From NCBI RefSeq assembly GCF_002414845.1, contig NZ_DIAX01000009.1:30257-94256 (forward strand): 64,000 nt of DNA, given 5' to 3'. Numbering within the stretch: the first letter of the stretch is position 1; the number at the start of each line of letters is the position of its first letter. Below, in pieces: positions 1 to 64,000 of the stretch. The DNA is from Gordonia sp. UBA5067. GTDB lineage: Bacteria > Actinomycetota > Actinomycetes > Mycobacteriales > Mycobacteriaceae. Under the pieces are notes generated by a model. The model made no database searches, was not told the DNA's origin, and saw only the letters and a list, made by a program, of their open reading frames with translations. Both the position numbers and the translations under genes were made by a program.

Positions 1-365
1 GGGGTGCGGTTGATCTCGTCGGCCAGGAGCAGGTTGGTGAACACCGGCCCCTCGCGGAAGGTGAACTCGGAGGTGGCGCTGTCGAAGACCAGCGAGCCGG
101 TCACGTCGCCGGGCATGAGGTCGGGGGTGAACTGGACTCGTTTGGTGTCGACCGCGAGCGCCGCGGCGACCGAGCGGACGAGCAGCGTCTTGGCGACCCC
201 GGGTACGCCTTCGAGCAGGATGTGCCCGCGGCACAGCAGTGCGATGAGGATGCCGGCAACGGCAGAGTCTTGTCCCACAACGGTCTTCGCGACTTCTCCG
301 CGCACCGCGGACAAGGCCTGGCGGGCGCGGTCAGAGTCGGTGTGGCGTGCAACTGGTGTCGTCAT
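1..365 (-). CDS. MoxR-family AAA+ ATPase (N-terminal part, cut by window edge)
   Basis: Reading leftward from an ATG at 365, the translation begins MTTPVARHTDSDRARQA and continues in frame to the window edge. It contains the MoxR pattern KTVVGQDSAVAGILIALL and then HILLEGVPGVAKTLL, a Walker A region (GVPGVAKT), followed by a GDVTGS segment and LLADEINR, the Walker B region. MoxR ATPases act as chaperones that assemble or activate protein complexes, often with DUF58/VWA partners. The start overlaps the stop of the DUF4350 gene by 4 nt (ATGA), so it belongs to the same operon; a DUF58 gene would be expected beyond the edge. It corresponds to the moxR2 locus order of M. tuberculosis (Rv3692). 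Confidence 0.88.
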   Translation of the reverse strand, partial: MTTPVARHTDSDRARQALSAVRGEVAKTVVGQDSAVAGILIALLCRGHILLEGVPGVAKTLLVRSVAAALAVDTKRVQFTPDLMPGDVTGSLVFDSATSEFTFREGPVFTNLLLADEINRT

Positions 366-1585
366 AGTACGGGTCGGACTTCCTCTTCAAGGGTGGACAG
401 ATCGGTGGCGAAGGCGACGAGCCCGTCGTCGTCGACCGGCAGCGGGCCGGCCAGCAGGGCGTACACGGTGGCGAGGTCACGGCCGGTGGCCCGGGAAACG
501 GCCGCGACGATATCGTCGACCGGGGCGTGGCGCGAGACCCCGAGACGCTTGGGGATCGTCCGCAGGGCCTGCCCGCGCAACTGGGCGGCCGCGCGCCGGG
601 CGTCTTTGGATGCCTGGTAGAGCCGGCCGCGCGCCTCGGTGGTCTCCGCGGCCTTGACGACGGCGGGCAGCGGCTCGGTGATGAGTTGGCCGAAACGGCG
701 GCCGCGCCACAGCATCAGTGCGATCAGCACGAAGGCGCCGAGGCCGGCCATCGGCCAGAGCCAGCGCGGCACATCGGGCTCGAGCTTCGCCTGGGTCATC
801 GGCTCGGGGTTGTCGTTCATCAGGTCGGTGTAGTTGGGTGCGAACCACTGCACCTGGGTTCCGGCGCCGATCATCCGCACCGCGATTCCCGCGTGATCGT
901 TCGCCAGGATCGCCCCGTTGCGGAACCAATCTTGTTGGGCGACAACGATCTCGGGGTGCGCGGCAGTAGCCGGATAGACCACGACAGCACCGCCGGTGGG
1001 TGTCAGCGGGTCGCGGAAGCAGATCACCGCGTCAGCACCGGCGACGATGATGGTGGCGGAGTGACCCGCCCGATCAGCAGGGGCAATCCCGGCCACCGAG
1101 CACTGCGCCGCAGAGGTGAGGGTCGAACCGGTCGACGAGATGACGGCCGTCGAGACGCCCCACTGATCGAGCACCTCCGACCGGGGATCCAAGACAACGA
1201 TCCGGCGAGCGTGGCGCGTCTTGTCCCGCAGGATGCGGGTACTGCTCTCCGATGCCGACGTGGCCCGCGAGATGACGACCACCGTCGACGGCGTGGCCTC
1301 TGGCCAGCCGCGCAACTCCTGCTGATCGCGGGCAACGCGTACCGCGACGCCGTGCGCCGCGAGGGTCTGGGCGAGAGCGGCGGTTCCAGTGGACCGGAAG
1401 CTTCCCGGATCGCCGGGGGTGGAGTTGCCGGTGGGCATCCGTTCCCGCGACCCGCCGACGATCAGGGCGGCAACCGCCAGGGCCGCGAACGCGCCGACAA
1501 TGATCAATGACACGACGGCGACGATCGGTCCGGGCCGGCGGCGGACCGCCGGGTTGCTCGCGGATCCCGCCGGGGGCGCACTCAT
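362..1585 (-). CDS. DUF4350 domain-containing membrane protein
   Basis: This 407-residue protein has a short cytoplasmic N-terminus, a transmembrane helix near residues 18-44 (VAVVSLIIVGAFAALAVAAL), an extracytoplasmic DUF4350-type region with the pattern STGTAALAQTLAAHGVAVRV, a second helix near residue 280 (AGLGAFVLIALML), and a basic cytoplasmic tail. DUF4350 proteins occur next to MoxR, DUF58 and DUF4129 genes and are thought to be part of a MoxR-linked envelope complex; the biochemical role is unknown. The start overlaps the upstream DUF4129 stop by 4 nt and its own stop overlaps the MoxR start by 4 nt, indicating translational coupling. Confidence 0.87.
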   Translation of the reverse strand: MSAPPAGSASNPAVRRRPGPIVAVVSLIIVGAFAALAVAALIVGGSRERMPTGNSTPGDPGSFRSTGTAALAQTLAAHGVAVRVARDQQELRGWPEATPSTVVVISRATSASESSTRILRDKTRHARRIVVLDPRSEVLDQWGVSTAVISSTGSTLTSAAQCSVAGIAPADRAGHSATIIVAGADAVICFRDPLTPTGGAVVVYPATAAHPEIVVAQQDWFRNGAILANDHAGIAVRMIGAGTQVQWFAPNYTDLMNDNPEPMTQAKLEPDVPRWLWPMAGLGAFVLIALMLWRGRRFGQLITEPLPAVVKAAETTEARGRLYQASKDARRAAAQLRGQALRTIPKRLGVSRHAPVDDIVAAVSRATGRDLATVYALLAGPLPVDDDGLVAFATDLSTLEEEVRPVL

Positions 1586-2274
1586 CGGCGCACCGGGGGA
1601 AGCAACGGCAGCGACATCTCGGCGATCTCATCGTCGACGTAACCGGTCGGTCTGGTGTCCCGCAGATCGGCGTCCAAGTGCACCAGTGCGGCGGCCGAAC
1701 CGGCGCCGGCGTGGCGCCCGCCGTAGGCGACGGCATCGAATACCTCGGCCGCCGAGTACAGCACGCCGTAGTGATCGGGAAAGACATGGCGGAGCCGCCG
1801 CGCGATGTCGTGGGCGGTGGCCGAGCGCGCGCCGAGGAGTAGCGTTCGGTCCGACGCCGATTGCGCGATGGCGCGCATGGCCGCGAGCACCGCATTGTCG
1901 TAGTCGCCCGCCGCCAGCGCCTCGGCCGCCGCCGACCGGAACTGCTCGGCCGTCCCGGCGATCCCGCCGAGCACCGCCCCTGGCGAACCGTCGATCGCAT
2001 CGCCGGTGCGCCGGGTCTCGCGCCGCACGCGGACCACGACGTACCCGGCCACCGCGATGAGCAGGGCCAGGAGCAGGAATCCGATGGTCAGCGAGAGGCC
2101 GCTGTTGAACAGGCCCGACAACCACTTGCCGAGCCGGTCCAGGAACCCCGGTGTCTGGGGCGACCTCCACTCGGGCGATTTCGCCGCCGGGTCGGCGTAC
2201 CGGGGTTTGGACAGCTCGTCGCGCAGCCACTGCCGGGCGGTGTCGTTGTCGGGGTCGAGCGCCAGGTAGATCAC
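1582..2274 (-). CDS. DUF4129 domain-containing protein
   Basis: The protein is 230 residues if it starts at the GTG at 2274, which overlaps the preceding gene's stop as GTGA; the open frame continues upstream but only through the neighbouring gene. It has an N-terminal cytosolic segment (YLALDPDNDTARQWLRDELS), one transmembrane helix near residues 60-82 (LTIGFLLLALLIAVAGYVVV) and a C-terminal helical DUF4129 domain (about residues 105-215) with the usual AHDIARRLRHVFPDH region. DUF4129 proteins are companions of MoxR/DUF58 systems; some are fused to transglutaminase domains, but none is present here. Function in this operon is inferred from position only. Confidence 0.85.
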   Translation of the reverse strand: MIYLALDPDNDTARQWLRDELSKPRYADPAAKSPEWRSPQTPGFLDRLGKWLSGLFNSGLSLTIGFLLLALLIAVAGYVVVRVRRETRRTGDAIDGSPGAVLGGIAGTAEQFRSAAAEALAAGDYDNAVLAAMRAIAQSASDRTLLLGARSATAHDIARRLRHVFPDHYGVLYSAAEVFDAVAYGGRHAGAGSAAALVHLDADLRDTRPTGYVDDEIAEMSLPLLPPVRR

Positions 2275-3320
2275 GCCGCCTCCGCTCCCGCGCCCGAGGC
2301 CACTCGGGCCGACAGCTCCACGTCGTAGCCCTCCTGACGAATCCGGGCATCGACGTAGTACATCACCGCGAAACCAGCGGCGATCGGGGAGAGGACCGCG
2401 CCGGCGATCAGCATGACCATCGCCGGCATCCCGCGCAGGAAGAACAGACCCACCGACATGAGGATCGCAAACCCGATGGTGCTGAACAGAATTGCCTGCA
2501 GGGCAATCGGCACCAGGTGATGCAGCAGGCTCTTTCCGCTCAGATACAGCCCGCGGCGGACCGACTGTTCCAGGGGCGCGCCCTCGACGGCGAGGACGGT
2601 GTGGATTAGCTGAATCGGCACGGCCACCAGCAGGTAGACCGACAGCGGAGCGGTGTACAGCACGGGGAGCAGCAGCACCGCCACGCTCTTGGCGACCACC
2701 TCGGTGATTGCCGCCAGCACCAGGCCGAGCAGTAACGCGGGCGCAGCGAGAATCGCCAGGCCGGCCACCTCGAGCGCGGTACGCGGAACCAGCCGCGCGA
2801 ACGCCGCGGACAGTGCGTCGGCGAAGGCCATCGGCCGTCCGATCGCCGTCGCATGCAGGGGGCTCGCGAGCGCACCGGTGAGGGCCACCGGCATGACGAA
2901 CGCTGCAATGCTCAGTGCGACCAGGCCCAGCCCGGGGTCGACGACGCGGGCGACAACGACGATGGCGGCCGCGGGCACCCAGGCGCAAACCCAGAGCAGC
3001 CCGATTATCCCGAGGTTGCCGCTCGCCACGCTCACCGCCCCGCTGACGATGTCCAGGCCGGTCAAGGGGCGCAGCGGTGCGCTGCCCGGCTTGTGCGCGA
3101 CAAGACCGTCGACGGGCGCGGGCTGCGGTTCGGGTAGCCGCGTCGGCAGCTCGACGCCGGGCAGCGTCGGCAGCTGCGCCCCGCGGCCGGTGCGCGGGCC
3201 GGCCGGCTGCCACTCCGCGTCGACGAGACCGGGCTGCGGTGTCGCCACCTCGACATTGGGGGGTGTCCAGCCGACAAACCGGGTCCGCTCGCCGCCGAGC
3301 GGATCGTCGCCTGCCGACAT
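2271..3320 (-). CDS. Multi-pass membrane protein, first gene of the MoxR operon (Rv3695-like)
   Basis: This 349-residue protein begins with about 90 polar, proline-rich residues and is then almost entirely hydrophobic, with about six predicted membrane segments (for example GNLGIIGLLWVCAWVPAAA and VALSIAAFVMPVALTGAL). It ends in a short acidic tail. A GAGGGG ribosome site stands just before the ATG at 3320. The position ahead of DUF4129-DUF4350-MoxR matches the order Rv3695-Rv3692 in M. tuberculosis. No enzymatic motif is visible. It may be a membrane scaffold for the MoxR complex (inference). Confidence 0.82.
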   Translation of the reverse strand: MSAGDDPLGGERTRFVGWTPPNVEVATPQPGLVDAEWQPAGPRTGRGAQLPTLPGVELPTRLPEPQPAPVDGLVAHKPGSAPLRPLTGLDIVSGAVSVASGNLGIIGLLWVCAWVPAAAIVVVARVVDPGLGLVALSIAAFVMPVALTGALASPLHATAIGRPMAFADALSAAFARLVPRTALEVAGLAILAAPALLLGLVLAAITEVVAKSVAVLLLPVLYTAPLSVYLLVAVPIQLIHTVLAVEGAPLEQSVRRGLYLSGKSLLHHLVPIALQAILFSTIGFAILMSVGLFFLRGMPAMVMLIAGAVLSPIAAGFAVMYYVDARIRQEGYDVELSARVASGAGAEAA

Positions 3321-3393
3321 AGCAACCCCTCGTGAGTGGACTTCTCTAGAACCGCGAACCTATCAAAGCAAACACCATCCAGCTGCTACCGTG

Positions 3394-3411
3394 ACTAGAA
3401 CCTGTTCTAGT
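3394..3411. promoter_or_regulatory. KstR-type operator upstream of the ketosteroid-isomerase-like gene
   Basis: A perfect inverted repeat with 8-bp arms, ACTAGAAC and GTTCTAGT, is separated by CT. Its core matches the published KstR consensus TnnAACnnGTTnnA at every fixed position. It lies 25 nt before the ATG of the downstream gene. KstR is the TetR-family repressor of the cholesterol regulon in mycobacteria and rhodococci; binding here is inferred from sequence. Confidence 0.82.
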
Positions 3412-3435
3412 TCGTCATTCGAGGAGAGCACCCTG

Positions 3436-3828
3436 ATGACCGGCACCGCCACCGATTTGACCGCTGCGATCAACGCGACGGTCGACACCTACATCGACCT
3501 GATCACCAACGGGACTCCCGAGCAGATCGCCGACCTGTACGCCGAGGAGTGCAGCGTCGAAGACCCCATCGGGTCCCCGCTGCGCACCACGCGCGCCGAA
3601 CTGATCGAGTTCTACGGCCTTATCGCCAACCTCGACGAGCACCGGGCCACCCTCAAGTGGAAGAAGGTGGTGGGCGACACCGCAGTCTTCGAGTTCCACC
3701 TCTTCACCAAGGCCGGCGACACCGGCTTCGAAATCCAGCCCGTCGACATCATGGTGTTCGACGAGAACGGCAAGATCACCTCGATGCGCGCCGTCTGGGA
3801 TCCGGCCACCGACCTCAAGACGGTCTGA
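3436..3828 (+). CDS. SnoaL/NTF2-fold protein, probable steroid delta-isomerase
   Basis: The protein is 130 residues, the normal length for ketosteroid isomerase. It carries the hallmark segment SVEDPIGSP at residues 40-48, in which Asp43 matches the general-base Asp of bacterial delta(5)-3-ketosteroid isomerases, and a Tyr at residue 19 in the position of the oxyanion-hole Tyr. A GAGGAGAG ribosome site at 3421-3428 supports the ATG at 3436. A perfect KstR-type operator lies directly upstream, so the gene is probably derepressed by steroid intermediates. Predicted role: moving the C5-C6 double bond of 3-oxo-steroids to C4-C5 during sterol catabolism. A broader SnoaL-fold function cannot be excluded. 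Confidence 0.85.
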   Translation: MTGTATDLTAAINATVDTYIDLITNGTPEQIADLYAEECSVEDPIGSPLRTTRAELIEFYGLIANLDEHRATLKWKKVVGDTAVFEFHLFTKAGDTGFEIQPVDIMVFDENGKITSMRAVWDPATDLKTV

Positions 3829-3837
3829 CCGGCCGTA

Positions 3838-4518
3838 CTAGGGCCGTCCTGCCGGGCGCAGCACCACCTCGACCGGATGGGCATCGGCCGGGGTGTGCAC
3901 CGCCGCCGCGACGGCGGCGGCGACTGTCGCGGGATCAAGGAATGCGCCGCCGTCGTAGGGGTCGCCCTCGATCGCGACAATGCGGCGCTGCATCTCCGTA
4001 TCGATCCGCCCGGGGAAGATCGACGTCACCCGCAGACCCGGCTCCTCGAGGCGAAGTGAATCTGCCAGCGCCCGCAGCCCGAACTTGCTCGCCGCGTACG
4101 GCGCCCAGCCCGGATTCGCCCGGATTCCCGCGCCGGAGTTGATGAAGACGACGTGACCGCCGGACCGGCGCAGCGCCGGCAGCAACAGGCGGGTGAGTTC
4201 GGCGGCCGCGACGAGGTTCACCTCGAGAACACGCTGCCACTCCTGCACGGGGGTGTCGGCCACACTTTCCAGACTCGACTCGACTCCGGCGTTGTGCACC
4301 AGCACGTCGAGCGAGGTGATCGACTCGGTCGCCGCGGCCACCGCCGCATAGTCGGTCAACTCGGCCGCGAAGGTCGTGGCGCCACCGAGTGACGCGGCGA
4401 GGCGGTCTAGTTCGGCCGACGGTCGCCCACCGAGCAGCACGTCATGGGAGCCGGCGAGCGCGGTCGCGATGGCGGCGCCGAGGCCGCGACTCGCGCCGGT
4501 GATCAGAGCGGTGGGCAC
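3838..4518 (-). CDS. SDR-family oxidoreductase
   Basis: This 226-residue short-chain dehydrogenase has the cofactor motif TGASRGLG (TGxxxGxG) at residues 7-14, an NAG motif (VHNAG), a catalytic Ser in the FINSGAG segment, and YAASK (YxxxK). The GTG at 4518 was preferred over a TTG 21 nt upstream because a -10 hexamer TAGGGT ends 7 nt before it, fitting leaderless transcription, and because the protein then starts right at the first beta-strand. Substrate is not predictable. It converges on the isomerase-like gene, with only 9 nt between the stops, and is not under the KstR operator. Confidence 0.86.
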   Translation of the reverse strand: MPTALITGASRGLGAAIATALAGSHDVLLGGRPSAELDRLAASLGGATTFAAELTDYAAVAAATESITSLDVLVHNAGVESSLESVADTPVQEWQRVLEVNLVAAAELTRLLLPALRRSGGHVVFINSGAGIRANPGWAPYAASKFGLRALADSLRLEEPGLRVTSIFPGRIDTEMQRRIVAIEGDPYDGGAFLDPATVAAAVAAAVHTPADAHPVEVVLRPAGRP

Positions 4519-4525
4519 GCCTGCG

Positions 4526-4531
4526 ACCCTA
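4526..4531 (-). promoter_or_regulatory. -10 box of leaderless SDR gene
   Basis: TAGGGT on the minus strand ends 7 nt before the GTG at 4518. This decides the GTG as start over the upstream TTG, which lies within the promoter. Confidence 0.5.
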
Positions 4532-4633
4532 CTCGGCAACCGGTGCGCCGACTTTGCCCGATATCCGGTCCCGCGGCGGGAATGTTCCCCCGACCAGCCC
4601 TATGCCGGACGCTCGTGGCGGATCATTGGTCCC

Positions 4634-7546
4634 ATGTCAGCGACCGAACCGGACCGCCCGCCCGATGGGAGTGGCTTCTCCGCCGCCGGCCGCACGCGCA
4701 ATCCTCGACTCGACGCGGCCCTGATCGTCGGCTTCCTCGTCGGCGTCGCACTTACCACCTGGTTCGGGCTGCGCGCCAGCGCGCCCGGCATCGTGGGGTA
4801 CGAGTTCACCGGCGATCCCGGTGCCCGGGCCGGCGAACTCGATCGTGCGGTGGGAAGCGACTTCGGGTTTATCGTCGGCTACACCCTGGCCCTCGGGGCA
4901 CTGTGCGTGTTCCTCCGGACGCGCACCTTCTCGGTGACGCTGCGCACCGCCATCACCGCGCTACTCGGGATGCTTGCCGTCGCGGCGCTGGCAGATGTCG
5001 CTGAAGACATCGCCCTGCTCGCCCACAACGGTGCGTGGTCGGCTCCCTTCGCGACGCTGAAGTGGGTGATGATCGTCCCCGTTCTGCTGATCATCCCGGG
5101 CGCGATCGGGTACGCCGGCCGGTGGTACTTCTCGCGAAAGTGGCTGATACACAGCAGATCAGAAGTTCCCGACGTCGCCTATGTCTTCGCTCCGCCGCGC
5201 GAGGACGAGTCGGCGCAGCAGTACCGCTGGCGCCGGGCGTACTGGGTCCCCACCGTCGCCGATCCGATCCGATCCGACACCAGCGCGGTCTGCCTGTCCG
5301 GCGGGGGCATCCGCGCGGGCAGCGTCGCACTCGGCGCATTGCAGGCGCTGTCGGGCAACCCCAGCGCGAACGCCGACGATGCGACCAATGACGTGCTCGC
5401 CGCCACCGACTACCTCATCTCGGTCTCCGGCGGCGGCTTCCTCTCCGGGGCGTTCCTGCAGGCCGCTCATCGCCCACCGGGCACGTCGGTCTGGCCCGCC
5501 GGGATGAGCGAGGCGCTCGGCGCAACCAATCCCGCCGCCATCCCCGACGAACCGCTACCGGTCGACGAATCATTCAAACGCGGCTCGGTCGAGTACGACC
5601 GGGTCCGCCGCCACGCCAGCTACATCGCCGACTCGCCCGCGGAACTCGCCGCGGCCCTCGCCATCGTCGCCAAGAACATGATCCTGTCACTGGCCGTCGT
5701 GTTTGTGCCCGCGGTGGTCCTGGGAGCGCTCCTCGGCACGCTCTACGCGCGGGTGCCGGTCTCCGCCGTCGAACTCGACTCCGCGTGGTCGACGCGAACG
5801 CCCAACACGGTTCCCGCACTAGTCGTGGTCGGCGTGGCCGCAGCGCTGTCGGTGCTGTCCCTGGTGGCCGCCAACCTGGCCGAGGCGACGTCGACGCGCC
5901 GGTGGGCGATGAACCTCAACCAAGTGTTCACCCGCATCGGCCAGCTGGCGGCGACCGCTGCGGCCATCATCGCGCTGGCGACCTTCGCGATCCCGTGGGC
6001 AATGCGAGTGGTGTGGTCCTCCGGCGGGCCGTCGGGTCCCGCCGGGGTGGCGGGACCGGTGTCATCGGTGCTCGTCCTGAACTACGTGGCGGTGCTGGTG
6101 GCTATCCTGTGGCGTAACCGCGGATCGGTGAGCGGCTTCTTCGCACGGATGCGCGGAACGCCGGCCGCGCCGCGACAGGCGGTGCCACAGGGCGTCGTGC
6201 AACTGCTGATCGTCCTGGTCACCCTCGTCGTCCTGGCGCTCGCCTGGCTGCTGACGGTCGCCGTGGTCGCGGCGTGGGCGGTTCGCGGCGCCACGCCCGG
6301 TTCCCCCGACACCGGCAAGGTTGTCGGCGTCGGCGTCGGCGCACTCGCGGTGCTGGCCGTCTTGGCCCTGTTCGACGTCACGTCGACGAGCCTGCACCCG
6401 TTCTATCGCCGCCGGCTGGCCACGGCGTTCGCGATGCGCCGCATCCGGCTCCGCGACGGCCAGTTGCGCGCAGTGCCCTACCCGCCATCGGAGTCGACCG
6501 AGCTCTCCCTTTTCGCCGAACCCCGCCGGACGCACCTGACCTGGCCCGCCCCGGCCGATCCGCCACATCACGGCCTGACCACTCCGGTATTCGTGTTCGC
6601 CGCCGCCGCCGCGGTATCGGGGGAGGACAAGCCGGCCAGCGGGCAGAACGCCGTGTCCTACGCCTTCAGCGCCGACTACGTCGGCGGCCCCGATCTCGGC
6701 TGGCTCAAGACCGAGTCGCTGGCGCAGATCGTCCCCACCCGGATCCGGCGAGACCTGACCGTGCAGGCCGCGATTGCGATCAGCGGCGCAGCCTTCGGGT
6801 CGGCGATGGGTCGGGCTGCCCGCGGCTATCAGGCGCTGCTGGCCGTCTCGGGGGCGCGCCTGGGCAGCTGGTTGCCCAATCCGCGCTTCCTGTTCCAATC
6901 CCGGTTTGAACACGACAACCCGGCATGGCCACACGGCCTGCCGACGTTTCGCGGGATCAGCTACCTGTTCCGGGAGGTCTTCGGGTCCCACTCGGGCCAC
7001 GGGCGACTGGTCCAGATCAGCGACGGCGGCCACTACGAGAACCTCGGCCTGGTCGAGGCCTTGCGACGCCGGTGTACGACGATCGTGGCCATCGACGCCA
7101 GCGGCGACACCCCGCCCGACCTGACCACGTTTGCCGAAGCGGTCCGGCTGGCCGAAGCAGAACTCGGGGTGCGCTTCGCCATCGACGACGACTACTCGCC
7201 CGCGCGGCTCGCCCCGGGGACCGCCGACCGGGCCATTGCGGCCGACGTCACCGCTGAGCTGGTGGCCCGGCTGGCCGACTCCCCGATCGTGCGGGTGCGG
7301 TTCACCTATCCCGACTCGGCCGGCGGCCGGTCCGGAGTCCTGATCCTGGCCAAGGCGATCCTCACCGCCGACCTACCGCCGTGGTTGCTCACCTACGCCG
7401 ACAACAACCCGGTCTTTCCCCACGACGCGACATCGGACCAGTGGTTCAACGAGGGCCAATTCGCGGCGTACACCGAACTCGGCAGGCAGATCGGCGCGAA
7501 GGCCCGCCAAGCCCTGAACCCGCTCACCGGTGGCCAATCTCACTGA
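4634..7546 (+). CDS. Large multi-pass membrane patatin-like phospholipase
   Basis: The protein is 970 residues from the ATG at 4634. An N-terminal part with about four membrane segments (residues 30-160) precedes a patatin module split by a further membrane region. The oxyanion loop SGGGIRAGS is near residue 221, the nucleophile elbow ISVSGGGF near residue 263, then about six hydrophobic segments (roughly residues 345-590), and finally the catalytic-Asp motif DGGHYENLG near residue 796. Patatins are Ser-Asp dyad lipid acyl hydrolases. The elbow reads S-V-S-G-G instead of the standard G-x-S-x-G, so activity is likely but not certain. The long membrane insert between Ser and Asp is unusual. No operon partner is evident. 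Confidence 0.82.
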   Translation: MSATEPDRPPDGSGFSAAGRTRNPRLDAALIVGFLVGVALTTWFGLRASAPGIVGYEFTGDPGARAGELDRAVGSDFGFIVGYTLALGALCVFLRTRTFSVTLRTAITALLGMLAVAALADVAEDIALLAHNGAWSAPFATLKWVMIVPVLLIIPGAIGYAGRWYFSRKWLIHSRSEVPDVAYVFAPPREDESAQQYRWRRAYWVPTVADPIRSDTSAVCLSGGGIRAGSVALGALQALSGNPSANADDATNDVLAATDYLISVSGGGFLSGAFLQAAHRPPGTSVWPAGMSEALGATNPAAIPDEPLPVDESFKRGSVEYDRVRRHASYIADSPAELAAALAIVAKNMILSLAVVFVPAVVLGALLGTLYARVPVSAVELDSAWSTRTPNTVPALVVVGVAAALSVLSLVAANLAEATSTRRWAMNLNQVFTRIGQLAATAAAIIALATFAIPWAMRVVWSSGGPSGPAGVAGPVSSVLVLNYVAVLVAILWRNRGSVSGFFARMRGTPAAPRQAVPQGVVQLLIVLVTLVVLALAWLLTVAVVAAWAVRGATPGSPDTGKVVGVGVGALAVLAVLALFDVTSTSLHPFYRRRLATAFAMRRIRLRDGQLRAVPYPPSESTELSLFAEPRRTHLTWPAPADPPHHGLTTPVFVFAAAAAVSGEDKPASGQNAVSYAFSADYVGGPDLGWLKTESLAQIVPTRIRRDLTVQAAIAISGAAFGSAMGRAARGYQALLAVSGARLGSWLPNPRFLFQSRFEHDNPAWPHGLPTFRGISYLFREVFGSHSGHGRLVQISDGGHYENLGLVEALRRRCTTIVAIDASGDTPPDLTTFAEAVRLAEAELGVRFAIDDDYSPARLAPGTADRAIAADVTAELVARLADSPIVRVRFTYPDSAGGRSGVLILAKAILTADLPPWLLTYADNNPVFPHDATSDQWFNEGQFAAYTELGRQIGAKARQALNPLTGGQSH

Positions 7547-7552
7547 CCGTGA

Positions 7553-7570
7553 GGTTTTAGTTCGTAAACC
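7553..7570. promoter_or_regulatory. Candidate MarR autoregulatory operator
   Basis: GGTTTTAGTTCGTAAACC is an imperfect inverted repeat (GGTTT/AAACC outer arms) just upstream of the -10 box of the MarR-MFS operon. This is the usual place for a self-repressing MarR site. No binding data exist. Confidence 0.4.
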
Positions 7571-7577
7571 TAAGGAT

Positions 7578-7583
7578 TAGTAT
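7578..7583 (+). promoter_or_regulatory. -10 box of leaderless MarR gene
   Basis: TAGTAT is followed by 7 nt and then the GTG start at 7591. No ribosome site is present, which fits a leaderless mRNA. Confidence 0.5.
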
Positions 7584-7590
7584 CGCTTCG

Positions 7591-8046
7591 GTGAGCGACG
7601 ACCTGGCCCGAGATCTGCGACCGGCCATCACCCGGCTGTACCTGGCGCTGCGGCGGCGCGCACCCATCGCCGGACTCAGCGCCGCTCAAGCGTCTGCCCT
7701 GTCGACTCTGCTGGTGCACGCACCCCTGCGGATGGGCGCCCTCGCCGACCGCGAGGGGATCCGGATGCCAACGGCGACCACGCTGGTCGACGGGCTGATC
7801 AACCTCGGACTCGTCCACCGCCGCCCCGATGCCGACGACCGGCGGGCCGTCATCGTCGAACTCACCGAACGGGGTCGCACCACGATTGAAGCGGCCCGCC
7901 GCCAGCGCGACGACGCCCTCACGGCGGCACTGGCCCAGCTGTCGGAAGAGCGCCGCGGCCAGTTGGCCGCCGCGACAACGGCCCTCGCCGAACTCCACGA
8001 CCACCTCGAGCGCGCCACCACTGCGGCCGACGCCTCCTCGAATTAG
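7591..8046 (+). CDS. MarR-family transcriptional regulator
   Basis: This 151-residue winged-helix protein contains the MarR pattern LSAAQASALSTL, a recognition-helix region (MPTATTLVDGLINLGLVHRR, about residues 59-78) and the wing PDADDRRAVIVELTERG. It uses a GTG start with a -10 box 7 nt upstream. The stop is 16 nt before the start of an MFS transporter on the same strand, so the two form a typical drug- or metabolite-responsive regulator-exporter pair. An inverted repeat at the promoter suggests autoregulation. The inducer is unknown. Confidence 0.9.
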   Translation: MSDDLARDLRPAITRLYLALRRRAPIAGLSAAQASALSTLLVHAPLRMGALADREGIRMPTATTLVDGLINLGLVHRRPDADDRRAVIVELTERGRTTIEAARRQRDDALTAALAQLSEERRGQLAAATTALAELHDHLERATTAADASSN

Positions 8047-8062
8047 TTGAAGAAGGAAACCC

Positions 8063-9391
8063 GTGACCGAAAAGATTGATGACGCCCATTCGGCGGCCGT
8101 CTCGGCCCCGCTCGCCGCGACGGAACCCGGCACCCACCCAGCGCTGATCGAGACCTTCCGCAAGCAACCCCGAGCGGTCTGGGTGACCGCATTCGCCGCC
8201 GTCATCGCATTCATGGGGATCGGGCTGGTCGACCCGATTCTGAACACCATTGCCGAAGCGCTGCACGCGCCCGAGTCCAAACTGACACTGCTCTTCGGCG
8301 TCTACCTGGGCGTGCAGGTGTTCGCGATGCTGATCACCGGCTGGTCGGCGTACACCTTCGGGCCCAAACGCACCCTGACCGTGGGACTTGTCCTGATCGT
8401 CGTCGCCGCCGGCTTGAGCGCCTTCGGCTCCACCATCGATCAGCTGATCATGCTGCGCGTGCTGTGGGGACTGGGCAACGCCCTGTTCATGGCCACCGCG
8501 CTGGCGTTCATCGTCGGGCAGGCCAAAGGCGGGCAGCGCGGCGCGATCCTGCTCTACGAGGCGGCACTGGGCGTCGGCCTCGCCGTTGGGCCGCTCATCG
8601 GGGCCCTGTTGGGCAGCGCATCGTGGCAGGCGCCGTTCGCCGGCACCGCGCTGCTGATGCTGGTGGGCGCGATCCTCTGCGCCTGGATGCTGCCCGCCGA
8701 CGGGCCCCGCGGCGACCGCACCCCGGTTCGCATCACCGACCCGCTCGCGGCGCTGCGGGATCGGACCCTGCTGGTCACCGCAATCGGTTCGGGCTTTTAC
8801 ACCGGTGCGCTGTTCACCATCATCGCCTGGGCCCCGCTGGCCCTGTCGGTCGCGAACAAGGCCCACGGACACGGTGCCGTCGGACCCATCGGCGCAGGAT
8901 TGGTGTTCTTCGGGTGGGGCTTGCTCACCGCACTCGCCGGTGTCTTCCTCGCGCCGCGCATCGCGGACCGCTTCGGCCAGAAGGAGGGAGTCCTGGGTGC
9001 CATCACGGTCTACGCCGCGGCGATGGCCCTGGCCGCCTACGGTGCGGCGGCCGATTCCGTCGTGCTGATTGGGCTGGCCGTCATCCTTTCCGGCCTGCCC
9101 TCGGGCGTCCTGAACACCCTTTTCACCAGTGTTGCCATGTCCAGTGGCGACCCGGCAACGCCCCGGTCGGTGGCGAGCGCCGGCTACAGCTTCCTGCGCT
9201 GGATGGGCGGCGCGGCCTCAGCCATCGCCGTCGCCCACATCGCATCGTGGTTCGGCGCGCCCGCCCCGTTCTGGTTCGCCGCCAGCTACTGCGTGATCGC
9301 CATCGCCGTGGTGTCGCTCGTCCGCAACGACGCCACCGACCGCGCGCCCATCCCCGCCGACGCCGCCCTCATCGGCACCGAGGAGATGTAG
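8063..9391 (+). CDS. MFS transporter (probable efflux pump)
   Basis: This 442-residue major facilitator has about 12-14 hydrophobic segments and a loop-2/3 region like SAYTFGPKRTLTVG, the position of the MFS motif A. A GAAGGAA ribosome site precedes the GTG at 8063. It is cotranscribed with the MarR regulator 16 nt upstream. ACDE-type MFS proteins next to MarR genes usually export toxic organic compounds; substrate cannot be read from the sequence. Confidence 0.87.
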   Translation: MTEKIDDAHSAAVSAPLAATEPGTHPALIETFRKQPRAVWVTAFAAVIAFMGIGLVDPILNTIAEALHAPESKLTLLFGVYLGVQVFAMLITGWSAYTFGPKRTLTVGLVLIVVAAGLSAFGSTIDQLIMLRVLWGLGNALFMATALAFIVGQAKGGQRGAILLYEAALGVGLAVGPLIGALLGSASWQAPFAGTALLMLVGAILCAWMLPADGPRGDRTPVRITDPLAALRDRTLLVTAIGSGFYTGALFTIIAWAPLALSVANKAHGHGAVGPIGAGLVFFGWGLLTALAGVFLAPRIADRFGQKEGVLGAITVYAAAMALAAYGAAADSVVLIGLAVILSGLPSGVLNTLFTSVAMSSGDPATPRSVASAGYSFLRWMGGAASAIAVAHIASWFGAPAPFWFAASYCVIAIAVVSLVRNDATDRAPIPADAALIGTEEM

Positions 9392-9421
9392 CCCACAGAT
9401 GTGGCGAGGCCGCCCGCCGCG

Positions 9422-10069
9422 TCAGCCCGGCAGATCGGCGACACAGTTCAGCGGGCCACCCGAACTCGTCCCCTCCGACATCACCGTCCCGCCGACGACG
9501 ATCTGGCACGTTACCGTGCCGCGCACGACGATGGCACCCAAGCTGGCCTGACCGTCGGGCACGAACGTCGTCACCGACCACGGCGAGCGCACCGTCGCCA
9601 TCGTCATCGACCGGCCGTTCGTCTGGTAGCGCACCACGATCAGATCGCCGTCACCGAGTAAGCGGTAGACGACCTGCCCCGCGGGAACCGGGGCCGTTGT
9701 CGGGCTGCTCGGCACGGATTCGGTCGTAGCGGACTCCGACGTCGTCGTATCCTGCGTGCTGGGCGCATTCGTGGTGTCCGACACGGCTGGCGCCGGCGTT
9801 TCACCACCCCGGCCGGCGGTCACCGAGATAAGGAATGCCACCAACAGAATGGCGACCAAACCGGCCACGATCGACCCGATGAGGATCTTCGTCCGCCGGT
9901 TCTTATCGGGCCCACCGCCGTTGTCGCCATACCCCTGGCCGTACTGCTCGTTCCCGTACTGGACGGTGCCGGGGTACTGCTCCGGCTGGTAGGAACTGGT
10001 CGGCTGCTCCGGATCGAACCTGCGCGTCGAGGAGGCGAACGGGTCCTGGGGATCCTGGGGATATGTCAT
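9422..10069 (-). CDS. MmpS-like transport accessory membrane protein
   Basis: The protein is 215 residues from the ATG at 10069. A cytoplasmic, Pro/Gln/Tyr-rich N-terminus (repeated PEQ/YG segments, residues 1-50) is followed by one transmembrane helix (ILIGSIVAGLVAILLVAFLI), a Ser/Thr-rich linker (about residues 80-120) and a C-terminal beta-rich domain starting VVYRLLGDGDLIVVRYQTNG. That domain has the spacing of the MmpS periplasmic domain, with two Cys (CQIVV and NCVADLPG) that could form a disulfide. MmpS proteins normally partner with MmpL transporters. Here the gene lies 52 nt downstream of an ABC permease on the same strand, and no mmpL gene is adjacent. Confidence 0.72.
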   Translation of the reverse strand: MTYPQDPQDPFASSTRRFDPEQPTSSYQPEQYPGTVQYGNEQYGQGYGDNGGGPDKNRRTKILIGSIVAGLVAILLVAFLISVTAGRGGETPAPAVSDTTNAPSTQDTTTSESATTESVPSSPTTAPVPAGQVVYRLLGDGDLIVVRYQTNGRSMTMATVRSPWSVTTFVPDGQASLGAIVVRGTVTCQIVVGGTVMSEGTSSGGPLNCVADLPG

Positions 10070-10121
10070 GCACACATTGTGTCACCCGGTGAGGTCGCTG
10101 CGCCGGATTCGGTGGCACCCG

Positions 10122-12689
10122 TCACTCGCCGGCGATCGCCTCCAACGGCTTGGTCCGGGAAGCGCGGATCGCCGGCCAGATGGCCGCGACGACGCCGACG
10201 ACCGCCGCCCCGACCAGCGTCTGACCGATCAGCGGCCACGGCAGCACCGGACTGCCGATTCCCCATTCCCGCAGGGTGCGCACCAGGGCCACCGCGAGCC
10301 CGCTGCCCAGCACAACACCCAGCAGCGCCCCGAAAATGGCGATTAGGACCGATTCCAGGTAGATCATCCGGCGCACCTGGCTGCGCGCCATGCCGATCGC
10401 GCGCTCCATCCCGATCTCCTGGCGACGCTCGACCACCGAAAGGGCGAGGGTGTTCACAATGCCGAGCACGGCCACCAGCAGGGCCAGGCCCAGCATCGCG
10501 TACAGCACGCCCAGCATCTGATCGATCATCGCCGACGCCGCACTCTTGAACTCCTCGCGCGTCTGCACCTGCACCGTCAAGAATCCGGCGGTCGCGGCGG
10601 TGAGGCGCTCCTGCAGCTGCACCGGGGACACGCCCGGTGCGGCACGAACGAAGACGCCCGCCAGCATCTGCGTCGGTCCGGGCATCACCTGGTCGTAGGC
10701 GGTGCTGCCGAGCAGCCACGGGCCGACCGCGTCGTTGCGCTCGTAGACGCCGACGACCGGCACCGGCACCGCTGCCCCGTCGGCGCGGGTGAACATCAGG
10801 ACCTTGCCGACGGTCCACCCCGCGGTGCGCGCGGTCGGCTCGTCCACGAGCATCCCGTCGGGCGTCAGATCGACGCCCTTGACAATTCGGTAGTTGACCA
10901 TCTCGTCGAGCCGCCCCCCAACGACGGCCCGTCCCCTGACCTGCTTGCCGTCGATGGTGCCGACCACCATCCCGGCCCCCACGGCCTCGGCCACGCCGGG
11001 AGTCTCGCGTATCGCCGGCAAGACCGGCGGTGGCACCGGCAGGTTGTTGACACCGGTGACGAAGAAGTCTGACTTCACGTTTGTGTTCAACGATTCGTCG
11101 ACCGTCGCTTTGAAGGTCGAACCGAGGGTGCCGATGATGGCGACCAGCATCAGGCCAATGGTCAGCGCGAACGCGGTGGCAGCGGTTCGCCGCGGATTGC
11201 GGCCGGCGTTGGTGCGGGCGAGTTGGCCGATCTTGCCGAACGGCCGGGTGATGACGCCGAGGACGGAGATCACCGGTATCGAAAGCGCCGGCGCCGCCAG
11301 TACGACAGCGACGATCAGCAGGATCGCACCCACTCCGACGCCGAGCGCCGGGCCGACACCCTGACGCATCGCGGCAGCCACCGTGATCGCGATCGCGACC
11401 GCGCCGATGATCGAGCCGGCAATGGTACGGCGGCGCAGCGACCGCGGCTCGGCCATCGTCGAACGCATCGCCTCCACCGGCGCGACGCGGGCCGCGCGGC
11501 GGGCCGGCAGCCACGCGCTGAGCATGGTCACGACGATCCCGACGAGGAGCGTGCCGATGACGGCGGACGGTGTGATCAGCAACCCGCCGTCGGGGAGGCC
11601 CGTCGTGGCGATCGCGACCGCACGCAACCCCGCGGCAAGGCCGATCCCGGCGATGAGGCCGACAACCGCACCCACCAGCCCGACGATGAACGCCTCGGTC
11701 AGGACCGATCGCGACACCTGTCCCTGGCTGGCGCCCACCGCGCGCAGGAGTGCGAGTTCCCGATTGCGCTGGGCGACGATCATGGCGAACGTGTTGTAGA
11801 TGATGAACGTGCCGACAATGATCCCAATCCCGGCGAACGCCAGCAGGATGTAGGTGAAGATCTGGAGGAACCTGTTGATCGAGTCCTTACTCTCCTGGCG
11901 CACCTCCGCACCGGTCTGCACCTTGAGGAGCGTCGGGCCGATCAGGTTCTTGACGCGTTGTTGCAACTCGCCGTCGGTGACTCCGGGCCGCGCCGACAGG
12001 GTGACGGTGCCGGCGTGGTTGCCATCGGAAAACAGGTGCCGCGCTGTCTGTTCATCGAAGGCGACCGTCACGAACCCGCCTACTTCGAACGGCCAGTCGA
12101 GCAGGCCCACCACGGTGACCTCTTGCGGCCCCGCCGTTCCCTGCCCGGCCACGACCTTGGTCGTTGATCCGACGTGTAGCCCGGCCTTCTCCGCCGCAGT
12201 GGAGTTGATGGCGACCTCACCCGCACGGACCGGCCCGCGACCGCCGGGCAGGATGACGTTCTCGCCCTCGGCGACCGCCTGACCGGGCGGGAGATAGGTG
12301 GTGCCGATGCTCGGTGCATTGCCCGTCTGCAGCGCCTTGCCGTCGGCCGCCGCGACGGCGACAAGCCCGGTGTAGTTCACCGCGAGACGGTCGTAGCCGA
12401 GCCGGTCACGATTGGCCCGCAGCTGCTCGACGACCGGCATCGGCACCCCGGGACTGATCTGTGCACCCGTTGCCGCCATCTCGGACGGATTCCTCGGTGC
12501 GACCTGAACGGCAACGCCACGCGCAGTCTTGTCGAAAATGCTGGTGAACGCGTTGGAGATGCTGCCGGTGAACACGATCGAGCCGGCCACGAACGAGGTA
12601 CCGAGCACCACCGAGAACACGGTGAGGAACAGCCGGATCTTGTGCGCGGCGAGATTGCGCACCGAGACCCGGCGCATGACCGAGCCCAT
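10122..12689 (-). CDS. ABC transporter permease with two FtsX domains
   Basis: This 855-residue membrane protein has the MacB/FtsX architecture in duplicate: an N-terminal helix (IRLFLTVFSVVLGTSFVAGS), an extracytoplasmic MacB-like core (about residues 45-255), three helices of the first FtsX domain (about 265-400), then a second helix, extracytoplasmic core and three-helix FtsX domain up to the C-terminus. The segment NRELALLRAVGAS is the coupling-helix region, and RRQEIGMERAIGM its counterpart in the second half. It starts 2 nt after the ATPase gene stop, so the two form one transporter. Such systems handle lipoproteins, peptides or lipids at the membrane. A start 12 nt downstream (MRRVSVRN) is also possible. 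Confidence 0.88.
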   Translation of the reverse strand: MGSVMRRVSVRNLAAHKIRLFLTVFSVVLGTSFVAGSIVFTGSISNAFTSIFDKTARGVAVQVAPRNPSEMAATGAQISPGVPMPVVEQLRANRDRLGYDRLAVNYTGLVAVAAADGKALQTGNAPSIGTTYLPPGQAVAEGENVILPGGRGPVRAGEVAINSTAAEKAGLHVGSTTKVVAGQGTAGPQEVTVVGLLDWPFEVGGFVTVAFDEQTARHLFSDGNHAGTVTLSARPGVTDGELQQRVKNLIGPTLLKVQTGAEVRQESKDSINRFLQIFTYILLAFAGIGIIVGTFIIYNTFAMIVAQRNRELALLRAVGASQGQVSRSVLTEAFIVGLVGAVVGLIAGIGLAAGLRAVAIATTGLPDGGLLITPSAVIGTLLVGIVVTMLSAWLPARRAARVAPVEAMRSTMAEPRSLRRRTIAGSIIGAVAIAITVAAAMRQGVGPALGVGVGAILLIVAVVLAAPALSIPVISVLGVITRPFGKIGQLARTNAGRNPRRTAATAFALTIGLMLVAIIGTLGSTFKATVDESLNTNVKSDFFVTGVNNLPVPPPVLPAIRETPGVAEAVGAGMVVGTIDGKQVRGRAVVGGRLDEMVNYRIVKGVDLTPDGMLVDEPTARTAGWTVGKVLMFTRADGAAVPVPVVGVYERNDAVGPWLLGSTAYDQVMPGPTQMLAGVFVRAAPGVSPVQLQERLTAATAGFLTVQVQTREEFKSAASAMIDQMLGVLYAMLGLALLVAVLGIVNTLALSVVERRQEIGMERAIGMARSQVRRMIYLESVLIAIFGALLGVVLGSGLAVALVRTLREWGIGSPVLPWPLIGQTLVGAAVVGVVAAIWPAIRASRTKPLEAIAGE

Positions 12690-12691
12690 GG

Positions 12692-13525
12692 CTATTGGTC
12701 CTCGTCGGCGAGCGCGCCGGACCGGCTGTCGCCGTCCGCGCTGCCGTTGACGACGCCGTTGTCGTCGAGGTGGCGCATCACCTCGAAGACGCCGTCCGCA
12801 TCCGGGTCGCGCAATTCGTTGACGATCTGGCCGTCGGCGAGGAAGACGACGCGGTCGGCAAACGATGCGGCGCGCGGGTCGTGGGTCACGATCACGACGG
12901 TCTGGCCGAACTCGTCGGTCGCGGCGCGCAAGATTGACATCACTTCGGCCGACGAGCGGGAGTCGAGGTTGCCGGTCGGCTCATCGCCGAAGATGATCGC
13001 CGGACGTCCGACGAGCGCACGCGCGCACGCGACGCGCTGCTGCTGCCCGCCGGACAGCTCGCTGGGCCGGTGCTCGAGTCGCGCTGCCAGGCCCAGGCGC
13101 GAGACGACGGTGTCCATCCACTGCTGGTCGACGTCGCGACCGGCGATATCGCAAGGCAGCGTGATGTTCTCGCGCGCGGTCAGCGTCGGGACGAGGTTGA
13201 AGGACTGGAAGACGAACCCGATGCGGTCGCGCCGCAACTCGGTCATGGCTTTGTCGCCGAGTCCGGTGAGATCGGTGTCGCCGATTCGGACGGTTCCCGC
13301 CGACGGGGTGTCCAGCCCGGCCAGACAGTGCATGAGCGTTGACTTCCCCGAACCGGACGGACCCATGATGGCGGTGAACTCACCGGCGGGGAAATCAATG
13401 CTGACGCCGCGCAGGGCGTGGACCGCGGTGTCTCCCGCACCGTATTCCTTGGCCACTTCGACGGCGCTGGCCGCAATGGCGGTGGACGGAGCGGACCCCT
13501 GGGTGACGACGTCGCGTGGCGGCAT
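12692..13525 (-). CDS. ABC transporter ATP-binding protein (MacB/LolD type)
   Basis: The protein is 277 residues from the ATG at 13525; the longer open frame upstream begins with unlikely sequence. Walker A is GPSGSGKST (residues 55-63), the Q-loop is in GFVFQSFNLVP, the signature is LSGGQQQRVACARAL, Walker B is IIFGDEPTGNLD and the switch His lies in VIVTHD. These match the LolD/MacB exporter subfamily. It pairs with the FtsX-type permease directly downstream and is probably cotranscribed with the MmpS-like gene after that. Confidence 0.92.
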   Translation of the reverse strand: MPPRDVVTQGSAPSTAIAASAVEVAKEYGAGDTAVHALRGVSIDFPAGEFTAIMGPSGSGKSTLMHCLAGLDTPSAGTVRIGDTDLTGLGDKAMTELRRDRIGFVFQSFNLVPTLTARENITLPCDIAGRDVDQQWMDTVVSRLGLAARLEHRPSELSGGQQQRVACARALVGRPAIIFGDEPTGNLDSRSSAEVMSILRAATDEFGQTVVIVTHDPRAASFADRVVFLADGQIVNELRDPDADGVFEVMRHLDDNGVVNGSADGDSRSGALADEDQ

Positions 13526-13592
13526 GGTCTCTACCGTGCCACATGTCGGCGGCTGCTCCCACCGGTAGCGGGGATGCACGCCCACCAGAGTG

Positions 13593-13627
13593 GACGACCC
13601 CGGCACCAATCGGATGCCGGGGTCGTC
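13593..13627 (-). terminator. Hairpin terminator after pckG
   Basis: A perfect 13-bp stem (GACGACCCCGGCA pairing with TGCCGGGGTCGTC) encloses a 9-nt loop, 25 nt past the pckG stop. No T run follows, as is common for actinobacterial terminators. Confidence 0.7.
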
Positions 13628-13651
13628 CGGAAAAGCTGGGTTGGAGTGCAG

Positions 13652-15481
13652 CTAGTCGGCGAGCCGCTTCGTCAGCGCATCGAGTTCGGCGCTCAGTTGC
13701 GCGGGCAGTTTGTCGCCGATGAAGTCGAACCACTCGTTGATCAACGGCAATTCTTCGCGCCACGCGGCGTTGTCGACCGACAGGGCCTCGGCCACGTCAG
13801 CGGTATCGACGTCGAGCCCTTCGAGATCGAGTGCGGCCGGCGTCGCGACGATGCCGATCGGAGTCTCCTGGCCCTCGGCCCGGCCCTCGATGCGGTCGAC
13901 AATCCATTCGAGCACCCGGCTGTTCTCGCCGAATCCCGGCCACAGGAAGCGGCCGTCGTCGCCCCGCCGGAACCAGTTGACGTAGTAGATCTTCGGGAGC
14001 TTGGCCGGATCGGCCTTCTCCCCAATGGTCAGCCAGTGCTGCAGGTAGTCGCCGACGTGGTAGCCGAGGAACGGCAGCATCGCCATCGGGTCGCGCCGGA
14101 CCTTGCCGACGGTGCCCTCGGCAGCGGCGGTCTGCTCGGACCCGACGGTCGCCCCCATGAACACCCCGTGCGCCCAGTCGCGCGCCTCGGTAACCAGCGG
14201 GATGGTCGTCTTGCGCCGGCCGCCGAACAGAATCGCCGAGATCGGCACGCCGGCGGGATCGTCCCACTCGGGGGCCACCGACGGGCACTGTGCCAGCGGG
14301 GTGCAGTATCGCGAGTTGGGGTGGGCGGCGAGGGTCTCGGTCTCCCGCGGGTACCAGTCGTTGCCCTTCCAGTCGATCAGATGATCCGGCTCGCCCTCCA
14401 AGCCCTCCCACCAGACGTCATCCCCATCGGTGCGGGCAACGTTGGTGTAAATGGTGTTGCCGGCCTCGATGGTCTTCATCGCATTCGGATTGGACTTGTG
14501 GTTGGTGCCGGGCGCAACACCGAAGAACCCGAATTCGGGGTTCACCGCGTAGAGGCGGCCGTCCTCGCCGAAGCGCATCCAGGCGATGTCGTCACCGACC
14601 GTCTCGGCGCGCCAGCCCGGAATGGTGGGCTGGATCATCGCAAGATTGGTCTTGCCACAGGCACTCGGGAACGCCGCGGCGATGTAATAGGCCTTGTCCT
14701 GCGGGCTGATCAGCTTGACGATGAGCATGTGCTCGGCGAGCCACCCCTCGTCATGCGCCATCGCCGACGCGATCCGCAACGAGTAGCACTTCTTGCCCAA
14801 CAGCGCGTTTCCGCCGTAACCGGAACCGTAGGACCAGATCTCGCGGTCCTCGGGGAAATGGGTGATGTACTTCTCGGTGTTGCACGGCCACGGCACATCC
14901 TCCTGGCCGGGTGCCAGCGGTGCGCCGACCGAATGCAGCCCCTTGACGAAGAACCCGTCGTCACCGAGGGCCTCGAGCACCTTGGGGCCGACGCGCGTCA
15001 TCACGCGCATCGAGAGCACGACGTACTCGGAGTCGGTGATTTCGACGCCGAGTTTGGGGTCGTCGCTGCCGAGCGGGCCCATGCAGAACGGGATCACGAA
15101 CATGGTCCGGCCCCGCATGCAGCCCCGGTACAGCTCGGTCATGATGCCCCGCATTTGCGCGGGGGCCATCCAGTTGTTGGTGGGGCCGGCTTTTTCCTCG
15201 GTGGTGCTGCAGATGAAGGTGCGGGATTCGACGCGGGCGACGTCGGCGGGGTCGGAGAGGGCCAGAAACGAATTCGGCTTCTTCGACTCGTCGAGTTTGA
15301 CCATCGTGCCGGCCTCGACGAGCTGTGCGGTGAGGCGGTCCCACTCCTCATCGCTGCCGTCGGACCACACGACGCGGTCCGGCTGAGTCAACTCTGCAAC
15401 CTCGGCTACCCAAGCAAGCAGGTCAGCGTGTTTCGTGGGCGCGCTGGCGGCGTCGAGTCCGGGAATCGTGGCAGAGGTCAT
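13652..15481 (-). CDS. pckG: Phosphoenolpyruvate carboxykinase (GTP)
   Basis: This 609-residue protein matches the GTP-dependent PEPCK family in length and motifs: the P-loop [12 protein letters not shown] near residues 270-281 with the reactive Cys of GTP-type enzymes, the substrate-binding [12 protein letters not shown] region, metal-binding [16 protein letters not shown], and the guanine-binding region toward the C-terminus ([22 protein letters not shown]). It converts oxaloacetate and GTP to PEP, GDP and CO2, the first step of gluconeogenesis from fatty acids or sterols. Position upstream of the trmB-NYN-mmpL3 block is the same as in mycobacteria (pckA, Rv0211). It is monocistronic, with a strong hairpin downstream. 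Confidence 0.97.
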
Positions 15482-15623
15482 TGGAAGCGTCTCCTGAAGT
15501 CGCCGACCGCCTGCAGCGCGGTCAGTCTGCCTCCCAGGATACGGGATCTACCTGGTCGATCGGGAGTCGGGTTGTCGGCGGAAGAGGCGTCGGGTCCGAA
15601 GGTCCCGCCAGCGCACCGAAGAA

Positions 15624-15642
15624 CCGGCCGGGGCCCGGCCGG
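15624..15642 (-). terminator. GC-rich hairpin terminator after the small DxDxDG gene
   Basis: The repeat CCGGCCGGG-G-CCCGGCCGG is a perfect 9-bp inverted repeat 2 nt past the stop at 15645. Reading leftward it is followed by TTCTTCGG, a weak T tract. It separates this gene from pckG. Confidence 0.6.
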
Positions 15643-15644
15643 GC

Positions 15645-15959
15645 TTATCGCAGGCGACCCGGCCGGGCCGCGCTCCACTGCCCGGTATCGGGGTCGTAAG
15701 TCGAGGACGACACCGACCCGTCGGCCCCGATCCGAGTGACGAGGTCGACCCGATGGTCTCCATCGGTATCGGTGAAAACCGTCAAGCCCGCGGCGTCGTT
15801 TCGGGAGAGGCTGTCACCCACCCCGTCCGCGTCGGTGTCCGCCGTCGCCGGCCCGAGGTCCCACAGTCGACCCGACTCCGAAAGCCACAGGTGTTCGCCG
15901 ACGCCCCCGGCCGTGCCGTGGGCGCCCGCGGCCTCATCGTCGGGAAGATCGCCGTCCAT
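15645..15959 (-). CDS. Small acidic protein with DxDxDG calcium-loop-like motifs (DUF6802-like)
   Basis: The protein is 104 residues from the ATG at 15959 (a GTG 3 nt upstream is equally possible). It has a WLSESGRLWDLGPA segment followed by two Asp-rich loops, DTDADGVGDS and DTDGDHRVDL, of the kind that bind calcium in EF-hand-like and thrombospondin type 3 repeats. No signal peptide or membrane helix is visible. It begins only 2 nt after the stop of the upstream unknown gene, so the two are cotranscribed. A second, larger DxDxDG protein lies at 47477-47965. Function unknown. Confidence 0.68.
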   Translation of the reverse strand: MDGDLPDDEAAGAHGTAGGVGEHLWLSESGRLWDLGPATADTDADGVGDSLSRNDAAGLTVFTDTDGDHRVDLVTRIGADGSVSSSTYDPDTGQWSAARPGRLR

Positions 15960-15961
15960 CA

Positions 15962-17125
15962 CTAGTTAGACGCAGCGGCGCGGCAATCGGTTCCCTGTGA
16001 CCCGAGGTGTCCCCTCCAGGCGGCCCGCCGGACGGCGGCGGCGGCGGCCGCTTCGACACCGGTCAGCATCGCCGCCACCCGCCACTCGGTGCGGGCGCGG
16101 GCGTCGGCCAGGACCTCGGCCACCCAGGCGCGGGCCTGCCCGCGCAGGAGAACGCGACGGCGCAGCGCAACGGCAGCGGTCGCGACGCCGAGCCCGATCA
16201 GAAGGGCGGCCAGGACTGCCGCCCCACCTGGGATTAGCCCGGCCATCGACCCGGCCGCCAGGCGGCCGACACCCAGTCCGCTCGATGCGCCGATCAGCAC
16301 CAGCACCGCGTCTTCGGCCCCCCACGTGCGGCGCTGCCACGAAACCGCCATCGAGGGCGCGGGCCCGGCGGGCCGCGGATCGGCCGCCCGGTCGTAGGCG
16401 GCCAGGCCGACGAGGGCCGTCGCCTGGATGTGGGCGGCCTGTTCGCCGACCGCCCCGACGAGGTCGCGCTCAAGATCGGCCGACGAGCACCGCAACCAGT
16501 GCACGAACCGCTCCACATCGCCCACGCGCAGTTCCATCGCCGCTTCCTGGCCCGCCGACGCCAGCTCCCGGAATCCGGCATGAATCCGCCCACCGGCCCA
16601 CGTCCGCACCGCGGCAGACCCGAGCCGCAGACCGGTGAGGCGTTCGGCGGTGGTGCGGCGGGCGAGCTCGACGGCGGCCCGTCCATCAGATTCCGCGATG
16701 ATCCACCCGACCAGGTCGTCAAACCCCGACGCCACCGCGTCGCCGCGGTCGGCGAGACCCAGCGCGACCGCGAACACCGGCAGCCGACCATCGGGATCGA
16801 GCACACGGCTCGCCGTCATTGCGCGGTCGGGCCAGGTCGGACAGTCCTCGATCCCAACGGCGACCAGCGCAACCGCGTCACAGCGTCGGCGCAGGCGATG
16901 CACGTACGCTGCTTGACCGGCACCGATCTCCGCGCCCACCGGGAACAGCCACAATCCGACCACCCCCTCGGCCCCACCCCCTTCGGCCCCACCCGCCGTC
17001 TCGACGACGAACCCCTCCGCCGCGAGCGCGCGGCTCACCACCGACAGATTCGTTTCCCCGGATCCGGCCACCCCGGTCCGGCCCACCAGGATCTTGCCCA
17101 GCCGGCTAACGCGCTGCTCTCCCAT
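15962..17125 (-). CDS. Unknown protein with degenerate P-loop-like N-terminus and C-terminal membrane hairpin
   Basis: The protein is 387 residues. Near the N-terminus, KILVGRTGVAGSGETNLSV (residues 11-29) resembles a GTPase P-loop but has Glu-Thr where Lys-Ser/Thr is required. The middle is alpha-helical and Arg/Ala-rich. Residues 270-325 contain two hydrophobic stretches (VLVLIGASSGLGVG and AAVLAALLIGLGVATAAVAL) suggestive of a membrane hairpin. The layout recalls dynamin-like or YcjX-type GTPases but the missing Lys argues against nucleotide hydrolysis. It occupies the Rv0209/Rv0210 position between pckG and trmB, where mycobacteria also have uncharacterised genes. Divergent from trmB. Confidence 0.75.
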   Translation of the reverse strand: MGEQRVSRLGKILVGRTGVAGSGETNLSVVSRALAAEGFVVETAGGAEGGGAEGVVGLWLFPVGAEIGAGQAAYVHRLRRRCDAVALVAVGIEDCPTWPDRAMTASRVLDPDGRLPVFAVALGLADRGDAVASGFDDLVGWIIAESDGRAAVELARRTTAERLTGLRLGSAAVRTWAGGRIHAGFRELASAGQEAAMELRVGDVERFVHWLRCSSADLERDLVGAVGEQAAHIQATALVGLAAYDRAADPRPAGPAPSMAVSWQRRTWGAEDAVLVLIGASSGLGVGRLAAGSMAGLIPGGAAVLAALLIGLGVATAAVALRRRVLLRGQARAWVAEVLADARARTEWRVAAMLTGVEAAAAAAVRRAAWRGHLGSQGTDCRAAASN

Positions 17126-17203
17126 TGATATTTCCCCCGTGCGTCAGGCCGAACCACCCCCGTAGTCGACAACCCTCATGTAATCAGGTGAGACGATGGT
17201 CCG

Positions 17204-17947
17204 GTGAGCGATACCGTCGATCAGTCCCGGCTCTACCCGCGCGTGACGAGCTTCCGCTTCCGGCGGGGCACGCTGACCCCGGGCCAGCGCCGCAATTGGG
17301 AGACCCTGTGGCCGGCCCTGGGCCGCGACCTGCGTATCCACCCCGAGCCCGGCGGCCGGGTGGCCGAACCGCCGCTGCACACCGATCGGTGGTTCGGGCG
17401 CAGCGCCCCGCTAATTCTGGAGATCGGCTCGGGCACCGGCATCTCCACTGCGGCGATGGCCGGTGCGGAACCCCAATTCGACGTGATCGCCGTCGAGGTC
17501 TACCAACCCGGGCTGGCTCAACTGGTGGGCCTCGTGGACCGTGGTGGATTGACCAATGTCCGCATGATTCGCGGCGACGCAGTCATCGTGCTCGATGAGC
17601 TGATCGAGCCACAGAGTCTGCAGGCGATCCGCGTATTCTTTCCCGACCCCTGGCCCAAGGCGCGCCACCACAAGCGGCGATTGCTGCAGTCGGGAACCCT
17701 GGCGACGATGGCCGAGCGGCTCGCCGACGGCGGCGTGTTGCACATCGCCACCGACCATGCGGACTACACCGAGTGGATTCGCGAACTCCTGGACGCCCAG
17801 GATACGACCCGCACGCACCTGGTGCCGCTGACCGGAGACAGTCCCGTCTCGTTGGCCCGGCCGACGACCAAGTTCGAGGGCCGGGCCGCGACCGAGGGCC
17901 GCGTCGTCACCGAATTCGTCTACACGCGAGCCGAGGGGGACCAATGA
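17204..17947 (+). CDS. trmB: tRNA (guanine-N7-)-methyltransferase
   Basis: This 247-residue protein has the TrmB signature: the AdoMet-binding motif LILEIGSGTGIST (about residues 70-82) and FFPDPWPKARHHKRR, the family-specific loop that binds the tRNA variable-loop guanine. A DHADYTEW segment follows. It uses AdoMet to make m7G46 in tRNAs. The GTG at 17204 is the first sensible start. It overlaps the NYN-domain gene by ATGA, so the two are translationally coupled; the pair precedes mmpL3 as in mycobacteria (Rv0208c-Rv0206c). Confidence 0.96.
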   Translation: MSDTVDQSRLYPRVTSFRFRRGTLTPGQRRNWETLWPALGRDLRIHPEPGGRVAEPPLHTDRWFGRSAPLILEIGSGTGISTAAMAGAEPQFDVIAVEVYQPGLAQLVGLVDRGGLTNVRMIRGDAVIVLDELIEPQSLQAIRVFFPDPWPKARHHKRRLLQSGTLATMAERLADGGVLHIATDHADYTEWIRELLDAQDTTRTHLVPLTGDSPVSLARPTTKFEGRAATEGRVVTEFVYTRAEGDQ

Positions 17948-18636
17948 GCAACGGATCTGAGAACGGGGTCGGCGAGGTGATCTCCGGGCAGTCGCGCGCG
18001 CGTCGAGTCCTGCTCGTCTGGGACGCGCCCAACATGGACATGGGTCTCGGCGCGATCATCGGCGGCCGGCCGACCGCGGCGCACCGGCCACGGTTCGATG
18101 CCGTCGGCCGGTGGCTGCTCGGGCAAACCGAGTCAATTCGCACCGGTGACGACCCGTCCCGGCTGCCGGTGGGTGTGTTGCCGGCGATCGAGGCGGAGGC
18201 GACGGTCTTCACCAACGTGAGCCCCGGCAGCGCCGACGTGGTCCGGCCCTGGGTCGACGCGCTGCGCAACGTCGGGTACGCCGTGTTCGCCAAGCCGAAG
18301 ATCACTGACGACACCGATGTGGACGACGACATGCTCGCCCACATCGAGATGCGTCACCACACGACCGGGCTGGCCGGGCTGATCGTCGCCTCCGCTGACG
18401 GCCAGGCCTTCCGTGAACCGCTGCTTCGGCTCGCGGCCGAGGGCATTCCGATCACCGTCATCGGTTTTCGCGAGCATGCGAGTTGGGCGCAGGGCGGGGA
18501 GCTCATCACCTTCGTCGACCTCGAGGACATCCCCAATGTGTTCCGCGAGCCGCTTCCGCGGATCACCCTCGACGCGCTGCCCGACGACGGCGCCTGGCTG
18601 CCCCCGTTCCGGCCGTTGTCCGCGCTGGTGCGATAG
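17944..18636 (+). CDS. NYN (PIN-like) domain protein, putative RNase
   Basis: The protein is 230 residues from the ATG at 17944, overlapping the trmB stop by 4 nt. After a 22-residue leader it contains VLLVWDAPNMDM, the NYN motif with the first catalytic Asp, and further conserved acidic positions: DDDTDVDDDMLAH-type acidic cluster near residue 125 (TDDTDVDDDM) and LIVASADGQAFREPL, the second Asp-containing strand. NYN domains are PIN-fold nucleases acting on structured RNA or tRNA. Coupling to trmB suggests a role in tRNA or rRNA handling (inference). Equivalent to Rv0207c. Confidence 0.85.
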   Translation: MSNGSENGVGEVISGQSRARRVLLVWDAPNMDMGLGAIIGGRPTAAHRPRFDAVGRWLLGQTESIRTGDDPSRLPVGVLPAIEAEATVFTNVSPGSADVVRPWVDALRNVGYAVFAKPKITDDTDVDDDMLAHIEMRHHTTGLAGLIVASADGQAFREPLLRLAAEGIPITVIGFREHASWAQGGELITFVDLEDIPNVFREPLPRITLDALPDDGAWLPPFRPLSALVR

Positions 18637-18781
18637 GCCCTGATCCCGCTCGGCGCCGGCCGGAATCGGCTGCAATCCGGGCCTACTCAGTTGGCATTCA
18701 GGCAATACCTGGAAGAATGGCCCGACGTGGGTTCTGCGGCACATGCGTTCCGGATGTGTCGCGCGACGAAAGGAACCAAGC

Positions 18782-21646
18782 GTGTTCGGATGGATCGGCG
18801 CGTTCGTGTATCGAATGCGGTACACCGTCATCGCCATCATGGTGGCCCTGATGGCCGGGCTCGGCCTCTACGGGCTGGATCTGCCCAAGCACCTTTCCCA
18901 GAGTGGCTGGTTCGACCCGACGTCGCAGTCCGTAAAGGGCTCGATCATCGCTGACCAGGTCCTTGGCCGCGACCACAAGTCCGACATCGTCCTGCTGGTG
19001 ACCCCGCCCCCGGGACTCAAGATCGACGATCCCGAGTTCACGACGAAGATGGAGAACTTCGTCAACGACCTCGTCACCAACGAGAAGACCAAGGGCCTCG
19101 TCGGCCGCTCTGATCCCGGCATCGTCGACCCGTTCTACCTCGCCGACAACAGTGCCGCGGCCAAGGCGGCCCAGGACACGATCCGCTCGCACACCTTCAA
19201 CCACGACGAGAACAAGGCCTTCATCAGTATCGGCGTCAAGGGCCACGACGACACGTCGATCTTGCAGAACTTCAAGTCGCTGCGCCCCGCCTTCGATGAC
19301 ATCGACAAGCGCTTCGATCTCCAGGGTGCGAACTTCCAGCTGGCCGGGCTGCAACCCATTGCGAATGCGATGAGCGTGGGCATGGAGCATGACATCCGCC
19401 GCGCCGAAGTCATCGCCCTGCCGGTCGTCGCGCTCATGCTGTTCTTTGTGTTCGGCGGTGTCATCGCCGCGTTCCTTCCGGTCCTGATCGGCGGCCTCAC
19501 CATCGCCGGCTCGTTGGGCATCATGAAGTTTCTCGCGACGGTGACCGAGCTGAACGTCTTCGCCCAATCAGTGGTGACGCTGATCGGCCTGGGCATCGCA
19601 ATCGACTACGGCCTGTTCATCGTGAGCCGGTTTCGCGAAGAGCTGGCCGAGGGGTACACGACGAAAGCCGCGGTCCGAAGAACCGTGATGACCGCCGGTC
19701 AGACGGTGTGGTTCTCCGCGACGATCATCATCGCCGCGATCGCCTGCCTTCTTCTGTATCCGCAGGCCTTTCTCAAATCGGTGGCCTACGGGGCGATCGC
19801 CTCGGTGGCACTGGCCGCTTTCCTCTCGATCACCGTGCTACCGGCGATCCTCGGCATCCTCGGACCGCGCGTCGACGCCCTCGGCTTCTCGTTCTTGCGC
19901 CGCACCAAGACCAAGCAGGAGGTCGAGGACGGGTTCTGGGGAAAGCTGTCCGGGTGGGTGATGAAGCACCCGCTCAAGACGGCGATTCCCACCGTCCTGC
20001 TGCTTCTCGCGCTGATCATCCCCTTCGGCAATATCCAGTTCGGCGGTATCAGCGAGCGCTATCTGCCGCCGGACAATCCGACACGCATGGCTCAGGAGGC
20101 CTTCGACCAGGCCTTCCCCAAGGAGCGAACCGAAGAAATCAAGCTGATCGTCGTCTACGACGAGAACAGTACCGAGGACCAGGAACGGCTGGTCGCCCTC
20201 GCGGATTCGGCCAATCAGCACGACCGCAGCGTGCCGCCGAACGAGCGGTTCTTCACCAAGGAGTTCTCGCTGTCGTCCGATGAGGGCGCGCTGACCGGGT
20301 CCCGGGGTGATTCCGGTCAGGGCGTGGTGCAGATGTCGGCGGGTCTGCGCGATCCGAAGGACACTCGCGCCTCGGCCGATGCGATCAAGTATCTGCGCTC
20401 GATCGATCACCACGGTTTGCAGTACGTCTTTGTCGCCGGCACTCCGACGCTGACCCAGGATTCGATTGACGCGCTGCTGACCCGTCTGCCGCTGATGGCG
20501 GTCATCCTGATTCTTGTCACCGGCTTCCTGATGTTCCTGGCGTTCGGCTCGCTGGTGCTGCCGATCAAGGCGGCTCTCGTCTCGGCACTGGGTTTGGGGG
20601 CGACGCTGGGCATCTTGACCTGGATTTTCGTCGAAGGCCACGGCTCGAGCCTGTTGAACTTCACGCCGGGTCCGCTGTTCGCCGCGGTGCTGGTCCTCAT
20701 CATTGCGATCGTGTTCGGGTTGTCGACGGACTACGAGATCTTCCTGTTGTCGCGCATGGTCGAGGCGAGACAGAAGGGGGCGTCGACGACGGAGGCGATC
20801 CGGGTGGGCACGGCGCACACGGGCCGAATCATCACTGCGGCCGCAGCGATCCTGGTCGTGGTGACGGGCGCATTCGCACTCTCGGACATCGTGATGATGA
20901 AGTACATCGCGTTCGGCATGATCGCGGCCCTGATCCTCGACGCGACGATCATCCGCATGCTGCTCGTGCCGTCAACGATGAAACTGCTCGGCGACGACTG
21001 CTGGTGGGCGCCGAAGTGGATGCAGGCCTTTCAGCGCAAGCTCGGCCTCGGCGAGACGATTCTCGATGTCGAGCCCGACGATATGCGTGAGCTGAGCGCG
21101 GCCGCGGTCGGCTCGATGTCAGCGGGCACCGTCATTGCCACGGCGCCGACGACGGCCTTCGCCAGTCCGTCCCGGGTTTCGCCGCAGGAAGCCGCGCCCA
21201 CCACGGTTTTCCCGACGCCGGGAGCGCAAGCGAACGGGCCGAATCCGCTAACCGCGCCGGGAGCGCAAGCGAGCGGGCCGAATCCGCTAACCGAGTCGCT
21301 GGCAGCGCCCGTGGAGCAGCCGCCGATCACGCCTCGTCGCCCTGCGCCGATCCCCCCTGCGCCGATCATTCCTGCACCGCCGCCGATCCGGCCGGTGCAG
21401 CAGCCCGGTCCGGCGCAGGATTCGGCAGCGGACGATACCCCCGACACGGGGGCGTGGAAGCTGGGCAACGGCGGTATCCGCCTCGGTGGTCTTGATGCCC
21501 CGGCGCCGGTTCAACCGCCCCCGCATGCTCCCGCGCCCGTCGCCGATGAGGACGACGATGCCGACGGCAAGCGCGCCGCGGGGCACCGCGACCGGGAGAT
21601 CAGTGTGCAGGATCTGCTTCGCCGGTCCCGCGATCAGGACGACTAA
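18782..21646 (+). CDS. mmpL3: MmpL3-type trehalose monomycolate flippase (RND superfamily)
   Basis: The protein is 954 residues from the GTG at 18782, which follows an AAAGGAA ribosome site; an in-frame ATG 39 nt upstream lacks support. It has 12 predicted membrane helices, two extracytoplasmic porter domains (about residues 35-185 and 410-555), and the two proton-relay Asp-Tyr pairs in GIAIDYGLFIVSRFRE and GLSTDYEIFLLSRM. The cytoplasmic C-tail (from about residue 755) is Pro/Ala-rich and contains a 13-residue tandem duplication (PGAQANGPNPLTA / PGAQASGPNPLTE). The trmB-NYN-mmpL3 order identifies it as the MmpL3 orthologue, which exports trehalose monomycolate for outer-membrane assembly and is essential in relatives. 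Confidence 0.93.
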   Translation: MFGWIGAFVYRMRYTVIAIMVALMAGLGLYGLDLPKHLSQSGWFDPTSQSVKGSIIADQVLGRDHKSDIVLLVTPPPGLKIDDPEFTTKMENFVNDLVTNEKTKGLVGRSDPGIVDPFYLADNSAAAKAAQDTIRSHTFNHDENKAFISIGVKGHDDTSILQNFKSLRPAFDDIDKRFDLQGANFQLAGLQPIANAMSVGMEHDIRRAEVIALPVVALMLFFVFGGVIAAFLPVLIGGLTIAGSLGIMKFLATVTELNVFAQSVVTLIGLGIAIDYGLFIVSRFREELAEGYTTKAAVRRTVMTAGQTVWFSATIIIAAIACLLLYPQAFLKSVAYGAIASVALAAFLSITVLPAILGILGPRVDALGFSFLRRTKTKQEVEDGFWGKLSGWVMKHPLKTAIPTVLLLLALIIPFGNIQFGGISERYLPPDNPTRMAQEAFDQAFPKERTEEIKLIVVYDENSTEDQERLVALADSANQHDRSVPPNERFFTKEFSLSSDEGALTGSRGDSGQGVVQMSAGLRDPKDTRASADAIKYLRSIDHHGLQYVFVAGTPTLTQDSIDALLTRLPLMAVILILVTGFLMFLAFGSLVLPIKAALVSALGLGATLGILTWIFVEGHGSSLLNFTPGPLFAAVLVLIIAIVFGLSTDYEIFLLSRMVEARQKGASTTEAIRVGTAHTGRIITAAAAILVVVTGAFALSDIVMMKYIAFGMIAALILDATIIRMLLVPSTMKLLGDDCWWAPKWMQAFQRKLGLGETILDVEPDDMRELSAAAVGSMSAGTVIATAPTTAFASPSRVSPQEAAPTTVFPTPGAQANGPNPLTAPGAQASGPNPLTESLAAPVEQPPITPRRPAPIPPAPIIPAPPPIRPVQQPGPAQDSAADDTPDTGAWKLGNGGIRLGGLDAPAPVQPPPHAPAPVADEDDDADGKRAAGHRDREISVQDLLRRSRDQDD
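21217..21294 (+). repeat. Two 39-nt tandem copies of a dispersed repeat inside mmpL3
   Basis: The two copies start at 21217 and 21256 and differ at few positions. The core, GGGAGCGCAAGCGAGCGGGC followed by CGAAT, recurs almost identically in leuS at 40557-40652 (one A fewer). It is kept in frame and encodes PGAQA(N/S)GPNPLT in the cytoplasmic tail. Confidence 0.88.
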
Positions 21647-21652
21647 CCCTGG

Positions 21653-22297
21653 TCAGTCGTTGCCGTCCAACCCGTGTTCGATCGCGTAGCGGGCGAGTTC
21701 GACTCGGTTGGCCAGTTGCAGCTTCCGCAGCGAGGACTGCACGTGGTTCTCGACGGTTCGGTGGCTAAGGAATAGTTTCGTCGCGATTTGTTTGGCGGTC
21801 ATCCCCTTCGCCACGTACCGCAGGACCTCCGTCTCGCGGGGCGACAGGATCGGCTTGGCCGGATCACTGCTGGCCGACAACCGGCGAAACTCACCCAGGA
21901 CCAGCCCGGCCAGGCCGGGGGTGAATACGGCTTGCCCGGCTGCGGTTGCCCGCACCCCGGCGATCATCTCGTCACGGGAGGCACTCTTGACCAGATATCC
22001 GGCGGCACCGGCCTTCACCGCCTCGAGCACGTCGTCACGCTCATCGGAGGCGGACAGCACCATTACTCGCGTCGCCGGGCAGACCGCCAGCAGCTGCGCC
22101 GTGGCCTGCGCGCCGCTGCCGTCGGGGAGGTGCATGTCCATCAGGACCACGTCGGGCTGAACGGCGGCGGCTCGTCGTACGGCGGCCGCCACCCCGGCGG
22201 CCGTCGCGACGACCTCGAAGCCTTCGTCGAGAAGGTCCCGCTCGATACCGTCGCACCACATCGGGTGGTCGTCGACGATCATCACTCGGATTGTCAT
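21653..22297 (-). CDS. LuxR/NarL-type response regulator (MacR-like)
   Basis: The protein is 214 residues from the ATG at 22297. The receiver domain begins IRVMIVDDHPMW with the acidic pair DD9-10, phosphoacceptor Asp54 in VVLMDMHLPDG, and conserved Lys in GYLVKSA. The C-terminal LuxR helix-turn-helix is SPRETEVLRYVAKGMTAKQI followed by FLSHRTVENHV. Its start overlaps the histidine kinase stop by 4 nt (ATGA). It is the output of the adjoining kinase; targets are unknown. Confidence 0.92.
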   Translation of the reverse strand: MTIRVMIVDDHPMWCDGIERDLLDEGFEVVATAAGVAAAVRRAAAVQPDVVLMDMHLPDGSGAQATAQLLAVCPATRVMVLSASDERDDVLEAVKAGAAGYLVKSASRDEMIAGVRATAAGQAVFTPGLAGLVLGEFRRLSASSDPAKPILSPRETEVLRYVAKGMTAKQIATKLFLSHRTVENHVQSSLRKLQLANRVELARYAIEHGLDGND

Positions 22298-23568
22298 TCC
22301 AGCCTCCGTTCGACCCCGCCATCGTTGCCGCCATGATCGCGCAGCGGGACCGTCAACTCCCATTCGGTGCCCGCGCCGGGAGTCGAATCCAGCACGACTC
22401 GGCCGCCCAGCGTCTCGATGCGCCCGATGATGGCCTGGGCGACACCGAGCCGACCTTCGGCCGCGGCGGCCGCCAGCCGTCCCGGCTCGATGCCGATGCC
22501 GTCGTCGCGGATGCTGATCACCAGTTCGTCGCCGAGATCCTCCAACAGGACGAATGCGTGGGCCCCCGGACCGGCGTGGCGATCAACGTTGTCGAGGGCG
22601 TTGCGCACGGCGCCGTCGATCTCGGTGCCGCGCTCGATGGGCACCGGGACCGGGTCGCGCGGGGTACTGACCGACACCACCCCGCTGGTCCGGCCGCGCA
22701 GCAACAACGCCAAATCAATCCGGTCCCCGTGCTCGCGGGCCGGGTGGTCCATGCCGACGCGGTCCTCGTCGGCCCGCTCGGTGAGAAGTCGGCGCAGGGC
22801 GCGTTCTTGCTCCCCGGCCAGCCCGGCCAGCTCCGCGGTGGGGCCGCCGATTTCGCGTCCGCGGCGTGAGATCATCGCCAGCGCCTGCAGGACGCCGTCG
22901 TGAACGTGGCGGGCCAACCGGTCGCGCTCTTCACCGGCTGCGGCATAGCGCGCGGCCTGCGTCAGCAGCTCGTGGTTGCGCCGCCCACTGGTCGCCGCCC
23001 ATCCGACGACGAGGCCCAGGAAGAGCAACTGGATGAGCTGGGCGTTGCGGCCGAAGTTTAGATTCACCTGCCCTTTGACGACGACGGAGGACGCCCACAC
23101 CGCGACGCCGGTCAGCGCGCCGCCCGTTGCCCCGCCCAGAATGGCCGCCGAGATCACCGCGTTGCAGGCCCACAGCGTCGTCGGCCAAGACTGGTTGTCG
23201 GCGATCCAGGGCGCCGACGCGACATAGGACGTGGAGAGCATCAGTGCCGCGGTGACGGCGATGTCGGCGCCCACCCAGCCCCAGTTCCGCCCGAATCCGA
23301 TGAGGTAGGCGGCAGCGCAGGCCGCCGACCACCCGACGAGGCCGGCGCACAGCACCGCCGTCACCCGTGGGCGTTCCAGCTGCCCGTTGACGGCCGCCTG
23401 GAATCCGACGGCATACACCAATGACAGCGCGCGGAAGACTTGGGCGGCCCGCCACAACGGTGCCGCGGCGTCCTCGTCGATATTCCGCATCCGGTCCAAC
23501 CAGTCCCGCCGCGCCTCGATCCGAGGAGATGTGGGCCGAGAAGATGTGGGCCGCTCCCCCTCGGTCAC
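22294..23568 (-). CDS. Sensor histidine kinase, HisKA_3 type (MacS-like)
   Basis: The protein is 424 residues if started at the GTG at 23568, which overlaps the AI-2E gene stop as GTGA; a later ATG at 23490 is possible. About six membrane segments occupy residues 45-205 with no large extracytoplasmic loop. The H-box ARHVHDGVLQAL places the phosphoacceptor at His223. The ATPase domain has the N-box VRNALDNVDRHA, G1 box DDGIGI and a GLG-like region (GRLGVAQ). It probably senses a membrane state rather than a soluble ligand. It is coupled to the transporter before it and the regulator after it. Confidence 0.9.
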   Translation of the reverse strand: MTEGERPTSSRPTSPRIEARRDWLDRMRNIDEDAAAPLWRAAQVFRALSLVYAVGFQAAVNGQLERPRVTAVLCAGLVGWSAACAAAYLIGFGRNWGWVGADIAVTAALMLSTSYVASAPWIADNQSWPTTLWACNAVISAAILGGATGGALTGVAVWASSVVVKGQVNLNFGRNAQLIQLLFLGLVVGWAATSGRRNHELLTQAARYAAAGEERDRLARHVHDGVLQALAMISRRGREIGGPTAELAGLAGEQERALRRLLTERADEDRVGMDHPAREHGDRIDLALLLRGRTSGVVSVSTPRDPVPVPIERGTEIDGAVRNALDNVDRHAGPGAHAFVLLEDLGDELVISIRDDGIGIEPGRLAAAAAEGRLGVAQAIIGRIETLGGRVVLDSTPGAGTEWELTVPLRDHGGNDGGVERRLE

Positions 23569-24722
23569 CGGGTATCCCAGGTCGGCGAATCCGGTTCGGC
23601 GACCAGCTCTACACCGCCGACGAGTTCGGCCCCGTCGCCGTCCACACCGGTCGCCAGTTCGCCCGGCCAGACATTCAGTTCGCGGATCGCGGTATTGAGG
23701 AAGGCGATCAGCGGAACAGCCAGCAGACCGCCGACGATCCCCGCCAGGACGATGCCCCCGGCGATGGCCAGTACCACCGCAACCGGGTGCAGGCGCACCG
23801 ATCGGCCGAGGAGGAAGGGCTGCAACACATGGCTTTCCACCTGCATGACGGCGATGACGATGGCGAGCGCGATGACCGCGGCCAGCCATCCGTTGGTGAC
23901 CAGCGCGACGAGGACGGCGACCCCGCCGGTGACGAGCGCGCCCACGATGGGGATGAACGCCCCGAGGAACACCAGCGACGCGAGCGGTAGGGCGAGCGGC
24001 ACACCGATGATGGCCAGGCCGACGCCGATTCCGATCGCATCGACGAGCGCGACCGCCACGGTGGCCCGAACGTAGCCGACCAGGGTGCCGAAGCCGGCGT
24101 GGCCGGCGGCGCAGACCCGCGCGCGTTGCTCGGCGGGCACCAGCTTCGTGACAAACTCCCAAATCTGCCCGCCGCCATAGAGGAAGAAGATCATGACGAA
24201 CAGGGTCAAGAAGGCGCCGGTGACGATTTCGGTCGCGGTGGTCGCGGTAGCGAGGGCGCCACTGGTGACTTTCTCCTGATTGTGGTTGATGAAGTCGACG
24301 ACGTCGCCCCCGACGTTGTTCACCTGCTTCGCGTCGAGCTTGAACGGTCCGTCGATCAGCCACGTCTTGACCGTGTTGACCGTCTGGGTCACCTGGCTGG
24401 TCAGTTCCGGGATCCCGTTGATGAACTCGCGAACGACGAAGCTCATGACCAGCCCGAGCACGCCCAGGACGCCGACCATCGACAACACCACGGCCAGCGA
24501 GCGGGGCAGCCGGCGACGATTCAAGAAGTCGACGACCGGCACCAGCATCGCGGTGCCGAGGATGGCGATGGCCACCGGCACGAGCACTGTCTTGAACTTC
24601 AGAAAGCCGATGAACAGCACCACGACGAGTGCGCCGATCACCAGCAGCCGCCACGACCACGACGCGGCCGCGCGCACCCCGGCTGGAACCGGGTGCGGCG
24701 GCGGACTCACAGATTCGCTCAT
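23565..24722 (-). CDS. AI-2E family transporter
   Basis: This 385-residue protein has the AI-2E/TqsA/PerM layout: two N-terminal helix pairs (VIGALVVVLFIGFL, VPVAIAILGTAML), an extracytoplasmic helical region (about residues 95-165), then five more helices including the conserved GTLVGYVRATVAVALVDAIG and PLALPLASLVFLGAFIPIVG. The family includes exporters of autoinducer-2-like molecules and Na+/H+ antiporters, so substrate is uncertain. It is the first gene of a three-gene operon with a two-component system. Same locus position as Rv0205. A -10 box (TAGTCT) ends 7 nt before its ATG. Confidence 0.88.
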   Translation of the reverse strand: MSESVSPPPHPVPAGVRAAASWSWRLLVIGALVVVLFIGFLKFKTVLVPVAIAILGTAMLVPVVDFLNRRRLPRSLAVVLSMVGVLGVLGLVMSFVVREFINGIPELTSQVTQTVNTVKTWLIDGPFKLDAKQVNNVGGDVVDFINHNQEKVTSGALATATTATEIVTGAFLTLFVMIFFLYGGGQIWEFVTKLVPAEQRARVCAAGHAGFGTLVGYVRATVAVALVDAIGIGVGLAIIGVPLALPLASLVFLGAFIPIVGALVTGGVAVLVALVTNGWLAAVIALAIVIAVMQVESHVLQPFLLGRSVRLHPVAVVLAIAGGIVLAGIVGGLLAVPLIAFLNTAIRELNVWPGELATGVDGDGAELVGGVELVAEPDSPTWDTR

Positions 24723-24729
24723 GGGTCCA

Positions 24730-24735
24730 AGACTA
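24730..24735 (-). promoter_or_regulatory. -10 box of the AI-2E/two-component operon
   Basis: TAGTCT on the minus strand ends 7 nt before the ATG at 24722; leaderless start predicted. Confidence 0.5.
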
Positions 24736-24759
24736 AGCAGATCAGGGTCGGTTCAGCGC

Positions 24760-24772
24760 TTAGGTACCCTAA
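24760..24772. promoter_or_regulatory. Palindrome in the divergent AI-2E / flippase promoter
   Basis: TTAGG-TAC-CCTAA overlaps the -10 region of the rightward gene and lies about 25 nt upstream of the leftward -10 box. It could be an operator for both directions, perhaps for the LuxR regulator in the operon (inference). Confidence 0.35.
24765..24770 (+). promoter_or_regulatory. -10 box of leaderless flippase-like gene
   Basis: TACCCT is followed by 7 nt and then the ATG at 24778; this fixes the start inside a much longer open frame. Confidence 0.5.
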
Positions 24773-24777
24773 CCGGC

Positions 24778-26058
24778 ATGGCACAATCGCGCCGGGCGAT
24801 CTGGCAACGCAGCAGGAGGTCCCTTCGCTGGGTCATGTTGGTCGCCATCGTCGTGGTTCTCGGAGTCGAGGGCTACCTCGTCCGGAACCAGTTCTCCACC
24901 GCGTGGGACCGCGTGGGCGATGTTCATTGGGGCTGGTTGACAGCATGTTTTGTGGCATCGATGGCCAACCTCGACAGTTTTGCACGAGTCCAACGCGCAC
25001 TGTTCCGATCGGCCGGTGTCTTCGTCTCGCAGTGGCGGTCGCTGGCGGTGGTACTCGCCGCGAACTCGTTGAGCCAGACCATGCCCGGTGGGCAGGTCCT
25101 CGCCCCCGCCTTCACCTACCGCGAAACCCGCCGGTGGGGCGCGAACCCGGTCGTCGCGTCGTGGCAGGTCGTCATGTCCGGACTGCTCGCCGGCGTCGGT
25201 CTGGCCACCCTGGGCATCGGTGGTGCGGTGCTCGCCGGGGCGCGTACCAATCCGTACTCGACGATGTTCTCGATCCTGGGATTCGTCGCCTTCGTCGCCG
25301 TCCTGCAGTATCTGGCCAGCCATCCCGCCACCGTCCACAATTGGGGTGAGAAGATCCTCGCCTGGTACAACGAGATGCGCAACCGTCCCGAGCACGCCGG
25401 GCAGGAACGGTTGGCGCGACTGATCGACCAATTGGGCGCCGTGCAGCTGACCAGGCGAGACGCCTCCGTAGCGTTCGGGTGGAGCCTGTTCAACTGGATT
25501 GCCGACGTCTTCTGCCTGCTGTTCGCCTGCTGGGCGATCGGCGCGCACCCCTCGATCGCCGGCATCGCCGTCGCGTATGCGGCATCAAAGGCGGTCGGCA
25601 CCGCGATCCCGCTGTTGCCCGGCGGTCTCGGCATCGTCGACGCGGCGATGGTTGCCGCACTCGTCCCCGCCGGAATGACCACCGGCGACGCCGTCGTTGC
25701 CGTCATTCTCTACCGGCTGGTCAGCTGGGCGCTGGTCTCGCTGGTCGGCTGGGTGGTGATCCTGGTGCTGTTCCGCACCCGGATCCGGACCGTCGAAGAT
25801 GAGACGGACGACCTCGAGGAAGGCCTCCGCACCGCCGCGCCGGCCCATCCGGACCGGCCGCTGCTGGGCTTTACCGACGATCAGCGCCGACTGATCCTGG
25901 GCCATCCAATCCCGGACGACGACGGTGCCGGCGACACCGACGATGACGGCCCGCCGGCTACTCGTGATGACGGCCCGCCGCCTACTCGTGATGACGGCCC
26001 GCCGGCTACTCGTGATGACGGCCCGCCGTCGGGCGACACGGCCTGGAAGCTACCGTAG
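24778..26058 (+). CDS. Flippase-like membrane protein (YbhN / lysylphosphatidylglycerol synthetase TM domain)
   Basis: The protein is 426 residues. About eight membrane helices occupy residues 18-340, with the YbhN-type motifs SLSQTMPGGQVLAPAFTYRE and KAVGTAIPLLPGGLGIVDA. The C-terminal ~90 residues are cytoplasmic and acidic and end in a tandem array of DDGPPATR-like octapeptides. Family members include the MprF flippase half and glycosyltransferase-associated membrane proteins, so lipid translocation is plausible. Rv0204c occupies the same position beside the AI-2E gene in mycobacteria. It runs 5 nt ahead of a DUF3054 gene. Confidence 0.82.
   Translation: MAQSRRAIWQRSRRSLRWVMLVAIVVVLGVEGYLVRNQFSTAWDRVGDVHWGWLTACFVASMANLDSFARVQRALFRSAGVFVSQWRSLAVVLAANSLSQTMPGGQVLAPAFTYRETRRWGANPVVASWQVVMSGLLAGVGLATLGIGGAVLAGARTNPYSTMFSILGFVAFVAVLQYLASHPATVHNWGEKILAWYNEMRNRPEHAGQERLARLIDQLGAVQLTRRDASVAFGWSLFNWIADVFCLLFACWAIGAHPSIAGIAVAYAASKAVGTAIPLLPGGLGIVDAAMVAALVPAGMTTGDAVVAVILYRLVSWALVSLVGWVVILVLFRTRIRTVEDETDDLEEGLRTAAPAHPDRPLLGFTDDQRRLILGHPIPDDDGAGDTDDDGPPATRDDGPPPTRDDGPPATRDDGPPSGDTAWKLP
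25942..26028 (+). repeat. 24-nt tandem repeat (3.6 copies) in the flippase-like gene tail
   Basis: Units start at 25942, 25966, 25990 and 26014 and encode DDGPP(A/P)TR. Copies are nearly identical at DNA level, so the array is recent and prone to length change by slippage. Confidence 0.9.
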
Positions 26059-26063
26059 AGGCG

Positions 26064-26507
26064 GTGAACACCGGGGTGAAAGCAAATCATGCGCGTCCAC
26101 TATTGCAGCTGCCGTTGCTGGCGACAGCTGCGATCGACACGGCGATGGTCGTGGTATTCGCGGCCTCCGGGCGGCGGAGCCACGACGAGCACCTCACCGT
26201 CCTGGGGATTTTGGATACCGCCTGGCCGTTTCTCGCCGGCGCCGCCGTCGGATGGTCACTGATGTACGTCTACGCCCACGTCGGGTCACCGGACTCGACC
26301 GGCACCCGCACCTTCCGCCCCGAGCGCGTCGTTCCGTTCGGGATCGTGGTCTGGATCCTGTCGGTGGCAATCGGAATGACCTTGCGGGCCGTACTGAACC
26401 AGGGCACCGCAGCCGCTTTCATCGGGGTGGCGACACTGTCGCTGGGCATCTTCCTCATCGGTTGGCGCGTTGTGGCCAACCGCGTCTACCAGATGTTCCA
26501 GCGTTAG
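26064..26507 (+). CDS. DUF3054 family membrane protein
   Basis: This 147-residue protein has four predicted membrane helices (ATAAIDTAMVVVFAAS, TAWPFLAGAAVGWSLMYV, VPFGIVVWILSVAIGMTL, AFIGVATLSLGIFLIGW), the length and topology of DUF3054. The motif MTLRAVLNQGTAAAFI is typical. It uses a GTG 5 nt after the previous stop; a TACCGT hexamer 7 nt upstream could also give a separate leaderless start. Its 3' end overlaps the convergent lipoprotein gene by 4 nt. Matches the Rv0200 neighbourhood. Function unknown. Confidence 0.82.
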   Translation: MNTGVKANHARPLLQLPLLATAAIDTAMVVVFAASGRRSHDEHLTVLGILDTAWPFLAGAAVGWSLMYVYAHVGSPDSTGTRTFRPERVVPFGIVVWILSVAIGMTLRAVLNQGTAAAFIGVATLSLGIFLIGWRVVANRVYQMFQR

Positions 26508-28204
26508 CGACTCCGCACTTTCAGGTACTTCTGCACCGCCTGCAGCGCCGCGGTGCCCGCCCGCTCACCCTCCGTGTAGACGACGATTACCGTGTTGTCG
26601 ACGAGGCCCAGGAACCAGCCGGGACCATCGGGGCCGTTGGTGCCCACGAGTGCGCGCAATCCTTTGCTGTCGGTGAGGTCGCTGGCGTCGCCGCGGCGCA
26701 CCGTCGCAACCATGGCGTCCAGGATCGGGCGCACCAGCTCGCCGTCGAGTGCGCCGAGCTTGCCCGCCGCCACCTTCGTCTGCTGGCCCGTGATGATGTA
26801 GGGCGCCACCGACGATCGCTCGCCGGCCAGCACCCGGCCGAGGGCCACCCCGAGCGCGCCCACGTTGAGCATCGAGGCACGGATCTCGCCGGGCCGGAAG
26901 TCGATCCGCTCGACACCGAGACCGTTGCGCTGCGGCGAGGATGCGCCCGGCACGGTGAGGGCCACTCCCAGACCCAGGCGGTCGAGAGATTCTTCGGTGC
27001 CGCTGTTGTGCGACTTCGCGTAGGCGGTCACCGCATCGAAAACGGCCGACAGCGCCGATCCGGTGGCGTACTCGCCGTCGATGCTGATTCCCCGGTCGAT
27101 GGCGGTGTCGTTCTGGCCCATCCCGAGAATCCCGCCACTGCGGCCGTCGAGGGCCAGGATTGTCGTCGGCTGCGCAACCTCGACGGCCGCGGTGCCGACC
27201 GCGCTCTGGATCCGCGGATCGATCGTCGTGGCAATGTTCGGCCCGGCCGCGCCTTGCCGGCCGTCGAGTCGCTGGGGCGCCTCCCCGGGCTGCTGGACGG
27301 TGATCTGCCAGCCGGAGGTGACATCGCGAATCGCCTGCCAGTAGTTGGTCAGTCCGTCTTCGAGCGGCGAACTCAGCCGCCGGTCGGTCATGACCAGCCG
27401 ATCTGTCCGGCGCACCGACACCCCCCGAATCTTGCCGGGGTCGCCGGCGAGGACCTGCATATCCGGATCCCGCAATTCGACCGCGACGACCGGTTCCCCG
27501 GGCCGGGCAGAGATCTTGTGGAGGATGACGTCGGCGGTGATCTGCGGTGCCATCGGGGCGATGACGCGTGCTACGGCCCCGACGGTCCGGCCGAGATCCT
27601 CTGTTCGGCCCGGATCGATCACAACCTCGTTGATGGGCTCCATCACCATGAACGGCTTCCCGGTGCGGGCAAGAACCCGCGGGGCGGGGCGGGCGTCGGT
27701 GCGGATGTTGCGGATCCGGCCGCCCGGGCGCAGACCCGGATAGATCACCGCAGGCTCCCACTGCACCCGCCAGCCGGTCGAGACGTTGCGGGCCATCCCC
27801 TGGGTCTTGACGACGAACTGCCGGGCCGCGCGTTCACTATCGGTTCCGGTATCCCACCGGTAGGTCGTCTTCAGCGTGAACCCAGCGGTGCCATCGCTGT
27901 AGCCGACCGTGCGCACGACTTGCGCCTCGACATTCGTCGCGTGCATCCCGTCCATCGTCGCGGTCAGCGCGTCGCCGGCCTGCCCGGGAGCGGTCGTCAG
28001 CGACGCGGCCCGCGAGATGTTCTGCTGCGAGACGGCAGCTGCGTAGTCGTGAATCACTGCCGACGCGCCGGCGGGCTCCGACGAGCACGAGGTGAGCGCG
28101 GCGCAGCACGCCCCCACGGCGGTGACGGCCATCGCGAGGGTGGCCGCCCGGCCCGGCCGGACGGAGCGATCAGCGCGGCAACGCGAAAGCATCATGAACC
28201 TCAT
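26504..28204 (-). CDS. PBP-like lipoprotein with NTF2-like domain and degenerate transpeptidase domain
   Basis: This 566-residue protein has a basic start, hydrophobic helix and lipobox LTSC (residues 38-41, Cys41 acylated). It then has an NTF2-like domain (about 50-160), a PBP-dimer-type region (about 160-315), and a transpeptidase-fold region (about 325-566), the architecture of PbpLipo (Rv2864c). The catalytic motifs are broken: where STFK is expected there is S383-A-L-S386, so Lys is lost; SHN (398-400) looks like SxN but lies only 12 residues later, far closer than normal; and KTGT is replaced by L519-V-G-T. It is probably a non-enzymatic peptidoglycan-binding or scaffolding lipoprotein. 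Not part of the mycobacterial gene order here. Confidence 0.83.
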   Translation of the reverse strand: MRFMMLSRCRADRSVRPGRAATLAMAVTAVGACCAALTSCSSEPAGASAVIHDYAAAVSQQNISRAASLTTAPGQAGDALTATMDGMHATNVEAQVVRTVGYSDGTAGFTLKTTYRWDTGTDSERAARQFVVKTQGMARNVSTGWRVQWEPAVIYPGLRPGGRIRNIRTDARPAPRVLARTGKPFMVMEPINEVVIDPGRTEDLGRTVGAVARVIAPMAPQITADVILHKISARPGEPVVAVELRDPDMQVLAGDPGKIRGVSVRRTDRLVMTDRRLSSPLEDGLTNYWQAIRDVTSGWQITVQQPGEAPQRLDGRQGAAGPNIATTIDPRIQSAVGTAAVEVAQPTTILALDGRSGGILGMGQNDTAIDRGISIDGEYATGSALSAVFDAVTAYAKSHNSGTEESLDRLGLGVALTVPGASSPQRNGLGVERIDFRPGEIRASMLNVGALGVALGRVLAGERSSVAPYIITGQQTKVAAGKLGALDGELVRPILDAMVATVRRGDASDLTDSKGLRALVGTNGPDGPGWFLGLVDNTVIVVYTEGERAGTAALQAVQKYLKVRSR

Positions 28205-28298
28205 AAGTCACAATTTTCACATCTGTCGCACCGTGCGGGTCGCTTCCGGCGGCATCGGCTCCATTGCAACCCCATCACACGCCGATAACGCACCCCAT

Positions 28299-28355
28299 TT
28301 CGCCGACCGTGCCCCGAAGTTCGCCGACCGTGCCCAGCGCTACTCGCCGACCGTC
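28299..28355. repeat. Three short direct repeats at and after the pirin gene 3' end
   Basis: TTCGCCGACCGTGCCC occurs at 28299 and 28320, and a partial copy (TCGCCGACCGTC) at 28344-28355 covers the last codons of the pirin gene. The spacing is 21 and about 23 nt. Confidence 0.7.
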
Positions 28356-29098
28356 TTGTCCATGACCCAGACGAGTGCCTCGGCCGCCCCGTCGGAGGTA
28401 CCGACGATCTCGACGCCGCCCATGTCGATGCCGCGAATCGCATCGCCGACTCCCACGGACTCCTCGCCGACGCCGATCACTCCCTCGGTGACAAACAGGT
28501 GGGTGAATCGTCCCCGCGGGAGCGACACCCGCCGGCCGCGCGACAACCGGGCGACCCACAGCGTCGCTGACCGGTTGGCGATCCGAATGGCCGAATCGGT
28601 CGCCGGGTCTCCCGACGCAATCGGGATCAAGCCACCGGCCGCGAGCTCCACGCCGACATCGGCCTGGTCATAGCCGGGGTCCAGGCCGAACTCGTCGGGC
28701 AGCACCCACATCTGCACGTAACCGGCGTCAACACGGCCCGCGCCCTCGACACGCAGCCCATCGCCGGAGGTCCAGGTGTCGTTGCGCTCGGAGTGCTCGA
28801 TGCCGCTACCGGCACTCATCCGCTGGGCGAGGCCGGGGTAGACGATGCCGCTGTGCCCGCGAGAATCCTGATGGACCAGGCTCCCCGAACGGACCCACGT
28901 GACGATCTCGGTCTCCCGGTGCGGGTGGGTATCGAACCCCTGACCGGGTCGCAGGATTTCATCGTTGTGGACCGCAAGCATGCCGTGGTGGGTATTGCCC
29001 GGGTCGTAGTGGTCGCCGAACGAGAAGCTGTGGGCCGACGACAACCAACTGGTCGTCGTCGTGAACCGGTCGCGCGCACGGTACACGGAATAGCCCAT
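28340..29098 (-). CDS. Pirin family protein
   Basis: This 252-residue bicupin has the pirin N-terminal signature DHYDPG and the metal-binding cluster GFDTHPHRETEIVTWV (HxHxE-type ligands), then IEHSERN with the fourth His. The C-terminal cupin (about residues 150-250) is more divergent and lacks the metal motif, as usual. Pirins are Fe(II) proteins, some with quercetinase activity, others redox cofactors; no specific role can be assigned. It is divergent from the M13 peptidase gene. Confidence 0.9.
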   Translation of the reverse strand: MGYSVYRARDRFTTTTSWLSSAHSFSFGDHYDPGNTHHGMLAVHNDEILRPGQGFDTHPHRETEIVTWVRSGSLVHQDSRGHSGIVYPGLAQRMSAGSGIEHSERNDTWTSGDGLRVEGAGRVDAGYVQMWVLPDEFGLDPGYDQADVGVELAAGGLIPIASGDPATDSAIRIANRSATLWVARLSRGRRVSLPRGRFTHLFVTEGVIGVGEESVGVGDAIRGIDMGGVEIVGTSDGAAEALVWVMDKTVGE

Positions 29099-29123
29099 GG
29101 ATCCAGTTTTCCCCGTTTTCAGG

Positions 29124-29129
29124 CAGGAT
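29124..29129 (+). promoter_or_regulatory. Candidate -10 box of the M13 peptidase gene
   Basis: CAGGAT ends 7 nt before the GTG at 29137 and overlaps the alternative ATG at 29128, favouring the GTG as start. Confidence 0.4.
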
Positions 29130-29136
29130 GGAAACC

Positions 29137-31107
29137 GTGACTGAGACGACTCCCCACTCCGGCATCGACCTGTCCTTTGCGGACGACGCGGTTCGCGTGC
29201 AGGACGACCTGTACGCGCATGTCAACGGCGCCTGGCTGGCGACCCACGAGATCCCCGCCGACCGCAGTATCGACGGTTCGTTCCTCACGCTGCGCGACCG
29301 CGCAGAGGAGAACGTCCGCGACCTGATCGTCGCCGCGTCCACGTCGGATGCGGAATCAGGCACCGATGAGTGCAAGATCGGTGATCTCTACGCCTCGTTC
29401 ATGGCTACCGACCACATCGAGGCGCTGGGGATCGGCCCGATCCGCGACGAGTTGACGGCGATCGACGACATCACGACGGCCGACCGGCTCGCCCGCCGGA
29501 TCGGCCGCCTGCAGCGTCACGGCGTCGCCGGTTTGATCGGCTGTTACGTCGACACCGATGCCAAGGACTCGTCCCGCTATCTGGTGCATCTGAGCCAATC
29601 GGGCCTGGGCCTGCCCGACGAGAGCTACTACCGCGATGTGAAACACGCCCAGACCCGCACCGCCTACCGCGCTCACATCGAAGCCGTCTTCGCCCTCGCC
29701 GCGCTGCCCGACCCCGCCACTGCTGCGGCGCGGGTCCTCGACCTGGAAACCGCGATCGCCGCGCACCACTGGGACGTAGTGGCCCGGCGCGATGCCGAGC
29801 GCAGCTACAACCTGCTCGCCTACGCCGATTTCGCTTCTGCCGCCGGCGGTTTCGATGTCGACGAATGGATCGCCGGGCTGGGGACGACCCATGAACCGGT
29901 ATTCGCCGAGGTCGTCGTGCGCCAACCGGACTTCATCAGCGGCGTCGGCGAACTCGTTGCGACCCGCCCCCTCGAGGACTGGAAGGCGTGGCTGCGCTGG
30001 CAGCTGCTCCACTCCGCCGCCCCCTACCTGCCGCAGGCCTTCGTCGACGAGAACTTCGCCTTCTACGGGCGCACCCTGTCTGGCGCACCCGAGCTTCGCG
30101 AACGCTGGAAGCGCGGCGTCGCCTTCGTCGAATCCGCCGCCGGTTTCGCGGTCGGCCGCCGCTATGTCGCCAAGCACTTCCCCGCGACGGCCAAGGCCCG
30201 CATCGACGAACTGATCGCCAACCTCGTCGAGGCGTACCGCCGCAATATCAGCGACCTTGAGTGGATGACGCCGGCGACGCGCGCCAAGGCGCTGGCGAAG
30301 CTTGCGTCGTTCAACCCGAAGATCGGGTATCCGGCGCATTGGCGCGACTATTCCGCGCTTCTGGTCGACCGGGGCGACCTCATCGGCAACGTGGCGCGCG
30401 CCACGGCATTCGAGTACAACCGCGAGTTCGCCAAGATCGGCCGGCCCGTCGACCGCGACGAGTGGTTCATGACCCCGCAAACCGTCAATGCGTACTACAA
30501 CCCGGGAATGAACGAGATCGTCTTCCCGGCGGCCATCCTGCAGTCCCCCTTTTTCGACGCGGACGCCGACGACGCCGTCAACTACGGCGGGATCGGCGCC
30601 GTGATCGGTCACGAGATCGGTCATGGTTTCGACGACCAGGGCGCCAAGTACGACGGTGCCGGCAACCTCGTGGACTGGTGGACCGACGAGGACCGGACGG
30701 AGTTCGCCGCCCGCACCCGCGCACTCATCGACCAGTACAGCGCGTTCACCCCGACCGGCCTGAATGCCGAGCACTCGGTCAACGGCGAGTTCACCGTCGG
30801 CGAGAACATCGGCGACCTCGGTGGCCTGTCGATCGCACTGGTCGCCTACCGGCTCGTCAACCCCGATCCCCCCATCATCGACGGTCTGACCGGCGAGCAG
30901 CGACTGTTCTACAGCTGGGCGCAGATCTGGCGGACCAAGACCCGCGACGAGGAGGCGATCAAGCGGCTCGCGATCGATCCACATTCGCCGCCGGAATTCC
31001 GGTGCAACGGTGTGGTGCGCAATATCGACGCGTTCTATGACGCCTTCGACGTCCGGCCCGGCGATGAGCTGTACCTGGAGCCCGGCCGCCGGGTGCGCAT
31101 CTGGTAG
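29137..31107 (+). CDS. zmp1: M13 family zinc metallopeptidase (Zmp1/PepO type)
   Basis: The protein is 656 residues from the GTG at 29137 (an ATG 9 nt earlier is possible but sits in the -10 region). It has the neprilysin fold motifs: NAYYNPGMNEIVFPAAIL, the zinc site VIGHEIGHGFDDQGA (HExxH near residue 491) and ENIGDLGG near residue 556, whose Glu is the third ligand. The C-terminus RVRIW is the family's usual end. There is no signal peptide, as in mycobacterial Zmp1 (Rv0198c), which is secreted by another route. It cleaves oligopeptides. Synteny with the mmpL3-Rv0204c block supports orthology. Confidence 0.93.
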   Translation: MTETTPHSGIDLSFADDAVRVQDDLYAHVNGAWLATHEIPADRSIDGSFLTLRDRAEENVRDLIVAASTSDAESGTDECKIGDLYASFMATDHIEALGIGPIRDELTAIDDITTADRLARRIGRLQRHGVAGLIGCYVDTDAKDSSRYLVHLSQSGLGLPDESYYRDVKHAQTRTAYRAHIEAVFALAALPDPATAAARVLDLETAIAAHHWDVVARRDAERSYNLLAYADFASAAGGFDVDEWIAGLGTTHEPVFAEVVVRQPDFISGVGELVATRPLEDWKAWLRWQLLHSAAPYLPQAFVDENFAFYGRTLSGAPELRERWKRGVAFVESAAGFAVGRRYVAKHFPATAKARIDELIANLVEAYRRNISDLEWMTPATRAKALAKLASFNPKIGYPAHWRDYSALLVDRGDLIGNVARATAFEYNREFAKIGRPVDRDEWFMTPQTVNAYYNPGMNEIVFPAAILQSPFFDADADDAVNYGGIGAVIGHEIGHGFDDQGAKYDGAGNLVDWWTDEDRTEFAARTRALIDQYSAFTPTGLNAEHSVNGEFTVGENIGDLGGLSIALVAYRLVNPDPPIIDGLTGEQRLFYSWAQIWRTKTRDEEAIKRLAIDPHSPPEFRCNGVVRNIDAFYDAFDVRPGDELYLEPGRRVRIW

Positions 31108-31115
31108 CCCGAAAA

Positions 31116-31129
31116 TAGAACCTGTTCTA
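31116..31129. promoter_or_regulatory. KstR-type operator of the HsaD-like hydrolase gene
   Basis: TAGAACCTGTTCTA is identical over 14 nt to the core of the operator at 3396-3409 and fits TnnAACnnGTTnnA. It overlaps the -10 box at 31128-31133, so a bound repressor would block RNA polymerase directly. Confidence 0.82.
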
Positions 31130-31133
31130 GTAT
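31128..31133 (+). promoter_or_regulatory. -10 box of the HsaD-like hydrolase gene
   Basis: TAGTAT is followed by 7 nt and then GTG at 31141. It spans the alternative ATG at 31132, which would therefore be untranscribed. Confidence 0.5.
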
Positions 31134-31140
31134 GGCTGGC

Positions 31141-31998
31141 GTGGATGTCACCTATGACGCGACCAAGCGCGAACTGCCCACCGACCAAGGCGTGATCCGG
31201 TACCACGAGGCCGGCGACCCCGCTGCTCCCCCACTGATCCTGCTGCACGGATCGGGTCCGGGCGTCAACGGCTGGCGCAACTATCGCGGCAACCTCGGCT
31301 TCTTCGCCCAGACCCATCACGCGTTCATCGTCGAGTTTCCCGGCTTCGGGGTCAGCGACGCCGTCGAAGGCCACCCGGTCCTGACCGCGGGCGGCTCGGT
31401 CACGCGGTTCATGGACGGCCTCGGCATCGAGTCCGCGCCGATGATCGGCAATTCCATGGGCGGCGTCGTCGGCATCAACCTCGCGATCAAGAAGCCCGAA
31501 CGCGTTTCGAAGCTCGTCACCATCGGCGGAGTCGGGCCCAACGTCTTCAGCCCGTCGCCCAGCGAGGGCATCCGCCTGTTGCAGGAGTTCACCGACGCAC
31601 CCGACCGCGACAAACTGATTCGCTGGCTGAACGCGATGGTCTACGACCGGAGCCTGGTCACCGATGAGCTGATCGAAGAACGGTGGGAGGCCGCCACCAA
31701 TCCCGACGCCCGGCAGACCGCCACCATGATGTACGGGTCGAAGGCCTTCGCGATGCAGCAGCAGTTCATGGCTGCCGCCGACACCCCGCCGTACTGGTCG
31801 ATGATGCACAAGGTCGGCTGCCCGACGCTGCTGACCTGGGGCCGCGACGACCGGGTCAGCCCGCCCGACATGGCGATGGTGCCGATGCGCCTGATCCCCG
31901 ATGCGGAGTTGCACATCTTCCCCAAGTGCGGGCACTGGGTCATGATCGAGGCGAAGCAGGCCTTCGAGTCCGCCGTCGCAGCGTTTCTGGCGCGCTGA
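31141..31998 (+). CDS. Alpha/beta hydrolase, HsaD/BphD-like C-C bond hydrolase
   Basis: The protein is 285 residues from the GTG at 31141. It has the oxyanion loop LLHGSGPGVNGWRN (residues 34-47) typical of meta-cleavage-product hydrolases, nucleophile Ser105 in GNSMGG, acid in WGRDDRVSP and His in KCGHWVMIE. HsaD-type enzymes hydrolyse 4,9-DSHA, the ring-cleavage product of the steroid A/B rings; other members act on biphenyl or phenylpropionate products. A KstR-type operator overlaps its promoter, so a steroid substrate is likely. The other hsa genes are not nearby, so it may be a paralogue acting at another step. Confidence 0.85.
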   Translation: MDVTYDATKRELPTDQGVIRYHEAGDPAAPPLILLHGSGPGVNGWRNYRGNLGFFAQTHHAFIVEFPGFGVSDAVEGHPVLTAGGSVTRFMDGLGIESAPMIGNSMGGVVGINLAIKKPERVSKLVTIGGVGPNVFSPSPSEGIRLLQEFTDAPDRDKLIRWLNAMVYDRSLVTDELIEERWEAATNPDARQTATMMYGSKAFAMQQQFMAAADTPPYWSMMHKVGCPTLLTWGRDDRVSPPDMAMVPMRLIPDAELHIFPKCGHWVMIEAKQAFESAVAAFLAR

Positions 31999-32014
31999 CC
32001 GCCCGGGTCGGGCC

Positions 32015-32620
32015 CTAGCCGGTTTTGCGCAGGATGGACACCGCGAAGTCGGCGCCGTCGTGCCACGGCCGCACATCCCACGTCGCCAGGCGCAGGTCGA
32101 CGCGCAGCCCCGCCTGCGCAACGGCGTCGTCGAAATCGGTCAGCGCAAGATGGCGGTTGGTGTGGAACCCGACGACGATAACGCCGTCGGGGGTGAGGTG
32201 CGCGGCCAGCCGCCGCAGCACCTGGGCCTCGGTGCCGGGCGCCAGGAACACCATGACGTTCCCCGCGCAGACGATGGCGTCGAACGGCTCGCCGATCCCG
32301 CGGGCCGGCAGGTCGAGTTCGGACAGATCCCCCACCAGCCAGGCCGGCCCGGGATGATCCGCCTCGGCGGCGGCGATGAGCGTGGGATCGACATCCACGC
32401 CGACGACGGTGTGTCCGGCGTCGTGCAGGTGGGCTCCGATGCGGCCGGGACCGCAGCCGGCGTCGAGGATTCGGGATCCCCGGGCGACCATCGCATCGAC
32501 CAGTCGGGCCTCGCCGCCCAGATCGGCGCCCTCGGCGGCCATGGTCCGGAAGCGTTCGATGTACCACTGGCTGTGACCGGGTTCGGTGTCGGTGATCCAG
32601 CGGGGCGACGGGGTGGTCAT
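32015..32620 (-). CDS. Class I SAM-dependent methyltransferase
   Basis: This 201-residue protein has AdoMet motif I ILDAGCGPGRIGAHL (about residues 51-65), the acidic loop VVGVDVDPTLI, and motif IV FDAIVCAGNVMVFL. The N-terminus (HSQWYIERFRTMAAEG) is common in small actinobacterial methyltransferases. Substrate unknown. The ATG at 32620 is supported by a -10 hexamer TAGGCT 6 nt upstream. It converges with the hydrolase gene. Confidence 0.86.
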   Translation of the reverse strand: MTTPSPRWITDTEPGHSQWYIERFRTMAAEGADLGGEARLVDAMVARGSRILDAGCGPGRIGAHLHDAGHTVVGVDVDPTLIAAAEADHPGPAWLVGDLSELDLPARGIGEPFDAIVCAGNVMVFLAPGTEAQVLRRLAAHLTPDGVIVVGFHTNRHLALTDFDDAVAQAGLRVDLRLATWDVRPWHDGADFAVSILRKTG

Positions 32621-32626
32621 CCGCCC

Positions 32627-32632
32627 AGCCTA
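32627..32632 (-). promoter_or_regulatory. -10 box of leaderless methyltransferase gene
   Basis: TAGGCT on the minus strand ends 6 nt before the ATG at 32620. Confidence 0.45.
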
Positions 32633-32664
32633 TTCGCCCGGCCCAGCTGCTTCGTCCGGCCCCA

Positions 32665-34200
32665 CTAGCCCAGCCCCGGCTGATCGGACTCGCGGCGCAC
32701 ATAGGGGGTGACCGGCTCGCCCCGGATTACCGCGACCATGTTCGTGAAGGCGTCGCTACCCGGATCGTCGAAGTAGCCGCCATGCCCGCGCACGCCGCGC
32801 ACCCGTTCTCCGCTGGCGTAGTCACCAGAATCCATCCGGGTAACCCCGGGTGCGGTGTCCGGGTCTCCCCCGTGGGCCCCCGAGGATTGCACCGGCTGGA
32901 TCGGGTCGGCCGGCGGTGTCACCGAGAACCGTTGGGTCCCATCGTGATTGACCCATGCCGCCGCACCTCCCGGCAGCACACCGGTGCCCGACGCGGAGGC
33001 ATACACCACCCGGTCGGCGCGCAGGCCGAGCTGCTCGGCGGTACCGACCACCGTGCCGCCGTAAGAGTGCCCGATGAACGTGGTCCGCGCGCCCGGCGCC
33101 TGGCCCGCGAGCTCGGCGGCCAGGGCCGCGCCGAAGGACACCAGGTTCGGCGCCATGGCGGTGGCGAAGCCGGGGGACACCGCCATGGCCAGGTTGGGCG
33201 GGAATCGCCCGTCCAGATAGAGGAAGACCGGGGCGCCGCTGCGGTTTGCCAGGTGCCATGCCGCCGTACGGTTGCGCCCGGCGGTGTCCATCGTGGTCCC
33301 CGTCCCCGGCACATATACCGCAGCGCCCCGCATGTCCGGGCGCACGGCGCCGAACATCTCGATCGACCGGCCCGCCCTCGTGTTGGCGAAGGTGATGAAC
33401 TGGCGGCGCATCCGGTGGCGCGGGTCGTTCGGGTTGCTGATCGTGCCCAGCATGTCGCGCAGCTGCCGGGCCCGCAGACCGTCACCGGCGCCGCGGCGGA
33501 TCTCCGACTCCAGCGCCTCCTCGATTGCGCGCCGGTTCGCCGCAATCCGCACCGGGAACGGGATGCCGTCCAGTTTCCCCAGTACCTGCGGGTTTGCCGC
33601 GATCAACCGCTCGAGGTCGACTGGCGTCATTCGCTGCAGCAGGTCGCGGCGCTGATCCGGCGTCATCGCCACCAGCCGGTTGATCACCCCGTCGGGATCG
33701 CGACGCCCTTCGGGGGTCCCGACGGTGACGTGCCCGCCGGCCATCGCCGCCAGGTCGGCGCCGAGTCGGGCCAGTCGCGCCGCACCGCGTCGGTCCACGT
33801 CGTCGAGCTCGGCCAGCGCCGCCACCACCCGTGGATCGGGTTCCCGCTTCTCGCCGGCGGCGTCGACGCCGCGGGGCCGCTCCCCGAGCTGGAATCCGGA
33901 CTGGTCCCCGATCAGCCGCATGATCCGGTCGCGCCCCGCCGCAAGTTCGGCGCCCGCCTCGTCGGCGGCGTCGGCGAATGCCGCCAACACCCGGGCGACC
34001 TCCTCGGCGTGGTCGAGCTCCTGCCCCAGCCGCCGATCGGCGCCGGCCCGGGCCTGCCCGCGCCAGCGGGTGAGTCCGGTCAGCTGTGTGCGCGCCGCCA
34101 CGACCTCGGCCCGGACCGTCCGGCCATTGTCACGCGCCTGCCGCGCGGCCGGTGCCAGCGGGCGGTCGGGCCAACCGGCGACCTCGTCGACGCTGAGCAT
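32665..34200 (-). CDS. DUF1023 alpha/beta hydrolase with N-terminal helical domain
   Basis: The protein is 511 residues. The first ~150 are helical and charged (AEEVARVLAAFADAADEAG-like coiled-coil character), followed by a DPRVVAAL linker, a middle helical segment with MTPDQRRDLLQRMTP, and a C-terminal DUF1023 hydrolase with AAVYVPGTGTTMD and the nucleophile elbow FIGHSYGGTVVG. No signal peptide is visible. It starts 1 nt before the stop of a 102-residue EspC-like gene ends (TGATG overlap), so the pair is translationally coupled. DUF1023 proteins often pair with WXG100/EspC-like proteins and may be type VII-exported lipases or toxins; this is inference. Confidence 0.8.
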   Translation of the reverse strand: MLSVDEVAGWPDRPLAPAARQARDNGRTVRAEVVAARTQLTGLTRWRGQARAGADRRLGQELDHAEEVARVLAAFADAADEAGAELAAGRDRIMRLIGDQSGFQLGERPRGVDAAGEKREPDPRVVAALAELDDVDRRGAARLARLGADLAAMAGGHVTVGTPEGRRDPDGVINRLVAMTPDQRRDLLQRMTPVDLERLIAANPQVLGKLDGIPFPVRIAANRRAIEEALESEIRRGAGDGLRARQLRDMLGTISNPNDPRHRMRRQFITFANTRAGRSIEMFGAVRPDMRGAAVYVPGTGTTMDTAGRNRTAAWHLANRSGAPVFLYLDGRFPPNLAMAVSPGFATAMAPNLVSFGAALAAELAGQAPGARTTFIGHSYGGTVVGTAEQLGLRADRVVYASASGTGVLPGGAAAWVNHDGTQRFSVTPPADPIQPVQSSGAHGGDPDTAPGVTRMDSGDYASGERVRGVRGHGGYFDDPGSDAFTNMVAVIRGEPVTPYVRRESDQPGLG

Positions 34201-34508
34201 CAGCGATCGGGCAGGGCAGCCAGGGCGCGGCCGGCCGCGTCGTCGTCCTCGGCCGCTGCGGCGCTAAACCGGCCGACGATCTGGCTCAAGATGTCGAGCC
34301 GGTTGGCGATGTCGACGCCGACCCGTTTCACCGGGTCGGCGGCCGCTCGGACCGCATCCCCGCAGCCCATGATCTCGGCGGTGTCGATGAGTTCGTCGAC
34401 GTCGAGGCCGGCCAGGACGCGACCGCTGCGCCGCCAGGACTGGGCCAGCGCGGCGAGTTCCGCGCGATCGACGCCGAATCTGCTGGTCGATACCGGTGGG
34501 GGTGTCAT
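34200..34508 (-). CDS. Small helical EspC/WXG100-like protein
   Basis: This 102-residue, mostly helical protein has the size and hairpin character of ESX substrates: helix 1 VDRAELAALAQSWRRSGRVLAGL, a central loop, helix 2 DIANRLDILSQIVGRFSAAAAE, and an acidic tail. There is a Trp in helix 1 but no exact WxG, and the C-terminal FSAAAAEDDDA resembles but does not match the YxxxD/E secretion motif. It is coupled to the DUF1023 gene. It may be a chaperone or secretion partner for that hydrolase. No ESX core genes are in the window. Confidence 0.6.
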   Translation of the reverse strand: MTPPPVSTSRFGVDRAELAALAQSWRRSGRVLAGLDVDELIDTAEIMGCGDAVRAAADPVKRVGVDIANRLDILSQIVGRFSAAAAEDDDAAGRALAALPDR

Positions 34509-34543
34509 GCCTTCTTGGACGCACCGCGGCGCTGATCGGTTCC

Positions 34544-35071
34544 TCAGCCGGTCGCCAATTCGACGAGCCTGCCGACGGTATCGAGGTTGCGGCCGGTGCC
34601 GGAGTAGCCCAGGGTGCGCTTGATGACCGCGGGTGTCAGCGTGGCGTTGGCCGCCCCGTCGTCGTAGCGGAGGTGCAGTTCGCGGCCGATGACGGCGACG
34701 TGTTCGGTTGGCCCGGCCCGTTGGGCGAGTGCCGTCGCGGCCTCGACGGTGGGGGTCCCGGTGAGCGCGTACACGTAGGAGAATCTCGGCTCGACGACCT
34801 CGAACGGATGGCCCGCCAGCGCGGCCGCGAGTTCGGCGGGCGTCCGGCTGATCACCTCGCGGTAGTACCCGAATTCATCCTCGATCGCCCGTTCGAGCGC
34901 AGCATCGAACTCACTCGCCTCGCCCGGCGGGGTGTAGAGCAGGTTGCCCGACGCGATGTAGGTCGAAACCTCCTGGGCGCCAAGGCTTTCCGCGATCACC
35001 CGCAGTCGCGCCATCGGCAGCCTCGCACCGCCGACGTTGACGGCGCGCAGGAGTCCGATCCGCTCGCTCAC
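34544..35071 (-). CDS. DUF1697 family protein
   Basis: This 175-residue protein has the DUF1697 start IGLLRAVNVGGARLPMARLR, followed by EVSTYIASGNLLY and the C-terminal TLTPAVIKRTLGYSGTGRNLDT (family pattern TxRNxxT). These are widespread small bacterial proteins of unknown function. GTG start. It ends 35 nt before the EspC-like gene and begins 9 nt after the DUF4185 gene stop, so it could be read through from that gene. Confidence 0.87.
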   Translation of the reverse strand: MSERIGLLRAVNVGGARLPMARLRVIAESLGAQEVSTYIASGNLLYTPPGEASEFDAALERAIEDEFGYYREVISRTPAELAAALAGHPFEVVEPRFSYVYALTGTPTVEAATALAQRAGPTEHVAVIGRELHLRYDDGAANATLTPAVIKRTLGYSGTGRNLDTVGRLVELATG

Positions 35072-35080
35072 CGATATCCG

Positions 35081-36343
35081 CTAGCGGAGCGCAGACAGGT
35101 CGGTGCGGATCAGCATCACGTTGTAGTCGTCCCAGCGCGATGCCACGAAGTACAGCGAACTCCCGGTCTCCCGCGGCCAGATATACGGCGCGTAGAGCTG
35201 GCTGATCTGGTGGCTGGGCACGATCACGCGAGGTCCGCTCCAGGGCCCCTCCGGACGGGCCGCGGTGCGCATCGTGATGCTGCCCTTGCGCGACGACAGC
35301 ATGACGAACCGGTTCAGGTAGTTGTTGTAGCGCACCGAAACCTCGGCGATCGGCTCGGTGGCAACTTTCACCGCGTCGCCGCTGTAGCCCGACCACTGCC
35401 CGCCGCCCCGGTAGTACTGATATGCGTTCATGTCGAGGAGCTGCGCCGCCGGGACGCGCGCCAAGAATAGGGCACCGTATCGGCCGTTGGGGGTGCCGTA
35501 CTGGTAGACCCACGGCCCGCGGCGCATGAATGAGCTCACCTGGAACCGGCCCTGTCCCGTGGCGGTGTGCGGCACGCCGGGGATGTTCAACTCGTAGCGC
35601 GACCGGATCGTGTTGTTCTCGACCCGCCACGTCTGCCCGTTGTCGTGCGACGAGGCGAGAGCCGAGAAGTTCGTCTCCCAGCGGCCGGCCTCGCCCCATC
35701 GTGCTATCGACATGAACGACAGGTACTGCACGCCGCCGATCGAGATTCCCGCGGTCGGGATGCGGCCGACCTCGATGTTCTTGATACCCACCGCGTTGGT
35801 GATGGGTTGGGCGAAGGTCGGGTCGGCGGCCGTCACCGAAGCCCCGGAGCGGTTGTTACCGGGATGCGCACTGGGAATGGTGATGCCCTTGGACAGGTCG
35901 CTGTTGCCGTTAGCCCGGAGCATGGTGTTGTGCCGCCAGACCATCGCCCCGTTGCATTTGCCCCACGTATCGCCGAAGGCCATGAGGACCTGCCCCGAGC
36001 CGTTGTCCCAGGGCACCCCGACGTCGGTGGCGGTGATGGCGAACCGCTTGTCGGTACGGTTCGGACTCAGTGGTCCGGTGACCCACTGCACCGTCTGCGA
36101 GGGTCCGCCGTGCAACGTGGGGAGCGGCATCTGCGGCTTCTTGCCGGGCGCCGAATAGCTGCCGAAGTCGAGGCTGCCCATGCCGATCCGCGACGATCCG
36201 GAGCTGCCGGTACTGCCGATGTCGTGCCCGACCGGCCCCAGGGCGTTACAGGGCGAGGCATGGGCGGGCGCGGGCGCAAACGTGGTCAAGGCGGCGGCCA
36301 TCGACGCGGCCGCCGCGAGTGCGGCAGCGGGTTTTCCAAACAT
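35081..36343 (-). CDS. Secreted DUF4185 protein, GH183-type endo-D-arabinanase candidate
   Basis: The 420-residue precursor has a Sec signal peptide (residues 1-29, ending PAHAS). The mature protein is a DUF4185 domain with blade-like repeats: VLMAFGDTWGKCNGAMVWRH, YLSFMSIARWGEAGRWETNF, WVYQYGTPNGRYGALFLAR, and YFVASRWDDYNVMLIRTDL. DUF4185 has been assigned to glycoside hydrolase family GH183, which includes endo-D-arabinofuranases acting on mycobacterial arabinogalactan and lipoarabinomannan; Rv3707c is a relative. It probably remodels the organism's own arabinan. Catalytic residues were not identified from sequence. A -10 box (TAGGAT) ends 8 nt before the ATG. Confidence 0.8.
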   Translation of the reverse strand: MFGKPAAALAAAASMAAALTTFAPAPAHASPCNALGPVGHDIGSTGSSGSSRIGMGSLDFGSYSAPGKKPQMPLPTLHGGPSQTVQWVTGPLSPNRTDKRFAITATDVGVPWDNGSGQVLMAFGDTWGKCNGAMVWRHNTMLRANGNSDLSKGITIPSAHPGNNRSGASVTAADPTFAQPITNAVGIKNIEVGRIPTAGISIGGVQYLSFMSIARWGEAGRWETNFSALASSHDNGQTWRVENNTIRSRYELNIPGVPHTATGQGRFQVSSFMRRGPWVYQYGTPNGRYGALFLARVPAAQLLDMNAYQYYRGGGQWSGYSGDAVKVATEPIAEVSVRYNNYLNRFVMLSSRKGSITMRTAARPEGPWSGPRVIVPSHQISQLYAPYIWPRETGSSLYFVASRWDDYNVMLIRTDLSALR

Positions 36344-36725
36344 GGTTGTGAATCCTAGCTGCTGTCACTGATGTTACGGATGTTACTGCTGTTGCCAATA
36401 TTGCTGCCGTGGCCATTGTGCCCCCCGATACCGGGTCAGCGCGGCCCGTAACCCAACCGAGACGGCGATGTTGTGGAACTGAACCCACCCTGACCTGCGT
36501 CTCTACCATAATTGCGGCGCCGAAGCTTTTAGCACGCGACCCCCATAGCAGCCTGTGAATTCCGGTGTCAACACCAAAATGTCAGCGGTTGTATACCTGC
36601 ACGTAACCCGAGTTTGGAAATACGGTCACATCTCGAACATTCAATTCGTAAGGTCACCACGACAGCCTGCTTCCCCGCAGGGACGTGGGACCCGCCGACC
36701 CGCCAACCAGAAAGTACGCTGGGAC
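36344..36725. other. 382-nt divergent intergenic region
   Basis: This is the longest stretch without a gene. It is less GC-rich than its surroundings and holds the promoter regions of the secreted DUF4185 gene (left) and the secreted unknown gene (right). It contains short direct repeats (GATGTTAC at about 36372 and 36382) and no credible open frame, hairpin or known RNA motif. Confidence 0.6.
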
Positions 36726-37508
36726 ATGAAGAAGAATCTCATCGCCACTGCGGCGTTGCTGACCGCCGCGCTCGCCGTCAGCGGCGCCGGCACGGCCGCC
36801 GCCGCCCCCGCCGACACCAAGGTCAAGCCCGTGCACTACCAGATCTCCCAAACGCCGCAGGGCGCGAAGATCACCATCAAGGACGGCACCCTTACCGTCG
36901 ACGGAAACGACCTGAACATCCGCGCGCAGAACGGCCAGTCGGTCGCGCAGCTGCCGTTGACCTGGCACCTCAACGACCGGGCCCGCCCGATCAAGGCCGA
37001 AGTCCAGGGCACCACCGCAACCCTGATCCCCGTGCGCACCGGCCCGGGCCGGCCGGTCACCCCGGTCACCCGCAAGGTCAGCCTCGAGCAGGCCAAGCAC
37101 TCGGCCAGCGAGTCCTTCACCCCGCGCGACCAGCAAGAACTAGCCGCGTTCTCGAACCGCTCAACCATCGGCAGCTTCACCAGCGCCGCAGTCGGCGCGG
37201 CGGTCGGCGCAGGTGTTGGCTGCATCATTGGCGCTGTCTCCGCCGCCGCACTGACCCTGCCGATCGCAATGCTGCTCGGTGCCGGTCCGCTCGGCGGCTG
37301 CGTCGCGGGTGCCGTCCTGCTGGCTCCGGCCGGCGCGGCGGCGGGCCTCGTCTTCGTCGGCCTGCCGATCATCCTGTTCTCGGCATTCCAGTACTTCTCG
37401 ACGATCGGGGAGCCCTGCGACCCCAAGGCCCCATACTGCAACGATCCGCGCAAGCCGAAGGACGACAAGAAGAAGTCGGCCAAGCCGGTTCAGGTCGCCG
37501 CAGCCTGA
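36726..37508 (+). CDS. Secreted or membrane-anchored protein of unknown function with glycine-zipper segment
   Basis: The protein is 260 residues from the ATG at 36726. A signal peptide (MKKNLIATAALLTAALAVSG, cleavage near AAAAPA) precedes a beta-rich domain (about residues 35-115) containing PVHYQISQTPQGAKITIKDG and LPLTWHLNDRARPIKAE. After a linker, residues 145-225 are Gly/Ala-rich and hydrophobic (AAVGAAVGAGVGCIIGAVSA), like a glycine-zipper membrane hairpin, followed by a Cys pair (EPCDPKAPYC) and a Lys-rich tail. Similar proteins seem common in Gordonia-type genomes, but no function is known to me. Envelope role inferred. Confidence 0.75.
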   Translation: MKKNLIATAALLTAALAVSGAGTAAAAPADTKVKPVHYQISQTPQGAKITIKDGTLTVDGNDLNIRAQNGQSVAQLPLTWHLNDRARPIKAEVQGTTATLIPVRTGPGRPVTPVTRKVSLEQAKHSASESFTPRDQQELAAFSNRSTIGSFTSAAVGAAVGAGVGCIIGAVSAAALTLPIAMLLGAGPLGGCVAGAVLLAPAGAAAGLVFVGLPIILFSAFQYFSTIGEPCDPKAPYCNDPRKPKDDKKKSAKPVQVAAA

Positions 37509-37529
37509 TCGCCAACGCACAACGGCAGC

Positions 37530-37565
37530 CACGGCCCGTCGTCTCCACGGAGACGGCGGGCCGTG
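37530..37565. terminator. Bidirectional hairpin terminator between the secreted gene and rnhA
   Basis: CACGGCCCG-T-CGTCTCC pairs with GGAGACG-G-CGGGCCGTG (16 bp with one mismatch, minimal loop). It lies between two convergent genes, 22 nt after one stop and 32 nt before the other. Confidence 0.75.
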
Positions 37566-37596
37566 TCGTATCTGCCGTGTCGCATCGCCGGGGGCC

Positions 37597-38058
37597 TCAC
37601 CCCAGCCCGTCGCGCAACTCTCTCGCAGCGCTGGTCGCCAGCTCATCGGCGATCTCGTTGTAGTGGTCGCCGTTATGACCCTTGACCCACTTCCAGGTGA
37701 CCCGGTGCCGAGACTCCTCGTCGACGAGGCGCTGCCACAGCTCAACATTCTTGACCGGCTTCTTGCCGGCCGTGCGCCAGCCGTTGCGCTGCCACCCGGC
37801 CACCCACGTGGTGATGCCGTTGCGCACGTAACTCGAGTCGGTGTAGATAGTCACCCGCGCCGGCTTGGTCAACGCGGCGAGCCCCTCAATGGCCCCGGTC
37901 AGCTCCATCTGATTGTTCGTCGTATGCGGCACCGCACCAGAGATCCGCTTCTCGTGGCCGCGGTAACGCAGGACCGCACCCCAGCCACCCGGGCCGGGAT
38001 TGCCCAGGCAGGCGCCATCAGTGGAGATCTCGACAATATCGTCGGCAGTATCGGTCAC
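37597..38058 (-). CDS. rnhA: Ribonuclease HI
   Basis: The protein is 153 residues from the GTG at 38058, the size of E. coli RNase HI. All four catalytic acids are in place: Asp in [16 protein letters not shown], Glu in [13 protein letters not shown], Asp in IYTDSSYV and Asp in [10 protein letters not shown], plus the active-site His in [11 protein letters not shown]. It degrades RNA in RNA-DNA hybrids. The longer upstream frame was rejected because homology begins here. Confidence 0.95.
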
Positions 38059-38103
38059 AGCAGCCGAGGGTACTAGCGGGCGCCGCGGGACCGGCGGCAT
38101 GGT

Positions 38104-38109
38104 TACGAT
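38104..38109 (+). promoter_or_regulatory. -10 box of leaderless gene at 38116
   Basis: TACGAT ends 6 nt before the GTG at 38116; no ribosome site is present. Confidence 0.45.
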
Positions 38110-38115
38110 CGAGGC

Positions 38116-38784
38116 GTGGGCCCGGTGCTGACCTTCATCGCAAGCTACTGGTGGCTGATCTTCCCGCTCAGCGCCGTCGCCGGTCCGTGGCTGCGCCGAT
38201 ACAACCGGCGGCTGGAACGACGCCGCCAGTACCGGCTGGAGATGGCTCGCGCCAGGTCGGCCACCCGCGTCGAGGAACAGCGCGTCACCCGGGTCAACGC
38301 CCAGCAGCTGCGCAACGCGCTGCGCACCCACGACGAGATCGACGACCGGTGGTGGAGCTATGAGATCAACCTCGCCACCATCATCAGCTACCCCATGCTC
38401 GTCGACGTCCGCGAACCGCTGACCCGCGCATTCCACCAGGCCAAGGGGCGCGCCGACATGCTACGGCCGCCGACCGGTGCGGTAGTCGAGGATCCCCGGG
38501 CGTTCGTCGAGTATCGCGACGCCGTCATCGAGTACGCCGCCGCGTTCGACGTCGCCGAACGGGAGGCGCGCCGTCGCAAACAGGCCGACTTCTCCCCGAT
38601 CGAGCGCGAATCGCTAGAACGCGCGCGGCGACTGGTGATGATTGCCGCCGACGAGGCGGCGACGCCGGCCGAGCGACAGACCGCCTACCGCAAGGCGCGC
38701 ACCGAACTCGACGGCCTCATCGAAATCCCCCTCGCCGGGGCACAAGAGCTGGAACGCACAATCGCCAGGGAACTCGACCCCTAG
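38116..38784 (+). CDS. Uncharacterised membrane-anchored helical protein
   Basis: This 222-residue protein has one N-terminal membrane helix ([20 protein letters not shown]) followed by a strongly basic stretch ([20 protein letters not shown]) and a long, charged, alpha-helical cytoplasmic domain with the segment [20 protein letters not shown]. The rest is coiled-coil-like ([20 protein letters not shown]). No enzymatic motif is visible. Its stop is 2 nt from the convergent leuS stop. It may be a membrane-tethered scaffold; function unknown. Confidence 0.72.
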
Positions 38785-38786
38785 CC

Positions 38787-41723
38787 CTACGGAACTATGT
38801 TGACCATCCGGCCCGGCACGACGATTACCTTGCGCGGTTCACCGTCAAGTAGCGCGACGATCTTCTCGTCGGCCAGCGCGATGGCGCGCACCGTCTGCTC
38901 ATCGGCATCGACGGGCACCGTTATCCGACTGCGCACCTTGCCCTTCACCTGGATCGGGATCTCGATCGAGTCCTCGACCAGCCACTGCTCGTCGGCGACG
39001 GGGAAGGGCCCGCGCGTCAACGACTCGGCATGGCCCAGGCGCTCCCACAACTCGTCCGCGATATGCGGCGCCAGCGGCGCCAGCATCAGCACCAACGGCT
39101 CCACTATCGCGCGCGGCGCCCCGCCGGGATGCGCCTTCGTCAGGTGGTTGGTCAACTCGATGAGCTTCGCGCCCGCCGTGTTGGTCCGCAAAGCGCGAAA
39201 GTCCTCGCGCACGCCGGCAATCGCCCGGTGCAGAGCCCGCAGATCACCTTCGGTGGGCTCGGCTTCGGTGACGCGCACCGCGCCGGACTCCTCGTCGACG
39301 ACAAGCCGCCAGACGCGCTGCAAAAAACGCTGTGCGCCCACGACATCCTTGGTGGCCCAGGGCCGGGACTGGTCCAACGGCCCCATCGACATCTCATAGA
39401 CGCGTAGCGTGTCGGCGCCGTAGTCGCGGGCGATATCGTCCGGCGCAACGGAGTTCTTCAGCGACTTGCCCATCTTTCCGTACTCCTGCGCAACCTCCGC
39501 GCCGTCGAAGTAGAACCGGCCGTCGCGCTCCTCCACCTCCTCGGCCGGCACGTAGACCCCGCGCGAATCGGTGTAGGCATAGGCCTGGATCATGCCCTGG
39601 TTGAACAGTTTTCGATAGGGCTCGCGACTCGTCACAATCCCCAGATCGAAGAGCACCTTGTGCCAGAAACGCGAGTAGAGCAGGTGCAGTACGGCATGTT
39701 CGACCCCGCCGATATACAGATCCAGCCCGCCCGGATCGTTCGCCCCATGCACGGACGGGCGCGGACCCATCCAATAGGCCTCATTCTCCTTGGCGCATAG
39801 CGCCTCCGAATTGGCCGGATCCACATAGCGCAACTGATACCAGGAACTGCCCGCCCACTGCGGCATCACATTCACGTCGCGGGTGTACGTCTGCGGCCCA
39901 TCGCCCAAATCAAGCTCAACGGTGACCCAGTCGGTTGCCTTGGCCAGCGGGGGAGAAGGTTCGGAGTCGGCGTCGTCCGGGTCGAAGGCGACCGGGGCAT
40001 AGTCGGCAACCTCGGGCAGTTCAACCGGCAGCATCGACTCCGGCAGCGGATGGGCATTGCCGTCCGCGTCGTAGACGATGGGGAAGGGCTCGCCCCAATA
40101 GCGCTGCCTGGCGAACAACCAGTCGCGCAACTTGTACTGGACAGTGCCGACGCCGGTGCCGTCCGCCTCCAGCCTCTCGACGATCGCCGTCTTGGCATCG
40201 TCGACGGTCAGACCCTCGAGAAACCCAGAGTTCACCAGCGGCCCGTCACCGGTCCACGCCGCCGCGCCGACGCCCTGCTCGGAGCCGATGACCTCACGGA
40301 TCGGCAACCCGAAGGCGGTGGCGAACTCGTAGTCGCGGACATCGTGGGCCGGCACCGCCATGATGGCGCCGGTGCCGTACCCGGCCAGCACATAGTCGGC
40401 GATGAAAACCGGGACGGCTTCGCCGGTCGCCGGATTGGTCGCGAAGGCGCCGGTGAAGACACCGGTCTTCTCCCTGTTCTCCTGGCGCTCAAGGTCAGAC
40501 TTGGCCGCGATCGCCGCGCGATACGCCGCCACCGCCTCGGCGGGCGTGGCGGCGCCGCTCGCTGCGCTCCCGGCGCCGGTAACATTCGGCCCGCTCGCTG
40601 CGCTCCCGGCGCCGGTAACATTCGGCCCGCTCGCTGCGCTCCCGGCGCCGGTCCACCGCGGGTCGACGTCAGCCGGCCACGAGTCGGCAACGATCTCGTC
40701 GACGAGTTCGTGTTCGGGTGCCAGCACCATGTACGACGCACCGAAAAGTGTGTCCGGCCGGGTCGTGAACACCTTGATGAGGCGATCGCCGGGGAGGGCG
40801 AAGTCAACGTGTGCACCACGCGAGCGACCGATCCAGTTGCGCTGCATCGATTTGACCTTCTCCGGCCAGTCGAGCAGTTCCAGATCATCGAGCAGCCGAT
40901 CAGAGTAGGCGGTTATCCGCATCATCCACTGCCGCAAGTTCTTTCGGAAGACCGGGAAGTTGCCCCGCTCGCTGCGGCCATCGGCGGTGACCTCTTCGTT
41001 GGCGAGCACCGTACCCAGACCAGGGCACCAGTTGACCAGCGAGTTGCTCTGATAGACGAGCCGCTGGTCGTCGACGATGGCCCGCCGCGCCGACGGGTCC
41101 AGTTCGCCCCACTCCCGTCCGTCGTCGAGTGTTCGCGTCCCCGAATCGAACTCGGCGATCAACTCGCCAATCGGCCGGGCCTTGCCCTGCCGGTCATCGA
41201 ACCAGGAGTTGTAGATCTGCAGGAAGATCCACTGCGTCCACCGATAGAACTCGACGTCGGTCGTCGCCACGCGGCGCCGCTCATCGTGTCCGAGACCCAG
41301 CCGCCGGATCTGCTCGAGATAGCGCTCGATGTTGGCCTCGGTGGTGGTTCGCGGGTGCGTACCGGTTTGCACCGCATACTGCTCGGCGGGCAGACCAAAG
41401 GAGTCGAACCCCATGGTGTGCAGCACGTTCCGGCCGTCCATGCGGGAGTAGCGGGCAAAAACGTCGCTGGCAATGAAGCCCAACGGGTGTCCGACGTGCA
41501 GTCCCGCACCCGACGGATAGGGAAACATGTCCTGGACAAACAGCTTGTCGTCGGGGGAGAACCCGCTCAGGTCGCCGGCCAGCGAACCGACCGGATTGGG
41601 CGCCTCATAGACGCGGCGCGCACTCCACTCGCGGCGCCAGCGCGATTCAATCTCGCCCGCGAGCTGCGCGGTGTAACGGTGCGCGGCGTCGGGCACGGAG
41701 GCGTTCGGGTTCGATCCAGTCAC
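38787..41723 (-). CDS. leuS: Leucyl-tRNA synthetase
   Basis: The protein is 978 residues from the GTG at 41723, which is preceded by a -10 box (TACGCT, 6 nt). It has the HIGH-type motif [15 protein letters not shown], the CP1 editing domain with [20 protein letters not shown] and [12 protein letters not shown], and the KMSKS-type loop [10 protein letters not shown], followed by the anticodon-binding and C-terminal domains. It charges tRNA-Leu. Between DVDPRWTG and AATPAEAV in the editing domain there is an extra tandem repeat of [12 protein letters not shown] (2.7 copies), encoded by a DNA repeat shared with mmpL3. The YqgE and MFS genes nearby match Rv0037c-Rv0041. Confidence 0.96.
40557..40652 (-). 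repeat. 36-nt tandem repeat (2.7 copies) of the dispersed element inside leuS
   Basis: Units start (plus-strand coordinates) at 40557, 40593 and 40629. Read on the coding strand, the core is GGGAGCGCAGCGAGCGGGC then CGAAT, identical to the mmpL3 repeat except for one missing A. It encodes [10 protein letters not shown](V/-)T in the editing domain, using a different frame from mmpL3 in its first half. Confidence 0.9.
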
Positions 41724-41729
41724 CCGACC

Positions 41730-41735
41730 AGCGTA
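41730..41735 (-). promoter_or_regulatory. -10 box of leaderless leuS
   Basis: TACGCT on the minus strand ends 6 nt before the GTG at 41723 and argues against the GTG codons farther upstream. Confidence 0.5.
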
Positions 41736-41757
41736 AATGGTGGCCCGCACCACAAAG

Positions 41758-41763
41758 TAGAGT
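41758..41763 (+). promoter_or_regulatory. -10 box of leaderless SdpI-like gene
   Basis: TAGAGT ends 7 nt before the GTG at 41771; the GTG codon at 41762 lies within this hexamer region and is unlikely to be used. Confidence 0.5.
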
Positions 41764-41770
41764 GGTAGTC

Positions 41771-42346
41771 GTGGCCGACGTTATCGCACTCATCGTGGCG
41801 GTGATCGCCGCTGTCATCGGCGTCGCCTGGATAGCGCTCGGCGTCGCCGGCTGGACGGGTATGCTGCGCCGAAACCGGTACCTCGGCATCCGCAGCGCGG
41901 AGACCATGCGCAGCGAGAAGGCGTTCGGCACCGCCAACCGGGTCGTCGCCCCCGGCCTCGTCGCCACCGGGATGCTCGCGCTGGTCGCCGCCGGACTCGC
42001 ACTGTCCCAGCGTGGCGCTGCCGGAATCGTACTCGGGCTGGTCGGCACCATCGTGGCGCTGGCGCTCGTCGGCCTCCTCTCGGGGACGGCCATTCGTGCG
42101 GTCGCCGCACTGCCCGCCGACCCGGAGTCGACCGGTTGCGGTTCCGAATGCGGTTGCGGTGGGCACGAGGCAACCGATGATGTCGCCCAGACGGGCACCG
42201 ACGAGGTGGACATCTGCGGCACCGGCACCTCCTGCGGTGGTTGCGACATGCGCGACGCCTGCTTCGACAACACCGATCGCGCAGCGATCACCGACAACAC
42301 CGATCGCGCAGCGATCCCGGGCGATACCCAGCCGACCCGGGCCTGA
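41771..42346 (+). CDS. SdpI-family membrane protein with Cys-rich C-terminal tail
   Basis: The protein is 191 residues from the GTG at 41771. Three membrane helices (residues 4-28, 55-77, 80-105) and the SdpI signature [24 protein letters not shown] are present. SdpI proteins confer immunity to the SdpC toxin in Bacillus and also act as signal receptors, but actinobacterial homologues are uncharacterised. The tail is unusual: [11 protein letters not shown], then [19 protein letters not shown], nine Cys in about 45 residues, followed by a perfect-like duplication of DNTDRAAI. Metal binding by the tail is a reasonable inference. It is followed 5 nt later by a transporter gene. Confidence 0.82.
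42266..42319 (+). repeat. 27-nt tandem duplication in the SdpI-like gene tail
   Basis: Two copies, at 42266 and 42293, encode DNTDRAAIT and DNTDRAAIP. Each contains the inverted repeat GATCGC-GCA-GCGATC. Confidence 0.9.
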
Positions 42347-42351
42347 TCCCG

Positions 42352-43338
42352 GTGGCCTACTCACCGCGCGCCCTGCTCGCCAAGTCGCCGTTCGACGGGT
42401 TCGTCGTCGCCATCATCACCGCCGTCGTCGTCGCCTCGCTCTTCCCGGCACGCGGATCTTTCGCCGAAGTCATGGACAAGGTCGTGATCGGTGCGATCGC
42501 CTTGCTGTTCTTCCTCTATGGCGCGCGATTACACCCGCGCGAGGCGATCGCCGGGCTCACGCACTGGCGGCTGCACCTGACCATTCTGGCGTTCACGTTC
42601 GTGGTGTTCCCGATCCTCGGCGTCGCGATGCGCCCCCTCGTCGAGCCGATCGTCGGTCATGACCTCTACCTGGGCCTGCTGTTCGCCTGTCTGCTGCCGT
42701 CGACGGTGCAGTCGTCCATCGCATTCACCTCGATTTCCCGGGGCAATGTGCCCGGTGCGATCGTCAGCGCATCGCTGTCGAACCTGCTGGGCGTCTTCGT
42801 GACCCCGCTCCTGGTCGTCGCGCTGATGAGCACGGCCTCCGGGGTGCACATCGACGCATCGTCGATCATCAAACTGATGGCGCAAATCCTGCTGCCCTTC
42901 ATCCTCGGCCAGCTCGCCCGGCGATGGATCGCCGGTTGGGTCCAGCGCTATTCGGAGCCGACGAAGATCGTCGACCGCGGCTCAATCGTCCTCGTCGTCT
43001 ACGTGGCCTTCTCCGAGGGCGTGCGCAACGGGATCTGGTCACAGGTCACTGTCTGGCAGGTCGTCGGCGTTGCCGCCGTCGCCGCGGTACTGGTCGTCGT
43101 GATGCTCGTGGTCACCGGGAGCCTGCCGCCTCGGCTGGGTTTCAACCGGGCCGACACCATCGCAATCCAATTCTGTGGCAGCAAGAAGAGTCTCGCGACG
43201 GGACTGCCGATGGCGACCGTGCTGTTCGCGGGTGGTCCGGTGGGGTTACTCGTCCTGCCCCTGATGATCTTCCATCAGATCCAGCTCATCTTGTGCAGCG
43301 TGCTCGCGACGCGCTATGCCAAGGCCGGCGAGCAGTAG
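42352..43338 (+). CDS. Bile acid:sodium symporter family protein (SLC10A7-like)
   Basis: The protein is 328 residues from the GTG at 42352, 5 nt after the SdpI-like stop. It has about ten membrane helices and the conserved regions LLFACLLPSTVQSSIAFTSISRGN and FCGSKKSLATGLPMA, both typical of the SBF-like (PF13593) branch of the BASS family. These contain the crossover helices that bind Na+ and substrate. The substrate in bacteria is unknown; an organic anion is likely. The spacing to the SdpI-like gene suggests cotranscription. Confidence 0.85.
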   Translation: MAYSPRALLAKSPFDGFVVAIITAVVVASLFPARGSFAEVMDKVVIGAIALLFFLYGARLHPREAIAGLTHWRLHLTILAFTFVVFPILGVAMRPLVEPIVGHDLYLGLLFACLLPSTVQSSIAFTSISRGNVPGAIVSASLSNLLGVFVTPLLVVALMSTASGVHIDASSIIKLMAQILLPFILGQLARRWIAGWVQRYSEPTKIVDRGSIVLVVYVAFSEGVRNGIWSQVTVWQVVGVAAVAAVLVVVMLVVTGSLPPRLGFNRADTIAIQFCGSKKSLATGLPMATVLFAGGPVGLLVLPLMIFHQIQLILCSVLATRYAKAGEQ

Positions 43339-43438
43339 CTCGCCTGCCGGATGATTGGCCCACGCCGGCCGTAGTCGATATGCCAGTCTTGAGTTGGCTA
43401 CGCATACGAGCATTTTCTCGCGAAGGAGTGTGGTCACG

Positions 43439-44248
43439 ATGGTGGATCTGGCGCAATACGGCCCCTGGGCGGTCATTGCCGGCGGCTCCGAAGGGGTCGG
43501 CCGGGCATTTGCGGCCGAACTGGCCGATGCCGGTGTGAATCTGGTTCTGATCGCCCGGAAGCCCGAGGCCCTCGCCGGGGCCGCCGCGGACATGGAACAG
43601 CGCGGGGTCGCGGTTCGAACACTGTCGATCGATTTGACCCAGGGCGACGCGCCCGCCCGCATCGCGACGCTGACCGCGGATCTTGACGTGGGCCTGCTGA
43701 TTTACAACGCCGGCGCCAACACCTACGGCAGTGATTTCGTCACCGGTGACCTCGCGGGATTCGATCAGGTGATCAGGCTCAACATCACCACGCCCCTCGC
43801 GGTTGTGCACCACTACGGCGCAGCGATGAAGGAGGCCGGTCGAGGGGGAATTCTGCTGGTCGGCTCGCTGAGCGGCTACCTCGGAGGTAAGACGCTCAGC
43901 GTGTATTCCGGGGTCAAGGCCTTCAGCCGCAGCTTCGCGGAGTCACTCTGGTTGGAGCTGCAGCCGTATGGCGTAGACGTCCTCGAACTGATCCTCGGTG
44001 TCACCCGGACACCGGCGATGCAGCGGGCCGGCCTGGACTTCGCCGTCCCCGGCCTACATGTCAGCGTGCCTGAGGAGGTTGCGCGTGAGGGGTTGTCCCG
44101 GCTGAAGGACGGCCCGACCTGGATTGTTGCCGGCAACGCCGACCGGGCCAAGCTGATGAGCGGCGCCAACCGCGCCGAGCTACTACTGGCCCAACAGCGA
44201 GCGATGGAGCAACTGCTGGCGCGCACCCCGCGCCAGGACCTGGCGTGA
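43439..44248 (+). CDS. SDR-family NAD(P)-dependent oxidoreductase
   Basis: The protein is 269 residues from the ATG at 43439, which follows AAGGAG at 43423-43428. The cofactor loop is GGSEGVGRAFA, with IYNAG, catalytic Ser in LLVGSLSGYLGG and YSGVK (YxxxK). The motif VIAGGSEGVG is common in SDRs acting on hydrophobic acyl or steroid substrates in actinobacteria, but substrate is not predictable. It is monocistronic, with a hairpin terminator 42 nt downstream. Confidence 0.87.
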   Translation: MVDLAQYGPWAVIAGGSEGVGRAFAAELADAGVNLVLIARKPEALAGAAADMEQRGVAVRTLSIDLTQGDAPARIATLTADLDVGLLIYNAGANTYGSDFVTGDLAGFDQVIRLNITTPLAVVHHYGAAMKEAGRGGILLVGSLSGYLGGKTLSVYSGVKAFSRSFAESLWLELQPYGVDVLELILGVTRTPAMQRAGLDFAVPGLHVSVPEEVAREGLSRLKDGPTWIVAGNADRAKLMSGANRAELLLAQQRAMEQLLARTPRQDLA

Positions 44249-44289
44249 TGACACCACGATTGCCATCCACCACGATTGCCCTACCCGGG

Positions 44290-44322
44290 CCGTGCGGGGA
44301 GACCCGCCAACTCCCCGCACGG
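44290..44322 (+). terminator. Hairpin terminator after the SDR gene
   Basis: CCGTGCGGGGA pairs with TCCCCGCACGG (11 bp) around an 11-nt loop and is followed by TTTCG. Two direct copies of ACCACGATTGCC lie just before it. Confidence 0.75.
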
Positions 44323-44379
44323 TTTCGCCCAACCCGCACCGATCGGTACCGCGCGGACGAATCCATGCGGGATTAGCGT

Positions 44380-45009
44380 TCAGTTGGCGGCAATTTCCAG
44401 GGGGTAGGTCGACAGAAGTGGCAACGGCCACGGCTGACGCCGCAGCACCGCCGCCCACAAATCGGTTCCCGCCGGTGCCAGCACGTCGTCGGGCAGCGCC
44501 GACGCAACAAGCCAGCTGTCCTCGCCCAGCTCGCCGTCGAGCTGCCCCGGGCCCCACCCGGCGTAGCCCGCCATGATCCGAACACCGACCAGCAATGCGG
44601 CGAGGTCCTCGGGATCAGTATCGAGGTCGACGAGGACCACCCGGCCGCTGACCACCATGACGCCGTTGACGCCGTGCAGGTCGGCACCGCGCACGGCGAC
44701 CCCCAGGCACAACGCGCCATCGCGCTTGACCGGCCCGCCGACGAAAAGCGCCTTGGGGTTTGCCGCCAACCCGGACCACCCGGGCAGCAGGTTGTAGACC
44801 GCCGACTGCGACGGCTGGTTGATCACGACGCCGATGCTGCCGCTCTCGTCATGCTCGATCACGTAGACGACCGTGCGGGCAAAAGCCGATGCCATGAGCG
44901 ACGGGGACGCGATCAGGAGCGTACCGGCCCGGATCGGCACCGCACCGTACCGACCGTCGGCGCCACCGCCGGTACCGGTCTTCGGATCCTCGAAGTCGTC
45001 ACCGCCCAC
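44380..45009 (-). CDS. YqgE/AlgH family protein (UPF0301)
   Basis: The protein is 209 residues from the GTG at 45009. It has the family start AGTLLIASPSLMASAFARTVVYVIEHDESGSIGVVINQP, followed by LFVGGPVKRDGALCLG and IMAGYAGWGPGQLDGEL. The fold is known from structural studies, but the molecular function is not; roles in transcriptional or membrane processes have been proposed. It corresponds to Rv0038, beside the MFS gene Rv0037c and near leuS as here. Confidence 0.92.
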   Translation of the reverse strand: MGGDDFEDPKTGTGGGADGRYGAVPIRAGTLLIASPSLMASAFARTVVYVIEHDESGSIGVVINQPSQSAVYNLLPGWSGLAANPKALFVGGPVKRDGALCLGVAVRGADLHGVNGVMVVSGRVVLVDLDTDPEDLAALLVGVRIMAGYAGWGPGQLDGELGEDSWLVASALPDDVLAPAGTDLWAAVLRRQPWPLPLLSTYPLEIAAN

Positions 45010-45045
45010 GACCCCATCATCGCACGGGCCCAGTGGCGTCGTCGC

Positions 45046-45051
45046 TAGTCT
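45046..45051 (+). promoter_or_regulatory. -10 box of leaderless MFS gene
   Basis: TAGTCT ends 6 nt before the GTG at 45058; no ribosome site is seen. Confidence 0.5.
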
Positions 45052-45057
45052 TGAACA

Positions 45058-46266
45058 GTGAAGACCCGCCTCCTGATTGCCCGTCTGGCAGGCCAGTGCG
45101 CCGACGGCGTCTTCCAGGCGGCGCTGTTCGCGGCGATCGCATTCAATCCGGAACACCAGGCGTCGCCGCTACTCATGGCCGGCAGTCTGGCCGTCCTGTT
45201 CGGTCCGTACTCGATCCTGGGACCACTGCTCGGCAGTCTCCTCGACCGGTGGGACCGGCGACTGGTACTGCTGTGGGCCAACGTGGTTCGAGCACTGCTC
45301 ATCGTCGTGAGCGCAGCCCTGCTCGCCTCTGGACTACCCGAGACCGTAGTGCTCGTTTCCGCGCTCGGGGTGATGGGCGCTAGCAGATTCGTTGCGTCCG
45401 GACTATCCGCGGCACTGCCTCACGTAACCGACCGGGACTCCCTGGTCACGGTCAACGCGGTGTTCACCACGCTGGGCGGATTCGCGGTCATGCTCGGTCT
45501 CGGCATCGCCGCCGGTGCCCGGCTGATGATCGGGGGTGATGATGCGGGGTGTGCGCAGGCGATGCTCATCGGGGCCGTGCTGGCGCTGGTCGCGGGGATC
45601 ATCGCCATCGGATTCCCCGGCCGGTCCCTGGGGCCGGACACCATGGGTGCCCCGACGGGACGAGTCGGGCTCGCGCGCGCATGGCGTCGCGGACTGGCAC
45701 TCATCGAACGGACCCCGCCGGTGGCCGTGGTTCTGCGCGCCATCGGCGCGCACCGCTGGGTATTCGGAATGAATTCGATGATCCTGCTGGTGATGGCCAA
45801 CCATGCCGGTGTCTCCACCGGGCTGCGACGGTTCCTGCTGCTGATCGGCGCGACGGCGGTGGGCGCGCTACTCGCCGCGGTGACCACGCCGCTGCTCGTC
45901 CACCGCGCCGGCCGCAACCGCGCCCTGGAGGTGGCGCTGTCGATCGCCATCGGCGCACAGGTGCTGCTTCTCGCCTTCGACGTGACAGTGCTGATCGCCG
46001 TCGCCACCGTTCTCGGCTGGGCCGGGCAGACCGTGAAGCTGTGCGGCGATGTCGCCATGCAAGTCGACATTCCCGACGAGTCACGGGGCGAGGTGTTTGC
46101 GATTCAAGACGCGGTGTTCAACCTGATGTTCATCGGGGGCGTGACCCTCGCGGCACTGATCGTCCCGGCCGACGGGAAAGCCGTCACGCTGGTACTCATC
46201 GGGGCCGCCTCCTATGCGACGGCACTGCTGGTGGTCCTGCGCCGACAATCCTTCGCAGCGCGGTAG
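45058..46266 (+). CDS. MFS transporter (Rv0037c-like)
   Basis: This 402-residue protein has about 12 hydrophobic segments. The loop GSLLDRWDRRLVLLW matches MFS motif A (DRxxRR), and SRFVASGLSAALPHVTDRDSLVTVNA matches the MFS_3 (enterobactin exporter-like) subfamily, as does DIPDESRGEVFAIQDAVFNLMF. It probably exports a small molecule. Divergent from the YqgE gene, the same arrangement as Rv0037c/Rv0038. Confidence 0.87.
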   Translation: MKTRLLIARLAGQCADGVFQAALFAAIAFNPEHQASPLLMAGSLAVLFGPYSILGPLLGSLLDRWDRRLVLLWANVVRALLIVVSAALLASGLPETVVLVSALGVMGASRFVASGLSAALPHVTDRDSLVTVNAVFTTLGGFAVMLGLGIAAGARLMIGGDDAGCAQAMLIGAVLALVAGIIAIGFPGRSLGPDTMGAPTGRVGLARAWRRGLALIERTPPVAVVLRAIGAHRWVFGMNSMILLVMANHAGVSTGLRRFLLLIGATAVGALLAAVTTPLLVHRAGRNRALEVALSIAIGAQVLLLAFDVTVLIAVATVLGWAGQTVKLCGDVAMQVDIPDESRGEVFAIQDAVFNLMFIGGVTLAALIVPADGKAVTLVLIGAASYATALLVVLRRQSFAAR

Positions 46267-46279
46267 GCCCCGGGCCGGT

Positions 46280-47386
46280 TCAGCAGCCCGTCGTCCGCAA
46301 CTCCGCCGCCAAGCGGTCGAGGTCCTCCCGCGTCGCATCGAGATGCGGGCTCAGCCGCAACACCGAGTTGGTCAGCATCAGCGGGGCGCGTTCGGCGCCA
46401 CCGGCGGTCACCAACAGGCCCGCCTCGCGCAGGTGGACCGCCACCGCGTCGACGTCGGCGGCCTCGAACCCCGGCGGGGGAGCGAGCGTGATCAGCGCGG
46501 ACGGCTCGTCAACGGGCTCCAACACCTCCCAGCCAGCGATACCGGTCAGTCGCTCGCGCATCGCGCGGCCGATTGCCGCGAGCTCGTCGAACACGCCCGC
46601 CGGATCCATCCCCACCAACTCGGCGACCGCGACACCGAGGCCCAGCCTCCCCGCGATGAAGCCGCTACTCGCCCCGGCAGCCATATCCGCTATGTCGACG
46701 TGGAGCCGAGAATCGGGCCGTACCGCAGCGAACCCGACGCCGCGCGGGCCCGTCAACCATTTGCGACTGGTGCCATAGACCACGTCGGCGCCGGTGACAG
46801 TCGGCACGTGACCCACTGACTGGGCCATGTCCACGACCACGGGAACGTCAGCGGCGTGGGCGACTCGGACGATCTCGGCAACCGGCTGCACGACACCGCT
46901 GGCCGACCCGATCTGGCACACATGAATGAACTCGGGTTGCTCGAACTGCAGCATGTTCTCAAGCGCATCGGTGTCGACGTGGCCGTACACGTCGACCTGC
47001 GGCAGGGTGTGAACCGCGTACCCGCGCCGCTCGAACTCCACCAGGTTGGGTCCGAACTCATTCCGCGCCACCCAGATCGTGCTCGACATCGGGAGATTGG
47101 CCACCCCGAGGAGAGCACGAAGTGCTGCCCGACCGGTATCGCGGTAGACGAGTTCGTCGGGCTGGTGGCCGATCAGCCCGGCCAGCTCCCGCGATCCGTG
47201 TGCCAGGTCTTCCTCGGCAGCCGCCATCGCGGCGTAGGAGCCCCGTTTTGACTCCTCCCACAGCTGCCCGCTGATCGCCTCGATCACCGCGTTCGAGGAG
47301 CGGCCCGCAGACGCCGAATCCAGGTGGACGATGTCCGGCTTGATGCGCGCGTCGTGCCAACCAGATCCGAGCTCGCTGAGGAACAT
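46280..47386 (-). CDS. egtE: Class V aminotransferase-fold PLP enzyme, EgtE-like
   Basis: The protein is 368 residues from the ATG at 47386. It starts near VHLDSASAGRSSNAVIEA, has VVVDMAQSVGHVPT (PLP-ring Asp) and GTSRKWLTGPRGVGFAAV, where the Lys near residue 208 forms the Schiff base. These segments closely follow EgtE, the C-S lyase that finishes ergothioneine synthesis by cleaving hercynylcysteine sulfoxide. The other egt genes are not in the window, so the assignment rests on sequence alone; another cysteine-lyase function is possible. A -10 box (TAGATT) ends 6 nt before the ATG. Confidence 0.72.
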   Translation of the reverse strand: MFLSELGSGWHDARIKPDIVHLDSASAGRSSNAVIEAISGQLWEESKRGSYAAMAAAEEDLAHGSRELAGLIGHQPDELVYRDTGRAALRALLGVANLPMSSTIWVARNEFGPNLVEFERRGYAVHTLPQVDVYGHVDTDALENMLQFEQPEFIHVCQIGSASGVVQPVAEIVRVAHAADVPVVVDMAQSVGHVPTVTGADVVYGTSRKWLTGPRGVGFAAVRPDSRLHVDIADMAAGASSGFIAGRLGLGVAVAELVGMDPAGVFDELAAIGRAMRERLTGIAGWEVLEPVDEPSALITLAPPPGFEAADVDAVAVHLREAGLLVTAGGAERAPLMLTNSVLRLSPHLDATREDLDRLAAELRTTGC

Positions 47387-47392
47387 CAATCC

Positions 47393-47398
47393 AATCTA
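47393..47398 (-). promoter_or_regulatory. -10 box of leaderless EgtE-like gene
   Basis: TAGATT on the minus strand ends 6 nt before the ATG at 47386. Confidence 0.45.
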
Positions 47399-47476
47399 TC
47401 GCCCCGAATCCGCCGTCCGATTGCGCCCCGGCCCGGGTCGCGGGAACCGACTGCCGTTCTGCTGCGTCCAACCAAT

Positions 47477-47965
47477 ATGGACCCGCCACTCATCGCACAC
47501 ACCTTTGGCACCGGTTTGGGTGAAACTCACACCTGGCACGCGCCCGCCGACGCCGACCTGAACGGTGACGGCCGGCTGGAATCGGTGCGCCTCGACTTTG
47601 ACGGGGACGGCCTGATCGACGACGCCATGATCGACGTCGACGGCGATGGTGTCGCCGACCTGGCGGGCCTCGACCTCGACGACGACGGGAACCTCGACGC
47701 CTTCTTCACCGACACCGGCACCGGCGTCTGGGGCATCCGCGCACATCCGCCGCCCGGCCTGTCGCCGGGCGACCGGGCCCGGCCTGGTCGCCAACTGCTT
47801 CCGGTCGACGTCGACGGCGACGGCAGGCCCGACGCGACGCTGATCATCAGCGGCCGATCCCGAGAGCTACTGCTCGACACCGACGGTGACGGCATCTGGG
47901 ACGTCGGGCTGGTCGACTCCGACGGCGACGGGACGATCGACCGGGTGCACCGGCGCAAGCCGTGA
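47477..47965 (+). CDS. Acidic protein with seven DxDxDG calcium-loop-like repeats
   Basis: The protein is 162 residues from the ATG at 47477. It contains seven Asp-rich loops: DADLNGDG, DFDGDGLID, DVDGDGVAD, DLDDDGNLD, DVDGDGRPD, DTDGDGIWD and DSDGDGTID. These match the calcium-binding loops of dockerin, EF-hand-like and FG-GAP-type repeats. No signal peptide is visible, which is odd because most such repeats are extracellular. It has a shorter cousin at 15645-15959. Function unknown; a calcium-dependent binding module is inferred. Confidence 0.7.
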   Translation: MDPPLIAHTFGTGLGETHTWHAPADADLNGDGRLESVRLDFDGDGLIDDAMIDVDGDGVADLAGLDLDDDGNLDAFFTDTGTGVWGIRAHPPPGLSPGDRARPGRQLLPVDVDGDGRPDATLIISGRSRELLLDTDGDGIWDVGLVDSDGDGTIDRVHRRKP

Positions 47966-47968
47966 GTT

Positions 47969-47995
47969 CCACCGGCATAGAGTGCCACCGGCATA
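47969..47995 (+). repeat. 11-nt direct repeats before yccF
   Basis: CCACCGGCATA occurs at 47969 and 47985, a 16-nt period. The second copy supplies part of the probable -10 box (CATACT, 47992-47997), which ends 7 nt before the YccF ATG. Confidence 0.55.
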
Positions 47996-48004
47996 CTTGG
48001 GACT

Positions 48005-48379
48005 ATGAAAACGATTCTGAACATCCTGTGGCTGGTCTTGTCGGGCTTCTGGATGGCAATCGGCTATGCCGTGGCCGGCATCGTGTGCTGCATTCTGATC
48101 ATCACCATCCCGTTCGGCGTCGCGTCGTTTCGGATGGCCAACTACGCGCTATGGCCGTTCGGCCGCACCGTCGAGCGCAAGCCCTCCGCCGGCGCGATGT
48201 CACTGTTCGGCAATATTCTCTGGCTTGTTCTCGCCGGCTGGTGGCTGGCCATCGGCCACATTGCCACCGGCATCGCACTGTGTGTGACGATCATCGGCAT
48301 CCCCCTGGGCGTCGCCAGCTTCAAAATGGTGCCGCTCTCGCTGATGCCGCTGGGGATGCGGATCGTGCCGGCCGAGTAA
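48005..48379 (+). CDS. YccF domain-containing membrane protein
   Basis: This 124-residue protein is two tandem YccF domains of about 55 residues: LNILWLVLSGFWMAIGYAVAG / IPFGVASFRMANYALWPFG and FGNILWLVLAGWWLAIGHIATG / IPLGVASFKMVPLSLMPLG. Each forms a membrane hairpin. YccF proteins are found across bacteria as small inner-membrane proteins of unknown function. It converges with glpD. Confidence 0.9.
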   Translation: MKTILNILWLVLSGFWMAIGYAVAGIVCCILIITIPFGVASFRMANYALWPFGRTVERKPSAGAMSLFGNILWLVLAGWWLAIGHIATGIALCVTIIGIPLGVASFKMVPLSLMPLGMRIVPAE

Positions 48380-48410
48380 ACGCCCACCCGGATTGAGGCC
48401 GCCCGGCGTC

Positions 48411-49946
48411 TCAGCCAACGCCGTTCATCATGCGGGCCGCGATTTCCCCGACCGCGGGCCGAACTCGTTCGCCGTCGGCGGGAACGAGGCCGATCCTGGT
48501 GCGCCGGTGCACGACATCGTCGACGGTGAGGGCGCCCTCGTGGGTGAATGCGAACTCGACTTCGGCACGGGTGACGTCGATCCCGTCCGCAATCGGGGCC
48601 AGCGGATCGTCGACGGTTGCCGCCTCGACGACCTTGGGCGCCTCCGCGCCGAATCGGGCCACCAGCGATTCGGGCAGGCCGGGCCAGGCCGGGCCGCTCG
48701 CACTCGCCCCGACGAGCGGGACCGACGCCGTGACGCAGGCCGAGGCGGGTAGGCGCGCCGCCGAAACCGCGGCATCGACCGCATCCTGGGCCATCCGTCG
48801 ATACGTGGTGAGCTTGCCGCCGATGACGCTGACCATCGTGCCGTCGGTGACCCGCACATCGTGACGGCGCGAGACGTCGGCGAGCGAGCTGCCGTCGCGG
48901 CTGGCGCTGGCGATCAGCGGTCGCAACCCGGCAAAGACGCCTCGGATGTCCGCCGACGAAACGGGTACCGCGAGCGCCGTGTTGACGGTATCGAGCAGGA
49001 AGTCGATCTCACTGCGATCGGGCACCGGCACGTCGGGAATGGACCCGGGCGCGTCGACATCGGTGAGCCCCAGATAGACCCGGCCGAGTTGTTCGGGGAG
49101 AACGAACACGAAGCGGCTGGTCGAACCGGGGATCGGTACCGTCAGGGCGCCCGTTGGATTGCCGAACGCCGCCGCGTCGAAGACGAGGTGGGTACCACGG
49201 CTGGGCCGGATACTCAGCGTCTGATCGAGGCCGGCCGCCCACACCCCGGTTGCGTTGATGACCGACCGCGCCGCAATGGAGAATTCGCGCCCGGCAATCT
49301 CGTCGTGGACGACGGCGCCGTCGCCACCGGCCCGCACGACCCGCACCCGGGTGAGGATCTGCGCCCCGTACCCGGCGGCGGTGCGGGCTATCGCCGTGAC
49401 CAGGCGGGCATCGTCGATCAGCTGCCCGTCGGTGGTCGATGCCGCGCCCCGCAGCCCATGGCGCCGGATCGTCGGGCAGGCGGCGACCGCTTCCAGCGGC
49501 GACAGCCGTTGCGGCCCCGGCAACACCTCGGCTGGCGTGCGCGCCACGCGACGCAGCGCGTCACCCGCCAAAAATCCGGCGCGGACCAGCATCCCGGTGC
49601 CGAGATCGCCGTAGTCGGGCACAATTTGTCGGACCGGTTTGATGAGGTGCGGGGCGATCGTCGTCATCAGATGGTGTCGCTCGACGGCACTCTCCCGGGC
49701 GATGCCGACGCCGCCGGACGCGAGGTACCGAAGACCGCCGTGGACCAGTTTGCTGCTCCATCTCGAGGTCCCGAAGGCAAGGTCATGCGCCTCCACGAGC
49801 GCGACCGACAACCCGCGCGTGGCGGCATCGAGGGCGGCGCCGACGCCCGTCACCCCACCGCCGATCACGAGGACATCGACCGGGTCGGCCCGCGCGAACA
49901 GTCCGGTGAGATCTGCGCTACGACGCGCGGCGTTCAGAACAGTCAT
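48411..49946 (-). CDS. glpD: Glycerol-3-phosphate dehydrogenase (FAD, quinone-linked)
   Basis: The protein is 511 residues from the ATG at 49946 (ribosome site AAGGAGTGAACCG). It has the FAD-binding motif VLVIGGGVTGVGAALDA, the GlpD signature FGTSRWSSKLVHGGLRYL, and the C-terminal VSVIGGKLTTYRRMAQDA plus DAO_C domain. It oxidises sn-glycerol 3-phosphate to dihydroxyacetone phosphate, passing electrons to quinone at the membrane. It is 4 nt downstream of a TetR regulator and so likely controlled with it. Order TetR-glpD / FAD oxidase-dagK matches Rv2249c-Rv2252. Confidence 0.93.
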   Translation of the reverse strand: MTVLNAARRSADLTGLFARADPVDVLVIGGGVTGVGAALDAATRGLSVALVEAHDLAFGTSRWSSKLVHGGLRYLASGGVGIARESAVERHHLMTTIAPHLIKPVRQIVPDYGDLGTGMLVRAGFLAGDALRRVARTPAEVLPGPQRLSPLEAVAACPTIRRHGLRGAASTTDGQLIDDARLVTAIARTAAGYGAQILTRVRVVRAGGDGAVVHDEIAGREFSIAARSVINATGVWAAGLDQTLSIRPSRGTHLVFDAAAFGNPTGALTVPIPGSTSRFVFVLPEQLGRVYLGLTDVDAPGSIPDVPVPDRSEIDFLLDTVNTALAVPVSSADIRGVFAGLRPLIASASRDGSSLADVSRRHDVRVTDGTMVSVIGGKLTTYRRMAQDAVDAAVSAARLPASACVTASVPLVGASASGPAWPGLPESLVARFGAEAPKVVEAATVDDPLAPIADGIDVTRAEVEFAFTHEGALTVDDVVHRRTRIGLVPADGERVRPAVGEIAARMMNGVG

Positions 49947-49950
49947 CGGT

Positions 49951-50589
49951 TCACTCCTTGCCGGGGTGCTCAAGATAGCTGGCGAGTACTCGGTGCAACT
50001 CAGTGGACCAGTCCTCGCCGAGGATCGGCTCGACGACCGCCCGCGACTGCACGGCGGACTGGGTGACCAGAAGCACCATTGCCGCGAGCTTGTCCGGATC
50101 GCCGTCGCGAACCCAGCCCTGTCCCTGCCCCTGTTCGATGCTGTCGGCGATCAGTCGCAGGAGGCTGCGCTGGCTGGATCCAAGGCGGTCGAAGACATAG
50201 GGGAGGAGGAACTCGGGTTGGCCGCGCCAGAGTTCGGCGAACAACTCGTCGTCCCGGATGGCCCCGGTGACGAGAACGATCTGTTCGATGGCCGGGGCGA
50301 ACCCGGATCGGGTGCGCAGCGGGGTGGTCGCCTGGACCGCCGCGACAATCCGGTTGATTTCCCGGTGGCACAGATCGCGCACGACGGCGTCCAGATCGGG
50401 CCAGCGCCGATAGACCGTCGGCCGACTCACCCCGGCGGCACGGGCGACGTCGGCGAGGCTGGCCTTGCGGCCACGCTGACGCAGGATCTCTTCCCGCGCG
50501 GCATCGAGCACGCGTGTTCGGAGTTCATCGCCGGCCGCGTCAGCATCATCGGGCGCAGGGTTCCGCAAACCGTCATTACGAATTGACAT
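49951..50589 (-). CDS. TetR-family transcriptional regulator
   Basis: The protein is 212 residues from the ATG at 50589. The N-terminal HTH is VLDAAREEILRQRGRKASLADVARAAGVSRPTVYRRWP, the canonical TetR pattern. The C-terminal ligand domain (about residues 75-205) is helical and unassigned. It is transcribed with glpD and diverges from the FAD oxidase with only 20 nt between start codons, so one operator in that gap could control both directions (compare Rv2250c). Confidence 0.92.
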   Translation of the reverse strand: MSIRNDGLRNPAPDDADAAGDELRTRVLDAAREEILRQRGRKASLADVARAAGVSRPTVYRRWPDLDAVVRDLCHREINRIVAAVQATTPLRTRSGFAPAIEQIVLVTGAIRDDELFAELWRGQPEFLLPYVFDRLGSSQRSLLRLIADSIEQGQGQGWVRDGDPDKLAAMVLLVTQSAVQSRAVVEPILGEDWSTELHRVLASYLEHPGKE

Positions 50590-50609
50590 GATATGTAACA
50601 CTGTATCGC
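50590..50609. promoter_or_regulatory. 20-nt divergent start-to-start gap with imperfect palindrome
   Basis: The gap between the TetR and FAD-oxidase ATG codons contains GATATGTAACACTGTATC, with GATA/TATC ends. It is AT-rich compared with its surroundings. This is a candidate TetR operator covering both transcription starts; both mRNAs would have almost no leader. Confidence 0.4.
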
Positions 50610-52235
50610 ATGACCGTCGGCAGCAGCCCCAACAGCGCCCCTTTTCCCGTCCCGCCGATGCGCTGGGACGCCTGGGGAGACCCAGAGTTGGCCGCCCCCC
50701 TCTCCGAAGGCACCTCGACTCTGATTCGCGGAATGCTCGGTGTCACCGGCGAGACCACCCTGCCCACCATCGATCCGGCGACGGTCATCGTGCCCCCGAG
50801 TCGCCTGTCCGGCGAGGACCTCGCCGCGCTGCGCGCGATAGTCGGCGACGACTGGGTGTCGACGGCCGCCGTCGACCGACTCCTGCGGGCGAGCGGCAAG
50901 TCGACACCGGATCTGCTGCGCCGCCGCCGGCCGCACCAAGACGCGCCCGACGCCGTCGTGATACCCGCCTCCGACGACCAGGTCGGACAGCTGTTGACCT
51001 GGTGTACCGACCACCGGGTCGCCGTCGTCCCCTTTGGCGGCGGCACCAGTGTGGTCGGCGGCGTCGATCCGGTCGCCGACGGGTTCGGCGCGACGGTGTC
51101 GGTGGATCTGCGTCGCATGGACGCCCTACTCGACCTCGACGAGGTGTCCCAGGTCGCCACCCTCGGGGCCGGCGTCACCGGGCCGGACGCGGAGCGCTTG
51201 CTCGGTGAGCGAGGCTACTCCCTCGGCCACTTCCCGCAGAGCTTCCGGTACGCGACCATCGGCGGATTCGCCGTCACCCGGTCGTCGGGCCAGGCCTCAG
51301 CGGGCTACGGCCGGTTTGACGACATGGTCCAGGCGATCACGCTCGTCACTCCGCGCGGGATTCTGCAGGCCGGCCGGTCGCCCAAGAACGCCGTCGGCCC
51401 CGATCTGCGCCAACTGATCATGGGTTCGGAAGGCGTCTTCGGCGTCGTCACCCGCGTCGCGGTCCGGGTCCACCGCCGACCCACGGCCACCGAATACGAG
51501 GGATGGAGATTCGACTCCTTCGATGCCGCCGCACAGGCATTTCGCGCCGTGGCACAAGAAGGCGTCATGCCGACGGTCATGCGTGTTTCCGACGAACTCG
51601 AGACCGCCCTCAACCTGGCGCGGCCGACTGAGATAGGGGAGTCGGGGGACAAGGCAGTCCCGGGCGGCTGCCTGGCAATCACGACGTTCGAAGGCTCGCC
51701 GACCGCGGTTGCCGCCCGCGCCGGCGTCGTTCGCGAGACGTTCGCGGCCGCCGGTGGACAATCACTCGGCCCCGGCCCCGCACAGATGTGGGAACACGGC
51801 CGCTTCTCCGGGCCCTACCTGCGTGATGCGCTCCTCGATATCGGCGTCGGCTGCGAAACCCTGGAAACCGCCACGACGTGGGCCAGGCTTGCCGAGGTGA
51901 AGACGGCCGTCACCACTGCACTGGCCGCGGTGTTGCCCGAGCCGACCGTCGTGATGTGCCACCTGTCGCACACCTACGCCACCGGCGCCTCGCTGTACTT
52001 CACCGTGGTGTACCGCCAGGAGGGCGACGCCCTTGAGCAGTGGCTGGCCGCAAAGCACCACGTCACCACGACCCTGACGGAGGTCGGCGCGTCGATCACC
52101 CATCATCACGCGGTCGGCCGGGACCACCGCCCGTGGATGTCCGCCGAGATCGGCGATCTCGGCGTGGCGGTGCTGAGCGCGGTGAAGGCCGTACTCGACC
52201 CGGCCGGGGTGTGCAATCCGGGCAAGCTGATCTGA
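50610..52235 (+). CDS. FAD-binding oxidase, alkyldihydroxyacetonephosphate synthase-like
   Basis: This 541-residue flavoprotein belongs to the vanillyl-alcohol oxidase fold: the FAD motif VVPFGGGTSVVGG near residue 140, LRRMDALLDLDEVSQVATLGAGVTG, the AGPS-type GYSLGHFPQSFRYATIGGFAVTRSSGQAS, and HTYATGASLYFTVVYR with conserved His/Tyr. The C-terminus DPAGVCNPGKL is typical. Alkyl-DHAP synthases make ether lipids, but bacterial homologues such as Rv2251 are unproven. Overlap with dagK (TGATG) and nearness to glpD point to glycerolipid metabolism. Confidence 0.85.
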   Translation: MTVGSSPNSAPFPVPPMRWDAWGDPELAAPLSEGTSTLIRGMLGVTGETTLPTIDPATVIVPPSRLSGEDLAALRAIVGDDWVSTAAVDRLLRASGKSTPDLLRRRRPHQDAPDAVVIPASDDQVGQLLTWCTDHRVAVVPFGGGTSVVGGVDPVADGFGATVSVDLRRMDALLDLDEVSQVATLGAGVTGPDAERLLGERGYSLGHFPQSFRYATIGGFAVTRSSGQASAGYGRFDDMVQAITLVTPRGILQAGRSPKNAVGPDLRQLIMGSEGVFGVVTRVAVRVHRRPTATEYEGWRFDSFDAAAQAFRAVAQEGVMPTVMRVSDELETALNLARPTEIGESGDKAVPGGCLAITTFEGSPTAVAARAGVVRETFAAAGGQSLGPGPAQMWEHGRFSGPYLRDALLDIGVGCETLETATTWARLAEVKTAVTTALAAVLPEPTVVMCHLSHTYATGASLYFTVVYRQEGDALEQWLAAKHHVTTTLTEVGASITHHHAVGRDHRPWMSAEIGDLGVAVLSAVKAVLDPAGVCNPGKLI

Positions 52236-53158
52236 TGCCCGTCCGTTCGCTGGCCGTACTGGCCAACCCACTCGCGCGCCGGGGCACTGGGCTGGCGATC
52301 GCCGCCGAGGTCGAGCGACTGGTGCGTTCCCACGGCATCGAGGTAACGGTCCTCGTCGGTGCCGACCTCGCCGATGCCCACCGGCTGGCCGACCAGGCGG
52401 TCGCGAACGAGGAGATCGACGCCCTGGTTGCGGTCGGCGGCGATGGCACGATGCGGCTGGCCCTAGAGGCCGCCGCCGGATCGCCGACCCCGGTGGGCAT
52501 TGTTCCGGCCGGCACCGGAAACGACCTGGCACGCACGGTCGGTATCCCGTTGAACGATCTGCCCGGCGCGGTGGCAATCATCGCCGCGGGTAGGTCCGAA
52601 GCCATCGACCTCGGTCGGGTGCGCCTATCCGGGGCCGACGGTCAGCGGGAGGTCCTCTTCGTGACCGTCGCCGCGACCGGCTTCGATGCCGATGTCACCG
52701 ATCGCGCCAACCGGCTGCGCTGGCCGCGGGGAAAGGCGCGGTACCTGGTCGCCGCGATCGCCGAGGTGGCCCGCCTGCGGCCGCGACGGTTCACCGTCCG
52801 GGTCGATGGCACGACGATCACCGACGGTGACGTTATCTTCACCGCCATCGGCAACACCCGCTCGTACGGCGGTGGCATGTTGATCACCCCCAGCGCCGAC
52901 GTGCATGACGGTGAACTCGACGTGACCGTGGCCACCATGGCGCCGGGGTTCAGCCGGATGACGATGCTCCGCCTGATGCCAACGGTCTTCAGCGGCCGTC
53001 ATGTCGATCTCGAAATGGTGCGCACAGCGCGGGGAACGACAATCGAGGTGACCTCGGATCCACCGGCGCTGGTCTCGGTCGACGGGGACCTCGTCGGCCG
53101 CCTGCCGGCCACCTTTGACACCCTTCCGGGTGTGGCGCACGTCTTGGTACCACGGTAG
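52235..53158 (+). CDS. dagK: Diacylglycerol kinase family lipid kinase
   Basis: The protein is 307 residues from the ATG at 52235, which overlaps the oxidase stop by 1 nt (TGATG). It has the start LAVLANPLARRGTG, the nucleotide motif VAVGGDGTMRLALEA, GIVPAGTGNDLARTVGIP and the C-terminal DGDLVG loop. These are DAGK-catalytic-domain hallmarks. It phosphorylates diacylglycerol or a similar lipid with ATP. The M. tuberculosis homologue Rv2252 is a lipid kinase linked to phosphatidylinositol mannoside synthesis. The longer frame upstream only overlaps the oxidase gene. Confidence 0.92.
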   Translation: MPVRSLAVLANPLARRGTGLAIAAEVERLVRSHGIEVTVLVGADLADAHRLADQAVANEEIDALVAVGGDGTMRLALEAAAGSPTPVGIVPAGTGNDLARTVGIPLNDLPGAVAIIAAGRSEAIDLGRVRLSGADGQREVLFVTVAATGFDADVTDRANRLRWPRGKARYLVAAIAEVARLRPRRFTVRVDGTTITDGDVIFTAIGNTRSYGGGMLITPSADVHDGELDVTVATMAPGFSRMTMLRLMPTVFSGRHVDLEMVRTARGTTIEVTSDPPALVSVDGDLVGRLPATFDTLPGVAHVLVPR

Positions 53159-53159
53159 A

Positions 53160-53238
53160 GCTGCTGAGATCCGGCCCCCAGCGACCCACCGACGTGATAG
53201 TCACGCCGACGGCAGGCCACTGCACCGATCTCAGCAGC
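53160..53238. terminator. Long inverted repeat between convergent dagK and pcnA
   Basis: GCTGCTGAGATC (53160-53171) is exactly complementary to GATCTCAGCAGC (53227-53238), enclosing 55 nt that contain a smaller palindrome (CGTGA-TAG-TCACG). It fills nearly the whole gap between two convergent stops, so a bidirectional terminator is the simplest explanation. Confidence 0.6.
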
Positions 53239-53240
53239 GG

Positions 53241-54683
53241 TCAGTCCTGCCGCTCCGCCCACCAGCGCCGAAGCTCGGCTTCCGCCTCGTCCCGCTCGAG
53301 TGGTCCGCGGTCCAATCGCACTTCTTTGAGGTGTTTCCAGGCCTGGCCGACGAGCGGTCCGGCCGGGATATCGAGGAGAGCCATGATTGCGTTTCCGTCT
53401 AGATCGGGGCGCACGCGTTGCAGGTCCTCCGCGGCGGCGATCTCGACGATCCGCCGCTCGAGGTCGTCGTAGTTCTCCTGCAGCCGTCGCGCGCGACGCT
53501 TGTTTCGTGTCGTGCAGTCCGCCCGTACCAGCTTGTGCAGGCGATCGAGCAGGGGACCGGCGTCGGTGACATAGCGACGAACAGCCGAATCGGTCCATTT
53601 GCCGTCACCGTAGCCGTGGAACCGCAAATGCAGGAACACCAGCTGGGAGATGTCGTCGACCATCGACTTCGGGTACCTCAGCACGCGCAAGCGCTTGCGG
53701 ACCATCTTTGCCCCGACCACTTCGTGGTGGTGGAAACTGACGCCGCCGCCGGGCTCGTGGCGCCGAGTGGGCGGTTTGCCGATGTCGTGTAAGAGAGCGG
53801 CCCAGCGCAGCACCGGGTCTGGGTCGCCGGATTCGAGGTCGATCGCCTGCTGCAGCACGGTCAATGAATGGGCGTATACGTCTTTGTGCTGGTGGTGTTC
53901 GTCAATAGTCAGCTTCATTCCGGGGAGTTCTGGGATGACCCGATCGGCAAGACCGGTGTCGACGAGGAGGTCGATCGCCTCGAGCGCGTGTTCACCGCAG
54001 ATCATCTTGTCCAGTTCGACACGAATGCGCTCGGGCGTGATCCGGGTGATCTGGTCGGCCATTTCAGTGATCGCCTCGACCGCGCGCGGCGCCAGTGTGA
54101 AACCCAGTTGTCCGACGAAGCGGACCGCGCGAAGCATGCGCAGCGGATCGTCACCGAAGGAGGTCTCGGGCGCCGCGGGGGTGTCGATCGTGCCGGCGAG
54201 CAGAGCCGACATCCCATCGAGGGGATCGTGGAAATCTGCGGCCCCGGCACCGGTGATGGCGACCGCCATCGCGTTGATGGTGAAGTCGCGGCGAATCAAA
54301 TCACCGTCGAGGCTGTCCCCGAAGGTGACTTCCGGGTTCCGGCTGATCTGGTCGTAGGCGTCGCTGCGGTAGGTGGTGATCTCGACGAGGTGGCCGCCCT
54401 TGCGCGCGCTGACCGTCCCGTACGCGATTCCGGTATCCCACACGGCGTCAGCCCACTCCTGCAGGATTGCCGCGATGGCCTCTGGCCGGGCGTCGGTGGT
54501 GAAGTCCAGATCGTTGCCGAGCCTGCCGAGGACCGCGTCGCGCACCGATCCGCCGACGAGGAACAAATCGTGGCCCGCGTCGGCGAAACGCTGTCCCAAG
54601 GGGTTCAGTACGTCACCAAGGTCACGCAGCGCTACCGCAGCTGCGGCTAGTAGTCGCGCGCGCCGCAAATCGGACTCGGTCAC
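53241..54683 (-). CDS. pcnA: CCA tRNA nucleotidyltransferase
   Basis: The protein is 480 residues from the GTG at 54683, equal to the usual length in mycobacteria; a GTG 30 nt upstream is possible. The nucleotidyltransferase domain has LVGGSVRDAVLGRLGNDLDFTT with the DxD metal ligands, RRDFTINAMAV, and GDDPLRMLRAVRF. The HD domain follows with HSLTVLQQ and LLHDIGKPPTRR. It adds or repairs the 3'-CCA of tRNA. Divergent from the NUDIX gene as in Rv3907c/Rv3908. A TAGGCT hexamer ends 8 nt before the chosen GTG. Confidence 0.94.
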   Translation of the reverse strand: MTESDLRRARLLAAAAVALRDLGDVLNPLGQRFADAGHDLFLVGGSVRDAVLGRLGNDLDFTTDARPEAIAAILQEWADAVWDTGIAYGTVSARKGGHLVEITTYRSDAYDQISRNPEVTFGDSLDGDLIRRDFTINAMAVAITGAGAADFHDPLDGMSALLAGTIDTPAAPETSFGDDPLRMLRAVRFVGQLGFTLAPRAVEAITEMADQITRITPERIRVELDKMICGEHALEAIDLLVDTGLADRVIPELPGMKLTIDEHHQHKDVYAHSLTVLQQAIDLESGDPDPVLRWAALLHDIGKPPTRRHEPGGGVSFHHHEVVGAKMVRKRLRVLRYPKSMVDDISQLVFLHLRFHGYGDGKWTDSAVRRYVTDAGPLLDRLHKLVRADCTTRNKRRARRLQENYDDLERRIVEIAAAEDLQRVRPDLDGNAIMALLDIPAGPLVGQAWKHLKEVRLDRGPLERDEAEAELRRWWAERQD

Positions 54684-54760
54684 GGGGTCACAGCCTATCC
54701 TCTCGCCTGACACGGCCGCGCAACCCCGGTGTCCACGGGAAACTTGAGGTTACGGACGGC

Positions 54761-54766
54761 TAGCAT
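54761..54766 (+). promoter_or_regulatory. -10 box of leaderless NUDIX gene
   Basis: TAGCAT ends 6 nt before the GTG at 54773. Confidence 0.45.
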
Positions 54767-54772
54767 CGAAGC

Positions 54773-55819
54773 GTGTCCTCCGCCCAGCCGTCACCTTCTT
54801 CCCGCGACGACGCGGGTGTGGGTGGTGACCCGTCGCCGCCGAGGCCGAGGCGGCGTCGGGGACGCCGTCACCGGGGCCGCGGGGGCAAAGCGACGGCGAA
54901 CGGGCCGGCTCCCGTCCCGGTAGCGCAGCCGGTGCCGATCCCGCCATCGGGATCGCGGGGAACCAAGGAGGTTGTCGGCAGACCTGGTCTGGGTGCCGCA
55001 GCTGAGCCGGACCGGCAGCCACACCCGGCCAAGCCCAAACCTGGCCCTCGTCTCGTCGGCCGGTCCGACCCCGGCGTTGGCGCCGAGCGACTGCCGCCAA
55101 AGCCTTCTGACCTGGTCACAAAGGTAGGTCGAGCTGCACCCGCGCCAACTGCTGTGGCGGGCGAGCAGCGCACGGAAAGCGGAAAGAGCCGCGGCCGCAC
55201 GCCACGCCTGCGCACGGTCCGCGAGACATCGGCCGGCGGACTGGTCGTCAGCGATCTATCCCGTCCCTTCGACGAGTTGTCGGCGGCGCTGATCGGGCGG
55301 GTCGACCGGCGCGGCCGAATGATGTGGTCACTGCCGAAGGGCCACATCGAAACCGGCGAGACGGCCGAGCAGACCGCTGTGCGCGAGGTGGCGGAAGAGA
55401 CCGGCATCGAGGGATCGGTGATCACCCAACTGGGCAAGATCGACTACTGGTTCGTCAGCGAGGGACGCCGAATCCACAAGACCGTCCACCACTACCTGCT
55501 TCGCAGTACCGGCGGCGAGCTCTCCGACGCCGACTACGAGGTGGCCGAGGTCGCGTGGGTGCCGCTGGTCGAACTGCCGAAGCGGCTCACGTATTCTGAC
55601 GAGCGACGATTGGCCCGGATGGCCGAGGGGGTCATCGCCGAGTTGACCGCCGATCCGGGCCGCCTCGCACAAAGTGAAGCCGACAGCAACCGGACCGAGC
55701 CCAACGACTATGAGAAAGCCGCCGCCGCACGCAACCAGCGTCGCAAGGACCCGACGCCGCCACCACCACCGCGCAGGCGTCGTCGACGTGGTCGACGGCC
55801 GGCGCCGCCCGGTGACTAG
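54773..55819 (+). CDS. NUDIX hydrolase with long disordered N-terminal extension (MutT4-like)
   Basis: The protein is 348 residues. Residues 1-150 are basic and Pro/Gly-rich ([15 protein letters not shown]) and probably disordered. The NUDIX domain is residues 155-295 with a complete box, [20 protein letters not shown] then TG (GX5EX7REUXEEXGU). The C-tail is again Arg/Pro-rich ([12 protein letters not shown]). It hydrolyses nucleoside-diphosphate-linked substrates. Rv3908 (MutT4) is at the same site but is about 100 residues shorter; the difference lies in the basic extensions, which could bind nucleic acid. The next gene's start overlaps its stop. Confidence 0.9.
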
Positions 55820-58406
55820 CGTGCCTGGTGGATCCTCGAGGGGGCTGCGCCCCCTGCCCGCACTGCTGATCCTGGTGGCCCTGGTCGCCGGATCGGCGCT
55901 ACTCGGTGCGGGTGTCGCCGCCCTCGGCCCGGGAGCACCGGCGCTGGCCGCCCCCTCCGCACCGGCCGGCCCTTCGCGCGGGGCCGGCGCGAACGAGTCC
56001 CACCACCCAGATACGGCGCTCGCCACCATTTCGATCGATGGCGTTCGGCCGACGGTCGTCACCACCACGACCGGTCCGACCATTGTCGTCGAAGGAACGG
56101 TGCGCAACACCGGCGAACGCGTGCTGCGCTCCCTCACCATCCGCCTGCAACGCGGGCCGGCGGTCCGCCGAGCCGCCGACCTGCGGACTGAACTTGCCGG
56201 CGATCCCGCAACGTTCGAGATCAACGGTGAGTTCAGCGCTATTGCCAACGAGTTGCGGCCGGGCGCGACGACCGGCTTTTCCCTGCGGATGCCGTTGAGC
56301 AGCGCCGCCGGGCTGCGGATTTCCGAGCCCGGCATCTACCCGTTGCTGGTGAACCTCAATGCCACGCCCGATGATGGAGCACCGGCCCGCGTCGCGGATT
56401 CGCGCACGCTCCTGCCCGTACTGTCACTGCCCCCCGACCCCGATCGGGCCCGACGATTCGTCCAGGACCCGGCCGCCGCTCGCGGGCTCGGGCCGGACGG
56501 TTCGGTGGCCGCCCGCACCAGCACGCCCGCCCCGTTCACCATGCTGTGGCCGCTCGCGGCGCCACCGCAAACAGTTCCGGGGCGGGTCGGCGCCGGAGCC
56601 ACCGACCGAATCCTGTTGGTCAACGAGAGTCTCGCGCGTTCACTCGGTCCCGGTGGGCGGCTCTACAACCTGCTGGTCGGCTTGCGTCCGGTGAAGGCCG
56701 CCGGACCGGGCGATCCGCGCGCGGCGGTCCGCGAGAGCCTGTGTCTGGCCATCGATCCCGACCTGCTCGTCACGGTATCGGCGATGACGCGCGGCTACGC
56801 CGTGCTGGCCAACCCCGCCGCACCCGCGGGCCCGACGAAGCCCGGCCGGGGTGAGGCGGAAGCGAAAGCCTGGCTCACCGAGCTCACCGCTCTCGCGGCC
56901 AATCGCTGTGTCGTCGCACTGCCGTACGCAGGCGTGAACCTCGATGCGCTGCACCGGGTCGGCAACACCGCGCTGACCCGGCTCGCGGTGAATAATCCGG
57001 CTGATCTGGTCGACGCCGTCTTGGGCGTGAAAAGCGTCCGGGGCATGGCGCTTCCCGCAGCCGGACACCTCACCGACAACGGTGTCGCCGAGCTGACCAA
57101 AGCAGAGCTGCCCACGGCGCTTGCCGCCTCTGACGGCATTGCCCCACGCGGCGGGAGCGACCCGTCGGGACAGTACGCGATCGGCCGGGTTCGGGTGTCA
57201 ACGTTCGAGCCGGCGATCAGTGCGGCCCTGGGAGCTGCGGGTTCTAGTCCTCACACACTCGCCTACACCCCCGATGCCCAACGCGTCGACCTGAACACGG
57301 AGTCAGCGGTCAGTCGGCGCCAGTCGGCCCTGGCCGCACTGGCCTTCCCCGCCATCGTCGTCCCGGACGCCCGCTTTCCGGCCCGCCCGGACGATCCGCT
57401 ACCGGTCAGCGGGCGGGGTGCACTGATCGCGCCACCGATGTTCTGGTCGGTCACGCCGGAGGATGCGGTCGATCTGGTCGCGACCGCCGGATTGCTCCTG
57501 CGATCGGGTGCCGCGACGGTGGCGCCCTTGCCCGCCGTCGTCGCGGCCACGGCGAAAGCCCCCCGGCCGGCACGTCTGGTGCCACCTCTCGGCGCGCCCG
57601 AATGGCTGCCGGCGCCGGAAACCGCCAGATCCATCGACGCCTCCGCAAATCTCACCTGGCAATTGCAGGCTTCCCTGCTCGGTAGCCCGGGAGTTCCCCA
57701 GGCCGGTGAGGCTCACGCCGCTGCCGCCACTCCTGAGCGGTATATGGCGCCCCTGCGCTACGACCTGATCCGCGCGCTGCCCAGCCCGCGCGAGGCGTCG
57801 ACCAATGAGGCCCGCACACGATTGATCCGAACCGCCCAGGCCGCGCGGGTATCAGCGGTCGCCGATACCCTGCAACGAATGCGGGCGTCGGTATCGATAC
57901 TCGATCCAGGTGGCCGGTACACCCAGGTGTCCGAGCGCAGCCCGCTGCTCCTGGTCACCCGCAACGAACTCGCCCTCCCGGTCCGGGTGCGCATCGAGAC
58001 CGCCGCGCCGCTCGATTTCACCATCGGAGATGTGGGCATCATCGAGATTCCGGCACGGGGCACCCGGCAGGTTCAGTTCCCGGCCCGCTCCGCGACGTCG
58101 GAATCCACGTCGGTGACGTTCACGCTCGTCTCCGCCTCGGGTGTCCTGCTCGGGGGGGATCCGATCAAGCTGTCGGTCAATTCGAACGCGTACGGCAAGC
58201 CGCTGTTCGTCGTCACACTGATCGCGGCCGGCATTTTGGTCCTGCTGGTCGCGCGACGGATGTGGCACCGATTGCGCGGCACGCCCGACCCGGCCGACGC
58301 CGACCGGCCCGAAGCCAGTGCCCAGGACCGCTTCCTCGCCGGTCGAGACTATTCCTGGCGTCAGGGCGAATCCACCCAGCATCCGCCGGACGGTACCGAT
58401 GACTGA
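55812..58406 (+). CDS. DUF6049 family secreted/membrane protein (Rv3909-like)
   Basis: The protein is 864 residues from the GTG at 55812, overlapping the NUDIX stop by 8 nt (a GTG at 55821 is possible). It has an N-terminal signal or anchor ([22 protein letters not shown]), a long extracytoplasmic region rich in beta strands ([19 protein letters not shown] is an Ig-like strand pattern), and a C-terminal membrane helix ([20 protein letters not shown]) with a short cytoplasmic tail. DUF6049 always precedes murJ in this order in actinobacteria, so a role with the lipid II flippase or its pseudokinase is plausible. The molecular function is unknown. Confidence 0.85.
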
Positions 58407-61400
58407 CCGCAACGACGCCGATCCGGAACTGCAAGCGCCTGCCGGGGGATTCCGGCCTTTGTCCGGGCCGCTGGCCGACGCTGACCACCCGAGTGTGTCG
58501 CCTGGAACGGCTCGGGCACGGCCACCGGCGGTTCCTCCGCGACCAGCCCGGCCGCACCCATCCCGGCCGCAGCCGCAGCAGTTGCCCGCCCGGCCGGGCC
58601 CGGCCCGCACTGCGGAGACCTCCGATGCGTCGGTCATGCGCACCGGCGGCTCTATCGCGCTCGCGACGCTGATCAGCCGGATTACCGGGTTCGTCCGCAC
58701 GGTGATGCTGGTCGGCATCCTCGGTGGAGCCCTCTCCTCGGCCTTCCAGGCGGCCTACGTCCTCCCGAACATGATCGCCGAGGTCGTTCTCGGTGCGGTA
58801 CTCACGGCGATCGTGATCCCGGTGCTGGTCCGCGCGGAGGCGGAAGACCCCGATGGCGGCGAGGGGTTCGTCAACCGGATCTACACGTTGACGCTGGTCA
58901 TCCTCAGCGTCGCCACAGTCGTTGCGCTCGTCGCCGCACCGGTGCTTACCTGGCTGAACGTCGGTTCCGATAGCCAGGTAAACCGCCCACTAACAACTGC
59001 ACTGGCCTACCTGCTGCTGCCGGAGATTCTCTTCTACGGACTATCGGCGCTGTTCATGGCGATTCTCAACGTCAAGAATGTGTTCCGGCCGGGGGCGTGG
59101 GCACCGGTGCTCAACAACGTCATCCAGATCGCGACCCTGGTCCTCTACCTCCTCATGCCGGGAGAGCTGGCGATCAACCCGGTCCAGATGACCAACCCGC
59201 AATTGTTGGTACTCGGTGTCGGGACCACTCTGGGTGTCGTCGTGCAGGCTGCGATCCTGCTGCCGTACCTGCGGCGGGCCGGCGTGCGGCTCCGCATCCA
59301 GTGGGGTATCGACGCGCGCCTGCGCCGGTTCGGCAACATGGCGGCCGCCATCGTCGTCTACGTGCTGGTGCTGCAGGTCGGGCTGATCGTGACCTACCAC
59401 ATCGCCTCGGCCCACGCGGCATCCGGAATCATCGCCTACGCGACACATTGGCAACTGCTGCAACTGCCGTACGGCGTCTTGGGTGTCACCATTCTTACTG
59501 CCCTCATGCCTCGCCTGTCCCGAAACGCGGCAGCCGACGACAGTCGGGCGGTGTTGGCGGATTTGTCGCTGGCCACCCGGCTGACGATGGTCGCCCTCGT
59601 CCCGGTGGTCGTCTACATGACGTTCTTCGGGCCTGCGATCGGCATGACCGTCTTCGACGTCGGCGAGTTCGGTCCGAAAGCGGCTGCGCAACTCGGTTCC
59701 GTTTTGGCGTGGGGCGCGTTCACGCTGATTCCGTACGCCATGACCCTGGTGCAGTTGCGCGTCTTCTACGCCCGTGAGGACGCCTGGACCCCGACGGCAA
59801 TGGTCGTCGGTATCACGGTGGTGAAAGTCGGCGCTTCCTACCTCGGGCCGGTCCTCTTCGACGACCCGGACCTCATCATTCGCTGGCTGGCCTTGTCCAA
59901 CGGACTGGGCTACCTCGTGGGCGCCATTGTCGGGCACTATCTGCTGCGCTCTCATCTGGGGCACGAGCGCATGCCGGCCGTCGCTCGGACCACGGTCATC
60001 ACCGTTGCCGCTTCGGCCGTGTCAGTGGGGCTCGCCTGGGTGCTGGCCCGGATCTCCGGGGCCGATCGGCTCGGCGCGGAGTTCGGCAGGACGGGCTGGG
60101 TGCTCTACCTCTGCATCACCGCGGCCATCGGGCTCGGCCTGGCGTACCTGCTGATGGCGGTCGCGAGGGTTCCCGATATCGTCGCGATCACCTCGATGGC
60201 TCGCCGTGCCGTCGGCCGCTTCGTCCCGGCGCTCGCGCCCAAGGCGGCTCCCGGCGAGGAGGAAACCGCCTTGACCGTTCAGTTCCCCCGAATTGTTGTT
60301 GACGAATCACTCCCTTACTCTGGTCAAGTCGAGGTGGTCCGGCGCTTTGATCGAGGGTCGGCGACCTGGCAGTCGTTCACCGTCCATAGCGGTGGGGCCG
60401 TCGGCACGGGCAGCTTTCCTTACCAACCGCGCGGCGCCGACGGCTCAGTGCGCCCAGACATGCGCTACCGCAGGAGAGGAATGCCGCTCATGAGCGATGG
60501 TACCGACAAGGACGCCAAGCCGGGTTCCACCGACGACACCCCGATAGCACCGGAGGGGCTGCCACCGGGGGGCACCGACGGACAGCCCAGCCCTCCCGGC
60601 GGCGCCGCCGGCGGCGCGCCGGGTGACACCGCCGCGGACAGCGCGCCCGACGCACCGCGCCGGCTTCGCGGGCCGCGCCTGGTCCCCGGGGCCGCCGTGG
60701 CCGGCGGTCGCTACCGGCTGATCGCTCATTGTGGCGGATCGCGCGGCCTTCAGTTCTGGCATGCCCGCGACATCAACCTCGACCGCGACGTTGCGCTGAC
60801 CTTTGTCGATTCCGAACAACTGGCGGAGCCGCCGACGACGGGGGAGGTGCCCGGCTCCGGCGGGGCCGGACCCCAGGCGGTCCTTTCCCGAACGCTGCGC
60901 GTCGGCCACCTGAACTCCGCCGGCGCGGCCCGCGTGCTCGATGTCATCCGCGGCTCGTCGGGCGGGATTGTCGTCGCCGAATGGGTGCCCGGGTCCGCAC
61001 TCGCCGAAGTCGCCGCCACGAGTCCCTCGCCCATCGGCGCCGCCCGGGCGGTGCGGGCGCTCGCCGCGGCCGCCGAGGCGGCTCATCGGACCGGTGGAGC
61101 GCTGTCCATCGATAGCCCGTCCCGGATTCGCGTGTCGACCAACGGTGATGCGCTGCTCGCGTTCCCGGGCACCCTCGCCGACGACGACAAGGCCTCCGAC
61201 GTTCGCGGCCTGGGTGCGGTGCTCTATGCACTGCTACTGGACCGCTGGCCGTTGAATGCCGACGCTTCGGCCACGACGACGGTGAAGCAGTCAACCGAAC
61301 GGATCGGCGGGATGCACCCCGCCCTGGCCGTGGACGGGGGGAGCACCCCGATTGAGCCACGACAGGCCCGCGCAACCATCCCGTTTGAGATCTCTGCCGT

Positions 61401-62199
61401 GGCGGCGCGGGCGCTGGCCGGCGATCAGGGCATTCGTACCGCCGCCACCATTCAGCACGTCCTCGACCAGGCCACCGTGCTCGACCTGCCCACCGACATG
61501 ATGCCACCGGTCGACTCCGACGGTCAGCCGATCGCACCTGCGACGGGTGGGCGGCCCTCGGCGGCCAACAGCACCCCGGACTGGGCAGCTGGGCGCAATG
61601 TGCCGCTGCTGATCGGGCTGGCGGTCGCCGCACTGATCCTGGTCATCGCACTGATCGTCGCACTGGCGAAGATTTTCGGCGGCAGCGATCCCGCGTCGAG
61701 CATCGACGCCATCCTCACCACGAGGTCGAGCTCGGTGGCCGAGGCTCCGGGGCGTGCAATCGCCCTTCAGAATGTCAGCGTGGTTGACTTCTCCGACCAG
61801 AAGGCCGATCCGTCGACAAATGTTGCGAACGTCATCAGCGGCGCATCGCCGTCGTGGCACACCGACAACTACCGATTCTCCGCTGATTTCGGCGGGCTGA
61901 AACCCGGTGTCGGGTTGCTGTTCAATCTCGGCGGCACCCGCACCGTCCGGTCGGTGACTATCGCCACGCCCAATCCCGGCTTCACCGTGGAGCTGCGCAC
62001 CGCGGGCGCCGGAGCGAGCGATTTGGCCGCGACGACGAAGGTCGGCGGTGGCACGGTCGACTCGACAGAGACCACGTTGTCGATCGCCACCGCCACTGCC
62101 GCCCCGTTCATGCTGGTCTGGATCACCGCACTTGCCCCGTCGCAACAGACCAGCGGCCAGTACGAGGCGACGGTTCAGAAGGTCACCATGAAGAGCTGA
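58399..62199 (+). CDS. murJ: Lipid II flippase MurJ fused to a cytoplasmic pseudokinase and an extracytoplasmic domain
   Basis: The protein is 1266 residues from the ATG at 58399, overlapping the DUF6049 stop by 8 nt. After a Pro-rich cytoplasmic leader (residues 1-75), about 14 MurJ helices span residues 80-600, with LISRITGFVRTVMLV and NMIAEVVLGAVLTAI. A kinase-like domain follows (about 765-1035): GGRYRLIAHCGGSRGLQFWH replaces the Gly loop, the VAIK Lys is Thr (DVALTFVD), and HRD/DFG are absent, so it is a pseudokinase. One helix (about 1070-1095) and a secreted beta domain end the protein. In M. tuberculosis, MviN (Rv3910) has this build and its phosphorylated pseudokinase recruits FhaA. 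Confidence 0.95.
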   Translation: MTDRNDADPELQAPAGGFRPLSGPLADADHPSVSPGTARARPPAVPPRPARPHPSRPQPQQLPARPGPARTAETSDASVMRTGGSIALATLISRITGFVRTVMLVGILGGALSSAFQAAYVLPNMIAEVVLGAVLTAIVIPVLVRAEAEDPDGGEGFVNRIYTLTLVILSVATVVALVAAPVLTWLNVGSDSQVNRPLTTALAYLLLPEILFYGLSALFMAILNVKNVFRPGAWAPVLNNVIQIATLVLYLLMPGELAINPVQMTNPQLLVLGVGTTLGVVVQAAILLPYLRRAGVRLRIQWGIDARLRRFGNMAAAIVVYVLVLQVGLIVTYHIASAHAASGIIAYATHWQLLQLPYGVLGVTILTALMPRLSRNAAADDSRAVLADLSLATRLTMVALVPVVVYMTFFGPAIGMTVFDVGEFGPKAAAQLGSVLAWGAFTLIPYAMTLVQLRVFYAREDAWTPTAMVVGITVVKVGASYLGPVLFDDPDLIIRWLALSNGLGYLVGAIVGHYLLRSHLGHERMPAVARTTVITVAASAVSVGLAWVLARISGADRLGAEFGRTGWVLYLCITAAIGLGLAYLLMAVARVPDIVAITSMARRAVGRFVPALAPKAAPGEEETALTVQFPRIVVDESLPYSGQVEVVRRFDRGSATWQSFTVHSGGAVGTGSFPYQPRGADGSVRPDMRYRRRGMPLMSDGTDKDAKPGSTDDTPIAPEGLPPGGTDGQPSPPGGAAGGAPGDTAADSAPDAPRRLRGPRLVPGAAVAGGRYRLIAHCGGSRGLQFWHARDINLDRDVALTFVDSEQLAEPPTTGEVPGSGGAGPQAVLSRTLRVGHLNSAGAARVLDVIRGSSGGIVVAEWVPGSALAEVAATSPSPIGAARAVRALAAAAEAAHRTGGALSIDSPSRIRVSTNGDALLAFPGTLADDDKASDVRGLGAVLYALLLDRWPLNADASATTTVKQSTERIGGMHPALAVDGGSTPIEPRQARATIPFEISAVAARALAGDQGIRTAATIQHVLDQATVLDLPTDMMPPVDSDGQPIAPATGGRPSAANSTPDWAAGRNVPLLIGLAVAALILVIALIVALAKIFGGSDPASSIDAILTTRSSSVAEAPGRAIALQNVSVVDFSDQKADPSTNVANVISGASPSWHTDNYRFSADFGGLKPGVGLLFNLGGTRTVRSVTIATPNPGFTVELRTAGAGASDLAATTKVGGGTVDSTETTLSIATATAAPFMLVWITALAPSQQTSGQYEATVQKVTMKS

Positions 62200-62362
62200 T
62201 CGCCTTACTTCCGCGATCACCAATCATTCAGGCGAATGGCCGTTGATGGTTGATAGACTCTGCACGGCTATCACGGTTCCCGTTGCGCACCAACGCATTT
62301 CGGATATGCCTGACCGAATGCACACCACATTGGGCTTTGTGATTGTTAATCGGCCCTTCGAG

Positions 62363-62382
62363 TTATCCCCAGGTTTTCCCCA
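62363..62382. other. Two DnaA-box-like nonamers upstream of sigM
   Basis: TTATCCCCA (62363-62371) and TTTTCCCCA (62374-62382) resemble the DnaA box TTATCCACA with one and two mismatches. They lie in the AT-richer 208-nt gap after murJ. Weak evidence. Confidence 0.25.
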
Positions 62383-62407
62383 ACGCCGCCGAATCGTTCC
62401 CGAATTC

Positions 62408-62998
62408 ATGAGCACTGCTTATTGTCTTCCTATGAATCGGGGGGATTTTGATTTGGAGCAGTGCAGCGATGCCGATTTGCTCCGCGCTCATGTCAACGGC
62501 AACCGGTGGGCGTTCACACTGTTGGTCCGCCGACATCACGACCGCATGGCCGCAGTGGCCTACCGCACCATGAGCGATCCGCAGGAGGTGCCGGACGCCC
62601 TGCAAGACGCCTGGGCCAAGGCCCACGAAATGGCGGCCCAATTCCGCGCCGATTCGCAGGTATCGAGTTGGTTGCACCGAATCGTGATCAATTCCTGCCT
62701 GGACCGAATGCGGCGCTCCCGCGTCCGCGCGGCGAAACTAGTGGCCGAAATCGACACCCAACTGCCCAACCCGACTGATCGGGCGCGAGATGTCGACCTC
62801 GCCATCGCCCTGAATCGCGCCCTGCGACTACTCCCGGAGGAGCAGCGCCGCGCGATCCTGCTCGTCGACGTCGAGGGCTACACCGTGGCCGAGACCGCCG
62901 ATATTCTTGGCGTCGCCACCGGCACCATCAAGAGCCGCTGCGCCCGGGGCAGACTCAAACTCTCGGTTATTCTCCGCAGTCTGCGCACACCCGTCTGA
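62408..62998 (+). CDS. sigM: ECF RNA polymerase sigma factor SigM
   Basis: The protein is 196 residues from the ATG at 62408; an ATG at 62432 is equally possible. Region 2 has DADLLRAHVNGNRWAFTLLV and DPQEVPDALQDAWAKAHEM, then VSSWLHRIVINSCLDRMRRS. Region 4 has LLPEEQRRAILLVDVEGYTVAETADILGVATGTIKSRCARGR. This is a group IV sigma factor. Its position between murJ and the anti-sigma/trxB genes is that of SigM (Rv3911), which responds to envelope or oxidative stress. A 30-bp palindrome lies between it and the anti-sigma gene, which has its own ECF promoter. Confidence 0.93.
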   Translation: MSTAYCLPMNRGDFDLEQCSDADLLRAHVNGNRWAFTLLVRRHHDRMAAVAYRTMSDPQEVPDALQDAWAKAHEMAAQFRADSQVSSWLHRIVINSCLDRMRRSRVRAAKLVAEIDTQLPNPTDRARDVDLAIALNRALRLLPEEQRRAILLVDVEGYTVAETADILGVATGTIKSRCARGRLKLSVILRSLRTPV

Positions 62999-63038
62999 AC
63001 CATTCCGGCGACTGATCGGCGGTGGGCCGGTTGCGATA

Positions 63039-63068
63039 CTGCACCGGTGTCGGCCGACACCGGTGCAG
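63039..63068. terminator. Perfect 30-bp palindrome after sigM
   Basis: CTGCACCGGTGTCGG is directly joined to its exact complement CCGACACCGGTGCAG with no spacer. It lies 41 nt past the sigM stop and about 78 nt before the rsmA -35 box. It could terminate sigM mRNA (no T run) or be a protein-binding site. Confidence 0.6.
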
Positions 63069-63145
63069 ATGCCGGCTACTCACACCTCGAACTGCCCTTC
63101 TTCGCGCACCCGACCTGGGGATCGCGTGCGAAATCACGCTGCCAA

Positions 63146-63173
63146 GGGAACCACGGGACGGCGCGCTGCGTCG
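63146..63173 (+). promoter_or_regulatory. ECF (SigM-type) promoter of the anti-sigma gene
   Basis: GGGAACC (63146-63152), a 16-nt spacer and CGTCG (63169-63173) match the mycobacterial SigM consensus GGGAACC-N16-CGTCR. Predicted transcription start is about 63180, 32 nt before the ATG at 63212. Confidence 0.72.
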
Positions 63174-63211
63174 TAGAGTACGAACTGTCCCCACGCCGAA
63201 AGCAGCCGACG

Positions 63212-63259
63212 ATGTCTCACGTGAGCGAAGTCTCCCGGGTATTCCCGGAACCGCCTTTT
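63212..63259 (+). other. N-terminal coding fragment of the anti-sigma gene, in a different frame
   Basis: ATG at 63212 begins MSHVSEVSRVFPEPPF, at the expected distance from the ECF promoter. After TTT at 63257-63259 the homologous reading (APELIAEFHAG) continues one base later, in the frame of the gene at 63270. Removing one T from the TTTT at 63256-63259 would join them into EPPFAPELIAEF. Either a frameshift mutation, a +1 programmed shift, or a sequence error. Confidence 0.6.
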
Positions 63260-63269
63260 CGCGCCCGAG

Positions 63270-63890
63270 TTGATCGCCGAGTTTCACGCGGGCGCACTCG
63301 ACGACGCCCTCAACGCTCATGTACAGGCCCATTTGCCCGAGGATCCCGACGCCCAAGAACTCCTCGCAGCACTCGATGAGACGGTTGATGCGTTGCGGAC
63401 GATGGAGCCACCGGCCGTCGCGGTACCCGACCAGGTGCGGGCCGCGTCGGAGACGACGCTGGCCGGATTCCGGCGCGGCGCCGGGTCGGCCGCACCGCGC
63501 CGGGTCGTCGGCCTCCTACTGGTCGCCGCGGCCGTGCTGGCCGTCCTTGGCGCCGGCGCCCTCGTCGCCGAACTGATGAGTCCGAGACGTTCCGCCGATC
63601 CCCACTCAGCGCAACTGGTTCCGGCGGCCGATACCTCCGCCCTGCTCGCCGCCGTGCGCGCCCCACAATCGGAGGCGATCGATGCCAACCGCCTCGCCCG
63701 CTGCCTGATCGCCAACCGGATGGGTGGCGCCGGCGTCATCGGTGCGGCCTACATCGTTTACGGGGGGCGCCCCGCCCAGGTGATCCTCACGCCAACCGGC
63801 CGGCCCGGTGAGTTCAACGCCCTGGTCACCACCCGCGACTGCGACGCCGGCAAGCCGGACACGATTGCGCGGGCCGTGGTCACCGAATAG
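63270..63890 (+). CDS. rsmA: Anti-sigma-M factor RsmA (frame interrupted near N-terminus)
   Basis: The intact frame gives 206 residues starting with TTG. The cytoplasmic sigma-binding segment ELIAEFHAGALDDALNAHVQAHLPEDPDAQELL resembles the RsmA start (VELLADLQAGLLDD) of Rv3912. One membrane helix (VVGLLLVAAAVLAVLGAGAL, about residues 80-100) and an extracytoplasmic domain with two Cys (ARCLIAN, TTRDCDAGK) follow. It should hold SigM inactive at the membrane. The likely true start, ATG at 63212, is out of frame by one base; see the adjoining fragment. If translation cannot use the TTG or shift frame, SigM control would be altered. Confidence 0.8.
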   Translation: MIAEFHAGALDDALNAHVQAHLPEDPDAQELLAALDETVDALRTMEPPAVAVPDQVRAASETTLAGFRRGAGSAAPRRVVGLLLVAAAVLAVLGAGALVAELMSPRRSADPHSAQLVPAADTSALLAAVRAPQSEAIDANRLARCLIANRMGGAGVIGAAYIVYGGRPAQVILTPTGRPGEFNALVTTRDCDAGKPDTIARAVVTE

Positions 63891-63921
63891 GCCGCGCGCA
63901 TACCGCCCCGGACACGCGCTC

Positions 63922-63948
63922 GGGAACATTGCGACCTACCCTGGTGTT
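63922..63948 (+). promoter_or_regulatory. SigH-type promoter of trxB
   Basis: GGGAACA (63922-63928), a 17-nt spacer and GTT (63946-63948) match the SigH consensus GGGAAYA-N16/17-GTT. In M. tuberculosis the trxB2-trxC genes are known SigH targets, which supports the match. The GTG start is at 63992. Confidence 0.65.
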
Positions 63949-63991
63949 AATGCCTTACAGCGCATCCGACCGACCCTGAAAAGGACATCCT

Positions 63992-64000
63992 GTGAGCTCC
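63992..64000 (+). CDS. trxB: Start of thioredoxin reductase gene (first 3 codons only)
   Basis: An AAAAGGA ribosome site precedes GTG-AGC-TCC at the right edge. Only Met-Ser-Ser is visible, so identity rests on synteny (sigM-rsmA-trxB) and the SigH-type promoter. Confidence 0.45.

Follow-up and report, generated by a model that had tools for sequence, protein, structure and literature searches.

Two unrelated core genes of Gordonia sp. UBA5067, mmpL3 and leuS, carry the same short repeat in frame, which raises the question of whether this is a copied DNA element or a chance likeness between low-complexity coding sequences. Both genes belong to the window, i.e., the whole 64,000-nt stretch of DNA that was analyzed.

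Repeat units in mmpL3 and leuS

The gene leuS (38787..41753, reverse strand) scores above the curated cut-off of TIGR00396 in a profile search. For mmpL3 (18743..21646, forward strand), the best family is NF052608, with a score of 986 bits, which is below the cut-off of 1400 for this family. Tandem copies had been claimed for both genes in a preliminary description of this DNA. They were found in both by Tandem Repeats Finder, with corrected spans and, for leuS, a corrected copy number: two 39-nt units with 97% matches at 21216-21293 in mmpL3, and 2.8 units of 36 nt at 40550-40652 in leuS. In mmpL3, unit 1 (21216..21254, forward strand) contains the core with a 4-nt loop, GCAA, and is translated as PGAQANGPNPLTA; unit 2 (21255..21293, forward strand; 39 nt) is translated as PGAQASGPNPLTE. 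Both units are located in the variable C-terminal tail of the protein, which is Pro-rich and hypervariable around them. The mmpL3 loci of 15 other Gordonia genomes yielded no convincing core; in at least two of these loci, the contig stops within the tail.

In leuS, core copies 1 (40624..40649) and 2 (40588..40613), both on the reverse strand, are exact 26-mers with Watson-Crick end pairs, and the 3' end of copy 3 (40552..40577, reverse strand) continues into host sequence. The net insertion (40557..40646, reverse strand) comprises 90 nt, or 30 residues (residues 370-399). The mmpL3 copies read GGGAGCGCAAGCGA(A/G)CGGGC and the leuS copies GGGAGCGCAGCGAGCGGGC, so that the core common to both genes on the coding strand is GGGAGCGCA(A)GCGA(R)CGGGC. 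As previously proposed, the cores differ by a single inserted A, present in both mmpL3 units and absent from the leuS copies, and are read in different frames: translation of the units gives PGAQANGPN and PGAQASGPN in MmpL3, and the core in LeuS is read in another frame.

A stretch in glpD had also been suggested as a decayed copy, and this suggestion did not hold. The best alignment there agrees with the core at only 13 of its 19 fixed positions (6 mismatches), a level reached or exceeded at 96 positions of the window, a number that includes the copies themselves. In an alignment of ten Gordonia orthologues, nothing the size of a core is inserted or missing at the site.

The preliminary description had proposed comparing mmpL3 and leuS alleles, holding that two ancient insertions conserved in unrelated genera would speak for chance. 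Among the 59 Gordonia genomes compared, the 30-residue insertion in LeuRS was found in only one, the genome of the window itself, and the mmpL3 and leuS insertions are not ancient, shared ones. Most of the other Gordonia LeuRS proteins have RWTG or a similar motif followed directly by a short GA(A/S)xP-like stretch. The insertion site falls between residues 355 and 403 of the LeuRS query, where Thermus LeuRS (1h3n) has two residues. From a fragment model of LeuRS with modest confidence (mean pLDDT 61.9), only the low confidence around the insert (residues 171-197) is used; it would fit a surface loop of the editing domain that is disordered. In genome G004 (L292), leuS has a second insertion, which carries no core and was rejected as a copy of the repeat. 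Short length variants of the AGSEA.. type were observed in the leuS genes L187 and L188; these may be decayed copies or independent, unrelated variants.

Distribution and anatomy of the repeat

A genome-wide search for the core, which the preliminary description had proposed as a further check, found additional copies. In the 3.0-Mb assembly of the window's own genome (86 contigs), a search with the 19-nt core allowing 2 mismatches gave 18 matches, and the reversed pattern gave none. These matches correspond to about ten loci, mmpL3 included and one chance-like match left out. The hosts include genes for an acetoacetate-CoA ligase, a PAP2 protein, and an Rv3818-like protein, as well as apparently intergenic sites; an apparent N-terminal extension of endonuclease III is made of about four units.

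The 26-nt core, GGCGCCGGGAGCGNAGCGAGCGGGCC, was found within 2 mismatches in 55 of the 59 Gordonia genomes, with 0-110 matches per genome and 1,411 in total, compared with 1 match for the reversed-pattern control in the same 59 genomes. Within 2 mismatches, it is also present in all 16 Tsukamurella genomes. Allowing 1 mismatch, the 26-mer was found in 9 of 397 genomes across the order, namely in 6/6 Gordonia and 3/3 Tsukamurella; the other 388 genomes have no match, and the reversed pattern matched once. A pattern scan of named genomes returned at least 119 stretches, and the 80 matches listed belong to only three genera: Gordonia, Tsukamurella, and Williamsia. Genus labels were taken from identical loci in named genomes (locus L048 of G001 is L127 of Gordonia oryzae; locus L330 of G451 is L117 of Tsukamurella conjunctivitidis). 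Viral contigs contain no exact match to the 26-mer and phage records no match to the repeat, and phage carriage was rejected on these grounds. Among plasmids, a single match was found, in a helicase gene of a Tsukamurella plasmid. No description of this repeat was found in the literature searched, which lies mostly outside the subscription journals.

The unit is about 36 nt long and consists of the near-invariant 26-nt core and a tail, or spacer, of about 10 nt (consensus GAATGNNACC, weak within the spacer, which is locus-specific). Since loci L067 onward were fetched by the exact 26-mer, core conservation in them is partly due to ascertainment. These loci provide 132 arrays, 66 with a single copy and 66 with two to six copies, running head to tail, as the two strands were scanned separately. 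The most common spacing is 36 nt, with 87 of 126 cases, and all but 4 are between 35 and 39 nt. Positions 9-14 after the last unit tend to CCGGCG. In 52 of 62 multi-copy arrays, all copies have the same free base N in the core, with a chance pairwise agreement of 0.31. In 60 arrays, the four bases just before the first core agree with the last bases of the first spacer at frequencies of 0.88, 0.72, 0.63, and 0.50, compared with 0.53, 0.43, 0.29, and 0.27 for shuffled pairings. This match of the left flank to the spacer points to growth of the arrays by tandem duplication after a single insertion, as far as can be read from sequence comparison.

Comparison of orthologous sites reveals differences in both presence and copy number. 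Net insertions of 36 nt were found between the orthologues L071/L178, L055 and L039/L170, L061/L052, and L316/L079, and one of 72 nt between L074/L175; the host sites often start with GGC or GGT. In L080/L095, orthologues from pairs about 93% alike, the shared insertions have 1/2, 4/3, and 2/3 copies. In L336, encoding an acyl-AMP ligase-like protein, the element is present at a site where it is missing in the aligned relatives. Single insertions display only a weak left/right match, and neither movement of a whole unit nor a new insertion was observed. Units are found both between genes and inside genes that are unrelated to each other, are missing from some orthologous sites, and vary in tandem number.

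Hairpin ends and reading frame

Copies with two mismatches often had complementary changes at both ends. Base pairing within the core allows an imperfect hairpin, in which an outer stem of 7 bp contains a bulged G and is followed by a G-rich internal loop and a GC stem of 2 bp capped by a GNA loop. For the analysis of covariation, 59 genomes were searched with the ends left free and positions 5-23, including the GNA loop, fixed. Matches were found in 57 of them; from the 150 matches listed (12 genomes), 126 were used, the rest being further tandem copies, which resulted in 92 arrays. Watson-Crick pairs were found in 70 arrays at -1/+1, 84 at 1/26, and 87 at 2/25, compared with shuffled means of 38.6, 59.6, and 63.7, respectively; seven register-shifted controls stay within 2 sd of their shuffled means. 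For the 69 distinct sequences, 95.2% of cells are paired (86.0% shuffled), and the covariation score is 0.226 (0.067 shuffled; 0.039 for the best slid register). Of five measures, only the number of pairs with a double change was not above the shuffles (3 vs. 2.8). The next pair outward, -2/+2, does not follow Watson-Crick rules but alternates jointly between C.A and T.G (Fisher 2e-8 for 158 arrays, 1e-4 for 92). Compensating changes were also found at orthologous sites: the end pair is A-T in L303 and G-C in L086, and the ends are GA/TC in L334 and GG/CC in L184. At the L303/L086 site, L327 has an unpaired first unit (C, T) and a wobble in the second (G, T). Thus, the three outermost pairs stay complementary as their letters change.

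Five examples folded with RNA energies adopt the same stem, including the bulged G at position 4 and the inner GCGNAGC, whereas with DNA energies folding is no more favorable than for shuffled sequence (z +1.1, +0.7, +0.5). The bulged G and the G.A mismatches are nearly invariant, partly because the search fixed positions 5-23. The mmpL3 units do not have full end pairing. Their extra A converts the GNA loop into a GNNA loop, GCAA. Across 344 distinct contexts in the fetched loci, no 4-nt loop was seen besides these two, the query for most loci having specified a loop of 3 nt. DNA mini-hairpins in which two or more G-C pairs close a GNA or GNNA loop are described as extraordinarily stable, with GCGAAGC melting at 78 C (PMC4686876). 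The core contains this GCGNAGC, but d(GCGNAGC) is an oligonucleotide motif and no genomic element. Covarying ends that enclose GCGNAGC argue for a hairpin element and not for low-complexity sequence.

For the analysis of location, arrays were dropped if the first copy had more than 2 mismatches or the left flank was repeated or too short, which reduced the 132 arrays to 126. Of these, 93 are inside called genes and 26 between genes, while 2 straddle a gene end and 5 are found at the edge of a locus. Genes were called with our own codon-usage script, which needs an open frame through the array, so that frame-breaking genic arrays would be filed elsewhere. Among 30 host genes taken at random from the 93, those above curated cut-offs include alaS, riboflavin synthase, hisF (two loci), prmC, ftsW, nuoN, and recD. 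Genic arrays are found in sense (77) or antisense (16) orientation, and 64 of the 93 are read in the frame GAGSxASGP. In the genes of the window, 24% of GGCG occurrences match the sense phase and 33% the antisense phase; this bias favors antisense, and the sense excess is therefore unexplained by target phase alone.

All 76 genic spacings are multiples of three, as are 11 of the 32 spacings between genes. Given that the caller requires an open frame, a fairer contrast is provided by divergent or convergent gaps, which cannot be broken genes; there, 8 of 23 spacings are multiples of three (Fisher 2e-12 against the genic 76/76). Outside that contrast, none of the 5 spacings in the two gene-end arrays and all 9 in the five locus-edge arrays are multiples of three. 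A coding test using flanks only (122 arrays) gave a weaker contrast, with non-multiples of three making up 5 of 48 genic and 21 of 72 other spacings (p 0.02); the five genic exceptions come from two arrays that are located at or beside a gene end according to our own caller. Within the limits of these gene calls, arrays within genes keep the frame. Spacings of exactly 36 nt account for 70 of 76 in genes and 4 of 23 in divergent or convergent gaps, which indicates that the 36-nt mode partly reflects selection on the reading frame.

Insertion, alternative explanations, and related elements

The proposal of a dispersed element acting at the DNA level and entering genes in frame is thus supported by the unrelated host genes, the core-free orthologous sites, the spacings in threes, and the covarying ends. 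The origin of the element ends can be followed at a few sites. In L336/L339, the 19-nt host sequence GGGACGCCGGTCACCGTCG occurs twice, on either side of a 17-nt core. Each of the 11 aligned relatives has this stretch once, with varying similarity (one mismatch in the nearest, L343), which indicates that the end bases and the spacer are host-derived at L336/L339. For L316, with the ends GA/TC, the element-free site L079 already reads GGGTCCGCGGACACC, an inverted repeat with the same end bases. In L071/L178, the spacer seems to have arrived with the element. Flanking direct repeats of at least 6 nt were found in 25 of 195 arrays (9.1 shuffled); they have no fixed length, and two are at least 10 nt long. 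A target-site duplication of fixed length is not supported, although L336 and L104 have long repeats. Regarding the terminal inverted repeats of MITEs (criterion 4-30 bp), about 4 complementary end bases precede the bulge, and their letters vary by site. Both target-matched pairing and templated copying of the ends fit these data.

The best explanation as a whole, to which we give about an even chance, is a very small non-autonomous dispersed element of Gordonia, Tsukamurella, and Williamsia. According to this explanation, the hairpin would form in single-stranded DNA and would be recognized and copied there by a putative mobilizing factor. New units would enter GGCG-like sites, often CCGGCG, and their end bases would turn complementary by matching to, or templating from, the target. 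Slippage would expand and shrink the arrays, and purifying selection would clear frame-breaking and most antisense insertions. More tentatively, and with some doubt, the element could represent a new minimal class of mobile DNA: a GNA-capped hairpin of 17-26 nt in single-stranded DNA, whose end bases would be specified by the target, with target choice or copying working through base pairing of the hairpin ends with the insertion site. Its commonest frame within genes encodes a Gly/Ala/Ser linker that seems harmless, which would let it persist in essential genes.

Alternatively, no dedicated mobilizer may be needed. Replication-coupled template switching at hairpins and short homologies could have produced the units, with ends made by snap-back copying and arrays by slippage, and we regard this as a possible, though not the probable, origin. 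Snap-back copying, known as quasi-palindrome correction, makes complementary ends. Template switching agrees with the varying length of the flanking direct repeats, with the L336 core lying between two copies of a host sequence that is single in relatives, with end pairs that changed together at orthologous sites, and with 16 of 16 Gordonia genomes in which Y1 transposases were not found. However, snap-back copying would be expected to eliminate the bulged G and the G.A mismatches as well, which instead hardly vary (in part because the search fixed them), and the -2/+2 pair covaries as C.A or T.G rather than by Watson-Crick rules.

It is improbable that the repeat is a functional site, i.e., a binding or processing signal kept by selection and multiplied because it is useful. 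The near-invariant core over three genera, itself partly due to the search design, would agree with such a role, whereas the location of 93 of 126 arrays in genes, where they follow the gene frame, the wide variation in presence and copy number between species, and the lack of an orientation preference in co-directional intergenic gaps (4 sense and 6 antisense arrays, which are few) argue against it. Chance similarity of Gly/Ala/Ser low-complexity coding sequence, suggested by the Gly/Ala/Ser-rich peptides that the window copies encode, retains practically no probability: it is already refuted by the control counts, with reversed-pattern matches near zero (0 in the own genome, 1 in 59 Gordonia), and falls further on copies in several frames, on both strands, and in intergenic DNA, and on the covarying ends.

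The dispersed-element explanation invites comparison with known repeats. MIRUs of Mycobacteriales are short direct repeats in variable tandem arrays, longer than the Gordonia repeat and mainly intergenic. The Gordonia repeat resembles them in its tandem arrays, is shorter and mostly genic, and is set apart from them here by description only. Cyanobacterial small dispersed repeats (SDRs) are very short mobile repeats of 21-27 nt, some of them located in genes. The Gordonia core fits this size range, SDRs being considered here by description only; we know of no tandem frame-keeping arrays or covarying ends in SDRs. The name of this group appears in a source (PMC3116915) that also describes REP/REPIN sequences as short, hairpin-forming, non-autonomous dispersed repeats. 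REPs are RAYT-linked and mainly extragenic, whereas the Gordonia repeat is mostly intragenic (93/126). No mobilizing enzyme was identified: the RAYT-type domain Y1_Tnp (PF01797) was found in 0 of 16 Gordonia genomes by a search that detected it in 1 of 9 other relatives and 5 of 14 control genomes. A REP/RAYT origin was rejected on this basis.

Rickettsia palindromic elements (RPEs) are, according to a published account, about 150 bp long, enter unrelated genes in frame, and add a conserved peptide (PMC10969869). A likeness to them had been noted in the preliminary description. The likeness stands in that the Gordonia repeat is palindrome-like dispersed DNA found in frame in varied genes, encodes a conserved peptide (GAGSxASGP in 64 of 93 genic arrays), and has covarying end pairs that imply a hairpin, although its folding energy is not unusual. 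Membership in the RPEs does not follow, since compared with that account the unit is about 36 nt instead of about 150 bp, forms tandem arrays, and occurs in actinobacteria. We judge the Gordonia repeat to be a new variant of in-frame small dispersed repeats.

This family is a natural case of proteins lengthened in frame by a dispersed DNA hairpin and not by drift or domain shuffling. Its hosts include leuS and alaS, which encode enzymes essential in most bacteria. The 1,411 matches in 59 genomes offer many presence/absence pairs for the study of how tiny repeats spread, a question that also concerns RPE, SDR, and REP-like repeats. Caution is also warranted in reading Gordonia proteins: linker-like peptides and length differences between orthologues can stem from a DNA element.

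Pairing around the core and altered stems

Immediately outside the Watson-Crick end pairs of the core hairpin, positions -2 and +2 were found to covary as C.A or T.G, a covariation that is not accounted for by Watson-Crick pairing. Among the matches listed, sequences that resemble the core but differ from it in the stem (GCGATCCGCGAGCGAAGCGAGCGGGCGC; GCGCACCGGGAGCGTAGCGAGCGGGCGC) were found in two genomes, G042 (contig C21, 37754, and contig C59, 1531) and G044 (contig C36, 51446). These sequences perhaps represent subfamilies or chance similarity.

Other tandem repeats in the window

A 24-nt tandem repeat (25942-26028, 3.6 copies), encoding (RDDGPPAT)n, is located close to the C-terminus of the ORF 24280-26058 and is separate from the hairpin-core repeat family. 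A 27-nt tandem repeat (42251-42316) lies close to the start of the ORF 42241-43338.

A second leuS insertion and an apparent extension of endonuclease III

The leuS gene of another Gordonia genome (G004, locus L292) has an insertion of approximately 30 residues in the LeuRS editing domain, lacking the core and located at a different site; the two matches there are separated by 105 nt. In the window's own assembly, endonuclease III (L012, G000:C60, 7.5 kb) has an apparent N-terminal extension, dependent on a putative start, built of an array of approximately 4 units. The extension is Arg/Glu/Gln-rich, and the array is read in a frame different from the usual one (GAGSxASGP).
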